Source: Alentia gelatinosa
Lineage: Eukaryota > Annelida > Polychaeta > Phyllodocida > Polynoidae
Length of the DNA: 64,000 bases
Reading direction: 5' to 3'
NCBI GenBank assembly: GCA_950022655.1
Contig: OX465583.1
Coordinates: 12,609,298 to 12,673,297 of the forward strand
Below the pieces are notes generated by a model. The model was not told where the DNA came from and searched no databases. It worked only from the letters and a program-made list of their open reading frames with translations. This document shows, piece by piece, positions 1 to 64,000 of the stretch; position 1 is the first letter of the stretch, and each line of letters begins with the position of its first letter. The translations under genes and the position numbers were made by a program.

Positions 1-77
1 AGGTACACCATCCATATGGAACCCCCACGGCAAATATGATCCAATTTGGATAGGTTTTAGCATCTTACAAATAATTA

Positions 78-474
78 GTAGAAACCAAACGAGAGTTAGT
101 CTTGTCAACTTTTATGCCACGATGGGCAGGTCGTGTATTACTACACGAGGCGTTACCTGAGTGTAGCGAGTAGCAGACCTGACCAGAGTGGTATAAGCAT
201 TGAGAAGGCTAACTTAGTTCGGTTTCATATTTATCCATCTCACCGATATACAGAGAAAATTTTGTAATTATTCATGTTAGTAGCGTGTTGACACTCATTG
301 GAGGATGGCCATATTTATCAATGCTGCCAGATCTACTTTCGTCATCTCGTCCCTGATTGGTCCGTTTTTTTATTCATCTCGCTGCATAAATAACACTTTA
401 TTCAACGCTCTGTCAAATACATTGAGTCAATGTTAAACCTATGGCTTTTTTATTAGGTGTAGGATAAGAATAAA
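78..474 (+). mobile_element. Foldback element, type B
   Basis: Hairpin arm starts TAGTAGAAACCAAACGAG near 78 and returns as TTAGTTCGGTTTC near 228; the tip near 136-170 is TATTACTACACGAGGCG. A module of about 240 bp follows and ends TGTAGGATAA near 469, after the internal motif TAAACCTATGG. No coding capacity. Confidence 0.7.
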
Positions 475-2399
475 GCTCACCTTTTAGACCTGGGAGGTGT
501 ATTACTGACCATGACTTCTTTGGACTTTATGCTATCTTTAAAATACTATAACTAGGAGAAAAAGAAAAAAAGGCCCATCTTGAGGGAGTATCTTTAACAA
601 TACTTTTTGAATCCTTTGTCTGTAGTTCATGGCCAGGAAAGATAGGATTGCCAGATGAGTAGCTTAATGTCAGAAATCTAATGTACCATAGATCATCAGT
701 TTTGATAATTTCACTGGAAGCACTATTTTACCCATTACAACATAACTGTCTGTCGTAGGTGCTTGAGATTTTATCACAATATTGCCATATGAATGGACAT
801 CACAACATTATTAGTGACCTCCATACAGGACAAGGTCATATTTGAAAGACTTAAATTGCAATAAAGATCTACCATGGACACCGTTGAGTTTATTCCTGTA
901 AATCTAATATAAATCTAATCTGTCTCATCATAATTACAGAGTGATTCTTACATATCTGGGGAGTACATTGGTGTATGATAAGGTGTTGTAGGTACTGTAT
1001 TTCAGCACACAGGAGTTTTTCTTCTCCTTTCTTATCTCTGTGCATACTCCTGGGTCGCCAGGTCGCTCAAGCAGTGTCCGGTCTGGCACGCGAGCTGTGC
1101 TGGAATTTTAAGATTTGTTTGTTTTATTCTTTTTGTCCTGTTTGGTTTCTCTGTTTGTGTATTTTGGGGTTTGTTCCCCAGTGCTGTTTTTGCTTTTTTC
1201 CGTTTGTTCTGTTAGTAGTTTCTTCTCTAGGTTTATTGCTGTCTTTGCCAGGTCTTTAAGTCTTTTGTTGTTTTTGTTATTGTTATCGAATGGTTCGTTT
1301 ATATAGATTTTGGTTTGGTTTGATTTGTGTAGTTCTGTGCATTGGTTAAGTCTGTGGTGGATTGTTTCCGGTTATACTGCAACAAAATAGACCTTGTTTA
1401 CAGGCCGGTGCACACTGCATCGCTCGAGCAAACTACGGCAAACCCGTCGCTGCAATGAAAGGCTTCTGGGAAGGAACTACTTTTTTTTTTTAAACATTTC
1501 ATTTATCCTGGGGAAGTACATCGGTTTATACAACCGTTTTGAAGGTACCTCCCAGCATGGGAGTTTACATATCCATTTACCTTCTTTCTAGTTTATCACC
1601 ATTTAGTTTGAATATAGGTATAAGAAGGGCAACCATTTGGTTGCAACCGTATACTTCAATATAAAGATTTTTCAGATCTACCATTAGAATACATGTGATC
1701 ACTTATCCGCACCAGAGAATTAGATACCACGATTTTACTAATAATCCTGTTATAATACAACAAATTGATTTCTTACATTCTTATCAACTTATAAAGGACT
1801 GTACCAGTCGTTAACAAATAAAATGAGTCTGTGTAGTAATGGTTATAACTACTAAGTTACAAAAGGCCTGGAGAGTAACACCACAGGGCCAAGTTCCTCC
1901 CAGGATTCAAATTATGGCCAGTTTAAAGACAGGGCCCAGTTTTTTTGGATAAGTTTGAACGCATTCTTTTTCACTATTGGCGGAGAATTGATAACAATTC
2001 AAACTCAAACTGGTTTGACAAATCTAAAAGGATGACAACACTAGAACTATCATTTATAAGCAAGATTACACTGTAATACATCTTCCTGAGTGACAAAGCA
2101 TTGTTTTATATTCAGTAGAAACAAGAAGTTAGAGATGTTGTCACTCAGTTCAGAAGATGACAGTTGAATGTTTACTTCAAATCCTAAAACTTTTATGAAC
2201 TAATTATATTATTTCCAAAGTCAACAAAAGGTTACCACTAGAATTCTTATATATTCTATTATGATATTACCATGATATTGATCTCTAAATCAAAAACTAG
2301 TATGGTGACCCCCAATTTTTAAGTCAGATATGTGTTCAACAACACTAGGAGATCATCATATTCAATTTTCAGGATATTGACATGGGTTTTAATTTTGAA

Positions 2400-2790
2400 G
2401 GCAAATTGTCCGATATGCCTTTGAGCATTGGATCACTGAGTATATGAATGTAATACGTTGAAAATAACCGAGTATGTTATCTCCGTAAAAAGAACAGCGA
2501 TTGCACCGTAATTTGTGATATTCCAGCCCCAATTTGGTGTATGATACATCCATATTGCCTTACAAATGCTTTAGATATAGCTTAGATAACACAGGACTAT
2601 CATATATGCTTATCTTTTATTATCAACTATGAGGTTTACACAGTCCAGACAATTCCCTGGATTATTCCAGCAGTCTAATCTAATCCAGTCTATACGTGGC
2701 CGGACTCGGCCGTGTTTGTCCGAGCAAACGCTTTAGTGAAGAAATCGCTGTGAGGTGGTGTCGAATGGAAACACCTGTATATAGTGATCA
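2400..2790. repeat. Dispersed repeat, family F (partial copy)
   Basis: Shares several blocks with 22197-22757 and, inverted, with 45268-45838: GAGCATTGGATCACT, TTTAGATATAGC, TGTTTGTCCGAGC and ACACCTGTAT near the end. No reading frame in common; looks like a non-autonomous DNA element. Confidence 0.65.
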
Positions 2791-3779
2791 TGGTCCAAAG
2801 TACTGTCCCTCAGGCTACTAAAATGAACAAACCTGTGAAATACTGCTGGATTCCAGCAGCAAAGATCCTCCCAACTGGGGTTCCAGGGGCCAGGTAACCC
2901 CTCACCAGATATAATGAGTTAAATCTAAAACCTGTTGCTATGGCAACACCTGGAACATACATACCCTGGAAACCATGTCCGGGCGAGTGACCTTTGGGGG
3001 TATTTCCCCTTAACCCTTTCCTTACCGCACCTATCGTAGTGCGTAGTGCGTTAATGACCGGGCCCCCTGCGGCGAACGTTCCGACAACTACCGCACGTCG
3101 GACGTTATACAAACGTCTAAATACCGGCCTATTCTGCAGGCGTCAGAAAACGGTTCAAAGTGCAGAGGGGTGCATCACTAATTAGCAAATTTAAATAACA
3201 TAGTGAAATAATTTGATAATTTGATAATGATACCAAATAAAAGAAGAGACTTCAGCCTTTATTTTCATACCATTCGTTATGAAATAGATCGATATTTAAT
3301 AATTATATTAATATTTCCAATTACGGGAAGAATTTGAGACTTTTTTTTGCTCCATTGACACAAGCCTGTGCATAGGCCCAACATAGCACTGCACTTACAA
3401 AGATGTGTATCCTTTTTTTCATCGCGATGACAATATGGTTTTTTTTCACATAAATAATAATAAAAAGATATGGAGAACATATCTGTGATATTGTTTTATA
3501 TATAGAATTAATATATTATGGAGAAATCATGAAAATGCGATATGCCTGATAGGTGGCGCCCAGGGCACTATGTATTATATGTAGGCATCAGACCTTCTTT
3601 TTTCAACTTGCCATTATCTACAGCAGGGTATAAACATCACCATGGCAACCATTCTTCAATAATTCTGTTAATTACGATATGTAATATGTTTTTCTTTAAT
3701 AAGAGAAAATCTTTTTTAAATCGATGCATTATTTTCGGAAATATAATGTCTCACGTGTTCTTTTATAAAAATGCTGCAT

Positions 3780-3807
3780 TTATGCAGCAGCGGTATTCCC
3801 ATGGTGC

Positions 3808-3881
<74 letters not shown>

Positions 3882-3902
3882 GCAGCGGTATTCCCATGGT
3901 GC

Positions 3903-3972
<70 letters not shown>

Positions 3973-4045
3973 GCAGCGGTATTCCTATGGTGCTGCATAA
4001 ATGACGCAGCAGTATTGGCATGGTCCTGCTTATATGCAGCAGCGG
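3780..4045. repeat. (TA)n microsatellite pair with a repeated 28-bp palindromic spacer
   Basis: Two (AT)n runs (about 3811-3878 and 3905-3969) are separated and flanked by near-identical spacers at 3783, 3879 and 3970, with degenerate copies at about 4000 and 4035. Each spacer begins ATGCAGCAG and ends TGCTGCAT, so it can fold on itself. Frames over this region are artefacts (IYIYIY runs). Confidence 0.9.
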
Positions 4046-4924
4046 TAGTGAAAGGCTTAAGAGCAGCCAAATGACTTGTAATATGTTTCTGGTCACCATT
4101 TCTATATTTATTCTTGTCAAACTAGGTCTAAGGGTTAGATCTTTGGTCTCATAGCTAGTGTCAATAGGCATTTTGCATTGGCTGGGGGTCATTTTCCACA
4201 GGGGTGCAACTTTGATTTGAACTGTATTTCAGGTCATTGAATATTCATTACTGTCTGTTCTGGATAAAAGGGGCACAAATTTAGGTAGATACTATTAATA
4301 CCATGGAAGAGCATGCAAAGGCTATATACTTTTAGATGGTATGTAGGTGTAATGGGGCAAAAATCTGTGTGTACCTCAGAATTTCTATTGAAAACAGTTT
4401 ATTGATTAGCCAAATGTCATTCGGGAGGACGTTTTTCTCTTAAACTGGTATTTTGCTACCTGTACTACCTGTTAAGGTGCTACACAATATATCTAGTGTA
4501 AGGGAATTTATTTTTGAACTATATTCATTCTCTCCTGATGTCCAGGGGTGGATTTGGGCCTCTGAATCCTTGTATTGTCACTCGACCGGACATATTTGTA
4601 TTTACTGTAGGTTTTTATAGATCATAAATATTATCATAAATATAAAAATTTTCAATCATTTTTAAGCATTCGTTTTTTTAGGTGCCACATTAGATATTTA
4701 TGAAAAAGAGACATAGACTACTTGTAGACTGGTGATGCAGAGGGGGAAGGTAAATGTCACTCGGGAGGACATATTGGTCTAAAAGTGGAATGAAGTAGAT
4801 TTAACACTTGTGAACTGAACTAATAAATATTTCATTGTAGTAACCCTCCCCTGTCCTTCTTATTCATACTTTCTCTTATTACTACTTCTGATCAATATCA
4901 TTTTTACTATTTCATTCATGCTTT

Positions 4925-6560
4925 AACACAGACGACAACAGACCAAACAACCATCCAACCACCCGAACAACCACCCAGCCATTAAACCACCTTACCACCC
5001 AACCACCTTACCACCAAACCACTAACCTGAACAACCATCAAACTACCCAGCCAACCACCCAACCAGCCACCAACCCACCCATCCAACCACCCAACCACCC
5101 ACCCACCCAACCACCCAGCCATTAAATCATCCACCCACCTAACCACCCAACCACCTTACCACCCAACCACCTTACCACCCAACCACCAACCTGCCCAGCC
5201 ATCAAACCACCCAACCAACCACCCAACCAACCACCAACCCACCCATCCAACCACCCACCCACCCAACCACCAAGCCATTAAACCATCCACCCACCTAACC
5301 ACCCAACCACCTTACCACTCAACCACCTTACCACCCGACCACCCACCTGCCCAGCCATCAAACCACCCAACCAACCACCAACCCACCCATACAACCACCC
5401 ACCCATACAACCACCCAGCCATTAAACCACCCAACCAACCCACCCATCCAACCACCCACCCACACAACCACCCAGCCATTAAACCATCCACCCACCTAAC
5501 CACCCAACCACCTTACCACCCAACCACCTTACCATCCAACCACCTTACCATCCAACCACCCACCTGCCCAGCCATCAAACCACCCAACCAACCACCCAAC
5601 CACCCACCCAACTAACCACCCACCCAACTAACCACCCACCCAACCAACCAACCAACCAACCACACAACCAACCACTAAACCTAACAGATAACTACCCAAC
5701 CAACCACCCGACCACCCAGCCTTTAAACCATCAAATTACCCAACCATCTTACCACCATGCAACCAACCATGCCATGAAACCATCAAACCATCAAACCACC
5801 AAACTGCCCAAACACCCACCAACCCATCCACCAACTAACCACCCAACCACCCGACCATCCACACAACCAACCAACCACCCACCCAATCAACCACCCAACC
5901 AACTGATCAACAAGCCACCCAACCACCCAACCAACTGCAAAACCACCCAACGAAACAACCATCCAACCACCCGAGCTACCACACACCCACCCACCACCCA
6001 ACCACCTTACCACCCAACCACCCACCTGCCCAACCATCAAACCACCCACCCAACCACCCACCCACCCAACCAACCAACCAACCACACAACCAACCAACCA
6101 CACAACCCAACACATAACCACCCAACCAACCACCCGACCAATCAGCCTTTAAACCATCAAATTACCCAACCACCTTACCACCAAGCAACCAACCATGCCA
6201 TGAAACCATCAAACCATCAAACCACCAAACTGCCCAAACACCCACCAACCCGCCCATCCATCCACCAAACCACCAAACCACACAACCAACCAACCACCAA
6301 AACACCCAACCAACCACACAACCAACCACCCAACCCAATCAACCACCCAACCAACTGGCCAACCAGCCACCCAACCAAACAACTATCCAACCACCCGAAC
6401 TACCACACAACCAACCACACAACCAACCAACCACCCACCCAATCAACCATCCAACCAACTGACCAACCAGCCACCAAACCACCCAACCACCCACCTAGTC
6501 ATCAAAACCACCCAACCACCCAACAACCAACCTAACCACCCAAAAACCCACCCAACCACC
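4925..6560. repeat. ACC/AACC-type minisatellite, about 1.6 kb
   Basis: The plus strand is nearly free of G and consists of variants of AACCACCC, ACCAACCA and CATCCAACC, with higher-order repeats of about 110-130 bp (for example the block with CAGCCATTAAACCA, and a later one with CCATGAAACCATCAAACC at about 5773 and 6198). The minus strand is correspondingly GGGT/GGTT-rich. Long Pro/Thr/His/Asn frames here are compositional artefacts. Confidence 0.93.
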
Positions 6561-6565
6561 CTCCC

Positions 6566-6811
6566 AAAGGGCCTTTCCCTATCTTCAGGTTTCTCTGTGA
6601 GATGGAAATCATCCTCCCCCAACCAATGAAGTAAATGCTGAGCAATAAGGTGGAAGGTGTCTGTTGATGGGGTTGATGATTGTGCACTAGGATAAATCCC
6701 CAAATGCACCACCTGCCAACTATTGTATAGTGCCCATTTCATGGGCAGATTTAACTCATAATCTTTATGTGTTTCATCATATAATTGGAGAAGGAAGATG
6801 TGGAGCACCAC
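6566..6811 (-). other. Unidentified coding-like stretch beside the satellite
   Basis: The minus strand reads about 80 codons of ordinary composition (KDYELNLPMKWALYNSW, DTFHLIAQHLLHWLGEDD) before the frame runs into the satellite. It could be a decayed exon or transposon piece; I recognise no family. No splice context supports it. Confidence 0.2.
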
Positions 6812-7676
6812 CAGAATAGACTAGGGTAGATGAGATTTATGCTTGATCAAAGTTCAGTACTGCATATGACTGGTTGGTCTAAAATGACAATTACTGCAGT
6901 AAAGTATGGTGAAATATCAATAGCTTTTCAGTGATCTAGTAAATCGGGAGTTTTGTCTCATGTAATATCTCCCACTAAATTAATGGTGTATTACAGTAGC
7001 TGACATAATATTTTGGGGGGTGGTATGAAATGTGTGACAAAGTGTGGCAGGGGAGTGGGGGGTCCTAAAAATGCCCTAAAAAAGCGTGACATAATTTATG
7101 GACGGCCCCTTTTGTTGACTCTCATTGACAGGCAAACTTCCAGACGTGTCGGCCATCTTGGAACGTCCGAGAATGTGACATAGTTCTTTCTATCTCAAAA
7201 TATAACCGAAATAATGGCAGATTCTACACCTTTATAGGCGTTGGGTACCCATATCTTCCCCTCGTGAAAAGGCCCAATAGTGTACATGAATATAACATCT
7301 TAACTATGAATGATACAAACGAAAATCTAAGTGTTCAGGGAATTTTTAGTCGGAACAAACCACCCCTGGCACCCCCCCCCCCCCCTCTCCCATACATCCC
7401 TGATAAAAGCGTGTTTCTAGATTGAGTAGGCCGTCTATTCTAATATTCACCCGTTTGGCTTACTTTACTGTACAGAGTCGTGACAATTCCTGGGAAATTT
7501 TAATGTGAGACACACAAAAAATCCAATGTAATCTTACACCGCAATGATCAGCAAAGGCAAAAAAAGATTGATGAGGAGGGAAAAGGGGCATCTACAGCAC
7601 CAGGCTCCTAGATGCAATTTGCAAAGATATTCAGTATCTTAAAGCTTAGTACACATCAATGCTAATTCTGGTCTAG

Positions 7677-8035
7677 ATAGGGAGCCAAAGTGAACCCGCT
7701 GAAACCACAGATACCTGTTTACGAAACACCATTTCCGGTGGCCCACAAGAACGAGGTTTAGTGCTAAACCTATGGGGGTTTGAGGCTAGACTTTTGTTTT
7801 TGGTCTCTTTTGTTACTTTTGAAGTGAAGTTTACTACTATCGTCTGAATAACTTTGTTTCGAAACTACGATGATAGTTGTTAAGTTTATTAAAAATTTGG
7901 ATCTAAAAGATTGGAGAATGACACATATAATCTCGAACCTACATAGTCAAAGTACTGAGCGCCTATACCCAGAAATGGTATTTTGTAACCGGCTATCTGT
8001 GGTTGCAGTGGGTTCACTTTGGCTCCCTATAGGCC
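7677..8035. mobile_element. Inverted-repeat element
   Basis: GGGAGCCAAAGTGAACCC near 7680 returns inverted as GGGTTCACTTTGGCTCCC near 8009, with further pairing inside (GAAACACCATTTCC against GAAATGGTATTTTG). About 350 bp, no coding capacity beyond a 93-codon frame that overlaps the right arm. Confidence 0.65.
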
Positions 8036-8553
8036 TTACCATTGACTTCCCGACTGAATCAAATTTCATCGGGAGGTCAGACAAAATCGTGGTAGTGGGC
8101 CATGTTTCTACGATTGGTTCTACTATAGCCCACGATTTAAATAGATACTGATAGGCTACGATTGGAAATGCCAATCATAGAGTTCCTGATAAGATCCAAC
8201 AGTTTGGATTTTTCATAGCCTATTGTAGCCTATCACTAGCTATTCGTAGCCATGGAGCATGATTCACCAATTGGATCACGACAGAGATCTACTCTTCAAG
8301 GCCTCTTTCAAATACCTGCCGATATGCTACGATTTTGCCATTTCCAATCATAGACTATCGGGAGATCTATCGTAGACCATCGGCGCTGTTGGGTGAAAGG
8401 CCTAACGAACGTTAAAAGCTGACGTCAAGCATTGTAACAAAGTAGCGTGCCGACACATCTCAAAGCATGTCGTTCTGTCAGCTCAGTGGTAGATTTGCTC
8501 AAGTCTTTGATTATAAACATTCACTAAATGATTAATCACAATCAGAATAAAGT

Positions 8554-8865
8554 TTATTTTAGTATGTATCCTTCTCTGACTGGCCCATGAATCAAAGACT
8601 TGTCCACTATGAACAGAACCTCCTGTTTATGGCCCCAAGCCGCTCCCTGGAACCCTACACGTCCTCCTACCCACCACCCTACTCCTGACCGTAACCCGAT
8701 GAGATCAAAGTGAGAGGGTATCAATCTCCCATCAGATATCCTGATTAGTGGCCAGGATATCTGTATGGAGAGTGATGGAATACTGGCGCTATACCGCACC
8801 AGAAATCGGACACCATTACCGATTATACCAGTCCCTGTATCCCAGCGAGGAAGGTAGCCACAGGA
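8554..8865 (-). other. Unidentified open frame of about 110 codons
   Basis: Reads APVPASCGYLPRWDTG, GNGVRFLVRYSASIPS, RISDGRLIPSHFDLIGL, GHKQEVLFIVDKSLIHG and stops at 8554-8556 inside an AATAAA-like string. Composition is protein-like but I know no matching family. Could be a terminal exon of an unrelated gene or a transposon remnant. Confidence 0.25.
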
Positions 8866-9486
8866 TGCAGGGACTGGAGCCAGTCTAGCTCAGTGGCTGC
8901 ACACACTCAGCCGATTATAGACGGCACATGGACGCCCCTCGAGGAAGATCACCGCCTGCGACACCACCTAGCGGATATTTCAAAAACTTGGTTGAATGTA
9001 GGTCACGAGACGCTGCACAGAGGAGGTCACGTGGCCCGGAGATGTGCGCAGTCGTCTGCCGCGCATGGCTCGGCGAGCAGGAAACACGTCACTGGTGAGG
9101 TACTCATTACCGTGTTTATGATTCATGGCGGCAGGGTTGACTAAAGCTACAGGCAGCATGCTCAGGCTATGAGTCACTGCCCCAGGCATCGCTATCATGT
9201 CATCGGACACTCACAATGCAGATCTCTAGGCTGATCGGGTTGCCGGAGTCTTTTGTTTAAGAGCGCCAAAGAGTATGACCATGGACATACAACTAATACA
9301 CTGTCCATGGTATGACCCATTGCCATTCTAAATTATTATCATGCATATGATAAACAATGAATTTTATATTATGCTGCAAGTGAATATTTTTAGAAATGTA
9401 GAATATAGATGTATATCCTGACTTTAAAGTCTTGACCAAAGGTATGATGATTAGTAAAATTCAAGACATCTGAAGAGACTGTATAT

Positions 9487-9797
9487 ATTATCTCACCCCT
9501 GGTATTCCCCCCCCCCCCCCCCCCCATAGACTGAACATTGGGAACTCATATCCAACGCCCATTCAGTATAATAAAAGAATAGAAAAAAATATCCAATGGG
9601 GTATTATGTCACAAAAGTTAGCCCATTAGTCAATGTGAAGGGTGATTAAATTCAGAAACCTATTCAAATTCATGGTCAGAGTTCGATCCCATCTCATTTG
9701 AAGCGATATGTAATTCACTTGGTTTCGCCTTATGAATTACTACATGATTCAAATTTGATGGGATACGAGCTCTGACCAAAGATTTTCATAGGTTTCC
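9487..9797 (+). mobile_element. Foldback element, type A
   Basis: Left end TTATCTCACCCC, a C-run (9507-9526), motif CTGAACATTGGGAACTC, a degenerate inner end (AGGGTGATTAAA near 9640), then a hairpin from CAGAAACCTATTC to ATAGGTTTCC with tip TGGTTTCGCCTTATG near 9720. Confidence 0.75.
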
Positions 9798-10814
9798 TCT
9801 ATAATACCTGTATGGTATATAACACTGGAAAGGCACTGTGTGATACAATATCTAGCATTTGAGTTGCTTGGAAATATTGAAAATACAATGTATGATCAAT
9901 TTGAAATATTGTATGTATATGAAAGAGATGTGCGATAGGGATGTTCTGAAGAAAAAAAATACGATTTCGCATTGTGTGACTGCCTTTGTAGTAGTATAAC
10001 AACGTTTCTCTTGAAAAATATATTTCCTAAATAATCATACTTCTTCAAGAGTTAGATTCACAGCAAAAGTAACCTTCGGGGGCAGATTCTATGTTCTCAT
10101 AAAAAAACAAATCTATTGAGCCCAGTATTGTAAATACATAATATATTAGACTTATGGAAAACAGGACATTTTCTCATTCCTTATATGTTTATTAGCATGT
10201 ATATACCATTGTATAAATATAATATAAACCATGTGCAATACCGAAAACCTCATTATAATCAATTGTCTGATCAATCAGAGCAAACAACCTCAGAAAATTA
10301 ATTACATAAAAAACCTTGAGCTAAAATTATATGATACATGGCTCCATCCTGAAAAGGAAGAAGCCCTATATACAATCAAATGATGAATGTATGTACATCA
10401 AAATTTCATTTGTACAGTTGTGTCCGTGATGAAATTTTCAATTAATCTGTGCTGCCTCGTCTATAACAATCATATCAAGAAGAAAAGACACTATGAACAC
10501 ATATATACCCCCTGCTGATTTGGGGAACATATGTATATATAAAGATATTTTGCAAAATGCAATGAATAAATGTAGAGATATGACAATATTCAAAAGAATT
10601 AACTTTATTATGATTTGTGCTTCTGAAAAAAACACCGAGTCAACAGAGAGAGCTGCCTTATAGATTTGCCTAAATTTCCAGAGACCAGTGGTTAGACCAG
10701 AACATATGAAAAATAAATGTTATAGGAGCTTGTACAAAAACTAACAGAATTTTTAACAAGCAGTGACAGAAATACCTCTATGGCAAGCCGATGCTACCTC
10801 GAATATGACAACTT

Positions 10815-11557
10815 CAGGCCTCCCAGTACCCCTCTTCCTCAATATAGGTTTTTCTATAGGTTTTGAAAATCAAAATATAGATTTTTATAGGCCTTTCAAG
10901 CCAAAATAACTAGGCTTTTATAGGTTTTTAGGGTTAACATATTCAGCATTACGGAGTCAATATCATATTGAACTGTTTATCTTCAGTTCTTTTTTTCTAT
11001 AAAAGTTACCTAGTATCAATTTGCAGGATGTCTGGCTCATCAGGTTAGACCTAGCACGCAAATGTGCATGACAGGTTTCCAACAGCCAAGCCAGACTACC
11101 AAGATGTCACGCAAACTGCTCATTCCCAAACATGTGTAAGATATCTTAAGTACAGTGAGAATGTGGCCGTAAGGAAATATAGGGTTATATAGGTTACTTT
11201 AACAAAAATAAAGGCTCAAGAGTTAAAATATTATCGAGAAACGTCACGAAATTTCATACAATTGTTTATATGGCATGAGTTGTTTTCGCGGAATGATATC
11301 ACAAAGCGGAGCTGAGTGATATCTGCAGGAGAAGACAACGAATGTAAACAAATGTATGAAATTAAGTGACGTTTAGATTTTATCCTACCCCATCACATGT
11401 TTTTAACTTCATATGTCACCTGTGGCATATAAATATTATATGGCACAACCGTGGCATACAGTCACTCCATGTTAAGTCTCTGGAGATTTATATGAGGGGT
11501 AGGATAAAGATCATTATAGATTTTATAGGTTTAATAGGTTTCACTAGAGGAGGCCTG
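10815..11557. mobile_element. CAGG...CCTG DNA element with 6-bp target duplication CAACTT
   Basis: Starts CAGGCCTCCCAGT and ends AGGCCTG, flanked on both sides by CAACTT (10809-10814 and 11558-11563). Same family as 16985-17486 (shared TAGGTTTTTATAGG repeats and TTTCCAACAG). It sits inside another dispersed repeat whose uninterrupted copy is at 26738-26811. A foldback element (11231-11512) is nested in it. Confidence 0.82.
11231..11512 (+). mobile_element. Foldback element, type B2, nested
   Basis: Arm TATCGAGAAACGTCACG returns as TTAAGTGACGTTTAG, followed by ATTTTATCCTACCCC and, after the motif CCATGTTAAGTCTC, the end GGGGTAGGATAAA at about 11498-11510. Second copy at 37685-37962. Confidence 0.72.
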
Positions 11558-12158
11558 CAACTTCCTGTCAGTGTTTGAACCATGTTGCTATAGCATCTCC
11601 AGGATCTTATTTTCTCATGTTGACAACGCACAGCCCAACCATTACACTCTCCACACACAGTATAGTTTGATTAAGTCTATATCCAAGCATATTTCTTGGT
11701 TGCATCCTAATAAAAGTATATCAGGGAGGTTGGATGGTCAAGGTTTCATCTGGTTTGGACTCTTCAGGCATCTTAATTAGTGGCTATGATAAAGGCTTTG
11801 CCACTTTTTAATGATTTAAAAAAAACCAAAAAAACCGAACGTTGGACCACAATACATTACTAAGTACATATACCTTCACCCTTACATCATCACGAGGCGA
11901 ACAGACTTGAAAAATTGTGATACTGACAGCTTCAAAAGGGAAACTTTCACTGAGAGGTTATAATATGTGAACGTGAAGCAGAATATGACTAGAAAAAGAC
12001 TTTCTGGGCACAAAAATGTCGTCTGCTGCGTAAGTCCAAATTATGTCAATTTGTAAGTATCTGAAAATGTCTGTGTCCCTCGCACATATCTTATATCCCT
12101 ATATACGAGGTTGTAGCTCAGCTTCTTATTGCTCTTAGATATTTTCATGTACAGTTAA

Positions 12159-12679
12159 CCCTTCAAGAGCCACACATCATTCCCCATGTACACATACTAT
12201 AGCAGGCACCAGAACCAATTGTGGCCTTTGTATGGCCGGCTTTCGTTGTCAATATTATTATAAGAAATTACAAATTTAAAGTTTTCAGTAAATCTGTATT
12301 TTATATAAGAACTTTTCGATATTTTAATGACCTACTGGCAACATTAAGCATAATATCTCATGCAATTTTTATGATTTATGACAACACTGCCTGATGAAGT
12401 CTTATTAAATAAGACGAAACGTTGCAAATATCCAACCCAACAGTCCCCTATCTTGATGTATCTTTATCCCCAATAAATCAACTACAATTTAATTGAGCTT
12501 GTCTGGTTTTATGTGGAAATTTTTCAACATACTAAATTTTTATGATTCTGCGATAATTTTTCAAAAAGTTACAAAGGAACAAATACAGAGTTGTTCATTC
12601 ATTCCATACGGGAATGCCATATGGCATTGTCCTGCCATGGCCAGGGGAATGTTATATGGCATTGCCCTGCCAGAAAGGG
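12159..12679. mobile_element. Possible TTAA-flanked DNA element
   Basis: TTAA at 12155-12158 is followed by CCCTTCAAGAGCC; AGAAAGGG is followed by TTAA at 12680-12683. TTAA duplication with CCCTT ends is the piggyBac pattern, but the inverted repeat is only about 5 bp, so chance is possible. It contains the hammerhead-like core at 12390-12424. Confidence 0.3.
12390..12424 (+). ncRNA. Hammerhead-ribozyme-like core
   Basis: CCTGATGA, a perfect 8-bp hairpin (GTCTTATT / AATAAGAC), then GAAACGTTG. CUGAUGA plus stem II plus GAAA is the hammerhead core order. A second copy lies at 63880-63913 on the minus strand with a different but still paired stem II. A cleavage site and a good stem I were not established, so activity is unproven; such motifs are known in Penelope-like retroelements and retrozymes. 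Confidence 0.4.
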
Positions 12680-12736
12680 TTAAGAAACAGGGATGCCAAT
12701 TGGAGTCAGGAAAAAGTATTGAAATATTTGTCGTTG

Positions 12737-12885
12737 CAATACAAGGTTTATGCATTACATACGCATTACAGTAGGGAATTAAGGGATCAAGGGAAAGCTC
12801 AGGTTTTAATATGGGTCAGTGGGAAGGTTCAGTTGGAGATCATGGGCTGTGGCTGAATTGGGTTATTTAGCAGTTGGCCGACTGC
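12737..12885. repeat. Dispersed repeat in the DIS3L 3' UTR
   Basis: Near-identical to 32776-32926 (ACATGGGTCAGTGGGCAGG in one, ATATGGGTCAGTGGGAAGG in the other; both contain GATCATGGGCTGTGGCTGAA). It begins directly after the DIS3L stop codon. Confidence 0.8.
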
Positions 12886-12886
12886 C

Positions 12887-13057
12887 TCAGACATCAAGAA
12901 GTGCTTTTTCCCTGAACTTCTGAAAGAGGTGGTAGAGGGAGTGGTCTTCGGGAGTCTGGCCGAACTCCATTTTCAGCTGCGGGAATCGTTCTCCAAGCGC
13001 GAGTAGATCGGCCTCCTGCTGTCCAACTCGGCGCTCCGACTCAGCCGCCGTCACCGT
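12887..13057 (-). CDS. DIS3L: DIS3L coding exon 22 (C-terminus and stop)
   Basis: Residues 990-1045: [38 protein letters not shown], then TGA at 12887-12889. Human DIS3L ends with a comparable SLYTLLEEIRDLALLDV. Acceptor TTTGCAG. No AATAAA was seen in the first 700 bp downstream; ATTAAA lies at 12488-12493. The 3' UTR enters a dispersed repeat at once. Confidence 0.92.
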   Translation of the reverse strand, partial: TVTAAESERRVGQQEADLLALGERFPQLKMEFGQTPEDHSLYHLFQKFREKALLDV

Positions 13058-16000
13058 CTGCAAACCACGGAGGACACAAATTATTATCTTTTTTTCAAAA
13101 TTTATTTAGCTGTAGTGTTAGATCTTATCATTACAACATGTCTTCTATGACGATTAGTCATTTAGTTTCCAGGTAATTTGGACTAATATTATGAAGAGAC
13201 GTCATGAGTTTGAGTCTGAGTTTATTTATGCCACGCATTTTGTTGGCTCCATAATTTCACGAGTCGAAGACGAGTGACATTCCGGAGCCAACAAAATGCG
13301 TGGCATAAATAAGCTCAAACTCAAACGAGTGGCGTCTAGATTTTATCCTACACCGTTTCCATATTTTTTCAGTATCAGAAAGTAGTGGCATAAACAACAC
13401 TTTATGTCACAACCGTGATATAAACAAATCCCATGTTAAGCCTATGGCGTTTTTTATTAGGGGTAGGATAAATGTATCATCACGGACATCCAACGAAAAC
13501 CAGCGCAGCTAACACCGAAGCTGAGAAGATGTCCATTGTCATTAATCGGTTGACGACTTATCAATCGTGTATGGCAAAACAGATGATGTAACCAATTATT
13601 TGCCAATAAAAGAACTGGAACAAAAAAAATAAATTAGTAGAAACCGAACGAGAGTTAGACTTGACAATGTTTATGCCACGATGGGCAGGTCATGTATTAC
13701 TACACGAGGCGTAGCCGAGTGTAGTGAGGAACAGACCTGACCAGAGTGGCATAGACACTGACAAGTCTAACTCGAGTTCCGTCTCGTATTTATCCTACCC
13801 CGTCTCTGCTTTTGTATTACTAAAAGATAAATATTGACTCAACGGCCAACAGAACTTTTTTCATAGTAGCTGACATCCTGCTCTCTGATTGGTCAATAAT
13901 GTTATTACTCTAGTGGCATAAAAAACACTTTATGTCACGGCCTGCCACATAAATTTGCCTATGTTAAGTCTATGGCGGTTTTTTATTAGGGGTAGGATAA
14001 AGAAACCGGCTCTGCCACTAGGGCAGTTCTTCCACTGGGCAAGCTCGTTTCATAGGTTTAACCAGGAGGCCTGGTCTAGACTCAAAGTGGGAAAATAATT
14101 GGGCAAAATGGGAATGAGCAAACTGGAATACAATATAGAATGCAGCTACTAAGATTTAGAAAATGAGGCGAAAGCACATCTGTATCCCACTGATGCTACA
14201 TTGAAAGTGACAAATACTCGTCAAATCCAAACCGTTGCTATGCCATCTCCAGGTAAACGGTGTCATAAAGAACACCGCAGCATAACAACCACCCTTCACA
14301 ACAATGACATCACATTATCCTACCCAATAAAAATGGTCCATAGGCATAACATAGGCAAATTTTATGCGGCATGCCATGACATAAAGTGCGATTTATGCCT
14401 ATAGGGGCATAAAGAAATTGACCAATCAGCGACCAGATTGTCAGCTGCTCAAAAAAAAAGTTCCGGTTGGCCTCAAAAGTTCCGGTTGGACTTCAGTTGG
14501 TCATTCAATCGATATTTGTCTTTTAGTAATCCAAAAGCATAGAGACGGGGCAGGATAAATACGAAACCAAACTCGAGTTAGACTTGTCAGTGTCTATGCC
14601 ACTCTGGTCAGGTCTGTTCCTCACTACGCTCAGCTAACGCTTCGCGTAGTAATACACGACCTTCCCGTCGTGGCATAAACACTGACAAGGCTAACTCTCA
14701 TTCAGTTTCTACTAATTGTTATGGGCACTCTCCGATGCTGAAAATAGACCAGGGACCTGTTTCAGTAGTTTTGTAACATGTCTAGATGGCGTCTGTGACA
14801 CCATACGGACAGATCACAAGATTGCAGTCGATGACACACTGAGTTTCACTCACTTTTCGTAGGAATTAAGCAATGACACTTTAACATGAGTAGGGGATAC
14901 ATATAATCTATAATCGTTCCAAATATGAAGAAGATTGGCTACTTCGATCTTCTGGTATTTGCTAGTCTTTTCCCGCTGTTGCTTGCACTGTTGGTGCCAC
15001 TGTTCATGTCTGTCTAAGCCTAATGTCAGAGACTACTGAAACAGGTCCCAGATGCGTGATACCAAGTGTCAGGTTTCAAACAGTGTCAAAGTTGAACACT
15101 GAAGGGTGGGGGTCAAGGTTTCATCCAAACCAGACTCTTCAGGCATCTTAAAGTTTGGCTGCATTAAGGCATATGACATTAGTCACATTAAGGAAAGTAC
15201 TGAGAGAGTAGATTCCCGAACGTTATTAAAGTTTAATAAATTCAAAAAGGAGAAAAAGCAACACATCCAGGTAGGAAAGAAACAATGTTAGCCTGGATGA
15301 GAAAAGGGTCAGGGATAGCTGGAAAAATAGTTTTCTCCAAACCACAAGACGAGTGTCACTTAAAGAAAAGAAAAAGAAAATACAGTTACTGCTATCCGCA
15401 CCACCATACACCACGCCTTCTTGGACATACCTGAATTATGTGTGCTTTGGCTCCCTTTGTTCCTTCCGTGTTGTTATCATTGTTGTAAGGTTTGTTGGCC
15501 ACTAACTCTAATTTAAAAGCTGCGTTGTGAGCGTGGCTCTCCTGGATGTTTATTCGCACCTAGAATTGAAAATAAATATTACTATCATCAATGTTTACTC
15601 TCTTCCTCTTGGATCACTTTTCAGTTTGGTGAGCAGAAATAATATAATGTGCGAATGGGCATGGGTATCTGTGGCAAAAAAATAAAATTTCAACTTGGTA
15701 AAATAATCACCTACAATTTTTTTCAATTCTTTTTCATTTTTACAAATATCAAATTTCTTGTCCGAATGATGACAATGAAATAAAAATAATCACCTACAAT
15801 TATTTCAAATTCTTTTTCATTTTTACAAATATCAGATTGCTTGATAGAGTGGTGAAATGAAATCAGATGAAGCATGTCATAACTACCACTAGATGGTAAT
15901 TAATCATTGAGTTACTAGTTTAATTGCAGGGATGCAAGTCGGGCATGTGGGAAAAGTCGGAAATTTAAACCCTTGTGGTAACAGTTCTATTTCAGTGAGC

Positions 16001-19000
16001 TGGGGAATCCCCTTTTTGCTCAGCAGCAAAACAGTAGGCTAGCCTCAGTCCCTAAGTATAGAAGATATTGTCGGGTCAATGGAGAATTATAACAAGTCAA
16101 AAATTAACCAAAATAACACTAAAATTTCAAATTGTGAGATTGTTGAATTTTTTTACATGTAACACATAAAATCTGCAAATAGATACATATAAATCACCAA
16201 ATAAATAAAAAAATATATATATAAGACTTAAACAACTCTATTCAAGCCCAAAAGGCCGGCGTTGGACGGAACCAGGTCGGCAGTGAGCACGGCAGTGGGA
16301 GCGTTTTACAGCCGCCGACTGAGGCCCTGTGGCCGGCACCCGTTCCCGTGTATACCCGCCGTCATTGCCGTACCATAGCGCGGCCGACTGAGGCCCGGAG
16401 GCCGGCACTGCTTCCCGGGTAGACCCGTCTTTGTTGCCGGCCCGTGGTGCGGTGGTCAAGGCGTCAAAAACGCCCTTAAACTCTAACTGCTTCCAGTAGG
16501 TATGAAAGTTCGGAATTCCGTCAATTGACGGAGAACTTGCATCCCTGTAATTGGTAGCGAATCTACACCGAGCGGAAATAACCGGGTCGGGTTGGTAGCT
16601 CTCATGTTTTGTTAGAAAAGCATGGAGGGAGACAGGTTGAAACATTTATCTATTACCCTGACCGACAAGTGACCCTCAACTGAAAAAATCGATCGATTGG
16701 CAAGATGTTTTATCTCGATTTTTTACAGATAGATCTGCTGAAAGGATCTTCAAGTTACTCGGTGAAGATATAGACATTAAACAATGATTTTGTGGGCAGG
16801 TGGCCGTAAACCTCGAGAGGCTGACGCGTAGTAATACACGAGCGCATGTTGCATTTATTATCCACCTTTTCGAAAATATTAAACACAGTAATTACCGTAT
16901 TACAGGGTATAACAATAGGATTATGTCTTTGCTCTACAGCACAAAGGGACTATTTTCCTATATACCATGTGTTTATACCACAGGCAGGCCTCCCAGTGCC
17001 CCAATTCCCCAATATAGGGGTTTTTTTTAGGTTTTGAAAATCAAAATAAAGGTTTTTACAGGTTTTTCAAGGCCCGAAACATGATCAGAGTCAAAATATA
17101 GTGAATTGCTTATTTTCAGTTCTTCATTTCTAAAAAATGTACCTTGTACTAAATTGCAGGACGTCAGGTTATACCCAGTATGCATGTATAAGCGTGTTGA
17201 GTTTCCAACAGGCAAGCCAGCCTGGCGAGAAGTCACACCAACTATTGATTCTTTAACACTTTTATGATCTCTTAAATATACCAATAAAGTAGATTTCTTG
17301 TCATTTAACAATCTAACTTTGTGTCAAGATAACTTCTAAGATTTCCTGTATATATCAATCTGCATAGCAGTGAAAATATAGATTTTTATAGGTTATAAGG
17401 TTCCTTTGAAAAAAATAAAGGCTCAAGAATCAAAATATAGGTTTTTATAGGTTTTGTAGGTTTTAAAGGTTTCACTGGGAGGCCTGCACAGGTTTGAATC
17501 CTTATACCACAGTTATGGTATCTGATAGGTTTTATATAATGGGTCATGGTTTACTGAGTGCCCATACATTTTCAGTGGGGTCTCTGTATATGATTGATGA
17601 TATCTTACTATAGATTGTTCCACCATATAGGAATATTAGGAAACGTCCTTACTGTAGGCGAAACTTTTATCGTTCGTGGTCATTTTTGGTTTTTCGTACG
17701 GCCTGACGCTGTCATTTTTGGTTTTTCGTACGGCCTGACGCCATAGGCCAAAAATAACCACGAACAATCAAAGTTTCGCCCACAGTCAGGATGTTTGCTT
17801 ATTATTATATACCTTAAGATAATTAAAAGCTCCATTTTAATGACTTATAAAGTCACAGTCACAGCGGGCACGAACATTATTATTACTGCACCCCTAGCAG
17901 CGGGCAGTATTTAATAGACATTCGGACAAAGGTATATAATAATACTAGGAGTGTTCTGGGACGAAATCGTGACGGGAGTGGTGTATTGATACAAACGGGC
18001 TAAGGTCAGAGATTCAGCGTAGATTAGGTCAGAGATTCGGTGTATAGGTGAGAGTGAGGGTGAATCTGCTTACCGTGACGTGGTCAAAGAGGTGGTAGGT
18101 CTGCGACCCGAGGACACTGTTCACGGTGACAGAGTGGTCGCTGGTGACGAGGGACCCCGCCGTCCACTCGGGCAGCGACTCAGTCGTCAGGTACAACACC
18201 TGGTGGTCCTTACTACGCAGGTACACGGCCGCCTTCATCCCGTACCTGTAACGACATACAGTGTAATACAGTGTCAGCCGTCAGGTACAACACCTGGTGG
18301 TCCTTACTACGCAGGTACACGGCCGCCTTCATCCCGTACCTGTAACGACATACAGTGTAATACAGTGTCAGCCGTCAGGTACAACACCTGGTGGTCCTTA
18401 CTACGCAGGTACACGGCTGCCTTCATCCCGTACCTGTAACGACATACAGTGTAATACAGTGTCGGCCGTCAGGTACAACACCTGGTGGTCCTTACTACGC
18501 AGGTACACGGCGGCCTTCATCCCGTACCTGTAACGACATACAGTGTAATACAGTGTCGCCGTCAGGTTCTTAGGAGAAACCAAACGAGGGTTAGTCGTGT
18601 TAGTGTTTATTGCACGACGGCAATGTCGCGTTTACTGCGCGAGGCGAAGCCAAGTGCAGTGATACGCGACATTGCCCGAGTGCGATAAACAACACGACTA
18701 ACTCGAGTTTGGTTTAGAATTTATCCTACCCCGTAACAATAAATAAGAAATAATATAAAACTCACCGATAATCAGTGATAATCATTGGTCGCTTTTCAAA
18801 TGACATCATTTGACAACTATATCCCACTAGAGCGATAAATTTCATTTTCATTTTCCTGGACCGTAGACCAAATACAGTCCGCTAATGTTAAGCCTATGGA
18901 GTTTTTTATTAGGGGTAGGATAAAACACCTGGTGGTCCTTACTACGCAGGTACACGGCCGCCTTCATCCCGTACCTGTAACAACATACAGTGTAATACAG

Positions 19001-22000
19001 CGAGAATTGCATACGTGATGTGTTAAATATTTAAAAATAAGTGTTGGGAAGATGAGCACAAACCACACAACGACCCAATTGTTGTACAGGCAATTTTTAA
19101 TAAAGTGTCCTTTCAAATAAAAAAGGTTTAGTATCTACGATGCAGCGTGTTATTTATTAACCACCTAATACAAAGTGTCCATAGAAAACACATGGGCAGC
19201 ATGTATCTACATACCTGTAACATACAGATATATCTATCTCATACATAGTGTCCATAGAAAACACATGGGCAGCGTGTATCTACATAATCGTAACATACAG
19301 ATATATCTATCTCATACAGTGTCCAGAAAAAACACATGGGCAGTGTGTAACTACATGGCCCGTGTATAGACCCTCCAGAGGTTACTAAACTCCCTATTAT
19401 CGCCCCGGGTAAGTAAAAGTTCCGCCCCCAGACAGACTGGCCACACTATGACCGCATAAACCACAGTTTCCTTATTTATAATTGGAGAAATTAAATATAA
19501 TTTCGGATTTACAAGTAGAAATAGCTGAAATTTCCATATCTGGCATCAGAATTTCAATTTGAAGATTTCTGAAAACGGTTAAACCGCATTAATTCTGGGT
19601 TACAGGTCAAGGGTCTATCACCATACAATGTCGGCAACCAGCGAACACCGGAACTTGTAAACAGACTGAATTCTGGGATACCTCAATAGGGTCTATATAG
19701 ATATGTTGTATGCTCTGGGCTGCAAAAGCTGGCGCATACGGGGAAATAGTGCGTATGAAAAACGTGCATACCTAAATGAACTAATATCGGTAGGAAAAGG
19801 TGGATAATTACTACAATATAGACTGGTTTCAGATAAAAGCAGTTATATGCTCCTCAGAATTGCCGCTGCACAATATCATCGCATACGCTCGGATATTACT
19901 ACACGTCAACATCTCGGATAGATAGAGGAGCAGTAGTTGGAAATAACCGCTGCTAACAAATAGAGTGAACGTGGAGCTTAGGAGCTATCAATGAAGTAAG
20001 TATGCTGAATTGCTGAAATTTTGGACACCCAAACTCCTTCCCAATCCTGTATACTATAGGACAAAAGAGCATATGGAAAATTTCCAAATTTTTTTCTACC
20101 GATATTTTCTACATGTAATATGCAGAGCATTTTTCCCTGAAACCTTTATAGTTATAGTTGACTGGTTCAATTCTACAACTATCACTGGCATACTACAGAC
20201 CTGGTCGATATCTTATGTGACTTTAGGCAACCCCATTTATTCTTAATTCATGACTCTCCCTTGTTACTACAAGGGATTACTAACGTGTACACATGTCGAA
20301 ACTATGACGTCATCTAGCACATATGACGTCAGCAGGCCATTACGGACAGGCTCGTGACGTAACACATTGACATGACGGTGAGAGTTCTTCAGGTCATGTA
20401 GAGATGATATATACACAATATTGGCTCTGATTCTGTGTGTGTTTGCGTATCTATTACATCTATTATATTATGTAAATATGTTATGCATATAAATTACAAA
20501 ACTGTTTATCAAATCTGGAACTGATGTGACATAGATCTGGCTATGCATTAAAACCAGCATGTTAACATGTTGAGCATTCGACCAGTATAAATAAAAGAAG
20601 ACAGTCAGAGTGGTGAATCACAAAAAACCAGACACAGTCAGTTTTATAAATGGTGTTGTTATTGAAACCAAGGTGTACAATGGTTGTTACATACGGGGTA
20701 AATAAAAGATTTTTTTTTAATTTTTTTCTTGAAGTGGCTATGACGAAATATACAATAATCGATGGTTTTGTGAACAGGCGGCCGTAAACCACGAGGGGTT
20801 GACACATAGTAATACAGGAGTGCTAGCAAGTGTGTTACGACGTCAACCTCAAGTGGTTTGCAGAGCCGCCTGTCTACATAACCATCGTTTGTTGCATTTA
20901 TTATCCATCTTTTCGAATAAATTAATTGCCATATAAAAGGGTATAACAATAGGAACTATTTCTTTGCTCTACAGCACAAAGGGGCTATTTTCCCCATATA
21001 CCACATTTTTGAGGCTGTATACCACAGATTTGAATCCGTATATCAAAGTTTTTGTATCGGGCAGGTTTTATATAATGGGTCGCGGTTTACCGAGTCCCCA
21101 TACATTTTCGACGGGGTCTTTGTATACGATGGATAATAAAAGAGGTGTGCTCACCTGGGCAGAAACACGAGGAGACCGTTGGGTCTGATCTGGAAGATGA
21201 CGGCGTCAGTGATCCGAGCTGGATCTCCCTCCTTCTGGTTGACGAAGAAGAGCATCTGGAAGAGCTGCAGTGACTCCTTCTGCGAATACTGCGCTGCCTG
21301 TGAGAGAAAATATTGAATTTTTAACTTATATTCTAGATGATTATTCAATGTTTTACCCTTGAACACGAGCATCAATGTTCATATCCTTTTTTTCCTCTTT
21401 TATTACTAGTAAGTTTTGGGCATTTGTTAGTCACCAATTCGATTTGTACAATCTGTATTCTATTCCATGGAATACTATATGAATGAATATATTCCATAAA
21501 CTGTTCAATAATATTCAGTTATATTATAAATGAATCTCTAGTTCAAACATTGCTCTTTTCATCTTTGATAGTATAATACGCCATACTGTATGACACATAA
21601 ACTGTTGAGCAGGTTAGAAATGCCTCCCACCTACTATGACGCGCTATGACAGACCTCCTGACATGCTATGATGTCAGCAACATGCGGTGACATCATCATA
21701 CAGGGATGAAAGCCGGGACTGATGAAAAAGTCGGAAACAAAAACACAAAAAAACTGGGGCATATTCGGAGGGGGGGCGGCGCCCCCCTCCCCCCGTGCCG
21801 TCAAACAAAATTACGGCACTTGATGGAACTCTGATGGCAGTGTCAACGGCCCTTGGCGCGTTTAACTGCCGCCAAAGTACTGACTGTGTCGGTTTCCCGG
21901 CGTGTGTGTCAATGCTAACGGCCTATGGAGGTTTATACTTTGTTAATGATCATATTTCAAGATGCAGAAATTTCTGATTTCCATCAATTGTCGGCGAACT

Positions 22001-25000
22001 TGCATCCCTGATCATAGCATGTCGACAATAGGCCACCTATAGGGCTATGATGCGCTATGAAATTCAAACATGCTTGAATCTTGTAGACACTCTACAATTC
22101 GTTTTTTCATTGTACTTGATTGGTGTGCATCGTAGAGCTCAACAACAAAACCTGACTAATTGACACCAAGCTCCACAATAGGCCATTTTCCGTAGGCCGG
22201 TGTCGCATCTTATCTGCCTAGTTACGCCATGGCTGAAGCCAAACATTCACCTGGCAACATATTCTTTAGCATTGGATCACTCAGTGTATGAGCATAATAG
22301 GTTCATAATGCCCATCTACATTATTTCCAGAGAAATAATAATGATTGCATCATATTCTAAGGTATTCCAACTCAAATCCCATGTGTCATACATGCATATT
22401 GCCTCAATAATACTTTAGATATAGCATAGATAACATAGGATCACCGAAATTGAATACACACTAATACATTGGCAGGCCTAGCTATCATATGCTTTTCTCT
22501 CTCCAAGTTAAAATCAAAACAATTATCAATTATAAAGTTTTGACAGTCCAGAGTTGTCGATACAATGCCTTTAATTGTTCTAGCAGTCCAATCTGTCAAA
22601 ATCCAACACTACTGCAATCACACCCACCGTTCACACTTTAGGTATGATTGCTCTGTGTCTCTATATGAATACCGCCAGACTCTCGATGTTTGTCCGAGCG
22701 GCCGCGTAAAGAGACAGTGGGCCGTTAGGCGGTGCTGAACGGCAACACCTGTATTCTGCCACAATTTTGATTTGTGTATTGCTGAGCTCGTCGATGAGTG
22801 AATCATAGCAAAATCGTAGTAGGTGGACACCCCTCTTAAGAAATTGAATGTGCTTACCCTGTGTTTGTTGTTGATATGTTGACTTATTTCATCCAGCTCT
22901 CGGTTTCCTGGCAAACGGCTTGCGTCTTCCTGGCCAAGTGCACTTAGAAGAAGCCGGTGGACCTAAAGGAATTAGGAGTTATTGTATTATTAATACTGGT
23001 ACACAATAAAACAAGGTGAATTACATTCACTGAATGTTTACAAATAATGCTTTATGACTACATTATTTAATTCAAAAACTTTTGCAAGGTATGATATGAT
23101 TCGTTATGAATGAAGATTAACGTTTATTGGTTGATAGAAGATCTAATCAAGAGAGATTTTTCCTCGGGTTTTTGGTATTTGTATACATCAGTTTAAAGAG
23201 AACTACCGTAAGAACCCGCTTAACAGACACCCCGCGTAAGTGGACACCCCGCGTAAGTGGACACCCCAAGTTAACAGATGCCTTTGCTCGGAACGGATCC
23301 CTCTACTAGATATATATCTTAACCCTGCGTAAGCAGGCACCCTGCGTAAGCAGACACTTTGGCCCGGAAAGGAGGGCCGCTTACGCGGGGTTCTACTGTG
23401 CTAGTAGTAGAAGTAGTAGCACTGGTGGGGAACCCACAAAGCACGGGACTTACGATGATATCAGCATATCGACGGATGGGTGAGGTGAAATGAGTATAAT
23501 AGTCCAGGGCCAGACCGTAGTGAAAGAATTCACTACGAGCCAAGGTTCCCGTCGAGAAATACTCAGCGTTTGACATCGCTTGTGTGGCCAGTGATCGCAG
23601 CAACTGCCAAAGGTGTCATCAAAGAACATAGATTATGTAAAAAAGATAAAATAAATATCTACACATGTGCATATCCTCCAATTCACGGTGACGTCAATTA
23701 TTAGTCAAAACTGGTTTCTTGGGATTCATTCCGATTCTAAATGAGTAAATTTTAAGTTTTATCCAGTTTGTCCAATCTTTTACTATGTGAAAAACAACTA
23801 TTTAGAATTTCTATATATTCGATTATAAATTTATCATAATATCGATCTCTAAATCAAAAACTAACAAGGTGAGCCCTGATTTTTAAGTTAGATATGTGTT
23901 CTACAATACTTTGAACTCATCTTATTCAATTATCAGGAGAATGAAACGGGTTTTAATTTTCAGGCCAAATTGTCCGATATGCCTAAAGAAATAACATCAT
24001 GATAAATACAATGTTAGATGATATAGATGATTTAGGTTACAGTGTTGATTTTCACACATTTTCACCTTAAATTGTCCTTATTCTGTTTTTTGAGTTTTTT
24101 CTATTTCTTTTTTACCTTGTTGACGTATGGGTCGTTGGTGTCTACACATCTGTCCAGGGAGTCGGCCAGCTCCTTGTTGGTTGACGTCTGAACGTCGAAG
24201 CCCTTGGACTTGGCGCACTGGACAAGCGTAACAAAGTGTTCCTGGCGAGGCAGCGGGTGATGGCGGAGCTGGAAAACGCAAAGTCCTTCAGTTTTACAGT
24301 TATTTCCTCATATAAAAATCTAAGTTGCTGGTTTTGGGGTTTTTTAAACATCGTTTATTTACCCTGGATATGATAAGGCAATGTATGTCAGTTTACAATC
24401 TGTAACCATCTTCGTCGTATTTACATGACAAGTAAAGTATATGACTGACTTGATGATTATAGAAACTACATGAGTATTGAATAGCACTGATCGTAAAATC
24501 AATTACAAGTTACATAGTCATTCATAGATAGTCCATTCTGATGAAATTATGTCATTATAGCAGTATGAGTTACCTTTTTTCTTTTTTTTTAATTTTAAAG
24601 TTTTATTGTCACAATTCATTCGCCAACATTCTATTATGTCCAGTTCTTCTCTGTTATACATATCTTAGAGATGCTTAAAATCATCCTGGAAATATGAGAA
24701 ATTCACTACTAGCCAAGGACAAAAAACTAAGATTTCTTATCTTAGACGAGGTGGCTTTTTGCATTCGGCATGGAGTTAAAAACTCTGATGATCTCTTTCG
24801 GTAAAACCGAAATGTAGGATTTCTTACCACATTCCTCAATACATCATTTGTAACTAGACTTACCAATGCTTGGTTAGGAAACGCTTGGCAAATCTTCTTG
24901 GCGACCCAGTGGTTGGCAAATATCATACATTCCGCTATCGTCTCATGAATTTCCATTGGCTGAGATACAAAACAGAAATACAGAGATACAAAACAATACA

Positions 25001-28000
25001 TTTGTTACTTAAAGTAATGAAGAATTGGCGTCAAAATGAAAAGTAATTAATTGTTAAAAATATATGTTTGTCTTAAACTCAACAAGCCAAGAAACAAATG
25101 TCTTTTTCAAGGAAAGAGCACGCTCACACCTTGCAAAATGTATTCTTTACTATCAACCGCTGAAACATCTGGATCGTGGTTTCTATTGAAGAGGGCAACC
25201 GCGAGAGCATCGAAAGCTATTTAGAACAGAATTTTTCGTTGGAACTCTCTCGGGAAAAATCGGGCCTCCGATTTTTTTTATAAATCGGCCCCCGATTTCT
25301 TGGAAAAAAATTTTTTTATTTAGAACAGAAGACATATTTTTTCTATAAGTCAACTCTTGCTAAAGTTACTTTAAAAAGAATTGCTTATTTTGGGCAAATA
25401 CTGAAGGGGGAGTTCCATTGGGCTTGCTTTGAATCAGAAGGCATTAGGTGTCTGCCAAACCTAGTGTACAACCCCCCAGGTCAGTTCAAAGGTGCTGCAT
25501 TGGTTGGTTGGTTGGATGGTTGGTTGGTTTGATTTAACGCCCAGTTAACCATTAAAGGTTCTCACCAGACTTACTCAAGGTTCTTTTACACCACATGGGT
25601 GGTGATCGAATCTATGAAATGAATTCAGATAGAAATCTCACCCCTACACATTTACCGAGGTGAGAGTTCTTTTAGTTCCCACACCACATAGACATGGTAT
25701 GAGAACGATTGGCCTTTGATATAGCAGTAAATCTACCACTGCTGGGAATAAAGGAGAAGAGTGGCTGCAGTGGGACTCTAACCCACAAAGTCCTACAACC
25801 TTGGGATTACAAGTCCAGTGCCCTAACCACTGAGCTAACTCCCCACCCCCCTGCTGCATGATGGCCCTGTGATCAAAGTTTGCACGCACCCGACAGAAGC
25901 TAATTTATCAGGTGTTATGGGCTTTTGTTTTTGTTGGTTTGGTTTGATTTTACGTCCAGTCAACCATTATAGGTCCTTTCCAGACTTCCTCAAGGTTCTT
26001 TTACACCACGAGCATGGTGATCAAATCTATGTGATGAATTTAGGTAGAAACCTCACCCCTACACATTTACTAAGGTGAGAGTTGTTTTACTTCCAACACC
26101 ACATAGACATGGTATGAGAAGGATGGCCTTTGTTATAGCAGTAAATCTACCACTGCTAGGGGTGGGACTCGAACCCACAAAGTCTTAAAACCTTGGGGTT
26201 ACAAGTCTGGTGCTCTAACCACTGAGCTAACTCCCCACCCCCGTGTTATGGGCTCTTGCCTGTTACACTGTTATGTGGCCACCACTGACGAGCATGTTGC
26301 CTCCTCCACTACACTGATTGCTCTAAAAACATGGCAGAAGGTCACTCTGTGACTGCTATGTGGCTGCCGTGCGATGCTCTATTGGAGCGAATGATGCCTC
26401 GAGGCATCACCCAGCCCAGAGCGAATGATGCACTGAGGCATCATTTTTCAAAGATAACGGAGCAATTTTAATCAAATTTTCACAGATGTAAGTCTAACAC
26501 CACAATTAGTATTTCTATTCAGAAAAAAATAAAATATTTAGAATTATGTTTCATATCACATGTTTAAACACTCAAATTATGGGTTTCAACAAATGTGTGC
26601 CCGTCCCCTAGCGGGACAAGCTGCCACCAGCACCCATCCTTATGGGGGTAGCTCGGCCGCAGCCACCTGTCCTTAAGGGTTAAGCAATGACCAAGATATT
26701 CTTTGGAGATTATGAAGACGTGTCAATAACACCTCTATCACAAGCCGATGCTACCTTGAAAATGACAGTTTCCTGTCTGTTTTGAACCATGTTGCTATTG
26801 CGTCTCCCTGGAGTCAATTGTTCGGTTTGACAACGAGCATACCAACCTTGGTAACGGTTCAATTGAGCCGCTACACACTCTCCGAGCACTAATAAAAAAA
26901 AAGTTTTAAAAAATAAAAAAATAAAAAAAATTCTCTGGAAGTTTCATCCTGGTATCCTGAAGAAAAGGGATAACGTTCTGAATCTTGGCTGTACAGTCAG
27001 GTGACTTACCTGTTTAGGTAACAGGTCCTCTATGGTTTTACGGGACTTGTCAGTAAACTGGACCTGCACCTCGACCCCCTCCAAGACGAGAGCGCCACCT
27101 GAGGTTCGCTTAGCGTTGATTCCACGCGCCACATCTATTAAGGTCGACACAGCCCACCGCAGCTCGGCTAACCTGTGAACAGCAATCGTCACCAATGAAC
27201 AGCATGTAATTTTATTACCCACCTATTACGGAGTCTCCATAGGAAATGTATAGAGCACCTGGAAACAGCTACCTGGAGATTCTGACATGTCCGGAAAAAT
27301 AGTCCTGCCCATAATGAGGTTGAATCATAATGTACTTCGAAATAGGTTTCTTGATTGTTCATTCAATGCTAGTTATTTAGAATCAATCATAATAATCTAA
27401 TTTTCCATCAGAAATCATTGTAATGACACCCTTTGCATGCTAAAAGTACAGGTTTATAGAGAACTATATTATTGGTGTAGGTCTACACCGAATGACTGCC
27501 ATGCTTAACAATGCTGTGGTGTCTGGAACTAGATGTATTGCAAAAACTTTTTAATTGTAATAGACTTGTTATTAATCTTGTAGGTGGGTAATAAATACAA
27601 TATCGACTGGTTTTGTATACGATTGACCGTAATCTCCTCGTAGTTGACGACGTCATATCCTCGCTAATAGCTCGAATATTACTACGCATCAACTACTCGG
27701 AGATTACGATCACTCGTACACAAAACCAGTCATTATTGTGTATGTATCCACAGACAAAACTATTCTCCTAAATTTCTATCTTATGTTTTTTGTTTGTTGT
27801 TTGGGTAGTTTAAAGTCCAATATGTTCTATACCACTCGCTCACATAACTAATGATGACTAGTTAAAATCAAACATATCGGTGAACACCAACACCCACACT
27901 ATTCCATTAGAAACCAGTCAAATTTTCACAAATAGATGTTCAGATAAAAAATATATCACAAACAACCAAAAATATTTTATCACAAACATGCAAAGAAAGT

Positions 28001-31000
28001 CGTACAAAAATGTCAAAGTAATTCTACAGTATTTTTCTGATTAATCCAGACCATCTACAATGTCTTATCTCAGCCTGGTATAAAAGTCCATAGGCTTAAC
28101 ATAAGGAACTCGTACTCAATAGGCTTGCGAGCACGGTAACTCATACTCAATGGGCAATAAACAGATAAGTAATTCCAGGCTAAGATAAAATCAGAAACAT
28201 ATTTGTGTTTGGTTTGAATCCCCAATCGCCATCTCGTTTGGAGCGATTTAGAATATTCACTCGGCTATCGCCTCGTTCATATAACTGCACGTTCCAATCT
28301 TGATGAGGAACCGAGACACAGACCAAACACACATTAGTTTCTTCGGTAATATTTTTTCTTATAATTCGGTAATTTCTTACCTCACATCTTGCGGGGTGCT
28401 ATTGGTATTTATTTCGTATAGATAAAAAAATTTTTTTTTATTAGTTTCTTTCTTAGTGTTCAATTTAAGAGGAAATCATACTTTTTATTGAGCTCCCCGT
28501 CTTTCAAATTCTGCAACTCGGGGATGTTTTCAATCAGTGTCTCCGTTGATGCCTTATCGTACATCTGTTGTGCAATCTGTAAAAACAAGTCGTTCCTGGC
28601 ACATTAAAAGCTATTGATATGAATTGCTATTGGTACAACTGCTTAGATACTATGGAGTGCTTCAGAATATTCACTCGGCTATCGCCTCGTTCGTATTACT
28701 GTACACTCCAAACTCGATGGCGAACGAGGACACAGACCAAACACTCATCAGTTTCTTTCTTAGTCTTAGCAAACAGACTTATATTATATTGAACAATAAC
28801 CCTTGTACGTGGTACAGAAAAAGGGGCTTCCTGTACGATCTTACATTATTTCTACCACTTGCCGTCTGTCTGTCATTTGTTTGTTGGTTGGTTGGTTTGA
28901 TTTAACGTCCAGTTAACCATTACAAGTTCTTACCAGACATTCTCAAGGTTCTTTTACACCACAAGGGTGGTGATCTAATCTATGAGATGAATTTAGGCAG
29001 AAATCTTACCCCTACACATTTACCGAGGGGAGAGTTCTTTTAGTTCCCACACCATATAGACATGGTATGAGAAGGATTGACCTTGACTGGAACGGTTTTG
29101 TGTCCAATCAATATCTTTTCCTGGTGAAAATCACGGGATTAATTCTAATCACAATGACCGAGTAGTGCGTTGAAGCTTACCTCGTAGAAGAGTTTGTACG
29201 AAGACCTGATGACAGTTCGCCCGTACCACCCGTCCACCACCTCGTAGTTCTTGTCCAGCTCCCAGATTACACTCATGGCATACCTACAAGAAAACATTAC
29301 TATATTCAAAAATACCGTTGGATCTAATATATTGTGTTTATTGTAGTACAGTACAAACGAACTAAGTGGACACCCTCCGTTCCGGGCTGAAGTGTCTGCT
29401 TATGCTGAGTGTCTGCTTATGCTAGATGCCCGCTTACGCAGGGTTATCATGTGTCCTCCAGGCCAATATGCAAGTGTTATACTTGTAGGGGTCAGGGTAG
29501 TCGAGCAGCGTTGTTTCACTTCACGCTAGGTGGCGCGAGTGCCGATCCCTGCCGGGCGGTAAGGCTGGTGGACCCGTGGTATGTAAATGATACGGGGTCA
29601 CCTGCAATACGTAACTCAGTCACTATATAAGGCTGAGTCCAAGGCGGGTTGATAGGACTTCTCGCAGTGCCTCTCTACAGAATGAACGCCTGGAGCCTCA
29701 TGTGTTGGTAAGGTTGCATTGAACACCTTTCAACGTTGAAGAGACCAGTATCTCTTCCCGTGCTAGTTTGTGCATCGAAGCACTAACATATTGTAACAGA
29801 AATACAGAAATAAAGCTTGGTATACTGAAACAGTCCGGAGTCTGGTCTTGTCTAAGTAATTAAGCGGTAGGTAGTAGATTCTGCATCTCCCTGCCCCTTT
29901 TCAGCGGGTAAACCCAAACCCACCTGTACTGGCACGGTAAGTACAGTGTAGCGACCGAGTCTCGGAACCCCCGGTCGGCTGTTGATCACGGAAAGTGGTA
30001 AGACACTTTCAGCGACTAGGGGATACGCTACATACTGATATGTAGGAGATCCAGAGGGATGGTAGATCGGAAATCCACTTTCCGATATCTTAATTGGATC
30101 CGAAGTTTTTAAACTTTTAATTACTAAATGTATTTTCTATGAATATACTCCCACACACTAATAAAAAAGAGATTAATCTATTTTTGGTTAGTATTCTAAG
30201 AGCCAGTGTCCGGACACTAGCAGTTCTGGATGCAAGGATTACTCCTTAGAGGTTTTTCATCAATGGAAATTTTAAATTTTAGGACAAGGCTTACACTTTT
30301 CATTTTATATTGGACTGTTGATTAACTTTCATGAATTGTAAACAAGATCAACCAAACTCTCTGAAATTGTATGTAATGTGTATGGACCTTTTGCTGTTCA
30401 TCTGTATTCACACTTGCAAAAAAGACTCATGCATATTAGGTGTTTTAGAAATTACAAGGGTGGCAATCTTTTCTTCAGAAATATAAGATAACAGTCTATC
30501 AGTTGGGCAATAGATAAGCCAGCTTAAGTATGAGTCACTCAATAGAAATTAAAAAAAACAGACAATAAAAAGGAGCAAGACCAACTTGAGTTAACAATAA
30601 AAAAAAAGAATGAGAGAAAGAGCAAAAGTGTAGGAAATTAAAAGATTTTGCATGGTAAGCTGATTAGCAACGGTTAGAAGAATTTGTATGCAAAAGTTAG
30701 ATAAGAAGAACATAAATGTATACATAACAAGAGCTAAGAATGCATTTTAAAATAGAAATATTGGCCTTTAAAGGCCAAATTAGCAGGTGGACGCATTTAA
30801 AACTCAATACAAGGTCCATCAATAATTAATTACTATGAGATCAAGGAAGCCCCCCAGGAGTTGAGGAAGTTCATAAAGTAGTTTGTCTTTTTTAAATCCA
30901 TGTCAAAATACTAAATTATAAAACTATAGGATATTGCATTGCCATAAAACTTGTCCAGAAAAAAGAAATCATATATCTTTCTGTACTTAGTTATGGCTCT

Positions 31001-34000
31001 ATTTAGTGTTGGTTTGACATACTACAGGCTTAAGTTCAAAGTGAGGCTGAGCTTCAAGCAGATACTTAGTGTTCTTATAAGGATATAGGTATAGGGTATA
31101 TGCCAATATGTTTGAAGAGTGATAGGAACCACAGAGTCCTCTGGGGGAACATGACTGCACTACAATTCAAAGATGGCTGATACCCCCCCCCCCCCCCCCC
31201 CTGCTATGAAATTAGGCAGAAATACATGAATATCATGCCAAATACAAGTTCAACCTAAATAATGACACTTCCTAGAGGGTAGGCAACTGTCAGTGCCACC
31301 TATGGAGATGCTAAATGTTACACCAATGCTCCCTGTTAATCAATATTGGGTAAACTTCTGTTTGAGTATGCCCATTCCAACCAAACCCCCCCCCCCCCAC
31401 TTTCAACAAATACTTGAATATCTCAGTAAATATAGAATCTACCTAGAAAATTCCACTTCCTAGCACCTACTGTTTTTTATTATCTTTCAAATGAGGCATA
31501 TTATATTATGATATAACCAGTTTTACAGGTAGAAATATATGCATAAAGGAGTTCTTAAAAATGGACCTGTGACTACAATAGTCCCCCCCCCCCCCCCCAC
31601 AAACTGAATTCACTATTTTTCATAAATCCATACCAAAATACCAAATATCAAAACTGTAAGGCATTGTACCACCATAAAACCTTCTGTCGAAAACAGAAAT
31701 CATATTCCTATCTGTACTTAGTTAGCTATAAAAGGCAAAAATGTGGTCAGGTCACTTAGTGACTCTACAAGCAGTTGTACTACAGTAGGCTATAGCCATA
31801 ACCTAAAGACCAATCGTCCACCTGGAAATAAAGCCACTCTCAAAAGAAAAATTAATTTTTTAATTTTTTTTTTTTTAATTTTCAGCTGAGGGAGCAGACC
31901 TCGCATCGTCTTGTTTTCTAAATAAATAAATAAATTACAGAGAACAATATAATCACATAATGCAGAATAAATTTATCTAGAGCTTACCTGTCGACACCTC
32001 CGAGGAGAGAGCAGAGGTCAGCGCTGAGTACCTCAGGGAGCATGTCGTAACGCCGGTCAGCCAGGTACACCGTGGTCCCTCGCGACCGAGCTTCCAGGTC
32101 TGTCAGCGAGTTGGCAGGAACAAAGTAGGTCACGTCCGCAATATGTACGCCCAGCTCCAGGTTCCCATTCTTCAGCCTCCTACAGAACATGTTAAAAATC
32201 TGATTTTTTTGTTTTGTTTTTATTACCTTAGATATCAGCGGGTATATAAAATAAAGAGACAATATTTTCATGTGAACTTTACTGCCTTAGAGAGACTGAG
32301 AAATTGAAAAAACATATTTATTGGTCACAAATTTAGGGTGTGGTGTGTGGGGAGTTCTAAACCACTGTTAAATATAGTGAATGAGGTTAATTTATAACAT
32401 TTTTTCTTTAACACAAGAAAAAGGAGCTTCATGAGGATGCCAGTTGTGGTCAGAAAAACATTGTTTGTTTGTTTGTTTGGTTTGATTTTACGTCCAGTCA
32501 TCCATTATAGGTCCTTTCCAGACTTTCTCAAGGTTCTTTGACACCACTAGGGTGGTGATCGAATCTATGTGATGAATTCAGGTAGAAATCTCACCCCTAC
32601 ACATTTACCGAGGTGAGAGTTCTTTTACTTCCCACACCACATAGACATGGTATGAGAAGGATAGCCTTTGATATAGCAGTAAATCTACCACTGCTGGGGG
32701 TGGGACTCGAACCCACAAAGTCTTACAACCTTGGGATTACAAGTCCGGTGCTCTATCCACTGAGATATTTCCCATTGCAATACAGTGTTTACGCATTACA
32801 TACACATTACAGTGGGGAATCAAAGGATTTAAGGGAAAGCTCAAGTTTTTACATGGGTCAGTGGGCAGGTTCAGTTGGGGATCATGGGCTGTGGCTGAAT
32901 TGGGTAATTTAACGGTTGCTATGTCAAAATTACACAAGGAAAAACTTTTTTTTTTATCATGAAAATGAAAACATGAATTTCAATGGAAACCGGCATCCCT
33001 GGTTTTATAAACTGGAAATCAAAACAAGGAGTTCCTTGGCAGAGCGGAAAATAGACAACCTGGAGATGAAATGAGGAAGGACTATCTGACCTGACAGAGA
33101 GCGTATCGTCCACATCCTCGCACCCTTTGGGGTCGATGCTGAAGATGAGGTGTGAGTGGCGCAGGTCCCGGCGCCGAGCTATTTCTGCGGGATCCATCTC
33201 CCAGTGCTGATCCCACGTGTTGACCGGCAACTCCTTCAGCTGAGGCCACGCACAAATACAACACACATATTTACCCCATTATTCAAGTTAAAAATATGAT
33301 AATAAAAAAAAGGTTTAAAAAAAAGCTAATGATAGCATGGTAACCTATCTTCCCTATCACCCAAAGTTTCTAATCCTCATTAGTCATGCTTAATCTCCCA
33401 CACCCAGTGGGATACCGCTTGTCAAGAGCTCCTGTCACTGTCAACAGTGTCAGAACAGGCCCCTGACATCAAATTATAGGCAGCCTGAAGATTCCCATAG
33501 ATGAATCCGCAATTCGTTGACCATGGACAATTCCATGACAACAGACCACGCCCCCAGTACATGACATCATGACAAAGGCGCACTCAAAACAATCCGCATA
33601 GCGATTCTCCTAGAAATGCATGGATCGGCAAGGGAACTGTTCGATAGTGAGCGCACGATGACATCATCACGCTGTCGCCTGACAGCACATTCAAGCGGTA
33701 GCTGCATCCCAAACTACATACCACGTCTCCCATGAGTTATGTATCTTTTAAATTGTACTATTTGTAAATGTTATATTTGATTCTATTGGTGCTGATAGCA
33801 AAATCTACAGACTACAATGAACAAGCTTACTGAGAACTCAAAAACGATGAAAACTGTATTCCTTGGTGAGTAGGACAAGTACTACAGTCTGTGATCCCCA
33901 AGTAGAGCCCTATCTTCCATGTCCTATTGATTCTAAACCAAATATATATGCATGGGAGATTGTAGTATGAAGACAGTTCCTAGTGTTAGCTATGCATTCA

Positions 34001-37000
34001 AAGTGGTTTGTATGGTAACAGTGCAAGGGTTTTCACCCATGCATTATCTACGGGGAGCTTGTCAGGGAAAAACCTGAAAATCATGGAAGTAATAACGCAC
34101 ACATCTATACGGGAATTGGGTATATATGGGGTTCCTGAAACAATATGGGGTTGACTTACGCAGGTCCTATTGAGGCTTTGGGGTCATCCATAAAGTATGT
34201 ATGCAGAATTTCTAGAATTTTGGACCCCCAACCTCTTTTTGTTTGTTTGTTTGGTTTGATTTTACGTCCAGTCAACCATTATAGGTCCTTTCCAGACTTT
34301 CTCAAGGTTCTTTTACACCACTAGGGTGGTGATCGAATCTATGTGATGAATTCAGGTAGAAATCTCACCACTACACATTTACCGAGGTGAGAGTTGTTTT
34401 ACTTCCCACACCACATAGACATGGTATGAGAAGTATGGCCTTTGTTATAGCAGTAAATCTACCACTGCTGGGGGTGGGACTCGAACCCACAAAGTTTTAC
34501 AACCTTGGGGTTACAAGTCCGGTGCTTTAACCTCTGAGCTAACTCCCCACCCCCACCCCCACCCCCACCCCCACCCCCACCCCCAACCCCAACCCCTGAC
34601 CCAACTCCCAATCTTATATGCAATAGAACAAAGAAGGGGCAAATGCACATTTTCCCAAATTTTGGACCCCCCTGAGTGCGTACATACTTTATGGGTGGCC
34701 CCTTTTGAGTTGTGAGGGCAATATTTCTGTGTTTTATAAAAACCCTGATTTTAGGGATTTCCCTGAACTCTGACATCCCTGAATTAAAGGAAACATGAAA
34801 AAACAGAAATGCATCCCCATTTCTACACGGTCTTACCAGGGCCTCTGAGAATGGCGTGGCGTTGGTGATGGAGTTTTCTATGAGGATAGAAGCCGTCTCC
34901 GTCTCCAGGTCGCCGATCTTACCCAGACTCCGCACGAAGTGGCCGTTAGGGTATTGAGAGTCCGCCTCCCACGAATCTATCCTCACAATAATTCTGTAAG
35001 AATGTAAGAAAAAAAAAGAAAAAAAATTCTGTAAGAAGAGTAGTGAATGTCATCTTTATTCACGTTTTTACTGTTTTTTTCTTTAAGAAATTTGTGAATT
35101 GTATCTGATGCAGAGTCACATGACACGCTTACTAGTAACGATGACAAACTATAAGATACACAGCCTTTGACATTTCTTGATTTTGTATTGTCCTGTGATG
35201 CACTGTGTTGTCCGGATGGACGCTGCAAGGAAGAACGCCCATTAAGGCGATTGTACGCTGTAATTTGTTATCTGAATTTTAAAAAATACAAACTACTGTC
35301 CTTCGCTGTATTTTCGGAATTCATGTGTATATTTTGTACTTCGATGTCTTTGGGTGTGTAAAATGTTCAAGTCGCTCTCTAAAAGAAGATGATGGACTCC
35401 ATCCCGGAATGAAAAACTCATGAAAATGTGCTACTATATACAAACTTAAATAACCTATACTATGTTTTCTTACCACTTATATATGTATATCTATACGAAA
35501 GGACGCTTTAAAGGCTTAACTACTTTCTCAATGCTCTTATTATACACAATATTATGTGGAATGCGAGTGCAGAGGTTTTGGCCTTACGGACATAATCCGC
35601 CATATTACATGTTTGTCCCTTTATTGGAATCCAAAATATTGTAAACTCTCAAATTATTGTTTTCTACCAAATGAACCAATAAAGAAACTTGAAAAATAAA
35701 GAAAAAATATATACCTATGTATTTCTGAGATTTTGACACCCCACCCCCTCCCCTCAGTGCGTACATACTTCATAAATGGCCCCCAATAAAAGTTTAGACA
35801 TAAAAAGTGTTCTGATGACTGACCTGTGACCCCGCAGCGCGTCGACCTGCGCGGTGCTGATGCGAACCTTCGGCACGCGCCGGTCCCAGGGTAAGACGAG
35901 CACGCGCCCCGCCTTGCGCTGTCCCTCCTCCTCCTGACTGAAGGTGGCCACGTAGTCCCTCCAACCGCGCTGCACCACGCCCACCACGCGCCCCGTGGGC
36001 ATCGAGTTCACCGCCTCGCCCTCCTCCCCAGGCGCGTCATCTGACAAGAAATGTAATACCCATACTGAAACCATTTGAATACCGCTGTCCATTCTCAATA
36101 TTTTCTTTCGATTTTTTCCTTATATACTATAATAGTCCTTCATCTTATCCCTTATATATACAGTAAAACCACGCTTCAGGGACACCTTGCTTAAGGGGAC
36201 ACCTCGGTTAAGGGGGCACTTTGTTCAGAATAGAAATTTTAAGTTTATTTTAACCCCAATTAAGGGGTCACCTCACTTAAGCGGACAATTTATTTGGAAC
36301 GGAGGGTGTTCCCTTAAGCAGGGTTTTACTGTATCTCGCTGGACATAAGATGGCATGACTGTCTGCCAGGGCGTGACTGTATGCCAGATGAGTTAATTTT
36401 TCTCCTTCTCGGATTTCCCAGTCTCGTTGGAAAATCTGTTTTCGCGATAGTGAGCACTACATTAACGCCTTGTTGAACACATTTACACTGGAGCCCATCG
36501 AAGATGGAGTGGTTAGCCCCTAAAGGGCTGATTCCATCAGGACAATATTTTTTGTCCTGCAAGGTCAGGCTGTGTCTTGTAACACCCTGTTACATCTTAA
36601 TGAACTGGGATAAATCGTGCAAGATCTGGTTGTGCACTTATCCATATGTGTGTAGCCTACATTATCGTTCAAAGGGGGCTTTTCCACTGCTGTGATTCAA
36701 CTAGATATTCACACACATTCATCCCGACCTAGCGAGTCAACAAATCAGCCATGATCAGGATATATTGCATGTCCTGGTGGAACAGTTACCTCCTGTTTAA
36801 ATAGAAAACTATATAAAAAAAAAAAAAAAACAATATTATTGTAGTATCTTTTCCTTCTACTGAGTTTTATGTCTGTCTTTTACCCTGTGGGAGTTTGACT
36901 GATATGTATAGCTCAGTTGATTAGGGGGGTGCCCCTCTTGGAATTTTTTTTTTTTTTTTTACAAAAAAAACAAAACAACCTTACCTTGTGTGTTTTGTGT

Positions 37001-40000
37001 GAGGGACAGGGACCGGCCGGTCCATTGACTGCGAGGTAGCACCTCCACCACCACTGTGTCCCCGTGCACCGTGTGGTTCCGTGCCGCAGACCCGCTGATC
37101 AGAATGTCGCTCTTAAAACTGCTGTCTTTTGTCTTCACCCTAAAATAGGTATGAAGAAAGCTATGCATGTGCATCAGGGTTTGTGTTATTTATCTCACCC
37201 CAGATATTTTTTCTCCATAGACTTAACATTGGGAACTCGTATCTAACGCCCATTAGATATTTAGGTAAAATATCCATTGGGGGATAATGTCACAAATGTT
37301 AGCCCATTAGTCAATATTAAAGGTGAGATAAATTCAGAAACCCATTCAAGTTTAGGGTTTGAGCTCGTATCCCATCGAGTTTGAATCACGTAGTAATGCA
37401 CAAGGCGAAGCCGCGTGAATTACTATGTGATTCAAATGAGATAGTTTCCTCTATATTTTCTATCACCTATGACTGGAAGTTGAACTGAAAGGCATGTAAA
37501 ACAATTTATAGTGAAAAGATACAATTGATAGAACCTCCTCAGAAAAACACTTCTATATTTCTAAATTCAACTTACATTAGGGAAAAACAAAATGAACACA
37601 GTAACTAATCTTACCGATTTATTACTTACTTGTTGAGAGATATCACCCATCAATAGTTGGGAGATAAGTTATGACATTATACTATCAAGAAACGTCACGA
37701 AATTTCATATTGTTATTTATATGGTATGAGTTATCTTCACAGAATGATATCATGAAGTGGAGCTGAGTGATATCTGTAGCAGAAGACAACAAGAGCCATG
37801 TAAACAATTATATGAAATTGAATGACGTTTAGATTTTATCCTACCCCATTATATGTTTTTAACTTCATGTCAAGCGTGGCATATGAATTTTATGGCATAG
37901 CTGTGGCATACAGTCTCAGCATATTATGTCTATGGAGATTCATATGAGGAGTAGGATAAATGACAGTTTGCCATGGTTATGGTGGTTAGGTGAAGTTTTA
38001 AACTGTCGTTCAAGTTAACATCGCATTGGGGAGTGATCGTATCTTATCTGCCATAGCGGCAACAGGATGAAAATTATGTCTTATATCTACATGTCTTTGG
38101 TGAACTGCCAACAGTAACTGAAAACTCATAACTCAGAAAACTGTAGAAATGTGCACAAATCCTGGTAATATTCCGACCACATGAACTTACAGTATTACAT
38201 TACCTCTGAAAATAAAGAAATTGGTTGAGTTTTTAAAGCCTTTTTCTTGATGAAAATATTGTTCATATACTGCAACGTATTGAAGGGTTCTACATAATTG
38301 ATCCTCTTAATAATCCTCAAAGTCCACATTAGTTTTGACGTAATTCTTGGGAGTTTCCCTGCCATCACGTTATATTTTGGTGCCAAACATTAGTCAATGT
38401 GAGGGCGAGTATAAATTGAGAAACCTATACAAGTTTATGCTTAGAGCTTGATCCCATCTCATTGGAATCGCAATGTAATTCACGCAGCTTCGTCTTGTGA
38501 ATTACTATGTGATTCAAACTCGATGAGATCATATGAGCTCTGACCCTAAACTTTCATAGGTTTCCTCTTTGTTCATAGGATTCCTCTAAATGATTTATTC
38601 TGATAAGGACTGATCTGGGCATACCCACGGCCCTTGTGATGGGTTACCTACAATACCTTACCTACCCTGTAATGCTGTAAAGTCTTGGTCCCTACTTGCG
38701 TAAGGAGTAGACCTTAAGAAGAGAGAGAAGAACTCAAACACAGAGGTACTACGTGCTACTATGAGTCAAGAACTGAACTAACTGTTTATTGACAGGGATG
38801 AGTCTTGGTTTTATACGATTAGCAGGGGGTTGACATGACAGGCTTGGCATCTGTGAGCTCTATGCTCTCATTGGCTGTTGTACCAACAGCCAATAGGGGA
38901 AGCCAAATCCGTTCCGGTTGAGCGCCCGTTCCGGTCTGGCGCACATGTCAGGAGGCCGCTCATGACACTGAACAACTCAGTGTCATAGGCAGAGCGACCT
39001 GCCCTCATGTGGGCAGACTGGAAACTAGAGATGAGCGATAATAGGAGTATAATATGCCATTCAAAGCATGGCAGCCGTATTGTAAACATCAGGGAGGAGG
39101 CTACTAACCAAAATGGCGACTGGTCCAATTCAGTCAATTTGTTCCTCAATAATTAGGGGTAATTTAGATAATGACTTTCTTCTCATAGAAACCAATATTA
39201 CATGGCCACGATAGGAATGTATAGACCAGAACTTTACAATGTGTTACTCACCCTGTAGGAGAGACGAAGGCCTCCTGCTGTGGGTTATGTTTGTTGACGT
39301 TGAGTCTGCCTTGTATAAAACGTCCCATCTTGAGCCCAGCCTCGAGTACGTCAGCAGACAGGTACCCCACCGCCTCAGACACCACTAGGCAGAGAGAGAT
39401 AGGCACACTTTATACGTCTCCTGCTTAATTTAGTCATAAACACATTCGCTGTTGTATGTTTAACCTGCAATTAACCTTAGGTGAGCGACACTTAGGAAGG
39501 AGTCTGAGATCTTGTACGTTAAATCATCATGACTACCTGTAGCGTCTTGACCATTATCATCCACCTAATACAAAGTGTCCATAGAAAACGCATGGGCAGC
39601 ATGTATCTACATAACTAGAGCATACAGATATGTTGTATGCTCCGGGTTGCATAAGCCGGTGCATATGGAAAACTAGTATATATGGAAAAATAGTGCATAC
39701 CTAAATTAACTGATATCAGAAACCTACTTGTCAGGAAAAGGTGGGTAATAAATACAATGTAGACTAGTTTCAGATAAAAACGGTTGTATACTCCTCTGAG
39801 TTGCCTCTGCACAATATCCTCGCATGCACTCAGATATCACTATCAGGGATGTCAGTTGGGGTCAGATAAAAAACAAGGAAATATTTCCCTGCAATAGTGT
39901 TAGCCATCAGATCTATATATACACCAAAAAGACCTAAAATATAGCAGATACAAATAACATTATCACTACGGAACATGGGTCTGGAGGCAGGTTAATTGGG

Positions 40001-41164
40001 GAATTTATGAGTCATGGTTGATTTGAGTATCTTTTAATTGTTATGTTCATTTTACACAAGAAAAAGGGATATCTTATTCCAAAAATGAAAACACGGAATT
40101 CCGCGTAAACAAGGAAAACTGACATCCCTGCACTATGAGTCAACTCCTCGGGGGATACGACTGATGGTATCTAAAACCAATCAACATTGTGTATATATGT
40201 TGTGTAGTCATTACTCTGCTTTGGTTTTACAGAAACCTTGTGATGTTAGCGCACAAGGAACAGCTGTCAGAGATTACCGCCATCTGTAAACAGGAGATGC
40301 GTCTGCTGGTTGCAGTCCGAAGTGGCGAGAAAGTATACAGCTTAAAGTCACGCAAATCATTTCTACTGTGACCCAGACCCATCAACTATATATAATTTTT
40401 ATTGCAACAATAAAAAAGGGCAACAGTGACTATGGTCTTCTGCAGAACAGACTTTCTGGTGTCTGTTTACGGGAGTTTTTTTAATACCTCTGGTTTTGGC
40501 GTCCTCCAGGCTAACACTGAGTGACTTGTAGAGCGTGTGCGCCTCCTCCAGATTGGGCCAGAAGGTGGAGAGGTAGTGGTCCAGGGTGATGATGAACACA
40601 CCTTTAGTCTTGTCGCCAAACGTCTCTATCAGCTGGGGAAAAATTATATTTTAAAAAAAATTCATATATTACATGTCCACTACATTGCATTATCTGAATA
40701 CAGTTTTAAATATCAAGATTGAGAAGGTTTGCTTTGGAACATTTCAGTAGGATTTGATTTCTGAAATCCTTCACAGTTTCCTCTATGTCAATATTTACTT
40801 TACTCATATCATCTTTAGACTGAAAAAAGGAGAAGACTAAATCTCCAATAGGGGCCATCCATAAAGTAGGTACGTAGAATTTCAGAAATTGTTTACCCCC
40901 CTCCAGATCTTGTAAGCAATGCAGGACACGGCGACGTCCTTCTTCCCTAGCGATGCTACCTTGAATGGCAGTTTTTAGAACTGCCCCTAACCACTGTAAC
41001 CATAGTGCACTGTCAGCCGTGACATCATAGTGTCAACAACTGCCTCCCTGGTGTCTTTACAGTGATCTGTGGAGATTTTGAGCAGTATCATACTGTGTTT
41101 CTGAGCGAAAAAATTCTTCTTCAAAGTGTCGAACTCCCCTTCCCCATGGGGGTGTGTGGAGACA

Positions 41165-41233
<69 letters not shown>

Positions 41234-43077
41234 TTTTCACACTTTGTTTCTCTGTGTGGTGAATTGGGGGATCCCAGGATCCTGCTGTGTGTGATAATTT
41301 ATCAAGGTTTCGTAAAAATCGGCTCGTCAGGCATCTTAATAAGCTTTGTGGGTGTCAAGGTGATCAGACTCAAGAGTTGTGGTGTTGTCGGAACTGAACT
41401 TAGTTAATCAACATATAGAGTAGTATTTTTGTGTTGGTACAGATCTTGTAAGCAATCGAACAAAGAAGGAGTATATGAACAATTTTACGAAATTTTTGAC
41501 CCCCCCCCCCCCCCCTTTCTCCCCCTCAGTGCGTACATACTTTATGGATGGCCCCATATGCTATCAAGTCAAGACTTTAGAAATACACATAAAATTGATG
41601 TTTCTCTTCTCACATTTTTCTGACATGCAGTGCGGTGGGATTTATTGAACTCGGGATGCCTGCTGTTAGTTCTGGTCGATTCTTGATAGGTTTGAATGTT
41701 GTTGGTTTTTGGTTGTTGGCTGGTGAACAAACTGGACTCAGTTGTTGATAGTAGTGACTATGGACTCAGTAAATCCAGTCTACAAGTTGTTGAATATAAA
41801 TACGCCAACCCAGTGGACACATGCATATCGTCAGAGGTGGTGACTGAATGGAAGGTAAACGAGGCAACCCCTTGTTATTTCACATTTGGTACATTTGTGT
41901 GATTATTACATACCTATGACCGAATGTCTATGAAATACTTCCCGCTGCTAGGGGTATAGTATTGATAATGTTCGGGCGCACTGCGCCTATAGTGAATATT
42001 CGGGCGCACTGTGCCCGTAGTGAATGCCTCGAGTCTAGAGGCACATAAATTAAGTATATAAAATGGCATTTTTTCTTGATATTTAGGTATGTAATAATAT
42101 GAAAGCGTAGTGACTGAGCCCGAAGGGATGCCATTCTCGGCCTTTTGATGCCATAAATACCTCCCTCCACCTGCGGTGTCGGGACGTATTTATGGCATCA
42201 AAAGACCTCGAACGGCCATCCCTACGGGCTCAGTAACCACGTTTTATCTTATTATTATCTCTTGTGAATTCAGGGATGTCACTTAAAGTCAGTAAATATT
42301 TTTTCATGTGGAATTTGCTGCCTCAGAGAGACAAAAAAAATGTGGAAAACAAGTCGGTATTGGCAATGGCATGGGGACAATGTTCTGGAATAAGTTCAAA
42401 CCATTGTCGTGAATGAGGCTCAATTAACATTACTTTTGTTTTACATAAGGAAATTAAATTTGTATGCTAAAAATGAAAATGTGGATTTTCATGAATAAAC
42501 GAAATACTGACATCTCTGTGCTAATTCGTTCGCGAAGAGCATAATCAAATTCCCGTGTTTGATTAACAGGTTCAACGTTCTAATTAGATGTATACTCTTT
42601 TCTCAGTTCAAGCTGTTTGTTTCTGTAAAGATGATGCCTTTGATATTTTTCTATCCGAATTCATGTAGTCCATGGAGAAAGTTCCTTAAGCTATGGGGAT
42701 TTCTTTTAAATTTCAGATGTTTCTGTTTTGAATATGTCCTCGATAAAATATCAAAAGTGGACCAAATGTGAAACTTCTTGATTACTGTTAAAAGGAAAAT
42801 ATATGTAAATGTATAACTTACATAACTGTCTGAAGTGAGAACGACTATGGGTATTTGACCGGCCAAATGATTATAATACCATGCAGCACCTTCGTAAATA
42901 CTCCTGCAAATACAGAAACAAAATTCAGTATTTTCTGCCAGGATATAAAAATGCCTCGATTAGTAAAAATCTCTCTTATTCAGGGATGAAAACCAGAACT
43001 GAAAAAAAAGTGGGAAATTTAAACACTTACAAAAACAGAATCATTTATAACATCAATTTAGAACAGAATGGCTATGA

Positions 43078-43131
<54 letters not shown>

Positions 43132-45160
43132 TAACACTGCTAGTGTTGCTGACATATATGAAATGTCGGAATTCCGTCATTTGGCGGAAAACTTGCATCC
43201 CTGCTTATTATCCTCATAAATATAAATGTCTATGATTACGCGTTAGACCAGTATATCTAACAGACTATTTTTTCTAATATATTTTTGCTCACAACATTGA
43301 TGCACTGACGCTCACCGTGCCTGCCACTCTCGCATGGATTCGCCCGTTTGGCGCGAACAGAAGGCATATTTCTGGTACTCGTTGTAGAAGATGATGCTCT
43401 TCTTGTGCGGGTCGTGGACCAGGTTCATTAAGCGCCGGTGTAAACGCCGACCGCCCTCATGTTGCACCTAGTTTAGATAAAACCACAGTTTATATGACGA
43501 TTAGGATGTAGTGAAACCATGTAATTGAGCTTTTTTTCAAATTACTTTATTGGTATTCCATACATATATCAGTTCTAGATTTTTTACGGTAAATCAAGTT
43601 CAGTTTTACCAACAAAAATGATGTCCCGTCATCTATAACTCAGCACAGGTATTTAAGAATTCTCTAGAATCTATATTTATGCTTTCCTTATAATCTTAAA
43701 AGCATACTAGAAATCGGAAAAAGCCCTCTATTCCGTCCCTTCGTACATACTACATAAAATTTACATGTAAGTGTTGATAGGGAATAATACAACTTTTTTT
43801 GGCAAAACAACACCAATTTTCTATTAAACGACAGGGGGATATTTTATACCTCCTTGACTGTAAGAGATATCTGAGAAACCAAAATATAAAAAGGGGAATA
43901 TATGGAATACTGGGCGCTACTCTTCGTAGCCAGTATGCTTTGGACACCACACTTCATGAATTGGATGGTACTTTTTGTTTTCGCAAGACAGCGCGATGGT
44001 CGCCTTGGCACTACACTTTGTTTTAATGCTGTGTTTATGTCTTTAATCAAACCAGCCTGTAAGAACCCAATATAGTAATTGCCACCCTGTTGGCTACACG
44101 ACAGTTCTTATTTGTTGTTTCTCCTTCAATTCTAGACAAAGTTCTAACATAAAATGTAAGGGGTACTTCAACAAAGTGTAGTGTCCGTTGGTCACTCCCA
44201 GAAAACCGAAGCATGCTGGCAATGAAGCGTAGTGTCCAGATACCAATATATTTTCGTCCCAGTTGTCCAGTTGACGACTTACTTTATTGACAACGGTCTG
44301 GAGGAAGAGAATGCCCGTGATGTCGGCCACCTCCAGCAGTTCCAGGTAGTCCTTGGTCAGTCCACAGTCTGGTACTATGTAGTGGGTCACGTCATTGGGG
44401 AGAACATTCACAACACGCCCCTCTAAACGCATAAAAACATACACATTTAACCCGCGCTCTTTAACATGAACAATATCTGCTGTAATCTAAAAAAATCTAT
44501 ATTTTAGATTTAACTTATAACAGCAGGTATGAGAGGATTTTTGTAATCAGCTACAAATTATATAAGTAGTACATCGTACCTCGAGCAATCTAAAAGATTC
44601 GAGATCTAGATTTATCTCACCCCTGGAATTTTCTGCCCATAGACTTAACATTAGGAGCTCATATCCAATTCCCATTGAGTATTTAGAAAACATACTAAAT
44701 GTGGGATTACCTCACAAAGGTTAGCCCATTAGTCAATGTGAGGGGTGAGATAAATTGAGAAACCTATGAAAGATTAGGGTCAGAGCTGGATCCCATCTCA
44801 TTTGAATTGCTACATAATTCAAGCGGCTTCACCCTGTGAATTACTATGTGATTCAAACTTGAAGGGATACAAGCTCTGACCCTAAACTTTCATAGGTTTC
44901 CTCTATAAAAGTTGATTTAGTTTATATACATTGTAGGATACTTGTTGTCTGGAGTATATAAAGTTAAGTGGACATTAAACATCATATAGTCTATTGTTAA
45001 AGAATCCCTTTAAGCAGTACTTACTCAGTTCATTGTTGCAGCCATCAATACACATAGAACTATAGCACGGTACATCTTCTCTGACGTAGTGCTCCCGAAT
45101 CACTCGGATATGCCGCCCTACGTTCGTTTTTATTTGTACAACCTTCTCCGTTTTCATCAT
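12887..45160 (-). CDS. DIS3L: DIS3-like exonuclease 1 (cytoplasmic exosome nuclease), complete, 22 coding exons
   Basis: Twenty-two exons on the minus strand join with GT-AG splice sites and consistent phases into 3138 nt, 1045 residues plus stop; human DIS3L is about the same length. Order: PIN-like domain (about 1-190), cold-shock/OB domains (about 225-440), RNB nuclease domain (about 455-810), S1 domain (about 850-950), short C-terminal tail ending EKALLDV. The four RNB metal-binding aspartates are present (D475, D481, D483, D484 in [12 protein letters not shown]), as is TSPIRRY (796-802), so a processive 3'-5' exoribonuclease is expected. In vertebrates DIS3L binds the cytoplasmic exosome and its PIN domain is not an endonuclease. 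Paralogue choice (DIS3L, not DIS3 or DIS3L2) rests on the N-terminus ([16 protein letters not shown]) and the [17 protein letters not shown] region, recalled rather than aligned. Introns are full of mobile elements but no exon is interrupted. Confidence 0.96.
13195..13471 (+). mobile_element. Foldback element, type B
   Basis: Hairpin arms GAGTTTGAGTCTGAG and CTCAAACTCAAAC enclose the tip CACGAGTCGAAGACGAGTG; then TTTTATCCTACACCG and, after CCCATGTTAAGCCTATGG, the end GGGGTAGGATAAA. In the last DIS3L intron. Confidence 0.78.
13630..14001 (+). mobile_element. Foldback element, type B (reference copy)
   Basis: Arm TTAGTAGAAACCGAACGAG to CTCGAGTTCCGTCTCG, tip TATTACTACACGAGGCGTAG then CCGAGTGTAGTGA; TTTATCCTACCCC at about 13789; internal CTATGTTAAGTCTATGG; end GGGGTAGGATAAA at 13988-14000. 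About 370 bp, non-coding. Confidence 0.82.
14311..14712 (-). mobile_element. Foldback element, type B, inverted copy
   Basis: The same plan read from the other strand: ATTATCCTACCC near 14315, GGGGCAGGATAAAT near 14547, then the hairpin with tip GCTTCGCGTAGTAATAC and outer end TTTCTACTAATTG. Lies 0.3 kb from the copy at 13630-14001 in opposite orientation, so the pair can fold together. Confidence 0.8.
14750..15050. mobile_element. MITE with GGGACCTGTTTCAGTAGT ends
   Basis: GGGACCTGTTTCAGTAGT near 14752 and its inverse ACTACTGAAACAGGTCCC near 15032 bound about 300 bp of non-coding sequence. No target duplication recognised. Confidence 0.65.
15431..15559 (-). CDS. DIS3L: DIS3L coding exon 21 (C-terminal end of S1 and linker)
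   Basis: Residues 947-989: [33 protein letters not shown]. Corresponds to human VRISIQASRCHSDTIRLEI. Acceptor TTCTAG, donor GTATGT, phase 0. Confidence 0.92.
15927..16547. mobile_element. CAGG...CCTG DNA element with 6-bp target duplication TAATTG
   Basis: CAGGGATGCAAGT at the left and ACTTGCATCCCTG at the right, with TAATTG on both sides (15921-15926 and 16548-16553). The GC-rich interior (16250-16450) holds an imperfect tandem duplication of about 64 bp (GCCGACTGAGGCCC twice). Related to 21701-22010, 42981-43203 and 54173-54285. Confidence 0.87.
16985..17486. mobile_element. CAGG...CCTG DNA element with 6-bp target duplication CACAGG
   Basis: CAGGCCTCCCAGTG and CACTGGGAGGCCTG are perfect 14-bp inverted ends, flanked by CACAGG at 16979-16984 and 17487-17492. 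Same family as 10815-11557. The surrounding sequence (16800-16978) is a remnant of family C. Confidence 0.88.
17640..17940. mobile_element. Foldback element, type J
   Basis: Hairpin 17641-17795: arms GTAGGCGAAACTTTTATCG / AATCAAAGTTTCGCCCAC, whose tip carries a 32-bp direct duplication (GTCATTTTTGGTTTTTCG twice). It is followed by a module bounded by TTATTATATACCTT and AAGGTATATAATAA. Companions at 41905-42247, 57445-57745 and 61090-61440. Confidence 0.7.
18074..18245 (-). CDS. DIS3L: DIS3L coding exon 20 (S1 domain)
   Basis: Residues 889-946: [39 protein letters not shown]. Acceptor TCGTTACAG, donor GTAAGC, leaves in phase 0. The first 60 bp of this exon, its acceptor and 34 bp of intron are repeated in tandem upstream (18186-18999), so several near-identical acceptors precede the real one. 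Confidence 0.94.
18186..18999 (-). repeat. 94-bp tandem array made from the start of DIS3L coding exon 20 and its acceptor
   Basis: Units begin at 18186, 18280, 18374, 18468 and 18561; the first lies over the real exon and the fifth is split by a foldback element (18568-18920) and resumes at about 18921. Each unit has the acceptor GTCGTTACAG plus the first 60 exon bases, then about 34 bp of intron. Reading from an upper acceptor through the array meets a stop in the next unit, since 94 is not a multiple of 3. Units are almost identical, so the expansion is recent or homogenised. Confidence 0.93.
18568..18920 (+). mobile_element. Foldback element, type B, inside the exon-20 array
   Basis: Arm GAGAAACCAAACGAGG to CTCGAGTTTGGTTTAG, tip TGCGCGAGGCGAAGCCAAG, then TTTATCCTACCCC, motif AATGTTAAGCCTATGG, end GGGGTAGGATAAA. 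Because the host is a tandem repeat, the unoccupied site is known: CAGGTACAACACC became CAGGT, element, AACACC. No target duplication is seen, and about 2 bp (AC) are missing. Confidence 0.85.
19148..19970. mobile_element. Family C foldback element with internal tandem repeats
   Basis: Starts TTATTAACCACCTAATACAA; the segment with GTGTCCATAGAAAACACATG is present three times (period about 72 bp, 19176-19350). From about 19681 a second block carries GGTGGATAATTACTACAATA and the hairpin with GGATATTACTACACGTCAAC. Related to 27215-27745, 39547-40200 and 52428-52735. Confidence 0.65.
20733..20935. mobile_element. Foldback hairpin, family C type
   Basis: Arms CGATGGTTTTGTGAACAGG and CCTGTCTACATAACCATCG, tip around 20805-20830 with TAGTAATACAGGAG; then TTTATTATCCATC. 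A remnant of a similar hairpin lies at 16790-16870. Confidence 0.62.
21155..21297 (-). CDS. DIS3L: DIS3L coding exon 19 (S1 domain)
   Basis: Residues 842-888: [39 protein letters not shown], start of the S1 fold. Acceptor CTCACAG, donor GTGAGC, leaves in phase 2. Confidence 0.95.
21701..22010. mobile_element. CAGG...CCTG DNA element with 6-bp target duplication ATCATA
   Basis: CAGGGATGAAAGCC at the left, AACTTGCATCCCTG at the right, ATCATA on both sides (21695-21700 and 22011-22016). 310 bp; the interior is partly GC-rich and has no intact transposase. Confidence 0.87.
22197..22757. repeat. Dispersed repeat, family F
   Basis: Begins near CCGTAGGCCGGTGTCGCATC and ends near GGCAACACCTGTATT. 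The inverted copy at 45268-45838 is alignable over its whole length by eye. No inverted ends or coding region seen. Confidence 0.78.
22858..22962 (-). CDS. DIS3L: DIS3L coding exon 18 (end of RNB)
   Basis: Residues 807-841: [29 protein letters not shown]. Acceptor CTTTAG, donor GTAAGC, 105 bp in phase 0. The family-F repeat (22197-22757) ends about 100 bp downstream. Confidence 0.95.
23204..23400. mobile_element. pogo/Tigger-like MITE
   Basis: Left end CCGTAAGAACCCGCTTAAC, right end GCGGGGTTCTACTGTG, internal tandem CCCCGCGTAAGTGGACA. Same family as 36161-36331 and a remnant at 29345-29450. The right end lies about 55 bp from DIS3L coding exon 17. Confidence 0.65.
23454..23603 (-). CDS. DIS3L: DIS3L coding exon 17 (RNB, catalytic arginine region)
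   Basis: Residues 757-806: [34 protein letters not shown]. The SPIRRY motif holds the conserved arginine that contacts the scissile phosphate in RNase II-type enzymes. Acceptor TTGGCAG, donor GTAAGT, phase 0. Confidence 0.96.
24116..24268 (-). CDS. DIS3L: DIS3L coding exon 16 (RNB)
   Basis: Residues 706-756: [36 protein letters not shown]. Acceptor TTCCAG; donor GTAAAA is weak. Phase 0 on both sides. Confidence 0.94.
24269..24863. other. DIS3L intron without recognised content
   Basis: AT-rich intron between coding exons 15 and 16. No repeat, RNA gene or conserved frame recognised. Confidence 0.6.
24864..24959 (-). CDS. DIS3L: DIS3L coding exon 15 (RNB)
   Basis: Residues 674-705: [32 protein letters not shown]. 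Acceptor ATCTCAG, donor GTAAGT, phase 0 on both sides. Confidence 0.96.
25502..25850 (-). mobile_element. tRNA-derived SINE
   Basis: On the minus strand the head reads GGGGAGTTAGCTCAGTGG near 25845 and GGACTTGTAATCCCAAGG, with B box GGTTCGAGTCC altered here to GGTTAGAGTCC. The body follows (GGTAGATTTACTGCTATA), and the 3' tail GGGCGTTAAATCAAACC ends in CCAAC repeats. The anticodon-loop CTTGTAA suggests tRNA-Thr(UGU). Confidence 0.83.
25926..26243 (-). mobile_element. tRNA-derived SINE
   Basis: Second copy, directly after the first and in the same orientation. Intact B box GGTTCGAGTCC and tail TGGACGTAAAATCAAACC with a CAAAC-rich end. Confidence 0.85.
26738..26811. repeat. Dispersed repeat holding the empty site of the 10815-11557 element
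   Basis: GCCGATGCTACCTTGAA, ATGACAGTTTCCTGTC and TTGAACCATGTTGCTAT match the sequence either side of the insertion at 10815-11557 without the element. Other fragments at about 14190 and 40948. Confidence 0.7.
27010..27172 (-). CDS. DIS3L: DIS3L coding exon 14 (RNB)
   Basis: Residues 619-673: [41 protein letters not shown]. Acceptor TTCACAG, donor GTAAGT, leaves in phase 0. Confidence 0.95.
27215..27745. mobile_element. Family C foldback element
   Basis: TTTTATTACCCACCTATTAC at 27211 and AGGTGGGTAATAAATACAAT near 27581 bound the module. The hairpin CTGGTTTTGTATACG ... CGTACACAAAACCAG follows, with TATTACTACGCATCAAC near its tip. Confidence 0.72.
28073..28330 (+). mobile_element. Foldback element, type D
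   Basis: Ends CTCAGCCTGGTATAAAA and TTCCAGGCTAAGATAAAA, internal CCATAGGCTTAACATAAGG, then a hairpin with tip ATTCACTCGGCTATCGCCTC. Close copy at 62106-62385. Confidence 0.75.
28482..28576 (-). CDS. DIS3L: DIS3L coding exon 13 (RNB)
   Basis: Residues 588-618: [32 protein letters not shown]. Acceptor TTTACAG, donor GTATGA, leaves in phase 2. Less conserved linker within RNB. Confidence 0.9.
28640..28765 (+). mobile_element. Foldback hairpin, type D (partial)
   Basis: Only the hairpin part: GGAGTGCTTCAGAATATTC, tip ACTCGGCTATCGCCTCG, return TGTACACTCC. Lies about 65 bp from DIS3L coding exon 13. Confidence 0.65.
28873..29080 (-). mobile_element. tRNA-derived SINE, truncated
   Basis: Tail and body match the other copies (GTTAAATCAAACCAACC, then CTCGGTAAATGTGTAGGGG), but the tRNA-like head is missing beyond about 29080, as expected for 5' truncation. 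Confidence 0.8.
29181..29283 (-). CDS. DIS3L: DIS3L coding exon 12 (RNB)
   Basis: Residues 553-587: [20 protein letters not shown] then [14 protein letters not shown]. Acceptor TTGTAG, donor GTAAGC, leaves in phase 0. No ATG-started frame of useful size covers it. Confidence 0.95.
29484..30032 (+). mobile_element. Solo LTR
   Basis: Starts TGTAGGGG and ends CGCTACA, flanked by TACT on both sides (29480-29483 and 30033-30036). Promoter-like TATATAA at 29624-29630 and AATAAA at 29809-29814 in LTR order. GC-richer than its surroundings. Opposite in sense to DIS3L, inside the intron between coding exons 11 and 12. Confidence 0.7.
30885..31725. repeat. Direct duplication and long C-runs in a DIS3L intron
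   Basis: Two diverged direct copies, about 30885-30995 and 31614-31725 (both contain TCTGTACTTAGTTA and GCCATAAAAC / CACCATAAAACC). Between them are three runs of 12-19 C (31183, 31386, 31582). Similar C-runs occur at 7373, 9507, 41503 and 52363, and a G-run at 59522. Confidence 0.7.
31988..32179 (-). CDS. DIS3L: DIS3L coding exon 11 (RNB)
   Basis: Residues 489-552: [36 protein letters not shown]. Acceptor TGTAG, donor GTAAGC, leaves in phase 2. One of the most conserved parts of the protein. Confidence 0.97.
32463..32773 (-). mobile_element. tRNA-derived SINE
   Basis: Full-length copy: B box GGTTCGAGTCC (32705-32715), A-box region slightly altered (TATCTCAGTGG), tail GGACGTAAAATCAAACC with CAAAC repeats. 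The dispersed repeat 32776-32926 starts just beyond its head. Confidence 0.86.
33091..33239 (-). CDS. DIS3L: DIS3L coding exon 10 (RNB active site)
   Basis: Residues 440-489. Contains [20 protein letters not shown] with D475, D481, D483 and D484, the spacing of the RNase II metal ligands (D201, D207, D209, D210 in E. coli). Acceptor CCTCAG, donor GTCAGA, leaves in phase 2. Confidence 0.96.
33240..34232. other. DIS3L intron without recognised content
   Basis: No gene or clear element. A block around 33478-33500 (GCAGCCTGAAGATTCC) recurs inverted near 55030, hinting at an old dispersed repeat. Confidence 0.5.
34233..34600 (-). mobile_element. tRNA-derived SINE followed by an (ACCCCC)n run
   Basis: SINE 34233-34552 with intact B box; on the plus strand its head is continued by CCCACCCCCACCCC repeats to about 34600. 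The G-rich minus strand of that run encodes the spurious Gly run seen in translation. Confidence 0.85.
34837..34993 (-). CDS. DIS3L: DIS3L coding exon 9 (CSD2)
   Basis: Residues 387-439: [38 protein letters not shown]. Close match to human [18 protein letters not shown]. Acceptor TTACAG, donor GTAAGA, leaves in phase 0. Confidence 0.96.
34994..35823. other. DIS3L intron without recognised content
   Basis: AT-rich; no element recognised. The phrase GTGCGTACATACTT near 35757 recurs at 34677 and 41529, so a short old repeat is present. Confidence 0.5.
35824..36040 (-). CDS. DIS3L: DIS3L coding exon 8 (CSD2)
   Basis: Residues 315-386: acidic linker ([11 protein letters not shown]), then [21 protein letters not shown] and [15 protein letters not shown]. 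Acceptor TTGTCAG, donor GTCAGT, leaves in phase 2. Noticeably GC-rich compared with the flanking introns. Confidence 0.95.
36161..36331. mobile_element. pogo/Tigger-like MITE with TA target
   Basis: CAGTAAAACCACGCTT at the left, AAGCAGGGTTTTACTG at the right, TA on both sides. 171 bp, non-coding. These ends and the TA duplication are those of the pogo branch of Tc1/mariner. Confidence 0.82.
36985..37139 (-). CDS. DIS3L: DIS3L coding exon 7 (CSD1)
   Basis: Residues 263-314: [18 protein letters not shown] then [14 protein letters not shown], the typical cold-shock block of DIS3L. Acceptor TTTTAG, donor GTAAGG, leaves in phase 1. Confidence 0.95.
37189..37452 (+). mobile_element. Foldback element, type A
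   Basis: TTATCTCACCCC, motif ATAGACTTAACATTGGG, inner end AAGGTGAGATAAA, then hairpin CAGAAACCCATTC with tip CAAGGCGAAGCCGCGTG and outer end GTTTCCTCTATA. It starts about 45 bp upstream of the acceptor of DIS3L coding exon 7. Confidence 0.82.
37685..37962 (+). mobile_element. Foldback element, type B2
   Basis: Copy of 11231-11512: TATCAAGAAACGTCACG, return GAATGACGTTTAG, TTTTATCCTACCCC, end GAGTAGGATAAA. Confidence 0.75.
38385..38590 (+). mobile_element. Foldback element, type A (partial)
   Basis: Inner end and hairpin only: GAGAAACCTATACAAG, tip CGCAGCTTCGTCTTGTG, return CTTTCATAGGTTTCCTC. Confidence 0.72.
38668..39202 (-). mobile_element. Possible LTR-like element
   Basis: Termini TGTAAT and ATTACA; on the minus strand GTATAAAACC and AATAAA occur in that order but only about 20 bp apart, and no target duplication is visible. 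Could equally be an unrelated DNA element. Confidence 0.3.
39252..39384 (-). CDS. DIS3L: DIS3L coding exon 6 (CSD1)
   Basis: Residues 219-262: [29 protein letters not shown], start of the first cold-shock domain. Acceptor CTAG, donor GTGAGT, leaves in phase 2. Confidence 0.94.
39547..40200. mobile_element. Family C foldback element, interrupted
   Basis: ATTATCATCCACCTAATACA at the left, AGGTGGGTAATAAATACAAT near 39738, then the hairpin. The hairpin is split by the CAGG element at 39844-40130; its second arm resumes at 40137 (GAGTCAACTCCTCGG). Confidence 0.72.
39844..40130. mobile_element. CAGG...CCTG DNA element with 6-bp target duplication CACTAT
   Basis: CAGGGATGTCAGTT and AACTGACATCCCTG ends; CACTAT at 39838-39843 and 40131-40136. 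Nested in a family C element, so the insertion is younger than its host. Confidence 0.87.
40488..40632 (-). CDS. DIS3L: DIS3L coding exon 5 (end of PIN domain)
   Basis: Residues 171-218: [22 protein letters not shown] corresponds to the human VFVITFKNYLDNFWPDL segment. Acceptor CCCCAG; donor GTATTA is weak but is the only one that keeps phase 1 into the next exon. Confidence 0.92.
41165..41236. repeat. (TA)n microsatellite joined to a T-run
   Basis: About 52 bp of (TA)n followed by about 20 T. Confidence 0.95.
41905..42247. mobile_element. Foldback element, type J
   Basis: Module bounded by TATTACATACCTATG and TTTAGGTATGTAATAATA, with an internal direct duplication (GTTCGGGCGCACTG / ATTCGGGCGCACTG). 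The hairpin follows, with tip CACCTGCGGTGTCGGGACG. Confidence 0.7.
42271..42518. mobile_element. CAGG-type DNA element, older copy
   Basis: CAGGGATGTCACTT and ATACTGACATCTCTG ends, relative of 39844-40130. Flanks TGTGAATT and TGCTAATT agree only partly, so the target duplication has decayed. Confidence 0.65.
42822..42903 (-). CDS. DIS3L: DIS3L coding exon 4 (PIN domain)
   Basis: Residues 143-170: [13 protein letters not shown] then [12 protein letters not shown]. Acceptor TTTGCAG, donor GTAAGT, leaves in phase 0. Confidence 0.93.
42981..43203. mobile_element. CAGG...CCTG DNA element with 6-bp target duplication CTTATT, carrying a (TA)n run
   Basis: CAGGGATGAAAACC and AACTTGCATCCCTG ends; CTTATT at 42975-42980 and 43204-43209. 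A (TA)n tract of about 50 bp lies inside (43080-43131). Confidence 0.87.
43316..43467 (-). CDS. DIS3L: DIS3L coding exon 3 (PIN domain)
   Basis: Residues 93-142: [25 protein letters not shown], then [11 protein letters not shown], matching the GESMEKWQTR region of human DIS3L. Acceptor CTAG, donor GTGAGC, leaves in phase 2. Too short for an ATG-started reading frame, so easily missed. Confidence 0.93.
43905..44238. mobile_element. MITE, family G
   Basis: CTGGGCGCTACTCTTCG at the left and GAAGCGTAGTGTCCAG at the right form imperfect inverted ends of about 30 bp. Non-coding interior (GACAGTTCTTATTTG, CAATTCTAGACAAAGTTCT). Copies at 45865-46150 (partial) and 46667-47008. Confidence 0.78.
44283..44422 (-). 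CDS. DIS3L: DIS3L coding exon 2 (PIN domain)
   Basis: Residues 46-92, including THYIVPD and KDYLELLE of the PIN fold. Acceptor TTTAG, donor GTAAGT. Enters in phase 1 and leaves in phase 0. A MITE (43905-44238) ends only 45 bp downstream of the donor. Confidence 0.92.
44611..44910 (+). mobile_element. Foldback element, type A
   Basis: TTATCTCACCCCTGGAAT, ATAGACTTAACATTAGG, inner end GGGGTGAGATAAA, hairpin with arms GAAACCTATGAAAG / CTTTCATAGGTTTC and tip AAGCGGCTTCACCCTGTG, outer end CCTCTATA. Confidence 0.85.
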
Positions 45161-45174
45161 GTTTAGTTGTTTGC
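45025..45174 (-). CDS. DIS3L: DIS3L coding exon 1 (start codon at 45160)
   Basis: Residues 1-45 ([11 protein letters not shown]...). An acceptor-like TTTCCATTCCAG ends at 45175, so 45161-45174 is 5' UTR; donor GTAAGT follows 45025; exon ends in phase 1. Start chosen as the first of two adjacent ATGs, matching the short N-terminus before the REHY motif of the human protein; the second ATG at 45157 is equally possible. Confidence 0.88.
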
Positions 45175-45267
45175 CTGGAATGGAAATAGGAATACTCAAT
45201 TGTGTTGAAGCTTGATTCCCTTTACCCGAATTCGGAGCTGATCTGTTGTGTCCTTGGTTGGGCGCTG

Positions 45268-45838
45268 GTCAGGTTCTAATACAGATGTGCCGTTCAACGC
45301 CGCCTTACGGCCCACTGTCTAGTTACGCGGCCGCTCGGACAAACACCGTGAGTCCGGCGGTATTCATATAGAGATATACAGCAATCACACCTAAAGTGTG
45401 AACTGTGGGTGTGGTTGCAGGACTGTTGGTTTTTGACAGATTAAATTGTTGGAACAAACAAGGGTATTGTACCAACGAGTCTGGGCTGTCTCAACTTCGT
45501 AGTTGATAATTATCTTGGTATAAACATGGAAAAAGATAAGCATATAATAGCTAGGCCTGCCAATGTATTATTGTGTATTCAGTTTCGGTGTCCTTGTGTT
45601 ATCTAAGCTATATCTAAAGCATCATTAAGGTGATATACATGTATGATACATCAAATTGTAGCTGGAATACCATAGAATACAATGCAATCACTCTAATTTC
45701 CCTGGAAATAATGTACACAGGTATTATGAACGTATTACGCCCATGCACTCAGTGTTCCAGTGCTAAAGTATACGTTGCCAGGTGAATGTTTGGCTTCAGC
45801 TGTAGCGTAGCTAAGGAGATAAGGTGCGACACCGGCCT
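45268..45838. repeat. Dispersed repeat, family F (inverted copy)
   Basis: Inverse of 22197-22757, from AATACAGATGTGCCGTTC to GCGACACCGGCCTACGG. It fills the first DIS3L intron together with family G copies. Confidence 0.78.
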
Positions 45839-45864
45839 ACGGAAAAAGGCCTATTGGGGAATAT

Positions 45865-46150
45865 TGGATGCTACTTTTCATAGCCAGCACGGTACTGCCA
45901 GCACACATTGGACGCTTAGCTTCATCAATTGGGTGCTACGCTTTGCTTTCGCAAGACAGCGCTATGGTCGCCTTGGGCACTACACCTAATTTTAATGCTT
46001 TGTTTATGTCTTTTTGACAATCTAACCGGTGTGTAAAAACCCAATCTAGTCATTGGCATTCTCTTAGCTGCATGACAGTTGTTATTTGAAGTTTCTAAGT
46101 CAATTCTAGACAAGGTTCTGATATAAAATAAAAAGGCATGGCATGACAAA
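45865..46150. mobile_element. MITE, family G (partial)
   Basis: TTGGATGCTACTTTTCATAG and later AAGTCAATTCTAGACAAGG; the right end is missing. Confidence 0.68.
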
Positions 46151-46397
46151 GCTTTTCCAACAGCCCAAAATTCCAGCTGACTACCAGGCTCATCAGGTTT
46201 GTCAGGAGTTATCTTGCATGCAGAAGATACTAATGCTGAAGTAGATACTCCTAAATATTAAGAAGATAGATTTAGATATTGTTGGACTTCAATAGGCAAT
46301 TGTGGTTGGTATATGGTTAGGAAAATCTATGTGCAATGTTCTGAATGATAAGTATATAATCATTTCCCCCTAGTTTTACATTGTAATTACTTTTTAT

Positions 46398-46532
46398 TTT
46401 CTAGAGCTCGGTCGCATCTCATTTGTATCGCTACTTAATTCATGTGGATTCGCCTTGTGAATTACTACACACTTCAAACTAGATGGGATACAAGTTCTGA
46501 TCTTAAACTTTCATAGGTTTCCTCTATAATAC
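46398..46532 (+). mobile_element. Foldback hairpin, type A (partial)
   Basis: CGGTCGCATCTCATTTG, tip TGTGGATTCGCCTTGTG, return CTTTCATAGGTTTCCTC and TATA. Confidence 0.7.
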
Positions 46533-46666
46533 AAATATAATGCATACAAATACCGGTAAACATTACAAAGAATGACTTCAACTATTGTTTTCACATGAAA
46601 GTGAAAATGTTAAATTTACTGAAGTGAACAATGTCCAGATAATTATACTTGTATTTCCCGGGAACA

Positions 46667-47008
46667 CTGGACGCTACGCTTCACAGCCAGCACGCTTTGG
46701 ACACCACACTTCCTGAATTGGATGCTACACTTCTCTTTCGCCAGAATAGCGCAATGATCACCTTGGGCACAATGCTTCATTTTAATGTTGTATTCATGTC
46801 TTTTTGACAATCACACTGGCCGGTAAAAACCCAATCTAGTAAATACCGCTTTCTTAACTGCATGACAGTTGTGATTTGAAGTTTCCAAGTCAATTCTAGA
46901 CAAAGTTCTGATATAAAATTGAAGGGTGGCATGACAAAGCATAGTGTCCTTCGGTCACTCCCCGTAAACTGAAGTGTGCTGGCAACGAAGTGTAGTGTCC
47001 AGATACCT
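46667..47008. mobile_element. MITE, family G
   Basis: CACTGGACGCTACGCTTCAC at the left, GAAGTGTAGTGTCCAG at the right; the best-preserved inverted ends of the family. Confidence 0.78.
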
Positions 47009-47188
47009 TTCCCGGTTGTACTAATAATCAGGTGTTGATGTATACAAGTTCGTCGTGTGACGGAGGGTTTGAGTGTGATTCACACCGTGAAAGTACACAA
47101 GTTCTGAGTGCCGTAGCGTAGGCGATAAGACTGACTTTAAGTTTTTAGGACTTGAACCAACAATCATAGCATGGTCTAGAGAACCTAC

Positions 47189-47300
47189 CTCACGAAATAT
47201 CAGTGACATGTGTGTACTTCAACTTCAGGTTAATAAATTGCATTATAAACTGTCGTTTCCTCAAAAAAATCCGCTGCTTTTGTTTCCATCACTTCCCGCG
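47189..47300 (-). other. DIS3L: Putative 5' UTR exon of DIS3L (donor at 47189)
   Basis: A strong minus-strand donor, TTTCGTGAG followed by GTAGGT, lies at 47188-47183. Coding exon 1 has an acceptor 14 bp before its ATG, so an upstream non-coding exon must exist, and this is the best candidate. If joined to 45174 it carries an out-of-frame uORF of about 10 codons (MSLIFREANN) that stops just before the main ATG. The upstream limit is a guess. Confidence 0.4.
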
Positions 47301-47575
47301 AAGTATTAAACGGAAGTTGCAGACGGGAGCTTTCGCTGGTCTTTCGGTACATTTTAGACTAATAACAACCGGGAGACAGCGCTGGCTGCCTTGCGCGCCT
47401 CCAAGTGGTCTTTTAAAGAAACAAGATCTAGGCGTTACAACGGTTTTTCGCCATTCCTGTATTTCCGGAATAAACACTGTTCTGCACGAAAATGAAATAG
47501 GTAGACTCTGAGAACTCTGCTAGTGTGGAATTCATTCTCTAGATCGTCTTGGATTGTCTGCTTGAGTAAAGGTAA
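47190..47575. promoter_or_regulatory. Candidate bidirectional promoter of DIS3L and DHX34
   Basis: This is the repeat-poor stretch between the putative DIS3L 5' exon (donor at 47189, minus) and a possible DHX34 5' UTR donor (AAAG followed by GTAACC at 47572, plus). It contains an ETS-like TTTCCGGAA near 47464. No clear TATA box is seen. Between 47600 and 48000 lies a GC-richer, CpG-containing patch (around 47850-47900). Inferred from gene orientation; transcription starts cannot be read from the sequence. Confidence 0.45.
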
Positions 47576-48225
47576 CCAACAGTTACTCGCCAAATGACTG
47601 ACGGAAGTAGGATCTTGCGGATCTTACCTCTGTCAGTCTTTGTTGGACAAACTCGAGTTCACTGGAAAAGTGGAAGAACCCCCAGTGCCAGTGGAACTGA
47701 AGATGCAACGGCTCCTTTAAGTGCTAGGGGGTTCACTGCAGAGTGTAGTGCTAGATCTAGTACTGAGTGCAGGACGTTAGGGCCCACCAGCTAAAAGTCA
47801 GGACACTAGGGCCCACCCTCCCCCGGGGTGTGAAAGCCTTGGTCGCGCCTCGGTCGCGCTACCCATGCTGCGGTCACACCTGTGGCGCCGGCAGGGAGAG
47901 ATAGCAGAAGTGGTCATTTGGGCCCACCTGTACTGACTGCCATCCTGCGTTTGCCACTACTGAGTCACATTTGATTAAATTTCCTGTGACCCCACACTTA
48001 TTTCACATAAATTATAACAAATCACTTTGACCTAATTCTGGGAACCCAGTACACCTACCGGTACCAGATACAAATTGCAATATAGATTAGAGACAAAGTC
48101 ATAATTTTAAAGAACGACACCTAGTCCTAGGCCATTTCAAATGAACACAGGACACTGCAGCTTCAAGCTGAACACTGAATACAATAAGAGAAATGTACAT
48201 GAACAGTATCTAGAAATAAAAATCT

Positions 48226-48517
48226 TTATCTCACCCCTGGAATAAATGTCCATAGGCTTAACTTTGGGAACTCGTTCTCCATGCCCGTACAAGTATTGCA
48301 GTCCGTTCTCCATGGTCTATAGTCTATGTGTTGTCCATTCCTTTAGTGTATACAGGGGTGAGATAAATACAGAAAGCAACTCGTTTTGGTCAAAGAAGTT
48401 ATTCTCCAACTCGTTTGAATGCCATTTGATATTCACTCGGCTGTTGCCTCGTTCATATCACATCGCATCAAACTCGTGGAGAACGATAAATTTGACCAAA
48501 ACTTGTTGGTTTCTTCT
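48226..48517 (+). mobile_element. Foldback element immediately upstream of the DHX34 start codon
   Basis: TTTATCTCACCCCTGGAAT, CCATAGGCTTAACTTTGGG, GGGGTGAGATAAATACAG, then a hairpin with arms AACTCGTTTTGGTCAAA / TTTGACCAAAACTTGTTG and tip TCACTCGGCTGTTGCCTCG. It ends 43 bp before the ATG at 48560, inside the 5' UTR or promoter of DHX34. Confidence 0.83.
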
Positions 48518-48559
48518 TTAATCCTTGTCTATTCATTTCAAAGGACAGAAAATCCAAAG

Positions 48560-49143
48560 ATGTCATCCTCCGATGACGATTTGCGTGGGCACCATTCAAG
48601 TAAACATAAAAACAAGAAACACAAGCATCATCATAAAAAGTCAAAGAAAAAAGATCGAAATCACTCTCATGATGAAGATAATAGTTCAGATGAGTATACA
48701 GGGACCGGTTCTCGCCACCACAAACGGCAACACAAACACCGGTCAGAGAGAAGCAGATCGAGAGGTCGATCAAGATCTAGGGAGAGACATAAATCTAGAC
48801 ACAGATCTAAAAACACCGAAAGATCAAGATCGAGAGAGAAAGGGGATAATAAAGAGTCAGCTAGATCAGATATAAAAGATGATCTAAAGTCAAGGTACGA
48901 GAAAAAACGACGACACTCCGATGAAGTAGAGAAGAAGCCTCACAAAAAACAACGTGATAAATCTCCGGAGTACAGAGGTGATGAAAGCGAGGACGAGGAG
49001 AGTGGGGCAAAAGAAAAGCGACCACGGACAGAATCCTGCAGTGATTCCGATCCTGAAGAGGTGCCCATATACGATTTCAATTGGGAGAACTATAGAGGAA
49101 CATTATCCAAAATATTTTTCAGAGAAGAAGATTATTTTCAAAG
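48560..49143 (+). CDS. DHX34: DHX34 coding exon 1 (RS-like N-terminal extension)
   Basis: Residues 1-194 plus two bases. Starts [12 protein letters not shown], runs through a His/Lys block, an Arg-Ser repeat stretch (about 62-95), a Lys/Glu region and an acidic SDSDPEE segment, then reaches the conserved [10 protein letters not shown]. The frame is open further upstream, but that part is a foldback element ending at 48517. Donor GTAAAA after 49143, phase 2. Confidence 0.88.
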
Positions 49144-52100
49144 GTAAAATCCGAGTGCATACGCGAATATATTTTTTTTATATCCATTATATTTGATCTA
49201 AATAATAAGATTTGTTTATTAAACATAGTGTGTAGTTATCTGTTTTCTATTTTTCATATTTGTATCTGCATTTATATTTGCAATTAAGAGTAAATATATT
49301 TAGGTATCACATTGAAAACTCAACGTTGATTAGGCTTTAATCACTTTGCTTATCTCATGGTGTGTATAAACTGCGAATAAAGAGATTGCCTTCATTAAAT
49401 GTGGTTACTGCAAGGATGGTTCACTCGACTTTCAGGGGCACTGAAGCTTACAACCAGTTTTGGGATTTCCTGAAAAAATATCTCGCTTTTCGTAGGAAGA
49501 AAGAATCCAAGTCAAACAGTAAGATTGCTCATATCTTTGAATTTGGCTTTTCAATTTCTATTTATTTGATGTACTTAACGAATTAGTCTTTTTTTATTGT
49601 ACATTTTTCTTTTCTATATTTAGACGTCTGCTCAACCTCTTAGGTTGGTTTGAATACGGAAATAGTAGAGCCAAGGTACATGAAACGGTCTGACTATACA
49701 TGTTTTGTCAGAAATGAGTATACATAACGAAGTATATAGCACAATGTAGTTCAGTTGCTAATATATATATAAGATTAGTAGTTTGTTGATACAGTAAATA
49801 CATTACACATATATATATATATATAACATGATCTTTCAATGAGATCTTGTAGAGGAAACCTATGAAAGTTCAGGGTCAGAGCTCGTATCCCATCAAGTTT
49901 GAATCGCATAGTAATTCACAAGGTGACGCTGCGTGAATTACATAGCAATTCAAACAAGATGAGATCGAGCTCCGACCCTAAACTTGAATAGCTTTCTGAA
50001 TTAATACATTGACTAGTGAGCTAACCTTTGTGACATAATCCACCATTGAGTATTTTTTTATAAATACTCAACAGGCATTGGATACGAGTTCCCAATGTTA
50101 AATCTATGTGGAGAAATACAAGAGATGAGATAAATCCATGACTCTCACGGTATGCCCATACTCTGAGACGATTAAGGGCATAACGAGGATAATCTGAATA
50201 AAGGAATTTTTACTGAGTATAAATATTTTATTTTGCAGAGGAGCACATTAAGCGATCATTGAGTGGGCAACACGGGACCGATCTTGGGATTCCTAAGATA
50301 TACGACAGCCGTTATCGCATCAATATTGGAATCCCTCCCCGGGATATAGTAAACCGCATTCGTGAAGACCGTTACAGACCGGGTGATTATCTCGTCGAGA
50401 AATCTAGTTTGCTGTCGTTCTCATTTAGAATTTACTTTCAAAATTATTGCAATTCATGATTACCAACTATTTAAAACGTTACTTTAGGGATGCAGTATTT
50501 TATTGCCCTTTTATATTAAATATAGGCAACTTTTTTTGGGTATTTCAATTTTAATTTGAGGCACATTCTCCGGAACACTTTCTTCAATCCTGGTCTAGTC
50601 TATAACCTTAAAAAACATGATCGGCCTAGAATAAGTAGTTTCCTTAAAATCAATTACTGTTCAGTTAATTGCTCTTGTTGCACTCTGAGATAGGGCATGT
50701 ATACCCATTTTTAAATTTTTGTCAATGGAATATCGGAATTTTCAGCAAGTACTACTTTCTCTTTTTCTGTTTTTTTTTTAAGCATCGGCTTGTGATAGAG
50801 GTCTGATAGACAAGTCTTCATAATCTTTCTCTTTTTCTGTAACATTGCCAACCACAGGTGTTGAACCGTTGACGGAGAAGCGTGTCCAGCAGTTCAAAGA
50901 AATCTATCTCCTCCACCTGGACTTCCTCCAGAAGCAGAAGGTAATTTATATAAGATATTTAGATAAGATAATTTAACACTGATGTCCATTATGATATAAA
51001 GCTGAAGGCATCTATGTCATAGTATTTAGTGCCCGTTTTGGCCAATGTTCAGGCTATTTCAGGTTTTCAAGTTTCTTCTCTTCTAAAAACGTTATTGACC
51101 TATGCTTGTGAATTTCTCATAGCAAGTACATTATACATATACAAGTACTTCCTTTTATAAGATATGATACCGATCATAGACATATGGTCCATGTGCCCTT
51201 GTCCCTACTGTTCTGAGACAATGCGATTTGGAACATTGTAATATGGATTGTCACAAGAGCAAAACCAAGAACGAGTATTGTTACTCTACACCCATCAACT
51301 AAGATGACACCACTAATTGATGACACGCCCATCGCATTTATTGTTCTATACGTTCAAACTAAGAGCAAATGGTATGTTCATTATTGATGAATGAGCATGC
51401 AATTATAATTGAATAATAATGAAAAGGTTTGGGTTATATCCAGTCTCTGGATAGTTTTCTCTAATACACTTGCACCCAGTCAACTTGCCATTTTTTAAAC
51501 TGCCTGAGTCAAGGATCCAAACGTATCAAGCACCAGGGTTTTTCATACTGGAGTGATTGGTCATGGTCAGCTGGGTATGTCTCTGAGATCCTGGCTCCCT
51601 GCTCCTTTCCCAATGTCCTAATTTCATTCGTTTTTCTTTTTGGTGTAGTTCTCGAAGCTGGTGAAGATACGGAAGGACCAGGAGAACCTGCCCATTTTCC
51701 AGTACAAGGCGGCCATCATAGACGCCGTGCGCCAGAACCAGGTGGTGGTGGTGGCCGGCGACACGGGCTGCGGAAAATCTACACAGGTCAGTTGCGAGTT
51801 GCTTTATTTATTTATCTCACCCCTGTACACATAAAAGAACAGACAACACACAGGATGTGGACTATGGAGAACGGACTGCAATACTTGCAGGGGCATGGAG
51901 AACAAGTTCCCGATGTCAAGCCTATGGGACAAAAATACCAGGGGTGAGATAAAGAGGTTTATTTCATGCCATTTTTTCTTCTCCATAGACTTAACATTGG
52001 AAACTCGTATCTAACACCCATTAGATATTTAGGAAATATATCCAATGGGGGATAATGTCACAAATGTTAGCCCATTAGTCAATATTAAGGGTGAGATAAA

Positions 52101-55100
52101 TTCAGAAACCCATTCAAGTTTAGGGTCAGAGCTCGATCCCATCTCATTTGAATCACATAGCAATTCACGCGGCTTCGCCTTGTGAATTACTACATGATTC
52201 AAACTCGATGGGATACAAGCTCAGACCCTAAATTTCATGGGTTTCCTCTATAGTTCCTCATTCAATTTGTCGAACAGTTTTATATTATTACTTTTTTGTT
52301 CTTGGTGATACATCACATTAGTCGTCGACTGGCTAGTGCTGCTCCATGGCACCGATAAATCCCCCCCCCCCCCCGACTGACAACCGTTGAGTATGCGACT
52401 GCAAAAGAGCAACATATGATTTATTATCCACCAATACAAAGCATCCACAGAAAACACATAGAGAGTGTGTATGCACATCCCTGGCGCATACAGATATGTT
52501 GTATACTCCAGGGGGTGCATATGGAAAAATAGTACGTACGGAAAAATAGTGCATAACTGAGATGACCTGAAATCGACATGCCGCTTCTCCAGAATAGGTG
52601 GATAATAAATACAATATAGATTGGTTTCAGATAAAAGCAGTTGTATGCTCCTCAGAGTTGACTCTATGCAAAATCTTCGCATATGCTTGGATCAACTCCT
52701 AGGAGCATACAGCCCAGTCAATATTGTGTATGTCTTGCGGGCCTGTCCATCACCCTGGTAGAATCCCCCTTTGAGATTACTGAGAAACTATTCCAGAACC
52801 TTGACTAAAATTGACCTTGAATTGCACTTCTTCCTCATTTTTATTTTCTCTCTTGTATACTTCTAGGTGCCACAGTACCTGTTAGAAGGTGGATTTGAGA
52901 AGGTTGCTTGCACCCAGCCTCGGCGCATTGCCTGCATATCCCTGGCGAAACGTGTAGCGTTTGAAACCCTCAATGACTATGGCTCCCAGGTTGCATATCA
53001 GGTAACTCACTTGTTGTTCTACGTCTTATTCTCAAAACCATTGAAAATGTTTCAATGGTGATTCTAAATTTGTTTTAATTGTGTAAAATTTGCATCGAAA
53101 TTACAACAATACCGCGAATTGGATTGCCCCAGCATTAATAAAATGTCTTCTTTTGTGACCATTATTTTAAAAATTATGGAAAATTATCTTATTTAAGTCA
53201 TCCTCCTCATAATGGAAATAATCTAATTAAATATACTTCACCAAATATAGGTGCGATTTGAGAAGACGAAATCGGCAATCACGAGAATCCTTTTCTTAAC
53301 CGAGGGTAAGTATTTCCCTAGATTTATTGATCATGAGACGTTTGTTGGGCCTTTAACATTTATTGACTCCAGATACTAACACTGCATACACTCTCTTACT
53401 CTTAGATATTATGAAAGAAACTGAGGAGTGTTTGGTCTATGCCATCAAGCTTGGACTATTCAGGGACTGTCTCATCTTGCAGAGTTTCAATAATAGTAAT
53501 GTTATCATTCATTGTAAATATCATAATGTTTGTATAATCACCGTTTGAGATGTTGGATATATGTATGTTACTGTTCTATTGCTTGGAAGACCAATTGTAA
53601 AATTGAACGCAACAAAGAACCTTTACAAAAAAAAAAATATATATATATATGAGCAAGGCGATAGCCAAGTGAATATTCAAATCTAATAGAACAAATTAGA
53701 CGTTAAACTACCCAAACAAACGAGTGAATATTCTGAAGCGTTTCAAACAAGATGGCTATCAGGGGACACAGATGAAACACAAATATGTTTCTCTTTTTTT
53801 TTTCGCCTCGAAATATTTATCGGTTTATCACCAATTAAGTATGAGTCATCGTACTCGCATGCCTATTGAGTACGAGTTCCTAATGTTAAGCCTATGTACG
53901 TTTACACTAGGCTATGACACGTTATACTTTTATCTTACAGGTTTACTGCTGCGACAAATGACTAACGACCCACTGCTGGAGAAATACAGCGTTGTCCTTA
54001 TTGACGAGGTATGAAGCTTTTCATCTCTAATCATCATACAGGGCCATCTTCTATTTTTTTTTAATTTGCACAAAAATAGTAGGTTACATGGCCTCTGGTA
54101 TTCTGGCCCGTAGTTGAACATTGATACATATTTTCTCCTACGTAATAATGATCAGGCTCAAAATATTATACACAGGGATGCAAGGTTTTCGGAAAATGGC
54201 GAAATCCGACATTTCATATACATCGGCAACACTTGCAGTGTGAGAATTTATACATCGATTCATAGCCATTCAGTACCCAAATACTATTATAAATGATCTA
54301 TTTTTATAAGAGTTTTAATGTAAATCTAATTTTTAATGTTTCTTGTTTCTTAAATCATAATGGATTCCCTTAGGCAGTTCACATCTGGAATAACTTTAAT
54401 ATCAAATTCGGACGAGGCTAAGCTATGACTTACACTGGGAAGTAGCTACCGTGAAGTGGGTGGCAATTTGAACTGCTGCCCCTTTTTATACGGCATATAG
54501 CCTATGATCCATGGGCACCGCCATGACGCCCCCCGAGTAGGTGTTCTTCACTAAAGGAGGTGAAAAAGTAGCTGTTCTTCACTAATGGAGGTGCAAAAGA
54601 AGTGAGTGATAATTGGGAAATGTCACTTTTCTTGCCTTGCTCACATATTTAAATAAACTGTTCCATGTAAAAATCATCATATCATGGGTTTTAACATTAT
54701 ATCTTCCTGCTCTGGGATCAGTGTAGAGAGTCAAAGGAACCTTAGTAAAACATTGAAAGGCAGCTGAATTTCGTAAGAACAAAGAGCCAGAATACAGGTT
54801 TTGCCCCCCGACCACCTAGTGACTGCTTCATGAACTAACAATGGCTCTGTCCCCTATAGTCTTGTACCATGTGACCCCAATTGATGGACAGCTGTCACAG
54901 CGGATGACAGTTTTTTGTTGTCAAGGCCAAAGTCCTGTTGTTATGTAGTGTCAACAACAAGTGGGGACCTGTTATTGCTGTCATCTTAGGGGAAAATCAG
55001 CGAGTCTATGGCAGTTTCATACTAGGAATCTTCAGGCTGCATAGATTAGTGTTATTATCAAGAGATAATGAACTAGAGATGCTGTAGCAAACCTAAGGAG

Positions 55101-58100
55101 ATTGGCAAGGGTTCTCAAAGTATCCAGGCTATTTCCACTGGGGAAGAAGTGAACCAGGGCTGGATAATTGATGTTTTATTGGAAAATAAACTGTGTCCCC
55201 AATGTTTGAGTTTTAATAAAATAGTTGTAGCAAAATATTGTGTGTGTGGGGGGGGGGGTAACTTTCTTACTTACCATGACGAAATCCAGGATAATCAGAT
55301 GTAAGTTTTCCTATTTTCCAAGGAAATACTTGTTTTCATTTTTATAAAAAGATATAAAAAATTCTTGTGTAAAATAAAGAAAATAAATTGGCCTCATGTA
55401 TACCAATGAACACTGCTTCAAACCTCCCCACACACCCCAACCCCATTCCATGGCCAATAATGATGTGTTTTCCACGTTTTTTCAAGTCCCTCTGTGTCCA
55501 CATGAAAAATATTTCCTTTTTTTTCACGACCCCACCTGACATCTCTGAATAATTGCCACATTCAAAAATATATATATATTATATCATCTGTATTGTCTGT
55601 GAACAGGTCCACGAGCGGCACATCCACACTGACTTCCTGCTGGGCGTGATGAAGTGCCTGCTACAGCAGCGCGCCGACCTCAAACTCGTCCTCATGTCAG
55701 CCACCATCAACATCAACCTCTTCAGCGACTACTTCGATAAGGCGCCCGTCGTCAAGGTAAGTCTCACGTGAGGTGGTCAAGAACTGAAACTCTCATGTCG
55801 CCTCTCATTTCTACAGCTTCACTTAATTGCCTGATTAACTCAAAACTCCACTACAAGCAAATATTGGAAGACCGCCCATGTGGCGAATCGTTTGGATTTT
55901 TTTGATTTTTTTAAAATTTTATTATTATTCAGCATCAGTTGTGATTAGAATTGTGTCTGCCTCGTATCCTTAACTAGAAATATATATTTTTGAATTTTGA
56001 TTTTTTTTTAAATCAACATATCCTATTAAAGTTCACAATATACTAGAAATCGCAGGTCACTGCGATAAAGTCACCCTATACCCACATCACCATAACTATT
56101 CCTTCAAAGTTCTCCACAGGTTGTCAACAACCATTGAATACTATCTACCATTTATGTAACATACTCTTTGCTGTTCCATGATCATATTCAATCATTTATT
56201 GTTATATATGTATTGTAGATATGTTATGTTATTTCACATAAATGCTTAAACTGAGAATGAAGAATACACTCTGCAAGAAGCAAAATGTAAGTCTGTCAAT
56301 CTTGTTGAGTTTTTGTCCAATGAATAAAAAAAAATGTCACAAAAGTGTATGTATAGATATTAGATAAGAGTTTACAATTTGATATTTCTAGGTGCCTGGT
56401 CGACTGTACCCCATAGAGCTCATGTACCTGCCCGTCACAGAGGAGGAGACGGGAGCCAAGACACAGCGCTTAGACCCCAGACCCTACGTCAGAGTACTGC
56501 AGGGAATAGAGAACAAAGTAAGACACGAGTTGAATCTACCGTGAACGGACAATTCTTCATGAGAGTATAGATATACACAATATTACCATGATTTGGATCT
56601 GCGTGGTCGTATTATCCACGTATTTGACGCATAGTAATACTCGGAGCGATAGTGAGGAGTTTTGCGTAGTGTCAACTACAAGAAGAATACGGCCACACTT
56701 TCAAAGTTTAAGAGTTTAAGCTGTTCAAAAAAATACCATAAAATGTGGAACGGAGAATGGGTTGATTGCAACTTTACACCTGGATTCTGGTGCCATCTAT
56801 GAACCTCCACTGTGATAGATATTGAAAACATTCAGGAATTTTACTAGATGTCATGTCAGGACTTTGTTAACAAATTGTCAAAACGACAGTGGCGGAGCAT
56901 GAATACAAGTTTTGTATAACAAATTTTTTTTTTAAAACCCTGAGCTTAAAAAGTATGAATAAAATTTCTTATTTTTAAAAAGTATCTTTACCACCCAGTT
57001 TTTCTGTCTGCAGTACCCGTCATCAGAGCGTGGCGATGTGCTCATGTTTCTCAGCGGTATGACGGAGATTATGACCGTCGTGGAAGCCATCCAGCTGTAC
57101 GCCGAGCAGACAAAACGCTGGATCGTGCTGCCACTACACAGTGAACTCTCTGTCTCCGAGCAGGACAGGGTCAGCACCATCTACTCACCTATATTTAATC
57201 ACGCCACATGTATTATGAGACTTTCCATATTATCTCACCCCTGGTACAAGATTTATTTAAACTACATCGAGAATCGTATAAATAGCCACTCCACAAGTTT
57301 GGATGGGCCGCAATTGTCATTGAGGCGAAGCCGAGTGACGATTATGGCACATCCGAATGAGTGTATTTTACAATTCATGTGCAGTTCTGGATTTATCTCA
57401 CCCCTTTCTATGACATTAAATAGCATCACAATATCAGAATAGTTATTATTATATACCTATGCCTGTATTAACTACGTATACTGCCCGCTCCTACCCATGG
57501 CGTATTTATATCCGTACGGCACACTGTGACGTACGGGGTATGTGATCACGTGACTATGTAACATTTCGCCATTTTTAGGTATATAATAATACGAAAACAG
57601 GCTGACTGTCTTCGTACATCAAAATACTTGGTAAAATTATTGATCCCATACATCCCTCTGCCTACGGCATCGGGATGTATGGGACCAATAATTTCACCGC
57701 GTATTTTTGACGTACGAAGACAGTAAGCCAGTTTCCGTATAGAATTTACTTAGCAAATCCATTTATGACGTCATCTCTCATTCACTGCATCACAGTTGTG
57801 GCATAGTATTGTCACTTTACGGGGGTGATTGTTGAGCATTTTTTTTATTCTAATGTTATTCTAATGTTATTAATGTTATGGCTAAACTTGTACCAGGGGT
57901 GAGATAAAGCAATAGGAACAACATTGAAAAAAATATACACACCGATCACCCATATAAAGAGACAATACAATGCCATGGTCGTGACGGAGTGATATGAGAT
58001 GACTTCATAATCGACTGGTCAATCAGCAGTCTGGAAAATAAGCAAGACATCAACCTGGAGATTTATACATTCCTAACTGGATTTGTGAAGTTATTTGAAT

Positions 58101-61100
58101 TATTCTGATATAGCAATGCTATTCTAATGTCTGTGAAAGGGGTGAGGTAAATCCAGAGCCGCACTTGAATCTTAAAGTGAATGATACTCCTCTCATTTGG
58201 AATGCACTGTAATCGTCACTCAGCTTCGCCTCGATGATTTCAGCGCAACCAAACTTGTGGCGTATTGTCAAATTGTACGATTCTTGATGCAGTTATATAT
58301 ACATTTCGTAGCTATAAGCAGATTAACACATACCTGTACTTAATATGTTTTGAGCAATAGGACATTGAATCTACTGGTAACTTATACAGAATGGTCAAAT
58401 AAGTCTCATCTCATATCATTAGTGAAGGAAAAATTGCTTAAGTGTGTATGGATTCAAACTGCTCGCTTGCATATTAAAAACTTGTAATAATGTGTTCATA
58501 CATGGTATTCAATGTGTCGGTGGCTTTAGTAGAAACGGTAATCATAACCACGTTGTCTCGATGTCTGTGTTCTTCAATTTGATAGACTCTTCGCCGACCT
58601 TTAATCTTCTTTTTTTTTTCTTCTTTTTTTTTCCCGGCTTGTACAGAGGTGTTTATTGCCACGTCGTAATAATCTTTAATCTATTATTTGATTTTGTTTC
58701 TGCAGGTGTTTGATTACCCTCCAGAAGGTGTGAGGAAGTGCATCGTCTCCACAAACATTGCCGAGACATCGGTTACCATAGACGGGGTCCGCTTCGTTGT
58801 CGACTCCGGCAAAGTATGAAAGATAAACATATATACCATTTCTTTATTTGTTCGTACTAAGCAATGCTGAGTTATTTCTGAAAAATTACATGGGAATGAA
58901 TAGGATGTAATCATACCAGGAATATCATTCAAGACTTAAAAAATATTTAAAAAATATATATATTTAAGGAACCCTATTTTAAGAAATTAAAAGAATGTCA
59001 GCCCAATACTTCGGAAACTAATCGGTTGCAATTTCATAGTTTTCTTTAATTTTCCCTCAGTTTGTTCAAAGACATGTCCATATCACTACGATTTGTTATG
59101 CGTATGAATGTTTGTATAGGGCACAGAGTGGTTGTTAGTTCTGCCATCATCCGCCAGGAAATTGAAAGACAGCGCCACTGCAGTCGGGGGGCAACCATTG
59201 TTATGAGTTTTTATAATAATCCATTGATAGTCATGGGACAAGGCTAAGACCTCTCTCTATGGCAAGCCCAAAAAAAAATCTTAAATAAAAATCATTGATA
59301 ACTGGACCCCCCACTTGGGACCCGTTTTTTAGACAGGATAATCATGAATAGCGACCGTTTGAGGCCATAGTCTAAATATCATACAATTGGAAATAATTAT
59401 AGAATGCTTGGGGCCAATGGTCTTTGTATGTATCTTGAAAACCGTCTTGAATCTTTGATATAAACGCTAATCACGATTATCTTATCTAAAAAACGGGTCC
59501 CTGGTGTTTTGGTTTAGCGTCGGGGGGGGGGGGGCGTGATGGGAGGGAGATGCCTCCATAACACAATAGCTCTGTGCCCTATAGATACGCTGCCGTGTTT
59601 ATATCGTACTGAGATGGTATTTTCAGGTGAAGGAGATGAGTTTTGACACGGAGTATAAGATGCAGCGTCTACGTGAGTTTTGGATCAGCCGAGCCAGCTC
59701 TGAGCAGCGCAAAGGAAGAGCGGGTACGTGTTTACCGTCATCATGATTTTATGTTTAGATATTTCTTAAGAGATGCTTTAAAGAGTACTTAGTGTTAGTA
59801 GTAGTTACGGGTTACTGGTCATCAATACAAAGAGGTCGTTTTGTGTCAGCCTAAAGGGCGTGCTCCACCAGGCCGATTTTTCACCCGATCAATTGTTCCT
59901 GGGCCCTTAAGAGGAAGCTCACACATTGTAATGTATTTAATTCTGATAATAATAGTTTAATAAATGACCATTTTCAAAGATTTGAGAAATTCTAGAGCAT
60001 CCAATAATGATCAGTGAGTGTCTGGCTACGAAATCGGCGACCGTCGGTCCAGTGGAACACCCCCTTTAGGAGGCTGTTTGCATCACTTTAATAGGCTGAC
60101 CCATACTTATATCACGTACCATCATTCATTTTCAGAACTTAATAGAAACTGAACGAGAGTTAGTAGTGTTAGTGCTGATTGCACGACGGGCAGGTCACGT
60201 TACTGCGTGAGATGTTAGTCGAGTGCGGTGAGTAGCCGACCTGACCAGAGTGCGATAAACACTCACACTACTAACTCGAGTTCGGTTTAGTGTTTATCCT
60301 TCCCCATCTCCATGACTTTAGAATAATAATTAGCCATTTTAGTTGCTCCAAGTTGCTTGAGTGAGTGAAATTTGCAGCTGCTGCATTGCCAAGTAAGGCC
60401 ATAGGTTGTCAATATTTCATAGACCACATTAGTGTGACGGCTATGACAGCTATTGTTATTGTTAATCTAGATGAGTAAATGTCCAGTTTGCAAATACCTG
60501 TTAGATTTCAGTCCATCTGTTATCATTCGGACCATTCTAGTTGGCATCTAGAGTTCGCATTACATAGAAATAGCATTGTCAAAAATAATTCACTAAGAAA
60601 ATTTAATGTCTAAAAAAAAAATTAGAATGCAATCACACGCCGAAATGTAGTGTCGTAATAATAGTTACTATCTGTACAAATACAAACAAAGTTCAAATAA
60701 ATTGGTTGAAAAGAGAAAAAAAACTCTGAAAAAGAAATTACTGATGTTGTTGGTTTTGTGAATAAATTCCTTGAGATATTTAAAAAAATTTAAAACTCTG
60801 CTTGTTGTGACAGGGCGTACGGGTCCGGGAGTGTGCTACAGGCTGTACGACGAGAAGACGTACAACGACCTCCAGCCCTACTCCACGCCGGAGATCCACC
60901 GCGTGCCGCTCGACGCGCTCGTCCTCCAGATGGTCTCCATGGGCCTCAACGACGCGCGCCGGTAACTCACACCAACTCTTTTACTGCCTCACCAGTTTAT
61001 AGTCAGATACTTCTCATCTTTTTATCCCTACTCGATAACACCCAGCCACAGTCTGAACAAGATTTTTATCATCTATTTGTATGAATAAGAGTAAGAATAG

Positions 61101-64000
61101 GTAATTATATAGAACGTCCTGACCATGCTGTACAAGTCACAGAACGAGATGCTAATTTACAGTTTGTACGGACCGAGGCGTTTACGCCGAGTTCCGTACA
61201 AATGGTAAATTATCATGGAGTTCTGTGGCTTGTACAAGCATGGTTGGACGTTATATATTTACTATATACCCGAAATTTTTTAAAAATAAATTTTAATTTA
61301 GCTTAACAACTAATATCTTAATAAACGTGTATGGCAAGGTGGTCCGTATTTTAGTGTACGGACCAGTCCGTACAGTATCTTTACGTTATATGGCAAAACG
61401 GTGCGTATTTACAGTATATACAGCATGGGTATATAGTAATTATCCGAATACTTACCTTGGTAGAAGTGTGAAGGAGAATTAAGGTTCTTGCGAAGCCTAG
61501 GAACACTTTCGAGTGTCCTAGGGTAACAGGGACCCGCCTTCCAGCCCCAACATTTACAAAAGCCACCTTAGGAGAAATATCTATAAAATCATCAAATAAT
61601 AAATTTTTTTAAATAATCACGGGTAAATTTCTTCTATTGAATTCAAGAGTTACTTGAATAACACTAAAACTTTTATATAACAGGACTAGCATCTTTGACA
61701 CTAGAACACACATAGCACAGTGAAAATACATTTGAAAAAGTTAACCCCCCCCTCCACCCCTAACCTACGCTAGGCTTAGTATATGTGTAAAAAGGAGAAT
61801 GAGATTTTCATTCGTTCACGCAATACAGTTTATAGCACAAACCCGTTCGTTTTAAATTTTCTCCAGATCAATGGAACACTCCCAATATGCACAGATCCGC
61901 CCCATCCAACTTGGTAGATGTTCACTTTATATTATTGTTTCCACAGTTTTATTATATTGTTTTCACAGTTTTCCTATTTATATTTGGGATTTATTGATTT
62001 GTGTTTTCTTTTACAGATTTCCCTTTATAGAACCTCCTAATGCAGACTCCATTGAGAACGCCATTCAGTTCCTCATTGAACAGGTACGTAGGAAACCATC
62101 TGGCAATTCATCTTAGCCTGGTATAAATATCCATAGGCTTAACTTTAGGAACTTTTCAACAGGCTTGCGAGTACGGTAACTCATACTCAATGGGTGATAA
62201 ACAGATAAATATTTCCAGGCTAAGATGAAATCAGAAACATATTCGTGCTTGGTCTGAGTCCTCATTCCCCATCTCGTTTGGAGTGCTTCAGAATATTCAC
62301 ACGGCTATCGCCTCGTCCATATTACTGTGCACTCCAAACTCAATGGCGAACAGGGACTTTAAACACTCAGCAATTTCTTTCTTAGTTTCCAATATGCTTT
62401 CTATAAGGAGTATGATAACCCACAACAACTTCCAAGGAATTCATAATGGTTTTTCTTTTGGTTTTGTCTTTTTAAATTCTTAAATTCTCAAATGGTTTTC
62501 AGTTCTTTCATTTGATTAGGTAGTATAGTAAACAGCAATACTTCCAGTATAAACAAGCGTTTTCGGCAGTTAGTAGACGGTAATAAGTGGTGGTATAGAT
62601 GATGTACTTACTACAGATCGCCAGTATATCGTGGTAATGTTTTATGGGATAATTTACCATTTACAACGCAGAGTTTAGCAACTACTAGGGAGTTCAAAAA
62701 TGAGATTAAAAACATGTTTTCTGTGTATGACTGGAAATGATAATGACATTAAGATTTATTTGCGGATGTCATTAGAACGGAACTAATTTCATCACTTTCA
62801 TATTTATATCACATCCCTTATTCATACTTTGTAACCACGTGTCGGTTAAAATGTGTATATGAATGTTATGTGATTCCATGTATAATTTAAGCTCGGTGGA
62901 AGATCTCAGCTCGGTGAGAACCGGAGTCAAAAAAAAAAAAAAAAAAAGATTTTCCCAACACTTAACCAACCTCAAAAAGGGATGCTTAATGAAATGGAGA
63001 AGTTTTTACCTATTACGGTAACCAAACTAGCTCCACCACTAAGAATATTCTTACCTAAATAAGCAGCAATAATTTCATCATTATATTACTCTTTATTGTT
63101 TGATATTGGTATGTGATAGTTGTTATTAACTGTTCTTCCTTTCAATTCTTGCTGAAATGTTATCATGATATCTGATGGTACTTGGTTATTCTTGATGTCA
63201 ATAAATGCTGCTATCTAATAAAAAATATTCTTACCTGTCTGTTTGACTAAAGCCATCACATGTGTCTTCTGTATTGACTTGATATTTATTGCTATTTGGT
63301 GGTGATGGAATTGAACAAACTCTTGATGATGCAGAATGCGCTGACTAACGACGAGGTGATGACGGCCATCGGACAGATGCTGAGTCAGCTGCCCGTGGAC
63401 GTGGTCGTCGGCAAGATGCTCATCATGGGCTCTTTGTTCCTGGTAAGTGTGTTTTAAGTGCTGATTCCACCAACACACAAGATATAGCCAGGTTAGTCAC
63501 GATTTGCTTGTCTTGCTAAACCTTGGTTTTGAATCTGGACGATTCTCAATTCGTAGCCACTAAAATACATCATTCATTTTGGTTTTCTACGTGATCCCAC
63601 TCGGCTTTGCCTCGGGAGATTACTCCACAAAGCTCATGGCTAATTTTCATTTACTGTGGATGCCTATGCAGTTCCTCTTAGCATTGTTAAGTACAGTCAT
63701 TAGATTTTTGTAATCCAGTAATATGGATGTAAGGAAAACCTGTTCCAATACAGATGACATTCTAACACTTATTGTATTTAATAAAAAAAAAAAATAATAA
63801 TAAGTTGAAAAAAGGCACAACCAAAGATAGAGAAATAAAGTTGGATAACAGGGTAATGTTTATTGCTTGCTTAGATTTACAACGTTTCGGATATTTGATT
63901 ATCCTTCATCAGGTATGATTTTTAAGTTTGTGTTAAACGGTATTGTTGTTATTTTTGTAGATGACGGAGCCTGTTCTGTCTACAGCCTCAGCACTGAGCG
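48560..64000 (+). CDS. DHX34: ATP-dependent RNA helicase DHX34 (NMD DEAH-box helicase), 5' part, 17 exons
   Basis: Seventeen exons with matching phases encode the first 763 residues; human DHX34 has about 1140, so the C-terminal part lies beyond the right edge. Visible motifs: [10 protein letters not shown] (335-343), Ia TQPRR (360-364), II DEVH (429-432, split across an intron), III SAT (461-463), [14 protein letters not shown] (589-601), VI QRKGRAGR (637-644), then the start of the winged-helix/ratchet region ([19 protein letters not shown]). In human cells DHX34 joins the SMG1-UPF1 surveillance complex and promotes UPF1 phosphorylation in nonsense-mediated decay. DHX34 was chosen over DHX8/DHX38-type helicases because of [18 protein letters not shown] and [20 protein letters not shown]. 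Odd: about 140 extra N-terminal residues, rich in Lys/His and Arg-Ser. The reading starts at the ATG at 48560 (A at -3). Confidence 0.95.
49436..49518 (+). CDS. DHX34: DHX34 coding exon 2
   Basis: Residues 195-222: [28 protein letters not shown]. Matches the human region just after FFREEDY. Acceptor ACTTTCAG, donor GTAAGA, leaves in phase 1. Confidence 0.9.
49845..50133 (-). mobile_element. Foldback element, type A, inverted
   Basis: Outer end GTAGAGGAAACCTATGAAAG, tip ACAAGGTGACGCTGCGTG, inverse motif CCCAATGTTAAATCTATG, end GAGATGAGATAAA. In DHX34 intron 2, about 100 bp from exon 3. Confidence 0.78.
50239..50382 (+). CDS. DHX34: DHX34 coding exon 3
   Basis: Residues 223-270: [37 protein letters not shown]. 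Acceptor TTTTGCAG. Donor GTGATT after 50382 is weak but is the position that restores the frame in the next exon (phase 1). Confidence 0.85.
50858..50940 (+). CDS. DHX34: DHX34 coding exon 4
   Basis: Residues 271-298: [28 protein letters not shown]. Acceptor ACCACAG, donor GTAATT, leaves in phase 0. Confidence 0.9.
51649..51786 (+). CDS. DHX34: DHX34 coding exon 5 (Walker A)
   Basis: Residues 299-344: [36 protein letters not shown]. Carries the ATP-binding P-loop. Acceptor GTGTAG, donor GTCAGT, phase 0. Confidence 0.97.
51803..51957 (+). mobile_element. Foldback-family terminal module without a hairpin
   Basis: TTTATTTATCTCACCCCTG, motif GATGTCAAGCCTATGG, end CCAGGGGTGAGATAAAG. Begins 20 bp after the donor of DHX34 exon 5. 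Confidence 0.72.
51968..52253 (+). mobile_element. Foldback element, type A
   Basis: Lacks its own left end; ATAGACTTAACATTGG, inner end GGTGAGATAAA, hairpin with tip CACGCGGCTTCGCCTTGTG, outer end GGTTTCCTCTATA. Confidence 0.78.
52428..52735. mobile_element. Family C foldback element
   Basis: TTTATTATCCACCAATACAA, GATAATAAATACAATATAG near 52602, then hairpin TTTCAGATAAAAGCAGTTG with GGATCAACTCCTAGGAGC. Confidence 0.72.
52867..53001 (+). CDS. DHX34: DHX34 coding exon 6 (motif Ia)
   Basis: Residues 345-389: [40 protein letters not shown]. Acceptor CTTCTAG, donor GTAACT, phase 0. Confidence 0.97.
53251..53305 (+). CDS. DHX34: DHX34 coding exon 7
   Basis: Residues 390-407 plus one base: [19 protein letters not shown] 55-bp exon. 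Acceptor AATATAG, donor GTAAGT, leaves in phase 1. Confidence 0.93.
53640..53926 (-). mobile_element. Foldback element, type D, decayed
   Basis: GAGCAAGGCGATAGCCAAG (tip, displaced), then GAGTACGAGTTCC and AATGTTAAGCCTATG, and ACTAGGCTATGAC near the end. Its last bases lie about 15 bp before the acceptor of DHX34 exon 8. Confidence 0.6.
53941..54008 (+). CDS. DHX34: DHX34 coding exon 8 (first half of DEAH box)
   Basis: Residues 408-430: [20 protein letters not shown] then IDE. Acceptor TATCTTACAG, donor GTATGA, phase 0. A foldback-element remnant ends about 15 bp before the acceptor. Confidence 0.95.
54173..54285. mobile_element. CAGG-type DNA element fragment
   Basis: CAGGGATGCAAGGTTTTCGG then CCGACATTTCATATAC and TCGATTCATAGCCATTC; inverse of part of 42981-43203. 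The far end is lost. Confidence 0.7.
54286..55606. other. DHX34 intron 8, remainder
   Basis: No element, RNA gene or coding segment recognised in the rest of this intron. Confidence 0.55.
55607..55756 (+). CDS. DHX34: DHX34 coding exon 9 (second half of DEAH box, SAT motif)
   Basis: Residues 431-480: [38 protein letters not shown]. Together with exon 8 gives DEVH, the variant typical of DHX34. Acceptor GAACAG, donor GTAAGT, phase 0. Confidence 0.97.
56392..56517 (+). CDS. DHX34: DHX34 coding exon 10
   Basis: Residues 481-522: [35 protein letters not shown]. Acceptor TTTCTAG, donor GTAAGA, phase 0. Confidence 0.95.
56571..56720. mobile_element. Foldback hairpin, family C type
   Basis: GTGGTCGTATTATCCACG, TGACGCATAGTAATACTCGG near the tip, return GTGTCAACTACAAG and ATACGGCCACACTTTC. 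Confidence 0.62.
57014..57169 (+). CDS. DHX34: DHX34 coding exon 11 (RecA2)
   Basis: Residues 523-574: [22 protein letters not shown]-like [19 protein letters not shown]. Acceptor TCTGCAG, donor GTCAGC, phase 0. Confidence 0.95.
57232..57908. mobile_element. Foldback element split by a type J element
   Basis: ATTATCTCACCCCTGGTAC at the left; hairpin with tip CATTGAGGCGAAGCCGAGTG at about 57317-57336; TTTATCTCACCCC near 57391; the right end GTACCAGGGGTGAGATAAAG is at 57890-57908. A type J foldback occupies 57445-57745 between them. Confidence 0.75.
57445..57745. mobile_element. Foldback element, type J, nested
   Basis: TTATTATTATATACCTATG, TTTAGGTATATAATAATACG, then a hairpin (CTGACTGTCTTCGTAC / GTACGAAGACAGTAAG) with tip CTGCCTACGGCATCGGGATG. 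Confidence 0.75.
58128..58275 (+). mobile_element. Foldback hairpin with GGGGTGAGGTAAA end
   Basis: GGGGTGAGGTAAATCCAG, TTGGAATGCACTG, tip CACTCAGCTTCGCCTCG, partial return CAACCAAACTTG. Confidence 0.65.
58706..58813 (+). CDS. DHX34: DHX34 coding exon 12 (motif V)
   Basis: Residues 575-610: [36 protein letters not shown]. Acceptor TCTGCAG, donor GTATGA, phase 0. Confidence 0.97.
58814..59626. other. DHX34 intron 12
   Basis: No recognised element. It contains an 11-13 bp G-run at 59522-59534 and a short frame (59062-59247) with no similarity I can name. Confidence 0.55.
59627..59723 (+). CDS. DHX34: DHX34 coding exon 13 (motif VI)
   Basis: Residues 611-642 plus one base: [29 protein letters not shown]. 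Acceptor TTTTCAG, donor GTACGT, leaves in phase 1. Confidence 0.96.
60137..60310 (+). mobile_element. Foldback element, type B (hairpin and inner end)
   Basis: ATAGAAACTGAACGAGAG, tip TTACTGCGTGAGATGTTAG then TCGAGTGCGGTGAG, return CTCGAGTTCGGTTTAG, inner end TTTATCCTTCCCC. The far end is not recognisable. Confidence 0.75.
60814..60961 (+). CDS. DHX34: DHX34 coding exon 14
   Basis: Residues 643-691: [40 protein letters not shown]. Acceptor GTGACAG, donor GTAACT, leaves in phase 2. Strongly GC-rich third codon positions. Confidence 0.96.
61090..61440. mobile_element. Foldback element, type J
   Basis: Hairpin of about 140 bp (CATGCTGTACAAGTCACAG / CTGTGGCTTGTACAAGCATG) with tip CCGAGGCGTTTACGCCGAG; flanked by TTACTATATACCC near 61259 and GGGTATATAGTAATTA near 61427. 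Confidence 0.75.
62017..62083 (+). CDS. DHX34: DHX34 coding exon 15
   Basis: Residues 692-714: [20 protein letters not shown] then EQ. Acceptor TTTTACAG, donor GTACGT, leaves in phase 0. Confidence 0.95.
62106..62385 (+). mobile_element. Foldback element, type D
   Basis: CTTAGCCTGGTATAAAT, CCATAGGCTTAACTTTAGG, TTCCAGGCTAAGATGAAA, hairpin tip CACACGGCTATCGCCTCG. Begins about 25 bp after the donor of DHX34 exon 15. Confidence 0.76.
63335..63442 (+). CDS. DHX34: DHX34 coding exon 16
   Basis: Residues 715-750: [36 protein letters not shown]. Acceptor GATGCAG, donor GTAAGT, phase 0. Confidence 0.95.
63485..63660. mobile_element. Decayed foldback hairpin
   Basis: AGCCAGGTTAGTCACG at the left and the tip CCACTCGGCTTTGCCTCGG near 63598-63616; the arms pair poorly. 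Confidence 0.45.
63880..63913 (-). ncRNA. Hammerhead-ribozyme-like core
   Basis: Minus strand CCTGATGA, hairpin GGATA / TATCC, then GAAACGTTG. Same core as 12390-12424 with a different paired stem II. No GUC-type cleavage site was identified nearby. Lies 47 bp before DHX34 exon 17, antisense to it. Confidence 0.38.
63961..64000 (+). CDS. DHX34: DHX34 coding exon 17, cut by the window edge
   Basis: Acceptor TTTTGTAG, then [13 protein letters not shown], matching human LVEPVLTIAAALS. The exon continues outside the window. Confidence 0.9.
   Translation, partial: MTEPVLSTASALS

What the first reader, a model, noticed from the sequence alone, without database searches (positions are those of the whole stretch)
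78..63660. Several unrelated-looking foldback families share one architecture and one hairpin tip
Types A, B, D and J have different arms, yet many copies end their hairpin in a version of CGAGGCGAAGCCGAG (or its inverse CTCGGCTTCGCC / CTCGGCTATCGCC). Clear cases: 13690-13730, 18629-18663, 37391-37424, 52161-52193, 57317-57336, 58210-58240, 28251-28280, 48432-48450, 61180. ATTACTAC often sits beside the tip, also in family C. The hairpin is joined to a module with inverted TTTATC(Y)nACC-type ends and an internal CCATAGGCTTAACAT motif. Conservation of the tip across diverged arms suggests it is recognised by something. The GCGAAGC in it is known to form an exceptionally stable single-stranded DNA mini-hairpin, which would suit movement through single-stranded DNA. 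This could be an undescribed class of non-autonomous element.
Basis: partly seen in the sequence, partly recalled or inferred. Interest (0 to 1): 0.76.

Follow-up and report, generated by a model that had tools for sequence, protein, structure and literature searches.

The report
Mini-elements ending in tip-conserved hairpins
An animal-like genome carries many short jumping-DNA elements that all end in a long DNA hairpin whose sides differ between families while its very tip stays much the same; they are built like the known rolling-circle 'Helitron2/Helentron' elements, but with a far larger end hairpin, and no gene that could move them was found.

Summary
The 'foldback families' are one architecture: a 5' terminal repeat (TTATCCTACCCC, TTATCTCACCCC, TTATTATCCACC, TTATTATATACC...), in four families CCATAGRCTTAACAT, the repeat again inverted, a few bases, then a hairpin of mostly 139-190 nt at the 3' end. 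The window lies in a 1.23-Gb assembly where CCATAGGCTTAACAT (up to 1 mismatch) occurs 75,419 times (control 51) and CGAGGCNNNGCCGAG 10,551 times (control 44). Between families the arms are alike only within about 9 nt of the loop. Arm pairs co-vary in family A. The tip strand follows element orientation in 24 of 25. On the opposite strand the tip is GA-stem-C(GNA)G-stem-GA: 77 of the 100 listed loops are GNA, a class known as extraordinarily stable DNA mini-hairpins. Two insertions into tandem arrays show no target duplication. This resembles non-autonomous Helitron2/Helentron elements (HINEs), but two defining features were not met (5' hairpin; 3' repeat near the end), and no RepHel gene with these ends was found: one PF14214 match and a few decayed helicase pieces. 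Best reading: a long-hairpin variant of rolling-circle elements whose hairpin tip acts as the termination signal.

The parts
69..467 (-). family A element A1 (tip 142-165)
9488..9808 (+). family D element D1; tip 9714-9736; 3' repeat decayed
11175..11507 (-). family B element B1: 5' repeat 11496-11507, 3' repeat 11380-11391, tip 11298-11320 (loop GGA on the opposite strand)
13190..13471 (-). family B element B2; tip 13256-13278 (loop GAA)
13630..14000 (-). family A element A2; tip 13701-13723 (loop GTA)
14315..14712 (+). family A element A3; tip 14625-14648 (loop GTTA)
17620..17940 (-). element with ATTATATACC-type repeats and a 186-nt hairpin, no TC/TC tip
18570..18923 (-). family A element A4 inserted in a 94-bp tandem array; neighbouring units are the empty site; no duplication
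19152..19901 (+). family C element C2 (5' repeat region 19152-19356, 3' repeat and hairpin 19794-19901)
27570..27765 (+). family C hairpin C1; tip 27655-27679
28065..28345 (+). family J element J1; tip 28256-28279 (loop GATA)
28653..28770 (+). family J hairpin fragment J2; tip 28670-28693
37190..37441 (+). family D element D2; tip 37397-37419 lies in the opposite orientation
37672..37959 (-). family B element B3; tip 37749-37771
38388..38570 (+). family D hairpin part D3; tip 38479-38501
39554..39842 (+). family C element C4; tip 39814-39837
41902..42258 (+). family M element M1 (repeat ATTACATACCTA, hairpin 42092-42254, loop GCA)
44612..44903 (+). family D element D4; repeats 44612-44623 and 44742-44753; tip 44818-44840
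46402..46532 (+). family D hairpin fragment D5; tip 46439-46461
48226..48517 (+). family J element J4; tip 48432-48455; directly upstream of an SR-rich open frame
49850..50136 (-). family D element D6; tip 49915-49937
51812..51952 (-). element body with both repeats but no hairpin, next to D7
51960..52254 (+). family D element D7; tip 52164-52186
52419..52720 (+). family C element C3; tip 52669-52695
57245..57907 (-). family K element K2 (5' repeat 57896-57907, 3' repeat 57393-57404, tip 57317-57339) carrying nested M2
57446..57756 (+). family M element M2, hairpin 57576-57752 (loop GTA), inside K2
58098..58310 (+). family K 3' part K1; tip 58215-58237
60134..60330 (-). family A 3' part A5; tip 60204-60227
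61100..61439 (-). family P element (repeat TTACTATATACCC, hairpin 61107-61258, loop TTTA)
62110..62387 (+). family J element J3; tip 62296-62319
63595..63618 (+). isolated tip remnant (Q)

Best explanation
These are short (mostly about 270-430 bp) non-autonomous transposons that move, or moved, by a rolling-circle, single-strand route like Helitron2/Helentron elements. Shown here: the order of parts; insertion of repeat module and hairpin as one unit without target duplication in two cases; arm pairing kept by two-sided changes in family A; and a tip kept in sequence, structure and orientation across families with unrelated arms. Inferred: the 3' hairpin is the transposition terminator. When the strand is unwound the hairpin forms, its tip (a GNA mini-hairpin with flanking GA.GA on one strand) fixes its fold, and the transposase recognises the tip while the roughly 70-bp stem is free to change in sequence as long as it pairs. 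Pairing of the 5' repeat with the 3' repeat would mark the end point, as proposed for Helitron2. The enzyme is inferred to be a RepHel-type HUH protein supplied in trans; it was not found and may be lost or very rare.
For: Order of parts: sequences; an inverted-repeat pair (11 or more of 12, within 1,500 bp) was found for 52 of 77 long hairpins (several of the 52 pair with a neighbour's sequence rather than their own 5' end). Repeat-to-repeat distance is 113-270 nt in 29 of 34 5' ends that carry the motif. A4 and a D element in L063 sit in tandem arrays whose units give the empty site without duplication. Tip: 33 of 77 hairpins carry an exact TC-stem-loop-stem-TC centre, against 2.5% of shuffled centres and 2.9% of random positions. 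In 14 family representatives the loop is closed by C-G in 13; identity is 0.59-0.60 in the 3 nt beside the loop and 0.22-0.40 beyond 9 nt. Loop census: 77 of 100 GNA, 16 AAA or ATA, 7 others. Covariation in 12 family A hairpins: 16 of 50 pairs with two-sided change, reached by 0 of 500 shuffles. Orientation the same in 24 of 25. Precedent: in Helraiser a swapped hairpin stem left about 90% activity, while a changed loop was like deleting the hairpin (PMC4778049, section read).
Against: No autonomous copy with these ends: one PF14214 match in 1.23 Gb, with no exact end repeat, motif or tip in 18 kb around it (one long hairpin without such a tip lies on its 5' side). PIF1 pieces at five places; the one on C9 lies about 0.9 kb from an element, but that element is an ordinary compact one; a decayed helicase on C2 followed by a weakly endonuclease-like frame (PF03372, E 0.0015, below the cut-off) shows no such ends in the 6 kb read. 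No 5' hairpin. The 3' repeat lies about 150 nt from the end, not 20-60. Within families the tip decays like the arms. 44 of 77 hairpins lack an exact TC/TC tip. Of the 14 representatives 8 have a GNA triloop and 2 a GNNA loop; AAA, AGA (GCA by another reading), GTAT and TTTA are the rest. One of the five covariation measures, further pair types, was reached by 101 of 500 shuffles.
Confidence: 0.7

Rival explanations
1. A distinct rolling-circle or other single-strand transposon lineage, not Helitron2/Helentron, with its own enzyme (another HUH protein or an unknown one). The likeness to Helitron2 ends would be convergent.
For: Near absence of RepHel genes against about 75,000 motif copies; closest sampled pairs 95-96% identical, so activity is probably not ancient; no 5' hairpin; very long 3' hairpin.
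Against: The combination of end repeat, subterminal inverted copy, terminal hairpin and no duplication is that of Helitron2/HINE. A decayed helicase with an endonuclease-like frame hints that Helentrons once existed here. The family search is only a loose first look.
Confidence: 0.17
2. Ordinary MITEs of a cut-and-paste (DDE) superfamily or Foldback elements, with an accidental internal palindrome.
For: Short, very abundant, inverted repeats.
Against: The inverted repeats are not at both termini: in the families read one of them is followed by the hairpin (one body at 51812-51952 has no hairpin). No target duplication in two empty-site cases. The tip conservation would be unexplained.
Confidence: 0.06
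3. The hairpin is kept as an RNA (small-RNA precursor or structured transcript), not as DNA.
For: Arms co-vary. Tandem GA pairs are stable in RNA too (recalled).
Against: The GNA triloop class is defined for DNA (title in the reference list of PMC6479982). The tetraloops seen (GATA, GTTA, GCTA) are not of the GNRA type (recalled). No Rfam family matched at these elements; the only two window hits are tRNA-like SINEs. No expression data were available.
Confidence: 0.07

Closest known systems
Helitron2 and Helentron/HINE non-autonomous elements (PMC3627910, passages; PMC4067079, outline and parts 1-2 of 3 of the Results; DINE-1 of Drosophila is one)
   Same: Short 5' terminal repeat, inverted copy subterminal at the 3' side directly before a 3' hairpin; T before the 5' end in 8 of 11 window 5' ends; no target duplication; short, highly repeated, non-coding.
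   Different: Hairpin of mostly 139-190 nt instead of a 5-10 bp palindrome; 3' repeat about 150 nt from the end instead of about 20-60; no 5' hairpin or inverted copy beside the 5' repeat found; conserved internal CCATAGRCTTAACAT in four families; GNA/GA tip; no partner found.
Oyster Cg_HINE elements (PMC7492417, passages)
   Same: Subterminal repeats, 3' palindrome, no duplication, dispersed in an invertebrate genome.
   Different: Cg_HINEs carry tandem-repeat arrays and a complementary inverted copy beside the 5' repeat; neither was seen here.
Canonical Helitron, Helraiser (PMC4778049, section 8 and passages)
   Same: 3' hairpin as terminator whose loop matters and whose stem sequence can be exchanged; most family A copies end in CTAA (CTRR type).
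   Different: No 5' TC start here; Helraiser has a 19-bp palindrome and 5'-TC/CTAG-3' ends, and no inverted end repeats are described in what I read.
d(GCGAAGC) and GNA mini-hairpins (titles in the reference list of PMC6479982; passages of PMC10527192)
   Same: C(GNA)G loop on short GC stems, as in the tips here.
   Different: Met in what I read as short synthetic oligonucleotides; here as a tip shared by many transposon copies.

Membership tests
Helitron2/Helentron (HINE) | 5' asymmetrical terminal inverted repeat 0-2 bp from the 5' end | tested here: met
   Element starts TTATC... at the junction in the A4 empty site; other families alike by sequence
Helitron2/Helentron (HINE) | 3' repeat subterminal, directly upstream of a 3' hairpin | tested here: met
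Helitron2/Helentron (HINE) | 3' repeat about 20-60 bp from the 3' end, short palindrome | tested here: not met
   hairpins with a GATAA-type repeat mostly 139-150 nt, so the repeat lies about 150 nt from the end
Helitron2/Helentron (HINE) | 5' terminal hairpin or inverted copy next to the 5' repeat | tested here: not met
   17 5' ends folded with DNA parameters, z -1.4 to 1.3 against mononucleotide shuffles (one of them, A1, was anchored past its repeat); no inverted copy seen beside the 5' repeat in the printed sequences
Helitron2/Helentron (HINE) | no target site duplication | tested here: met
   two insertions in tandem arrays
Helitron2/Helentron (HINE) | insertion at TT / T-rich site | tested here: inconclusive
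   T precedes TTATC in 8 of 11; A4 target GTGTT^G; two or three target bases at the junction are not accounted for
Helitron2/Helentron (HINE) | autonomous partner with RepHel-endonuclease and the same ends | tested here: inconclusive
   Sought, not found: one PF14214 match without such ends in 18 kb; one decayed helicase plus endonuclease-like frame without such ends in 6 kb; the search is a loose first look and the follow-up protein search did not complete
Canonical Helitron | 5' TC and 3' CTRR with short hairpin about 11 nt upstream | tested here: not met
   5' TTATC; CTAA in most family A copies only; long hairpin
MITE of a DDE superfamily | terminal inverted repeats at both ends and target duplication | tested here: not met
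Foldback (FB) element | long inverted repeats at both termini | tested here: not met
   hairpin at one end only

The most novel reading that the evidence does not exclude
A separate lineage of single-strand transposons in which a GNA mini-hairpin with flanking tandem G.A pairs, carried at the top of a freely exchangeable stem of about 70 bp, is the recognised end signal. Its autonomous enzyme is not RepHel or has vanished, and the non-autonomous copies number in the tens of thousands or more.
Probability: 0.2. Interest if true: 0.85.

Novelty: new variant of a known kind. Interest (0 to 1): 0.62.

Why it matters
How a rolling-circle transposase knows where to stop is, to my knowledge, not settled. 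One experiment showed for Helraiser that the hairpin loop matters and the stem sequence much less. This genome holds what looks like the natural version of that experiment: many families with different stems and a shared kind of tip, in thousands of copies, with the loop mostly obeying a known rule of DNA stability. It makes the question 'is the tip read as single-stranded DNA?' directly testable with oligonucleotides. It also gives a case of a very large non-autonomous population without a visible partner.

Tried and rejected
Viral contigs: CCATAGRCTTAACATT gave 43 hits. One had TTATC within 50 nt upstream, and none had blastn similarity to the window at E 1e-3, so I took them as chance. Motif strings in papers: one unrelated paper. 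Paper searches for Helentron/Helitron with hairpin or palindrome terms (20 of 78,425 listed; 9 of 9; 15 of 73) showed no title or abstract start about long-hairpin elements of this kind; I read only the papers named in this report, in part. Rfam: two tRNA-like hits in SINEs. A 5' hairpin: not found. The decayed RepHel on C7 as partner: in 18 kb no exact end repeat, motif or tip; one long hairpin without such a tip (L074 6073-6197), 71% alike over 176 nt to a hairpin element in L047, lies on the 5' side of the RepHel frames. The PIF1 piece on C9 (L081): an ordinary compact element lies about 0.9 kb away and does not enclose it. Relatives of the RepHel piece in the protein database: 8 proteins, none with a telling name. 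Longer elements with coding sequence in the sampled loci: none recognised by eye. Five of 34 motif-bearing 5' ends lacked a 3' repeat within 300 nt by the pattern: D1 (its 3' repeat is decayed), two in L047, one in L050, and one in L057 that seemed to run into another element's 3' end. Flank-joined searches gave two usable empty sites; the other matches that I aligned did not fit at the junction, and of four array units aligned with the L063 element one did not either. Folding energies of the two tip strands: GA strand lower in 19, equal in 5, TC strand lower in 5 of 29, so no strong support. The in-window ORF list shows no transposase by eye.

Sampling limits: of the 20 stretches the first two were chosen because they hold listed motif hits and 18 were set at round coordinates; L044-L051 were chosen by the motif. 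The 77 hairpins come from L044-L071 and the window, have score 15 or more and at least 90 nt, and are what is left after a word filter removed tandem-array rows; the scan of L052-L071 before these filters, at score 16, has 74 rows. The 52 elements were picked by a looser rule than the 52 and are not the same set. The 29 tips were chosen by eye around known elements, and the 14 representatives by hand, one or two per group. The 100 loops are the first listed on contig C1 of 10,551.

Full report
What the window is. A 64-kb piece of an animal-like genome: three frames on the minus strand match the RNB domain (PF00773), two above the cut-off; tRNA-like SINEs; microsatellites. It lies at G000:C5:12609298-12673297 in an assembly of 1,234,393,884 bases in 101 contigs. 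The species is not known to me.

Check of the observation. The tip GGCGAAGCC occurs 4 times against 0.10 expected, CCATAGGCTTAACAT 15 times (up to 2 mismatches) against 0.09. Twenty-one long hairpins were found and none in three Markov versions of the window; three of the 21 are of another kind.

One architecture. Read in a common orientation, the families show: a 5' repeat (A and B TTATCCTACCCC; D and K TTATCTCACCCC; J TTATCTCAGCC or TTATCTCACCCC; C TTATTATCCACC; M TTATTATATACC or TTATTACATACC; P TTACTATATACCC), forms of the motif CCATAGRCTTAACAT in A, B, D and J, a variable body, the inverted repeat (for example GGGGTAGGATAAA), a few bases, and a hairpin. Its outer ends are (G/T)AAACC..GGTTTC in A and D and GAAAC..GTTTC in J, followed by a short tail such as TACTAA (A) or CTCTATA (D). 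Outside the window the same plan recurs. In the window and 28 other stretches there are 77 long hairpins, 52 of them with an inverted-repeat pair of 11 or more of 12 bases within 1,500 bp; some of these pairs join a neighbour's sequence. Hairpins with a GATAA-type repeat mostly measure 139-150 nt; the whole list runs from 91 to 190 nt. Repeat-to-repeat distance is 113-270 nt in 29 of 34 motif-bearing 5' ends. All-against-all comparison of 52 elements (alignments of 150 nt or more) gives 21 groups, 11 of them with more than one member; the best pairs, apart from one overlapping pair, are 95-96% identical.

Copy number. CCATAGGCTTAACAT with up to one mismatch: 37,714 forward and 37,705 reverse, control 26 and 25. 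CGAGGCNNNGCCGAG: 5,235 and 5,316, control 19 and 25. These count motifs, not complete elements.

Insertion. Element A4 (18570-18923, minus) interrupts a 94-bp tandem array; the neighbouring units give the target GGTGTT^GTACC, while the filled site reads GGTGTT-TTATCC...CTAA-GAACC, with no duplication. A D element in L063 sits in another tandem array, again without duplication in three of the four units aligned; the fourth did not align at the junction. In A4 two bases beside the 3' junction, in L063 two or three, are changed or missing, so the ends are not fixed to the base. T stands before TTATC in 8 of 11 window 5' ends.

The hairpin. In family A (12 copies, 5 from the window and 7 from other loci) 93.3% of cells pair and 16 of 50 pairs show two-sided change. 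Four of five measures are reached by 0 of 500 shuffles; the fifth, further pair types, by 101 of 500. Sliding the partner by 1-3 columns drops pairing to 30-38% and two-sided pairs to 1-4. The shuffle control does not remove relatedness, so the sliding control and the two-sided changes weigh more. Between families the arms are unrelated: with 14 hand-picked representatives, compared without gaps, identity is 0.59 and 0.60 in the three bases beside the loop, 0.34-0.46 in the next six, and 0.22-0.40 beyond. Within families D and A the tip is not better kept than the arms, which fits dead copies of differing masters.

The tip. In element orientation it reads TC-stem-loop-stem-TC: exact in 33 of 77 hairpins, against 2.5% of shuffled centres and 2.9% of random positions; at least two of the 33 readings look misassigned. 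The 44 others include family D (GC/TT), decayed tips and hairpins of other kinds. The opposite strand carries GA...C(GNA)G...GA. Among the first 100 of 10,551 genome matches of CGAGGCNNNGCCGAG, 77 loops are GNA (GAA 51, GTA 16, GGA 9, GCA 1), 12 AAA and 4 ATA (expected as CpG decay of GAA and GTA), and 7 others. None is of the reverse form TNC, although the stem GGC/GCC would allow it, so loop and flanks are coupled on one strand. Families with other stems keep the rule (CACC/GGTG with GCA, TGCC/GGCA with GTA). Tetraloops include GATA, GTTA and GCTA. Among the 14 representatives 8 have GNA, 2 GNNA and 1 GTAT; AAA, AGA (GCA by the reading) and TTTA (P) remain. Single copies with ATT (C1) and AACA (J4) also depart. 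The TC strand agrees with element orientation in 24 of 25 hairpins in which both are known; D2, whose tip is flipped, has no exact TC/TC and is not in that count. GNA loops are described as producing extraordinarily stable DNA mini-hairpins (title in a reference list; the original paper was not read). That tandem GA pairs in a pyrimidine-GA-purine context are also stable is recalled, not from a call. Simple folding energies favour the GA strand in 19 of 29 tips, with 5 equal and 5 the other way, but these parameters are crude here.

Mechanism. A Helitron hairpin acts as terminator; in Helraiser a foreign stem with the native loop kept about 90% activity, while a changed loop behaved like a deletion. 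For Helitron2, pairing of the two repeats was suggested to fix the end point. The pattern here, a conserved tip on free stems behind a matching repeat pair, is what both ideas predict. This step is inference.

Partner. One PF14214 match exists in the assembly by this search: a broken RepHel on C7 with PIF1 pieces, weakly like Helraiser among PDB sequences (E 0.0088). In the 18 kb around it there is no exact end repeat, motif or tip; one long hairpin without such a tip lies on its 5' side. PIF1 gives nine matches at five places: this one, a second broken one about 13 kb away, a locus on C1 with three matches that looks like a host gene with introns, C2 and C9. The C9 piece lies about 0.9 kb from a complete, ordinary element (L081 from 2528), which does not enclose it. 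The C2 piece is followed by a frame with a weak endonuclease match (PF03372, E 0.0015, below the curated cut-off), the arrangement of Helentrons, but without these ends in 6 kb. The search is a loose first look, so rarity is shown only within its sensitivity.

Verdict. It works like Helitron2/HINE; membership is not established, because the 5' hairpin and the short 3' end were tested and not met and no partner was found. I rate it a new variant of a known kind, with a minority chance of a separate lineage.

Noticed in passing
window 57245-57907: An M element is nested inside a K element, and a further 5' repeat stands head-on at 57230.
   Followed up: partly
window 48226-48560: A J element lies directly upstream of an SR-rich open frame and may supply its 5' leader; the ORF runs through both.
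   Followed up: no
window 37397-37419; L064 around 2379: Two hairpins carry the tip in the opposite orientation, as if the centre had flipped between the arms; in L064 the element's orientation is itself uncertain.
   Followed up: partly
window 51812-51952: Element body with both repeats but no hairpin, head to head with a D element.
   Followed up: no
L073 3965-7621 (minus); L078 and L079: Broken RepHel genes; L073 holds the only PF14214 match found in the assembly. A frame downstream of the helicase (3968-5107, no Pfam match at E 0.01) recalls an OTU-like protease to me by eye.
   Followed up: partly
L084 (G000:C2:34004001-34010000): Decayed helicase followed by an endonuclease-like frame, the domain order of Helentrons.
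   Followed up: partly
L074 6073-6197; L047 951-1126: Long hairpins with GGTATGT/GGTATAT-type repeats but no TC/TC tip, 71% alike over 176 nt: a sister group with another tip.
   Followed up: partly
window 4921-6561: About 1.6 kb of diverged CAACCACC repeats; GC skew of 4001-8000 is -0.41.
   Followed up: no
window 23226-23357, 29386-29423, 36168-36223: Short arrays with 17-18-bp units of related look (GACACCCCGCGTAAGTG type) around the RNB-domain exons.
   Followed up: no
window 25509-26245, 28877-29176, 32461-32918, 34175-34557: tRNA-derived SINE copies.
   Followed up: no
L052 3269-9998: Frames with reverse transcriptase, GIY-YIG and NADAR domains; the first frame looks Penelope-like to me.
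   Followed up: no
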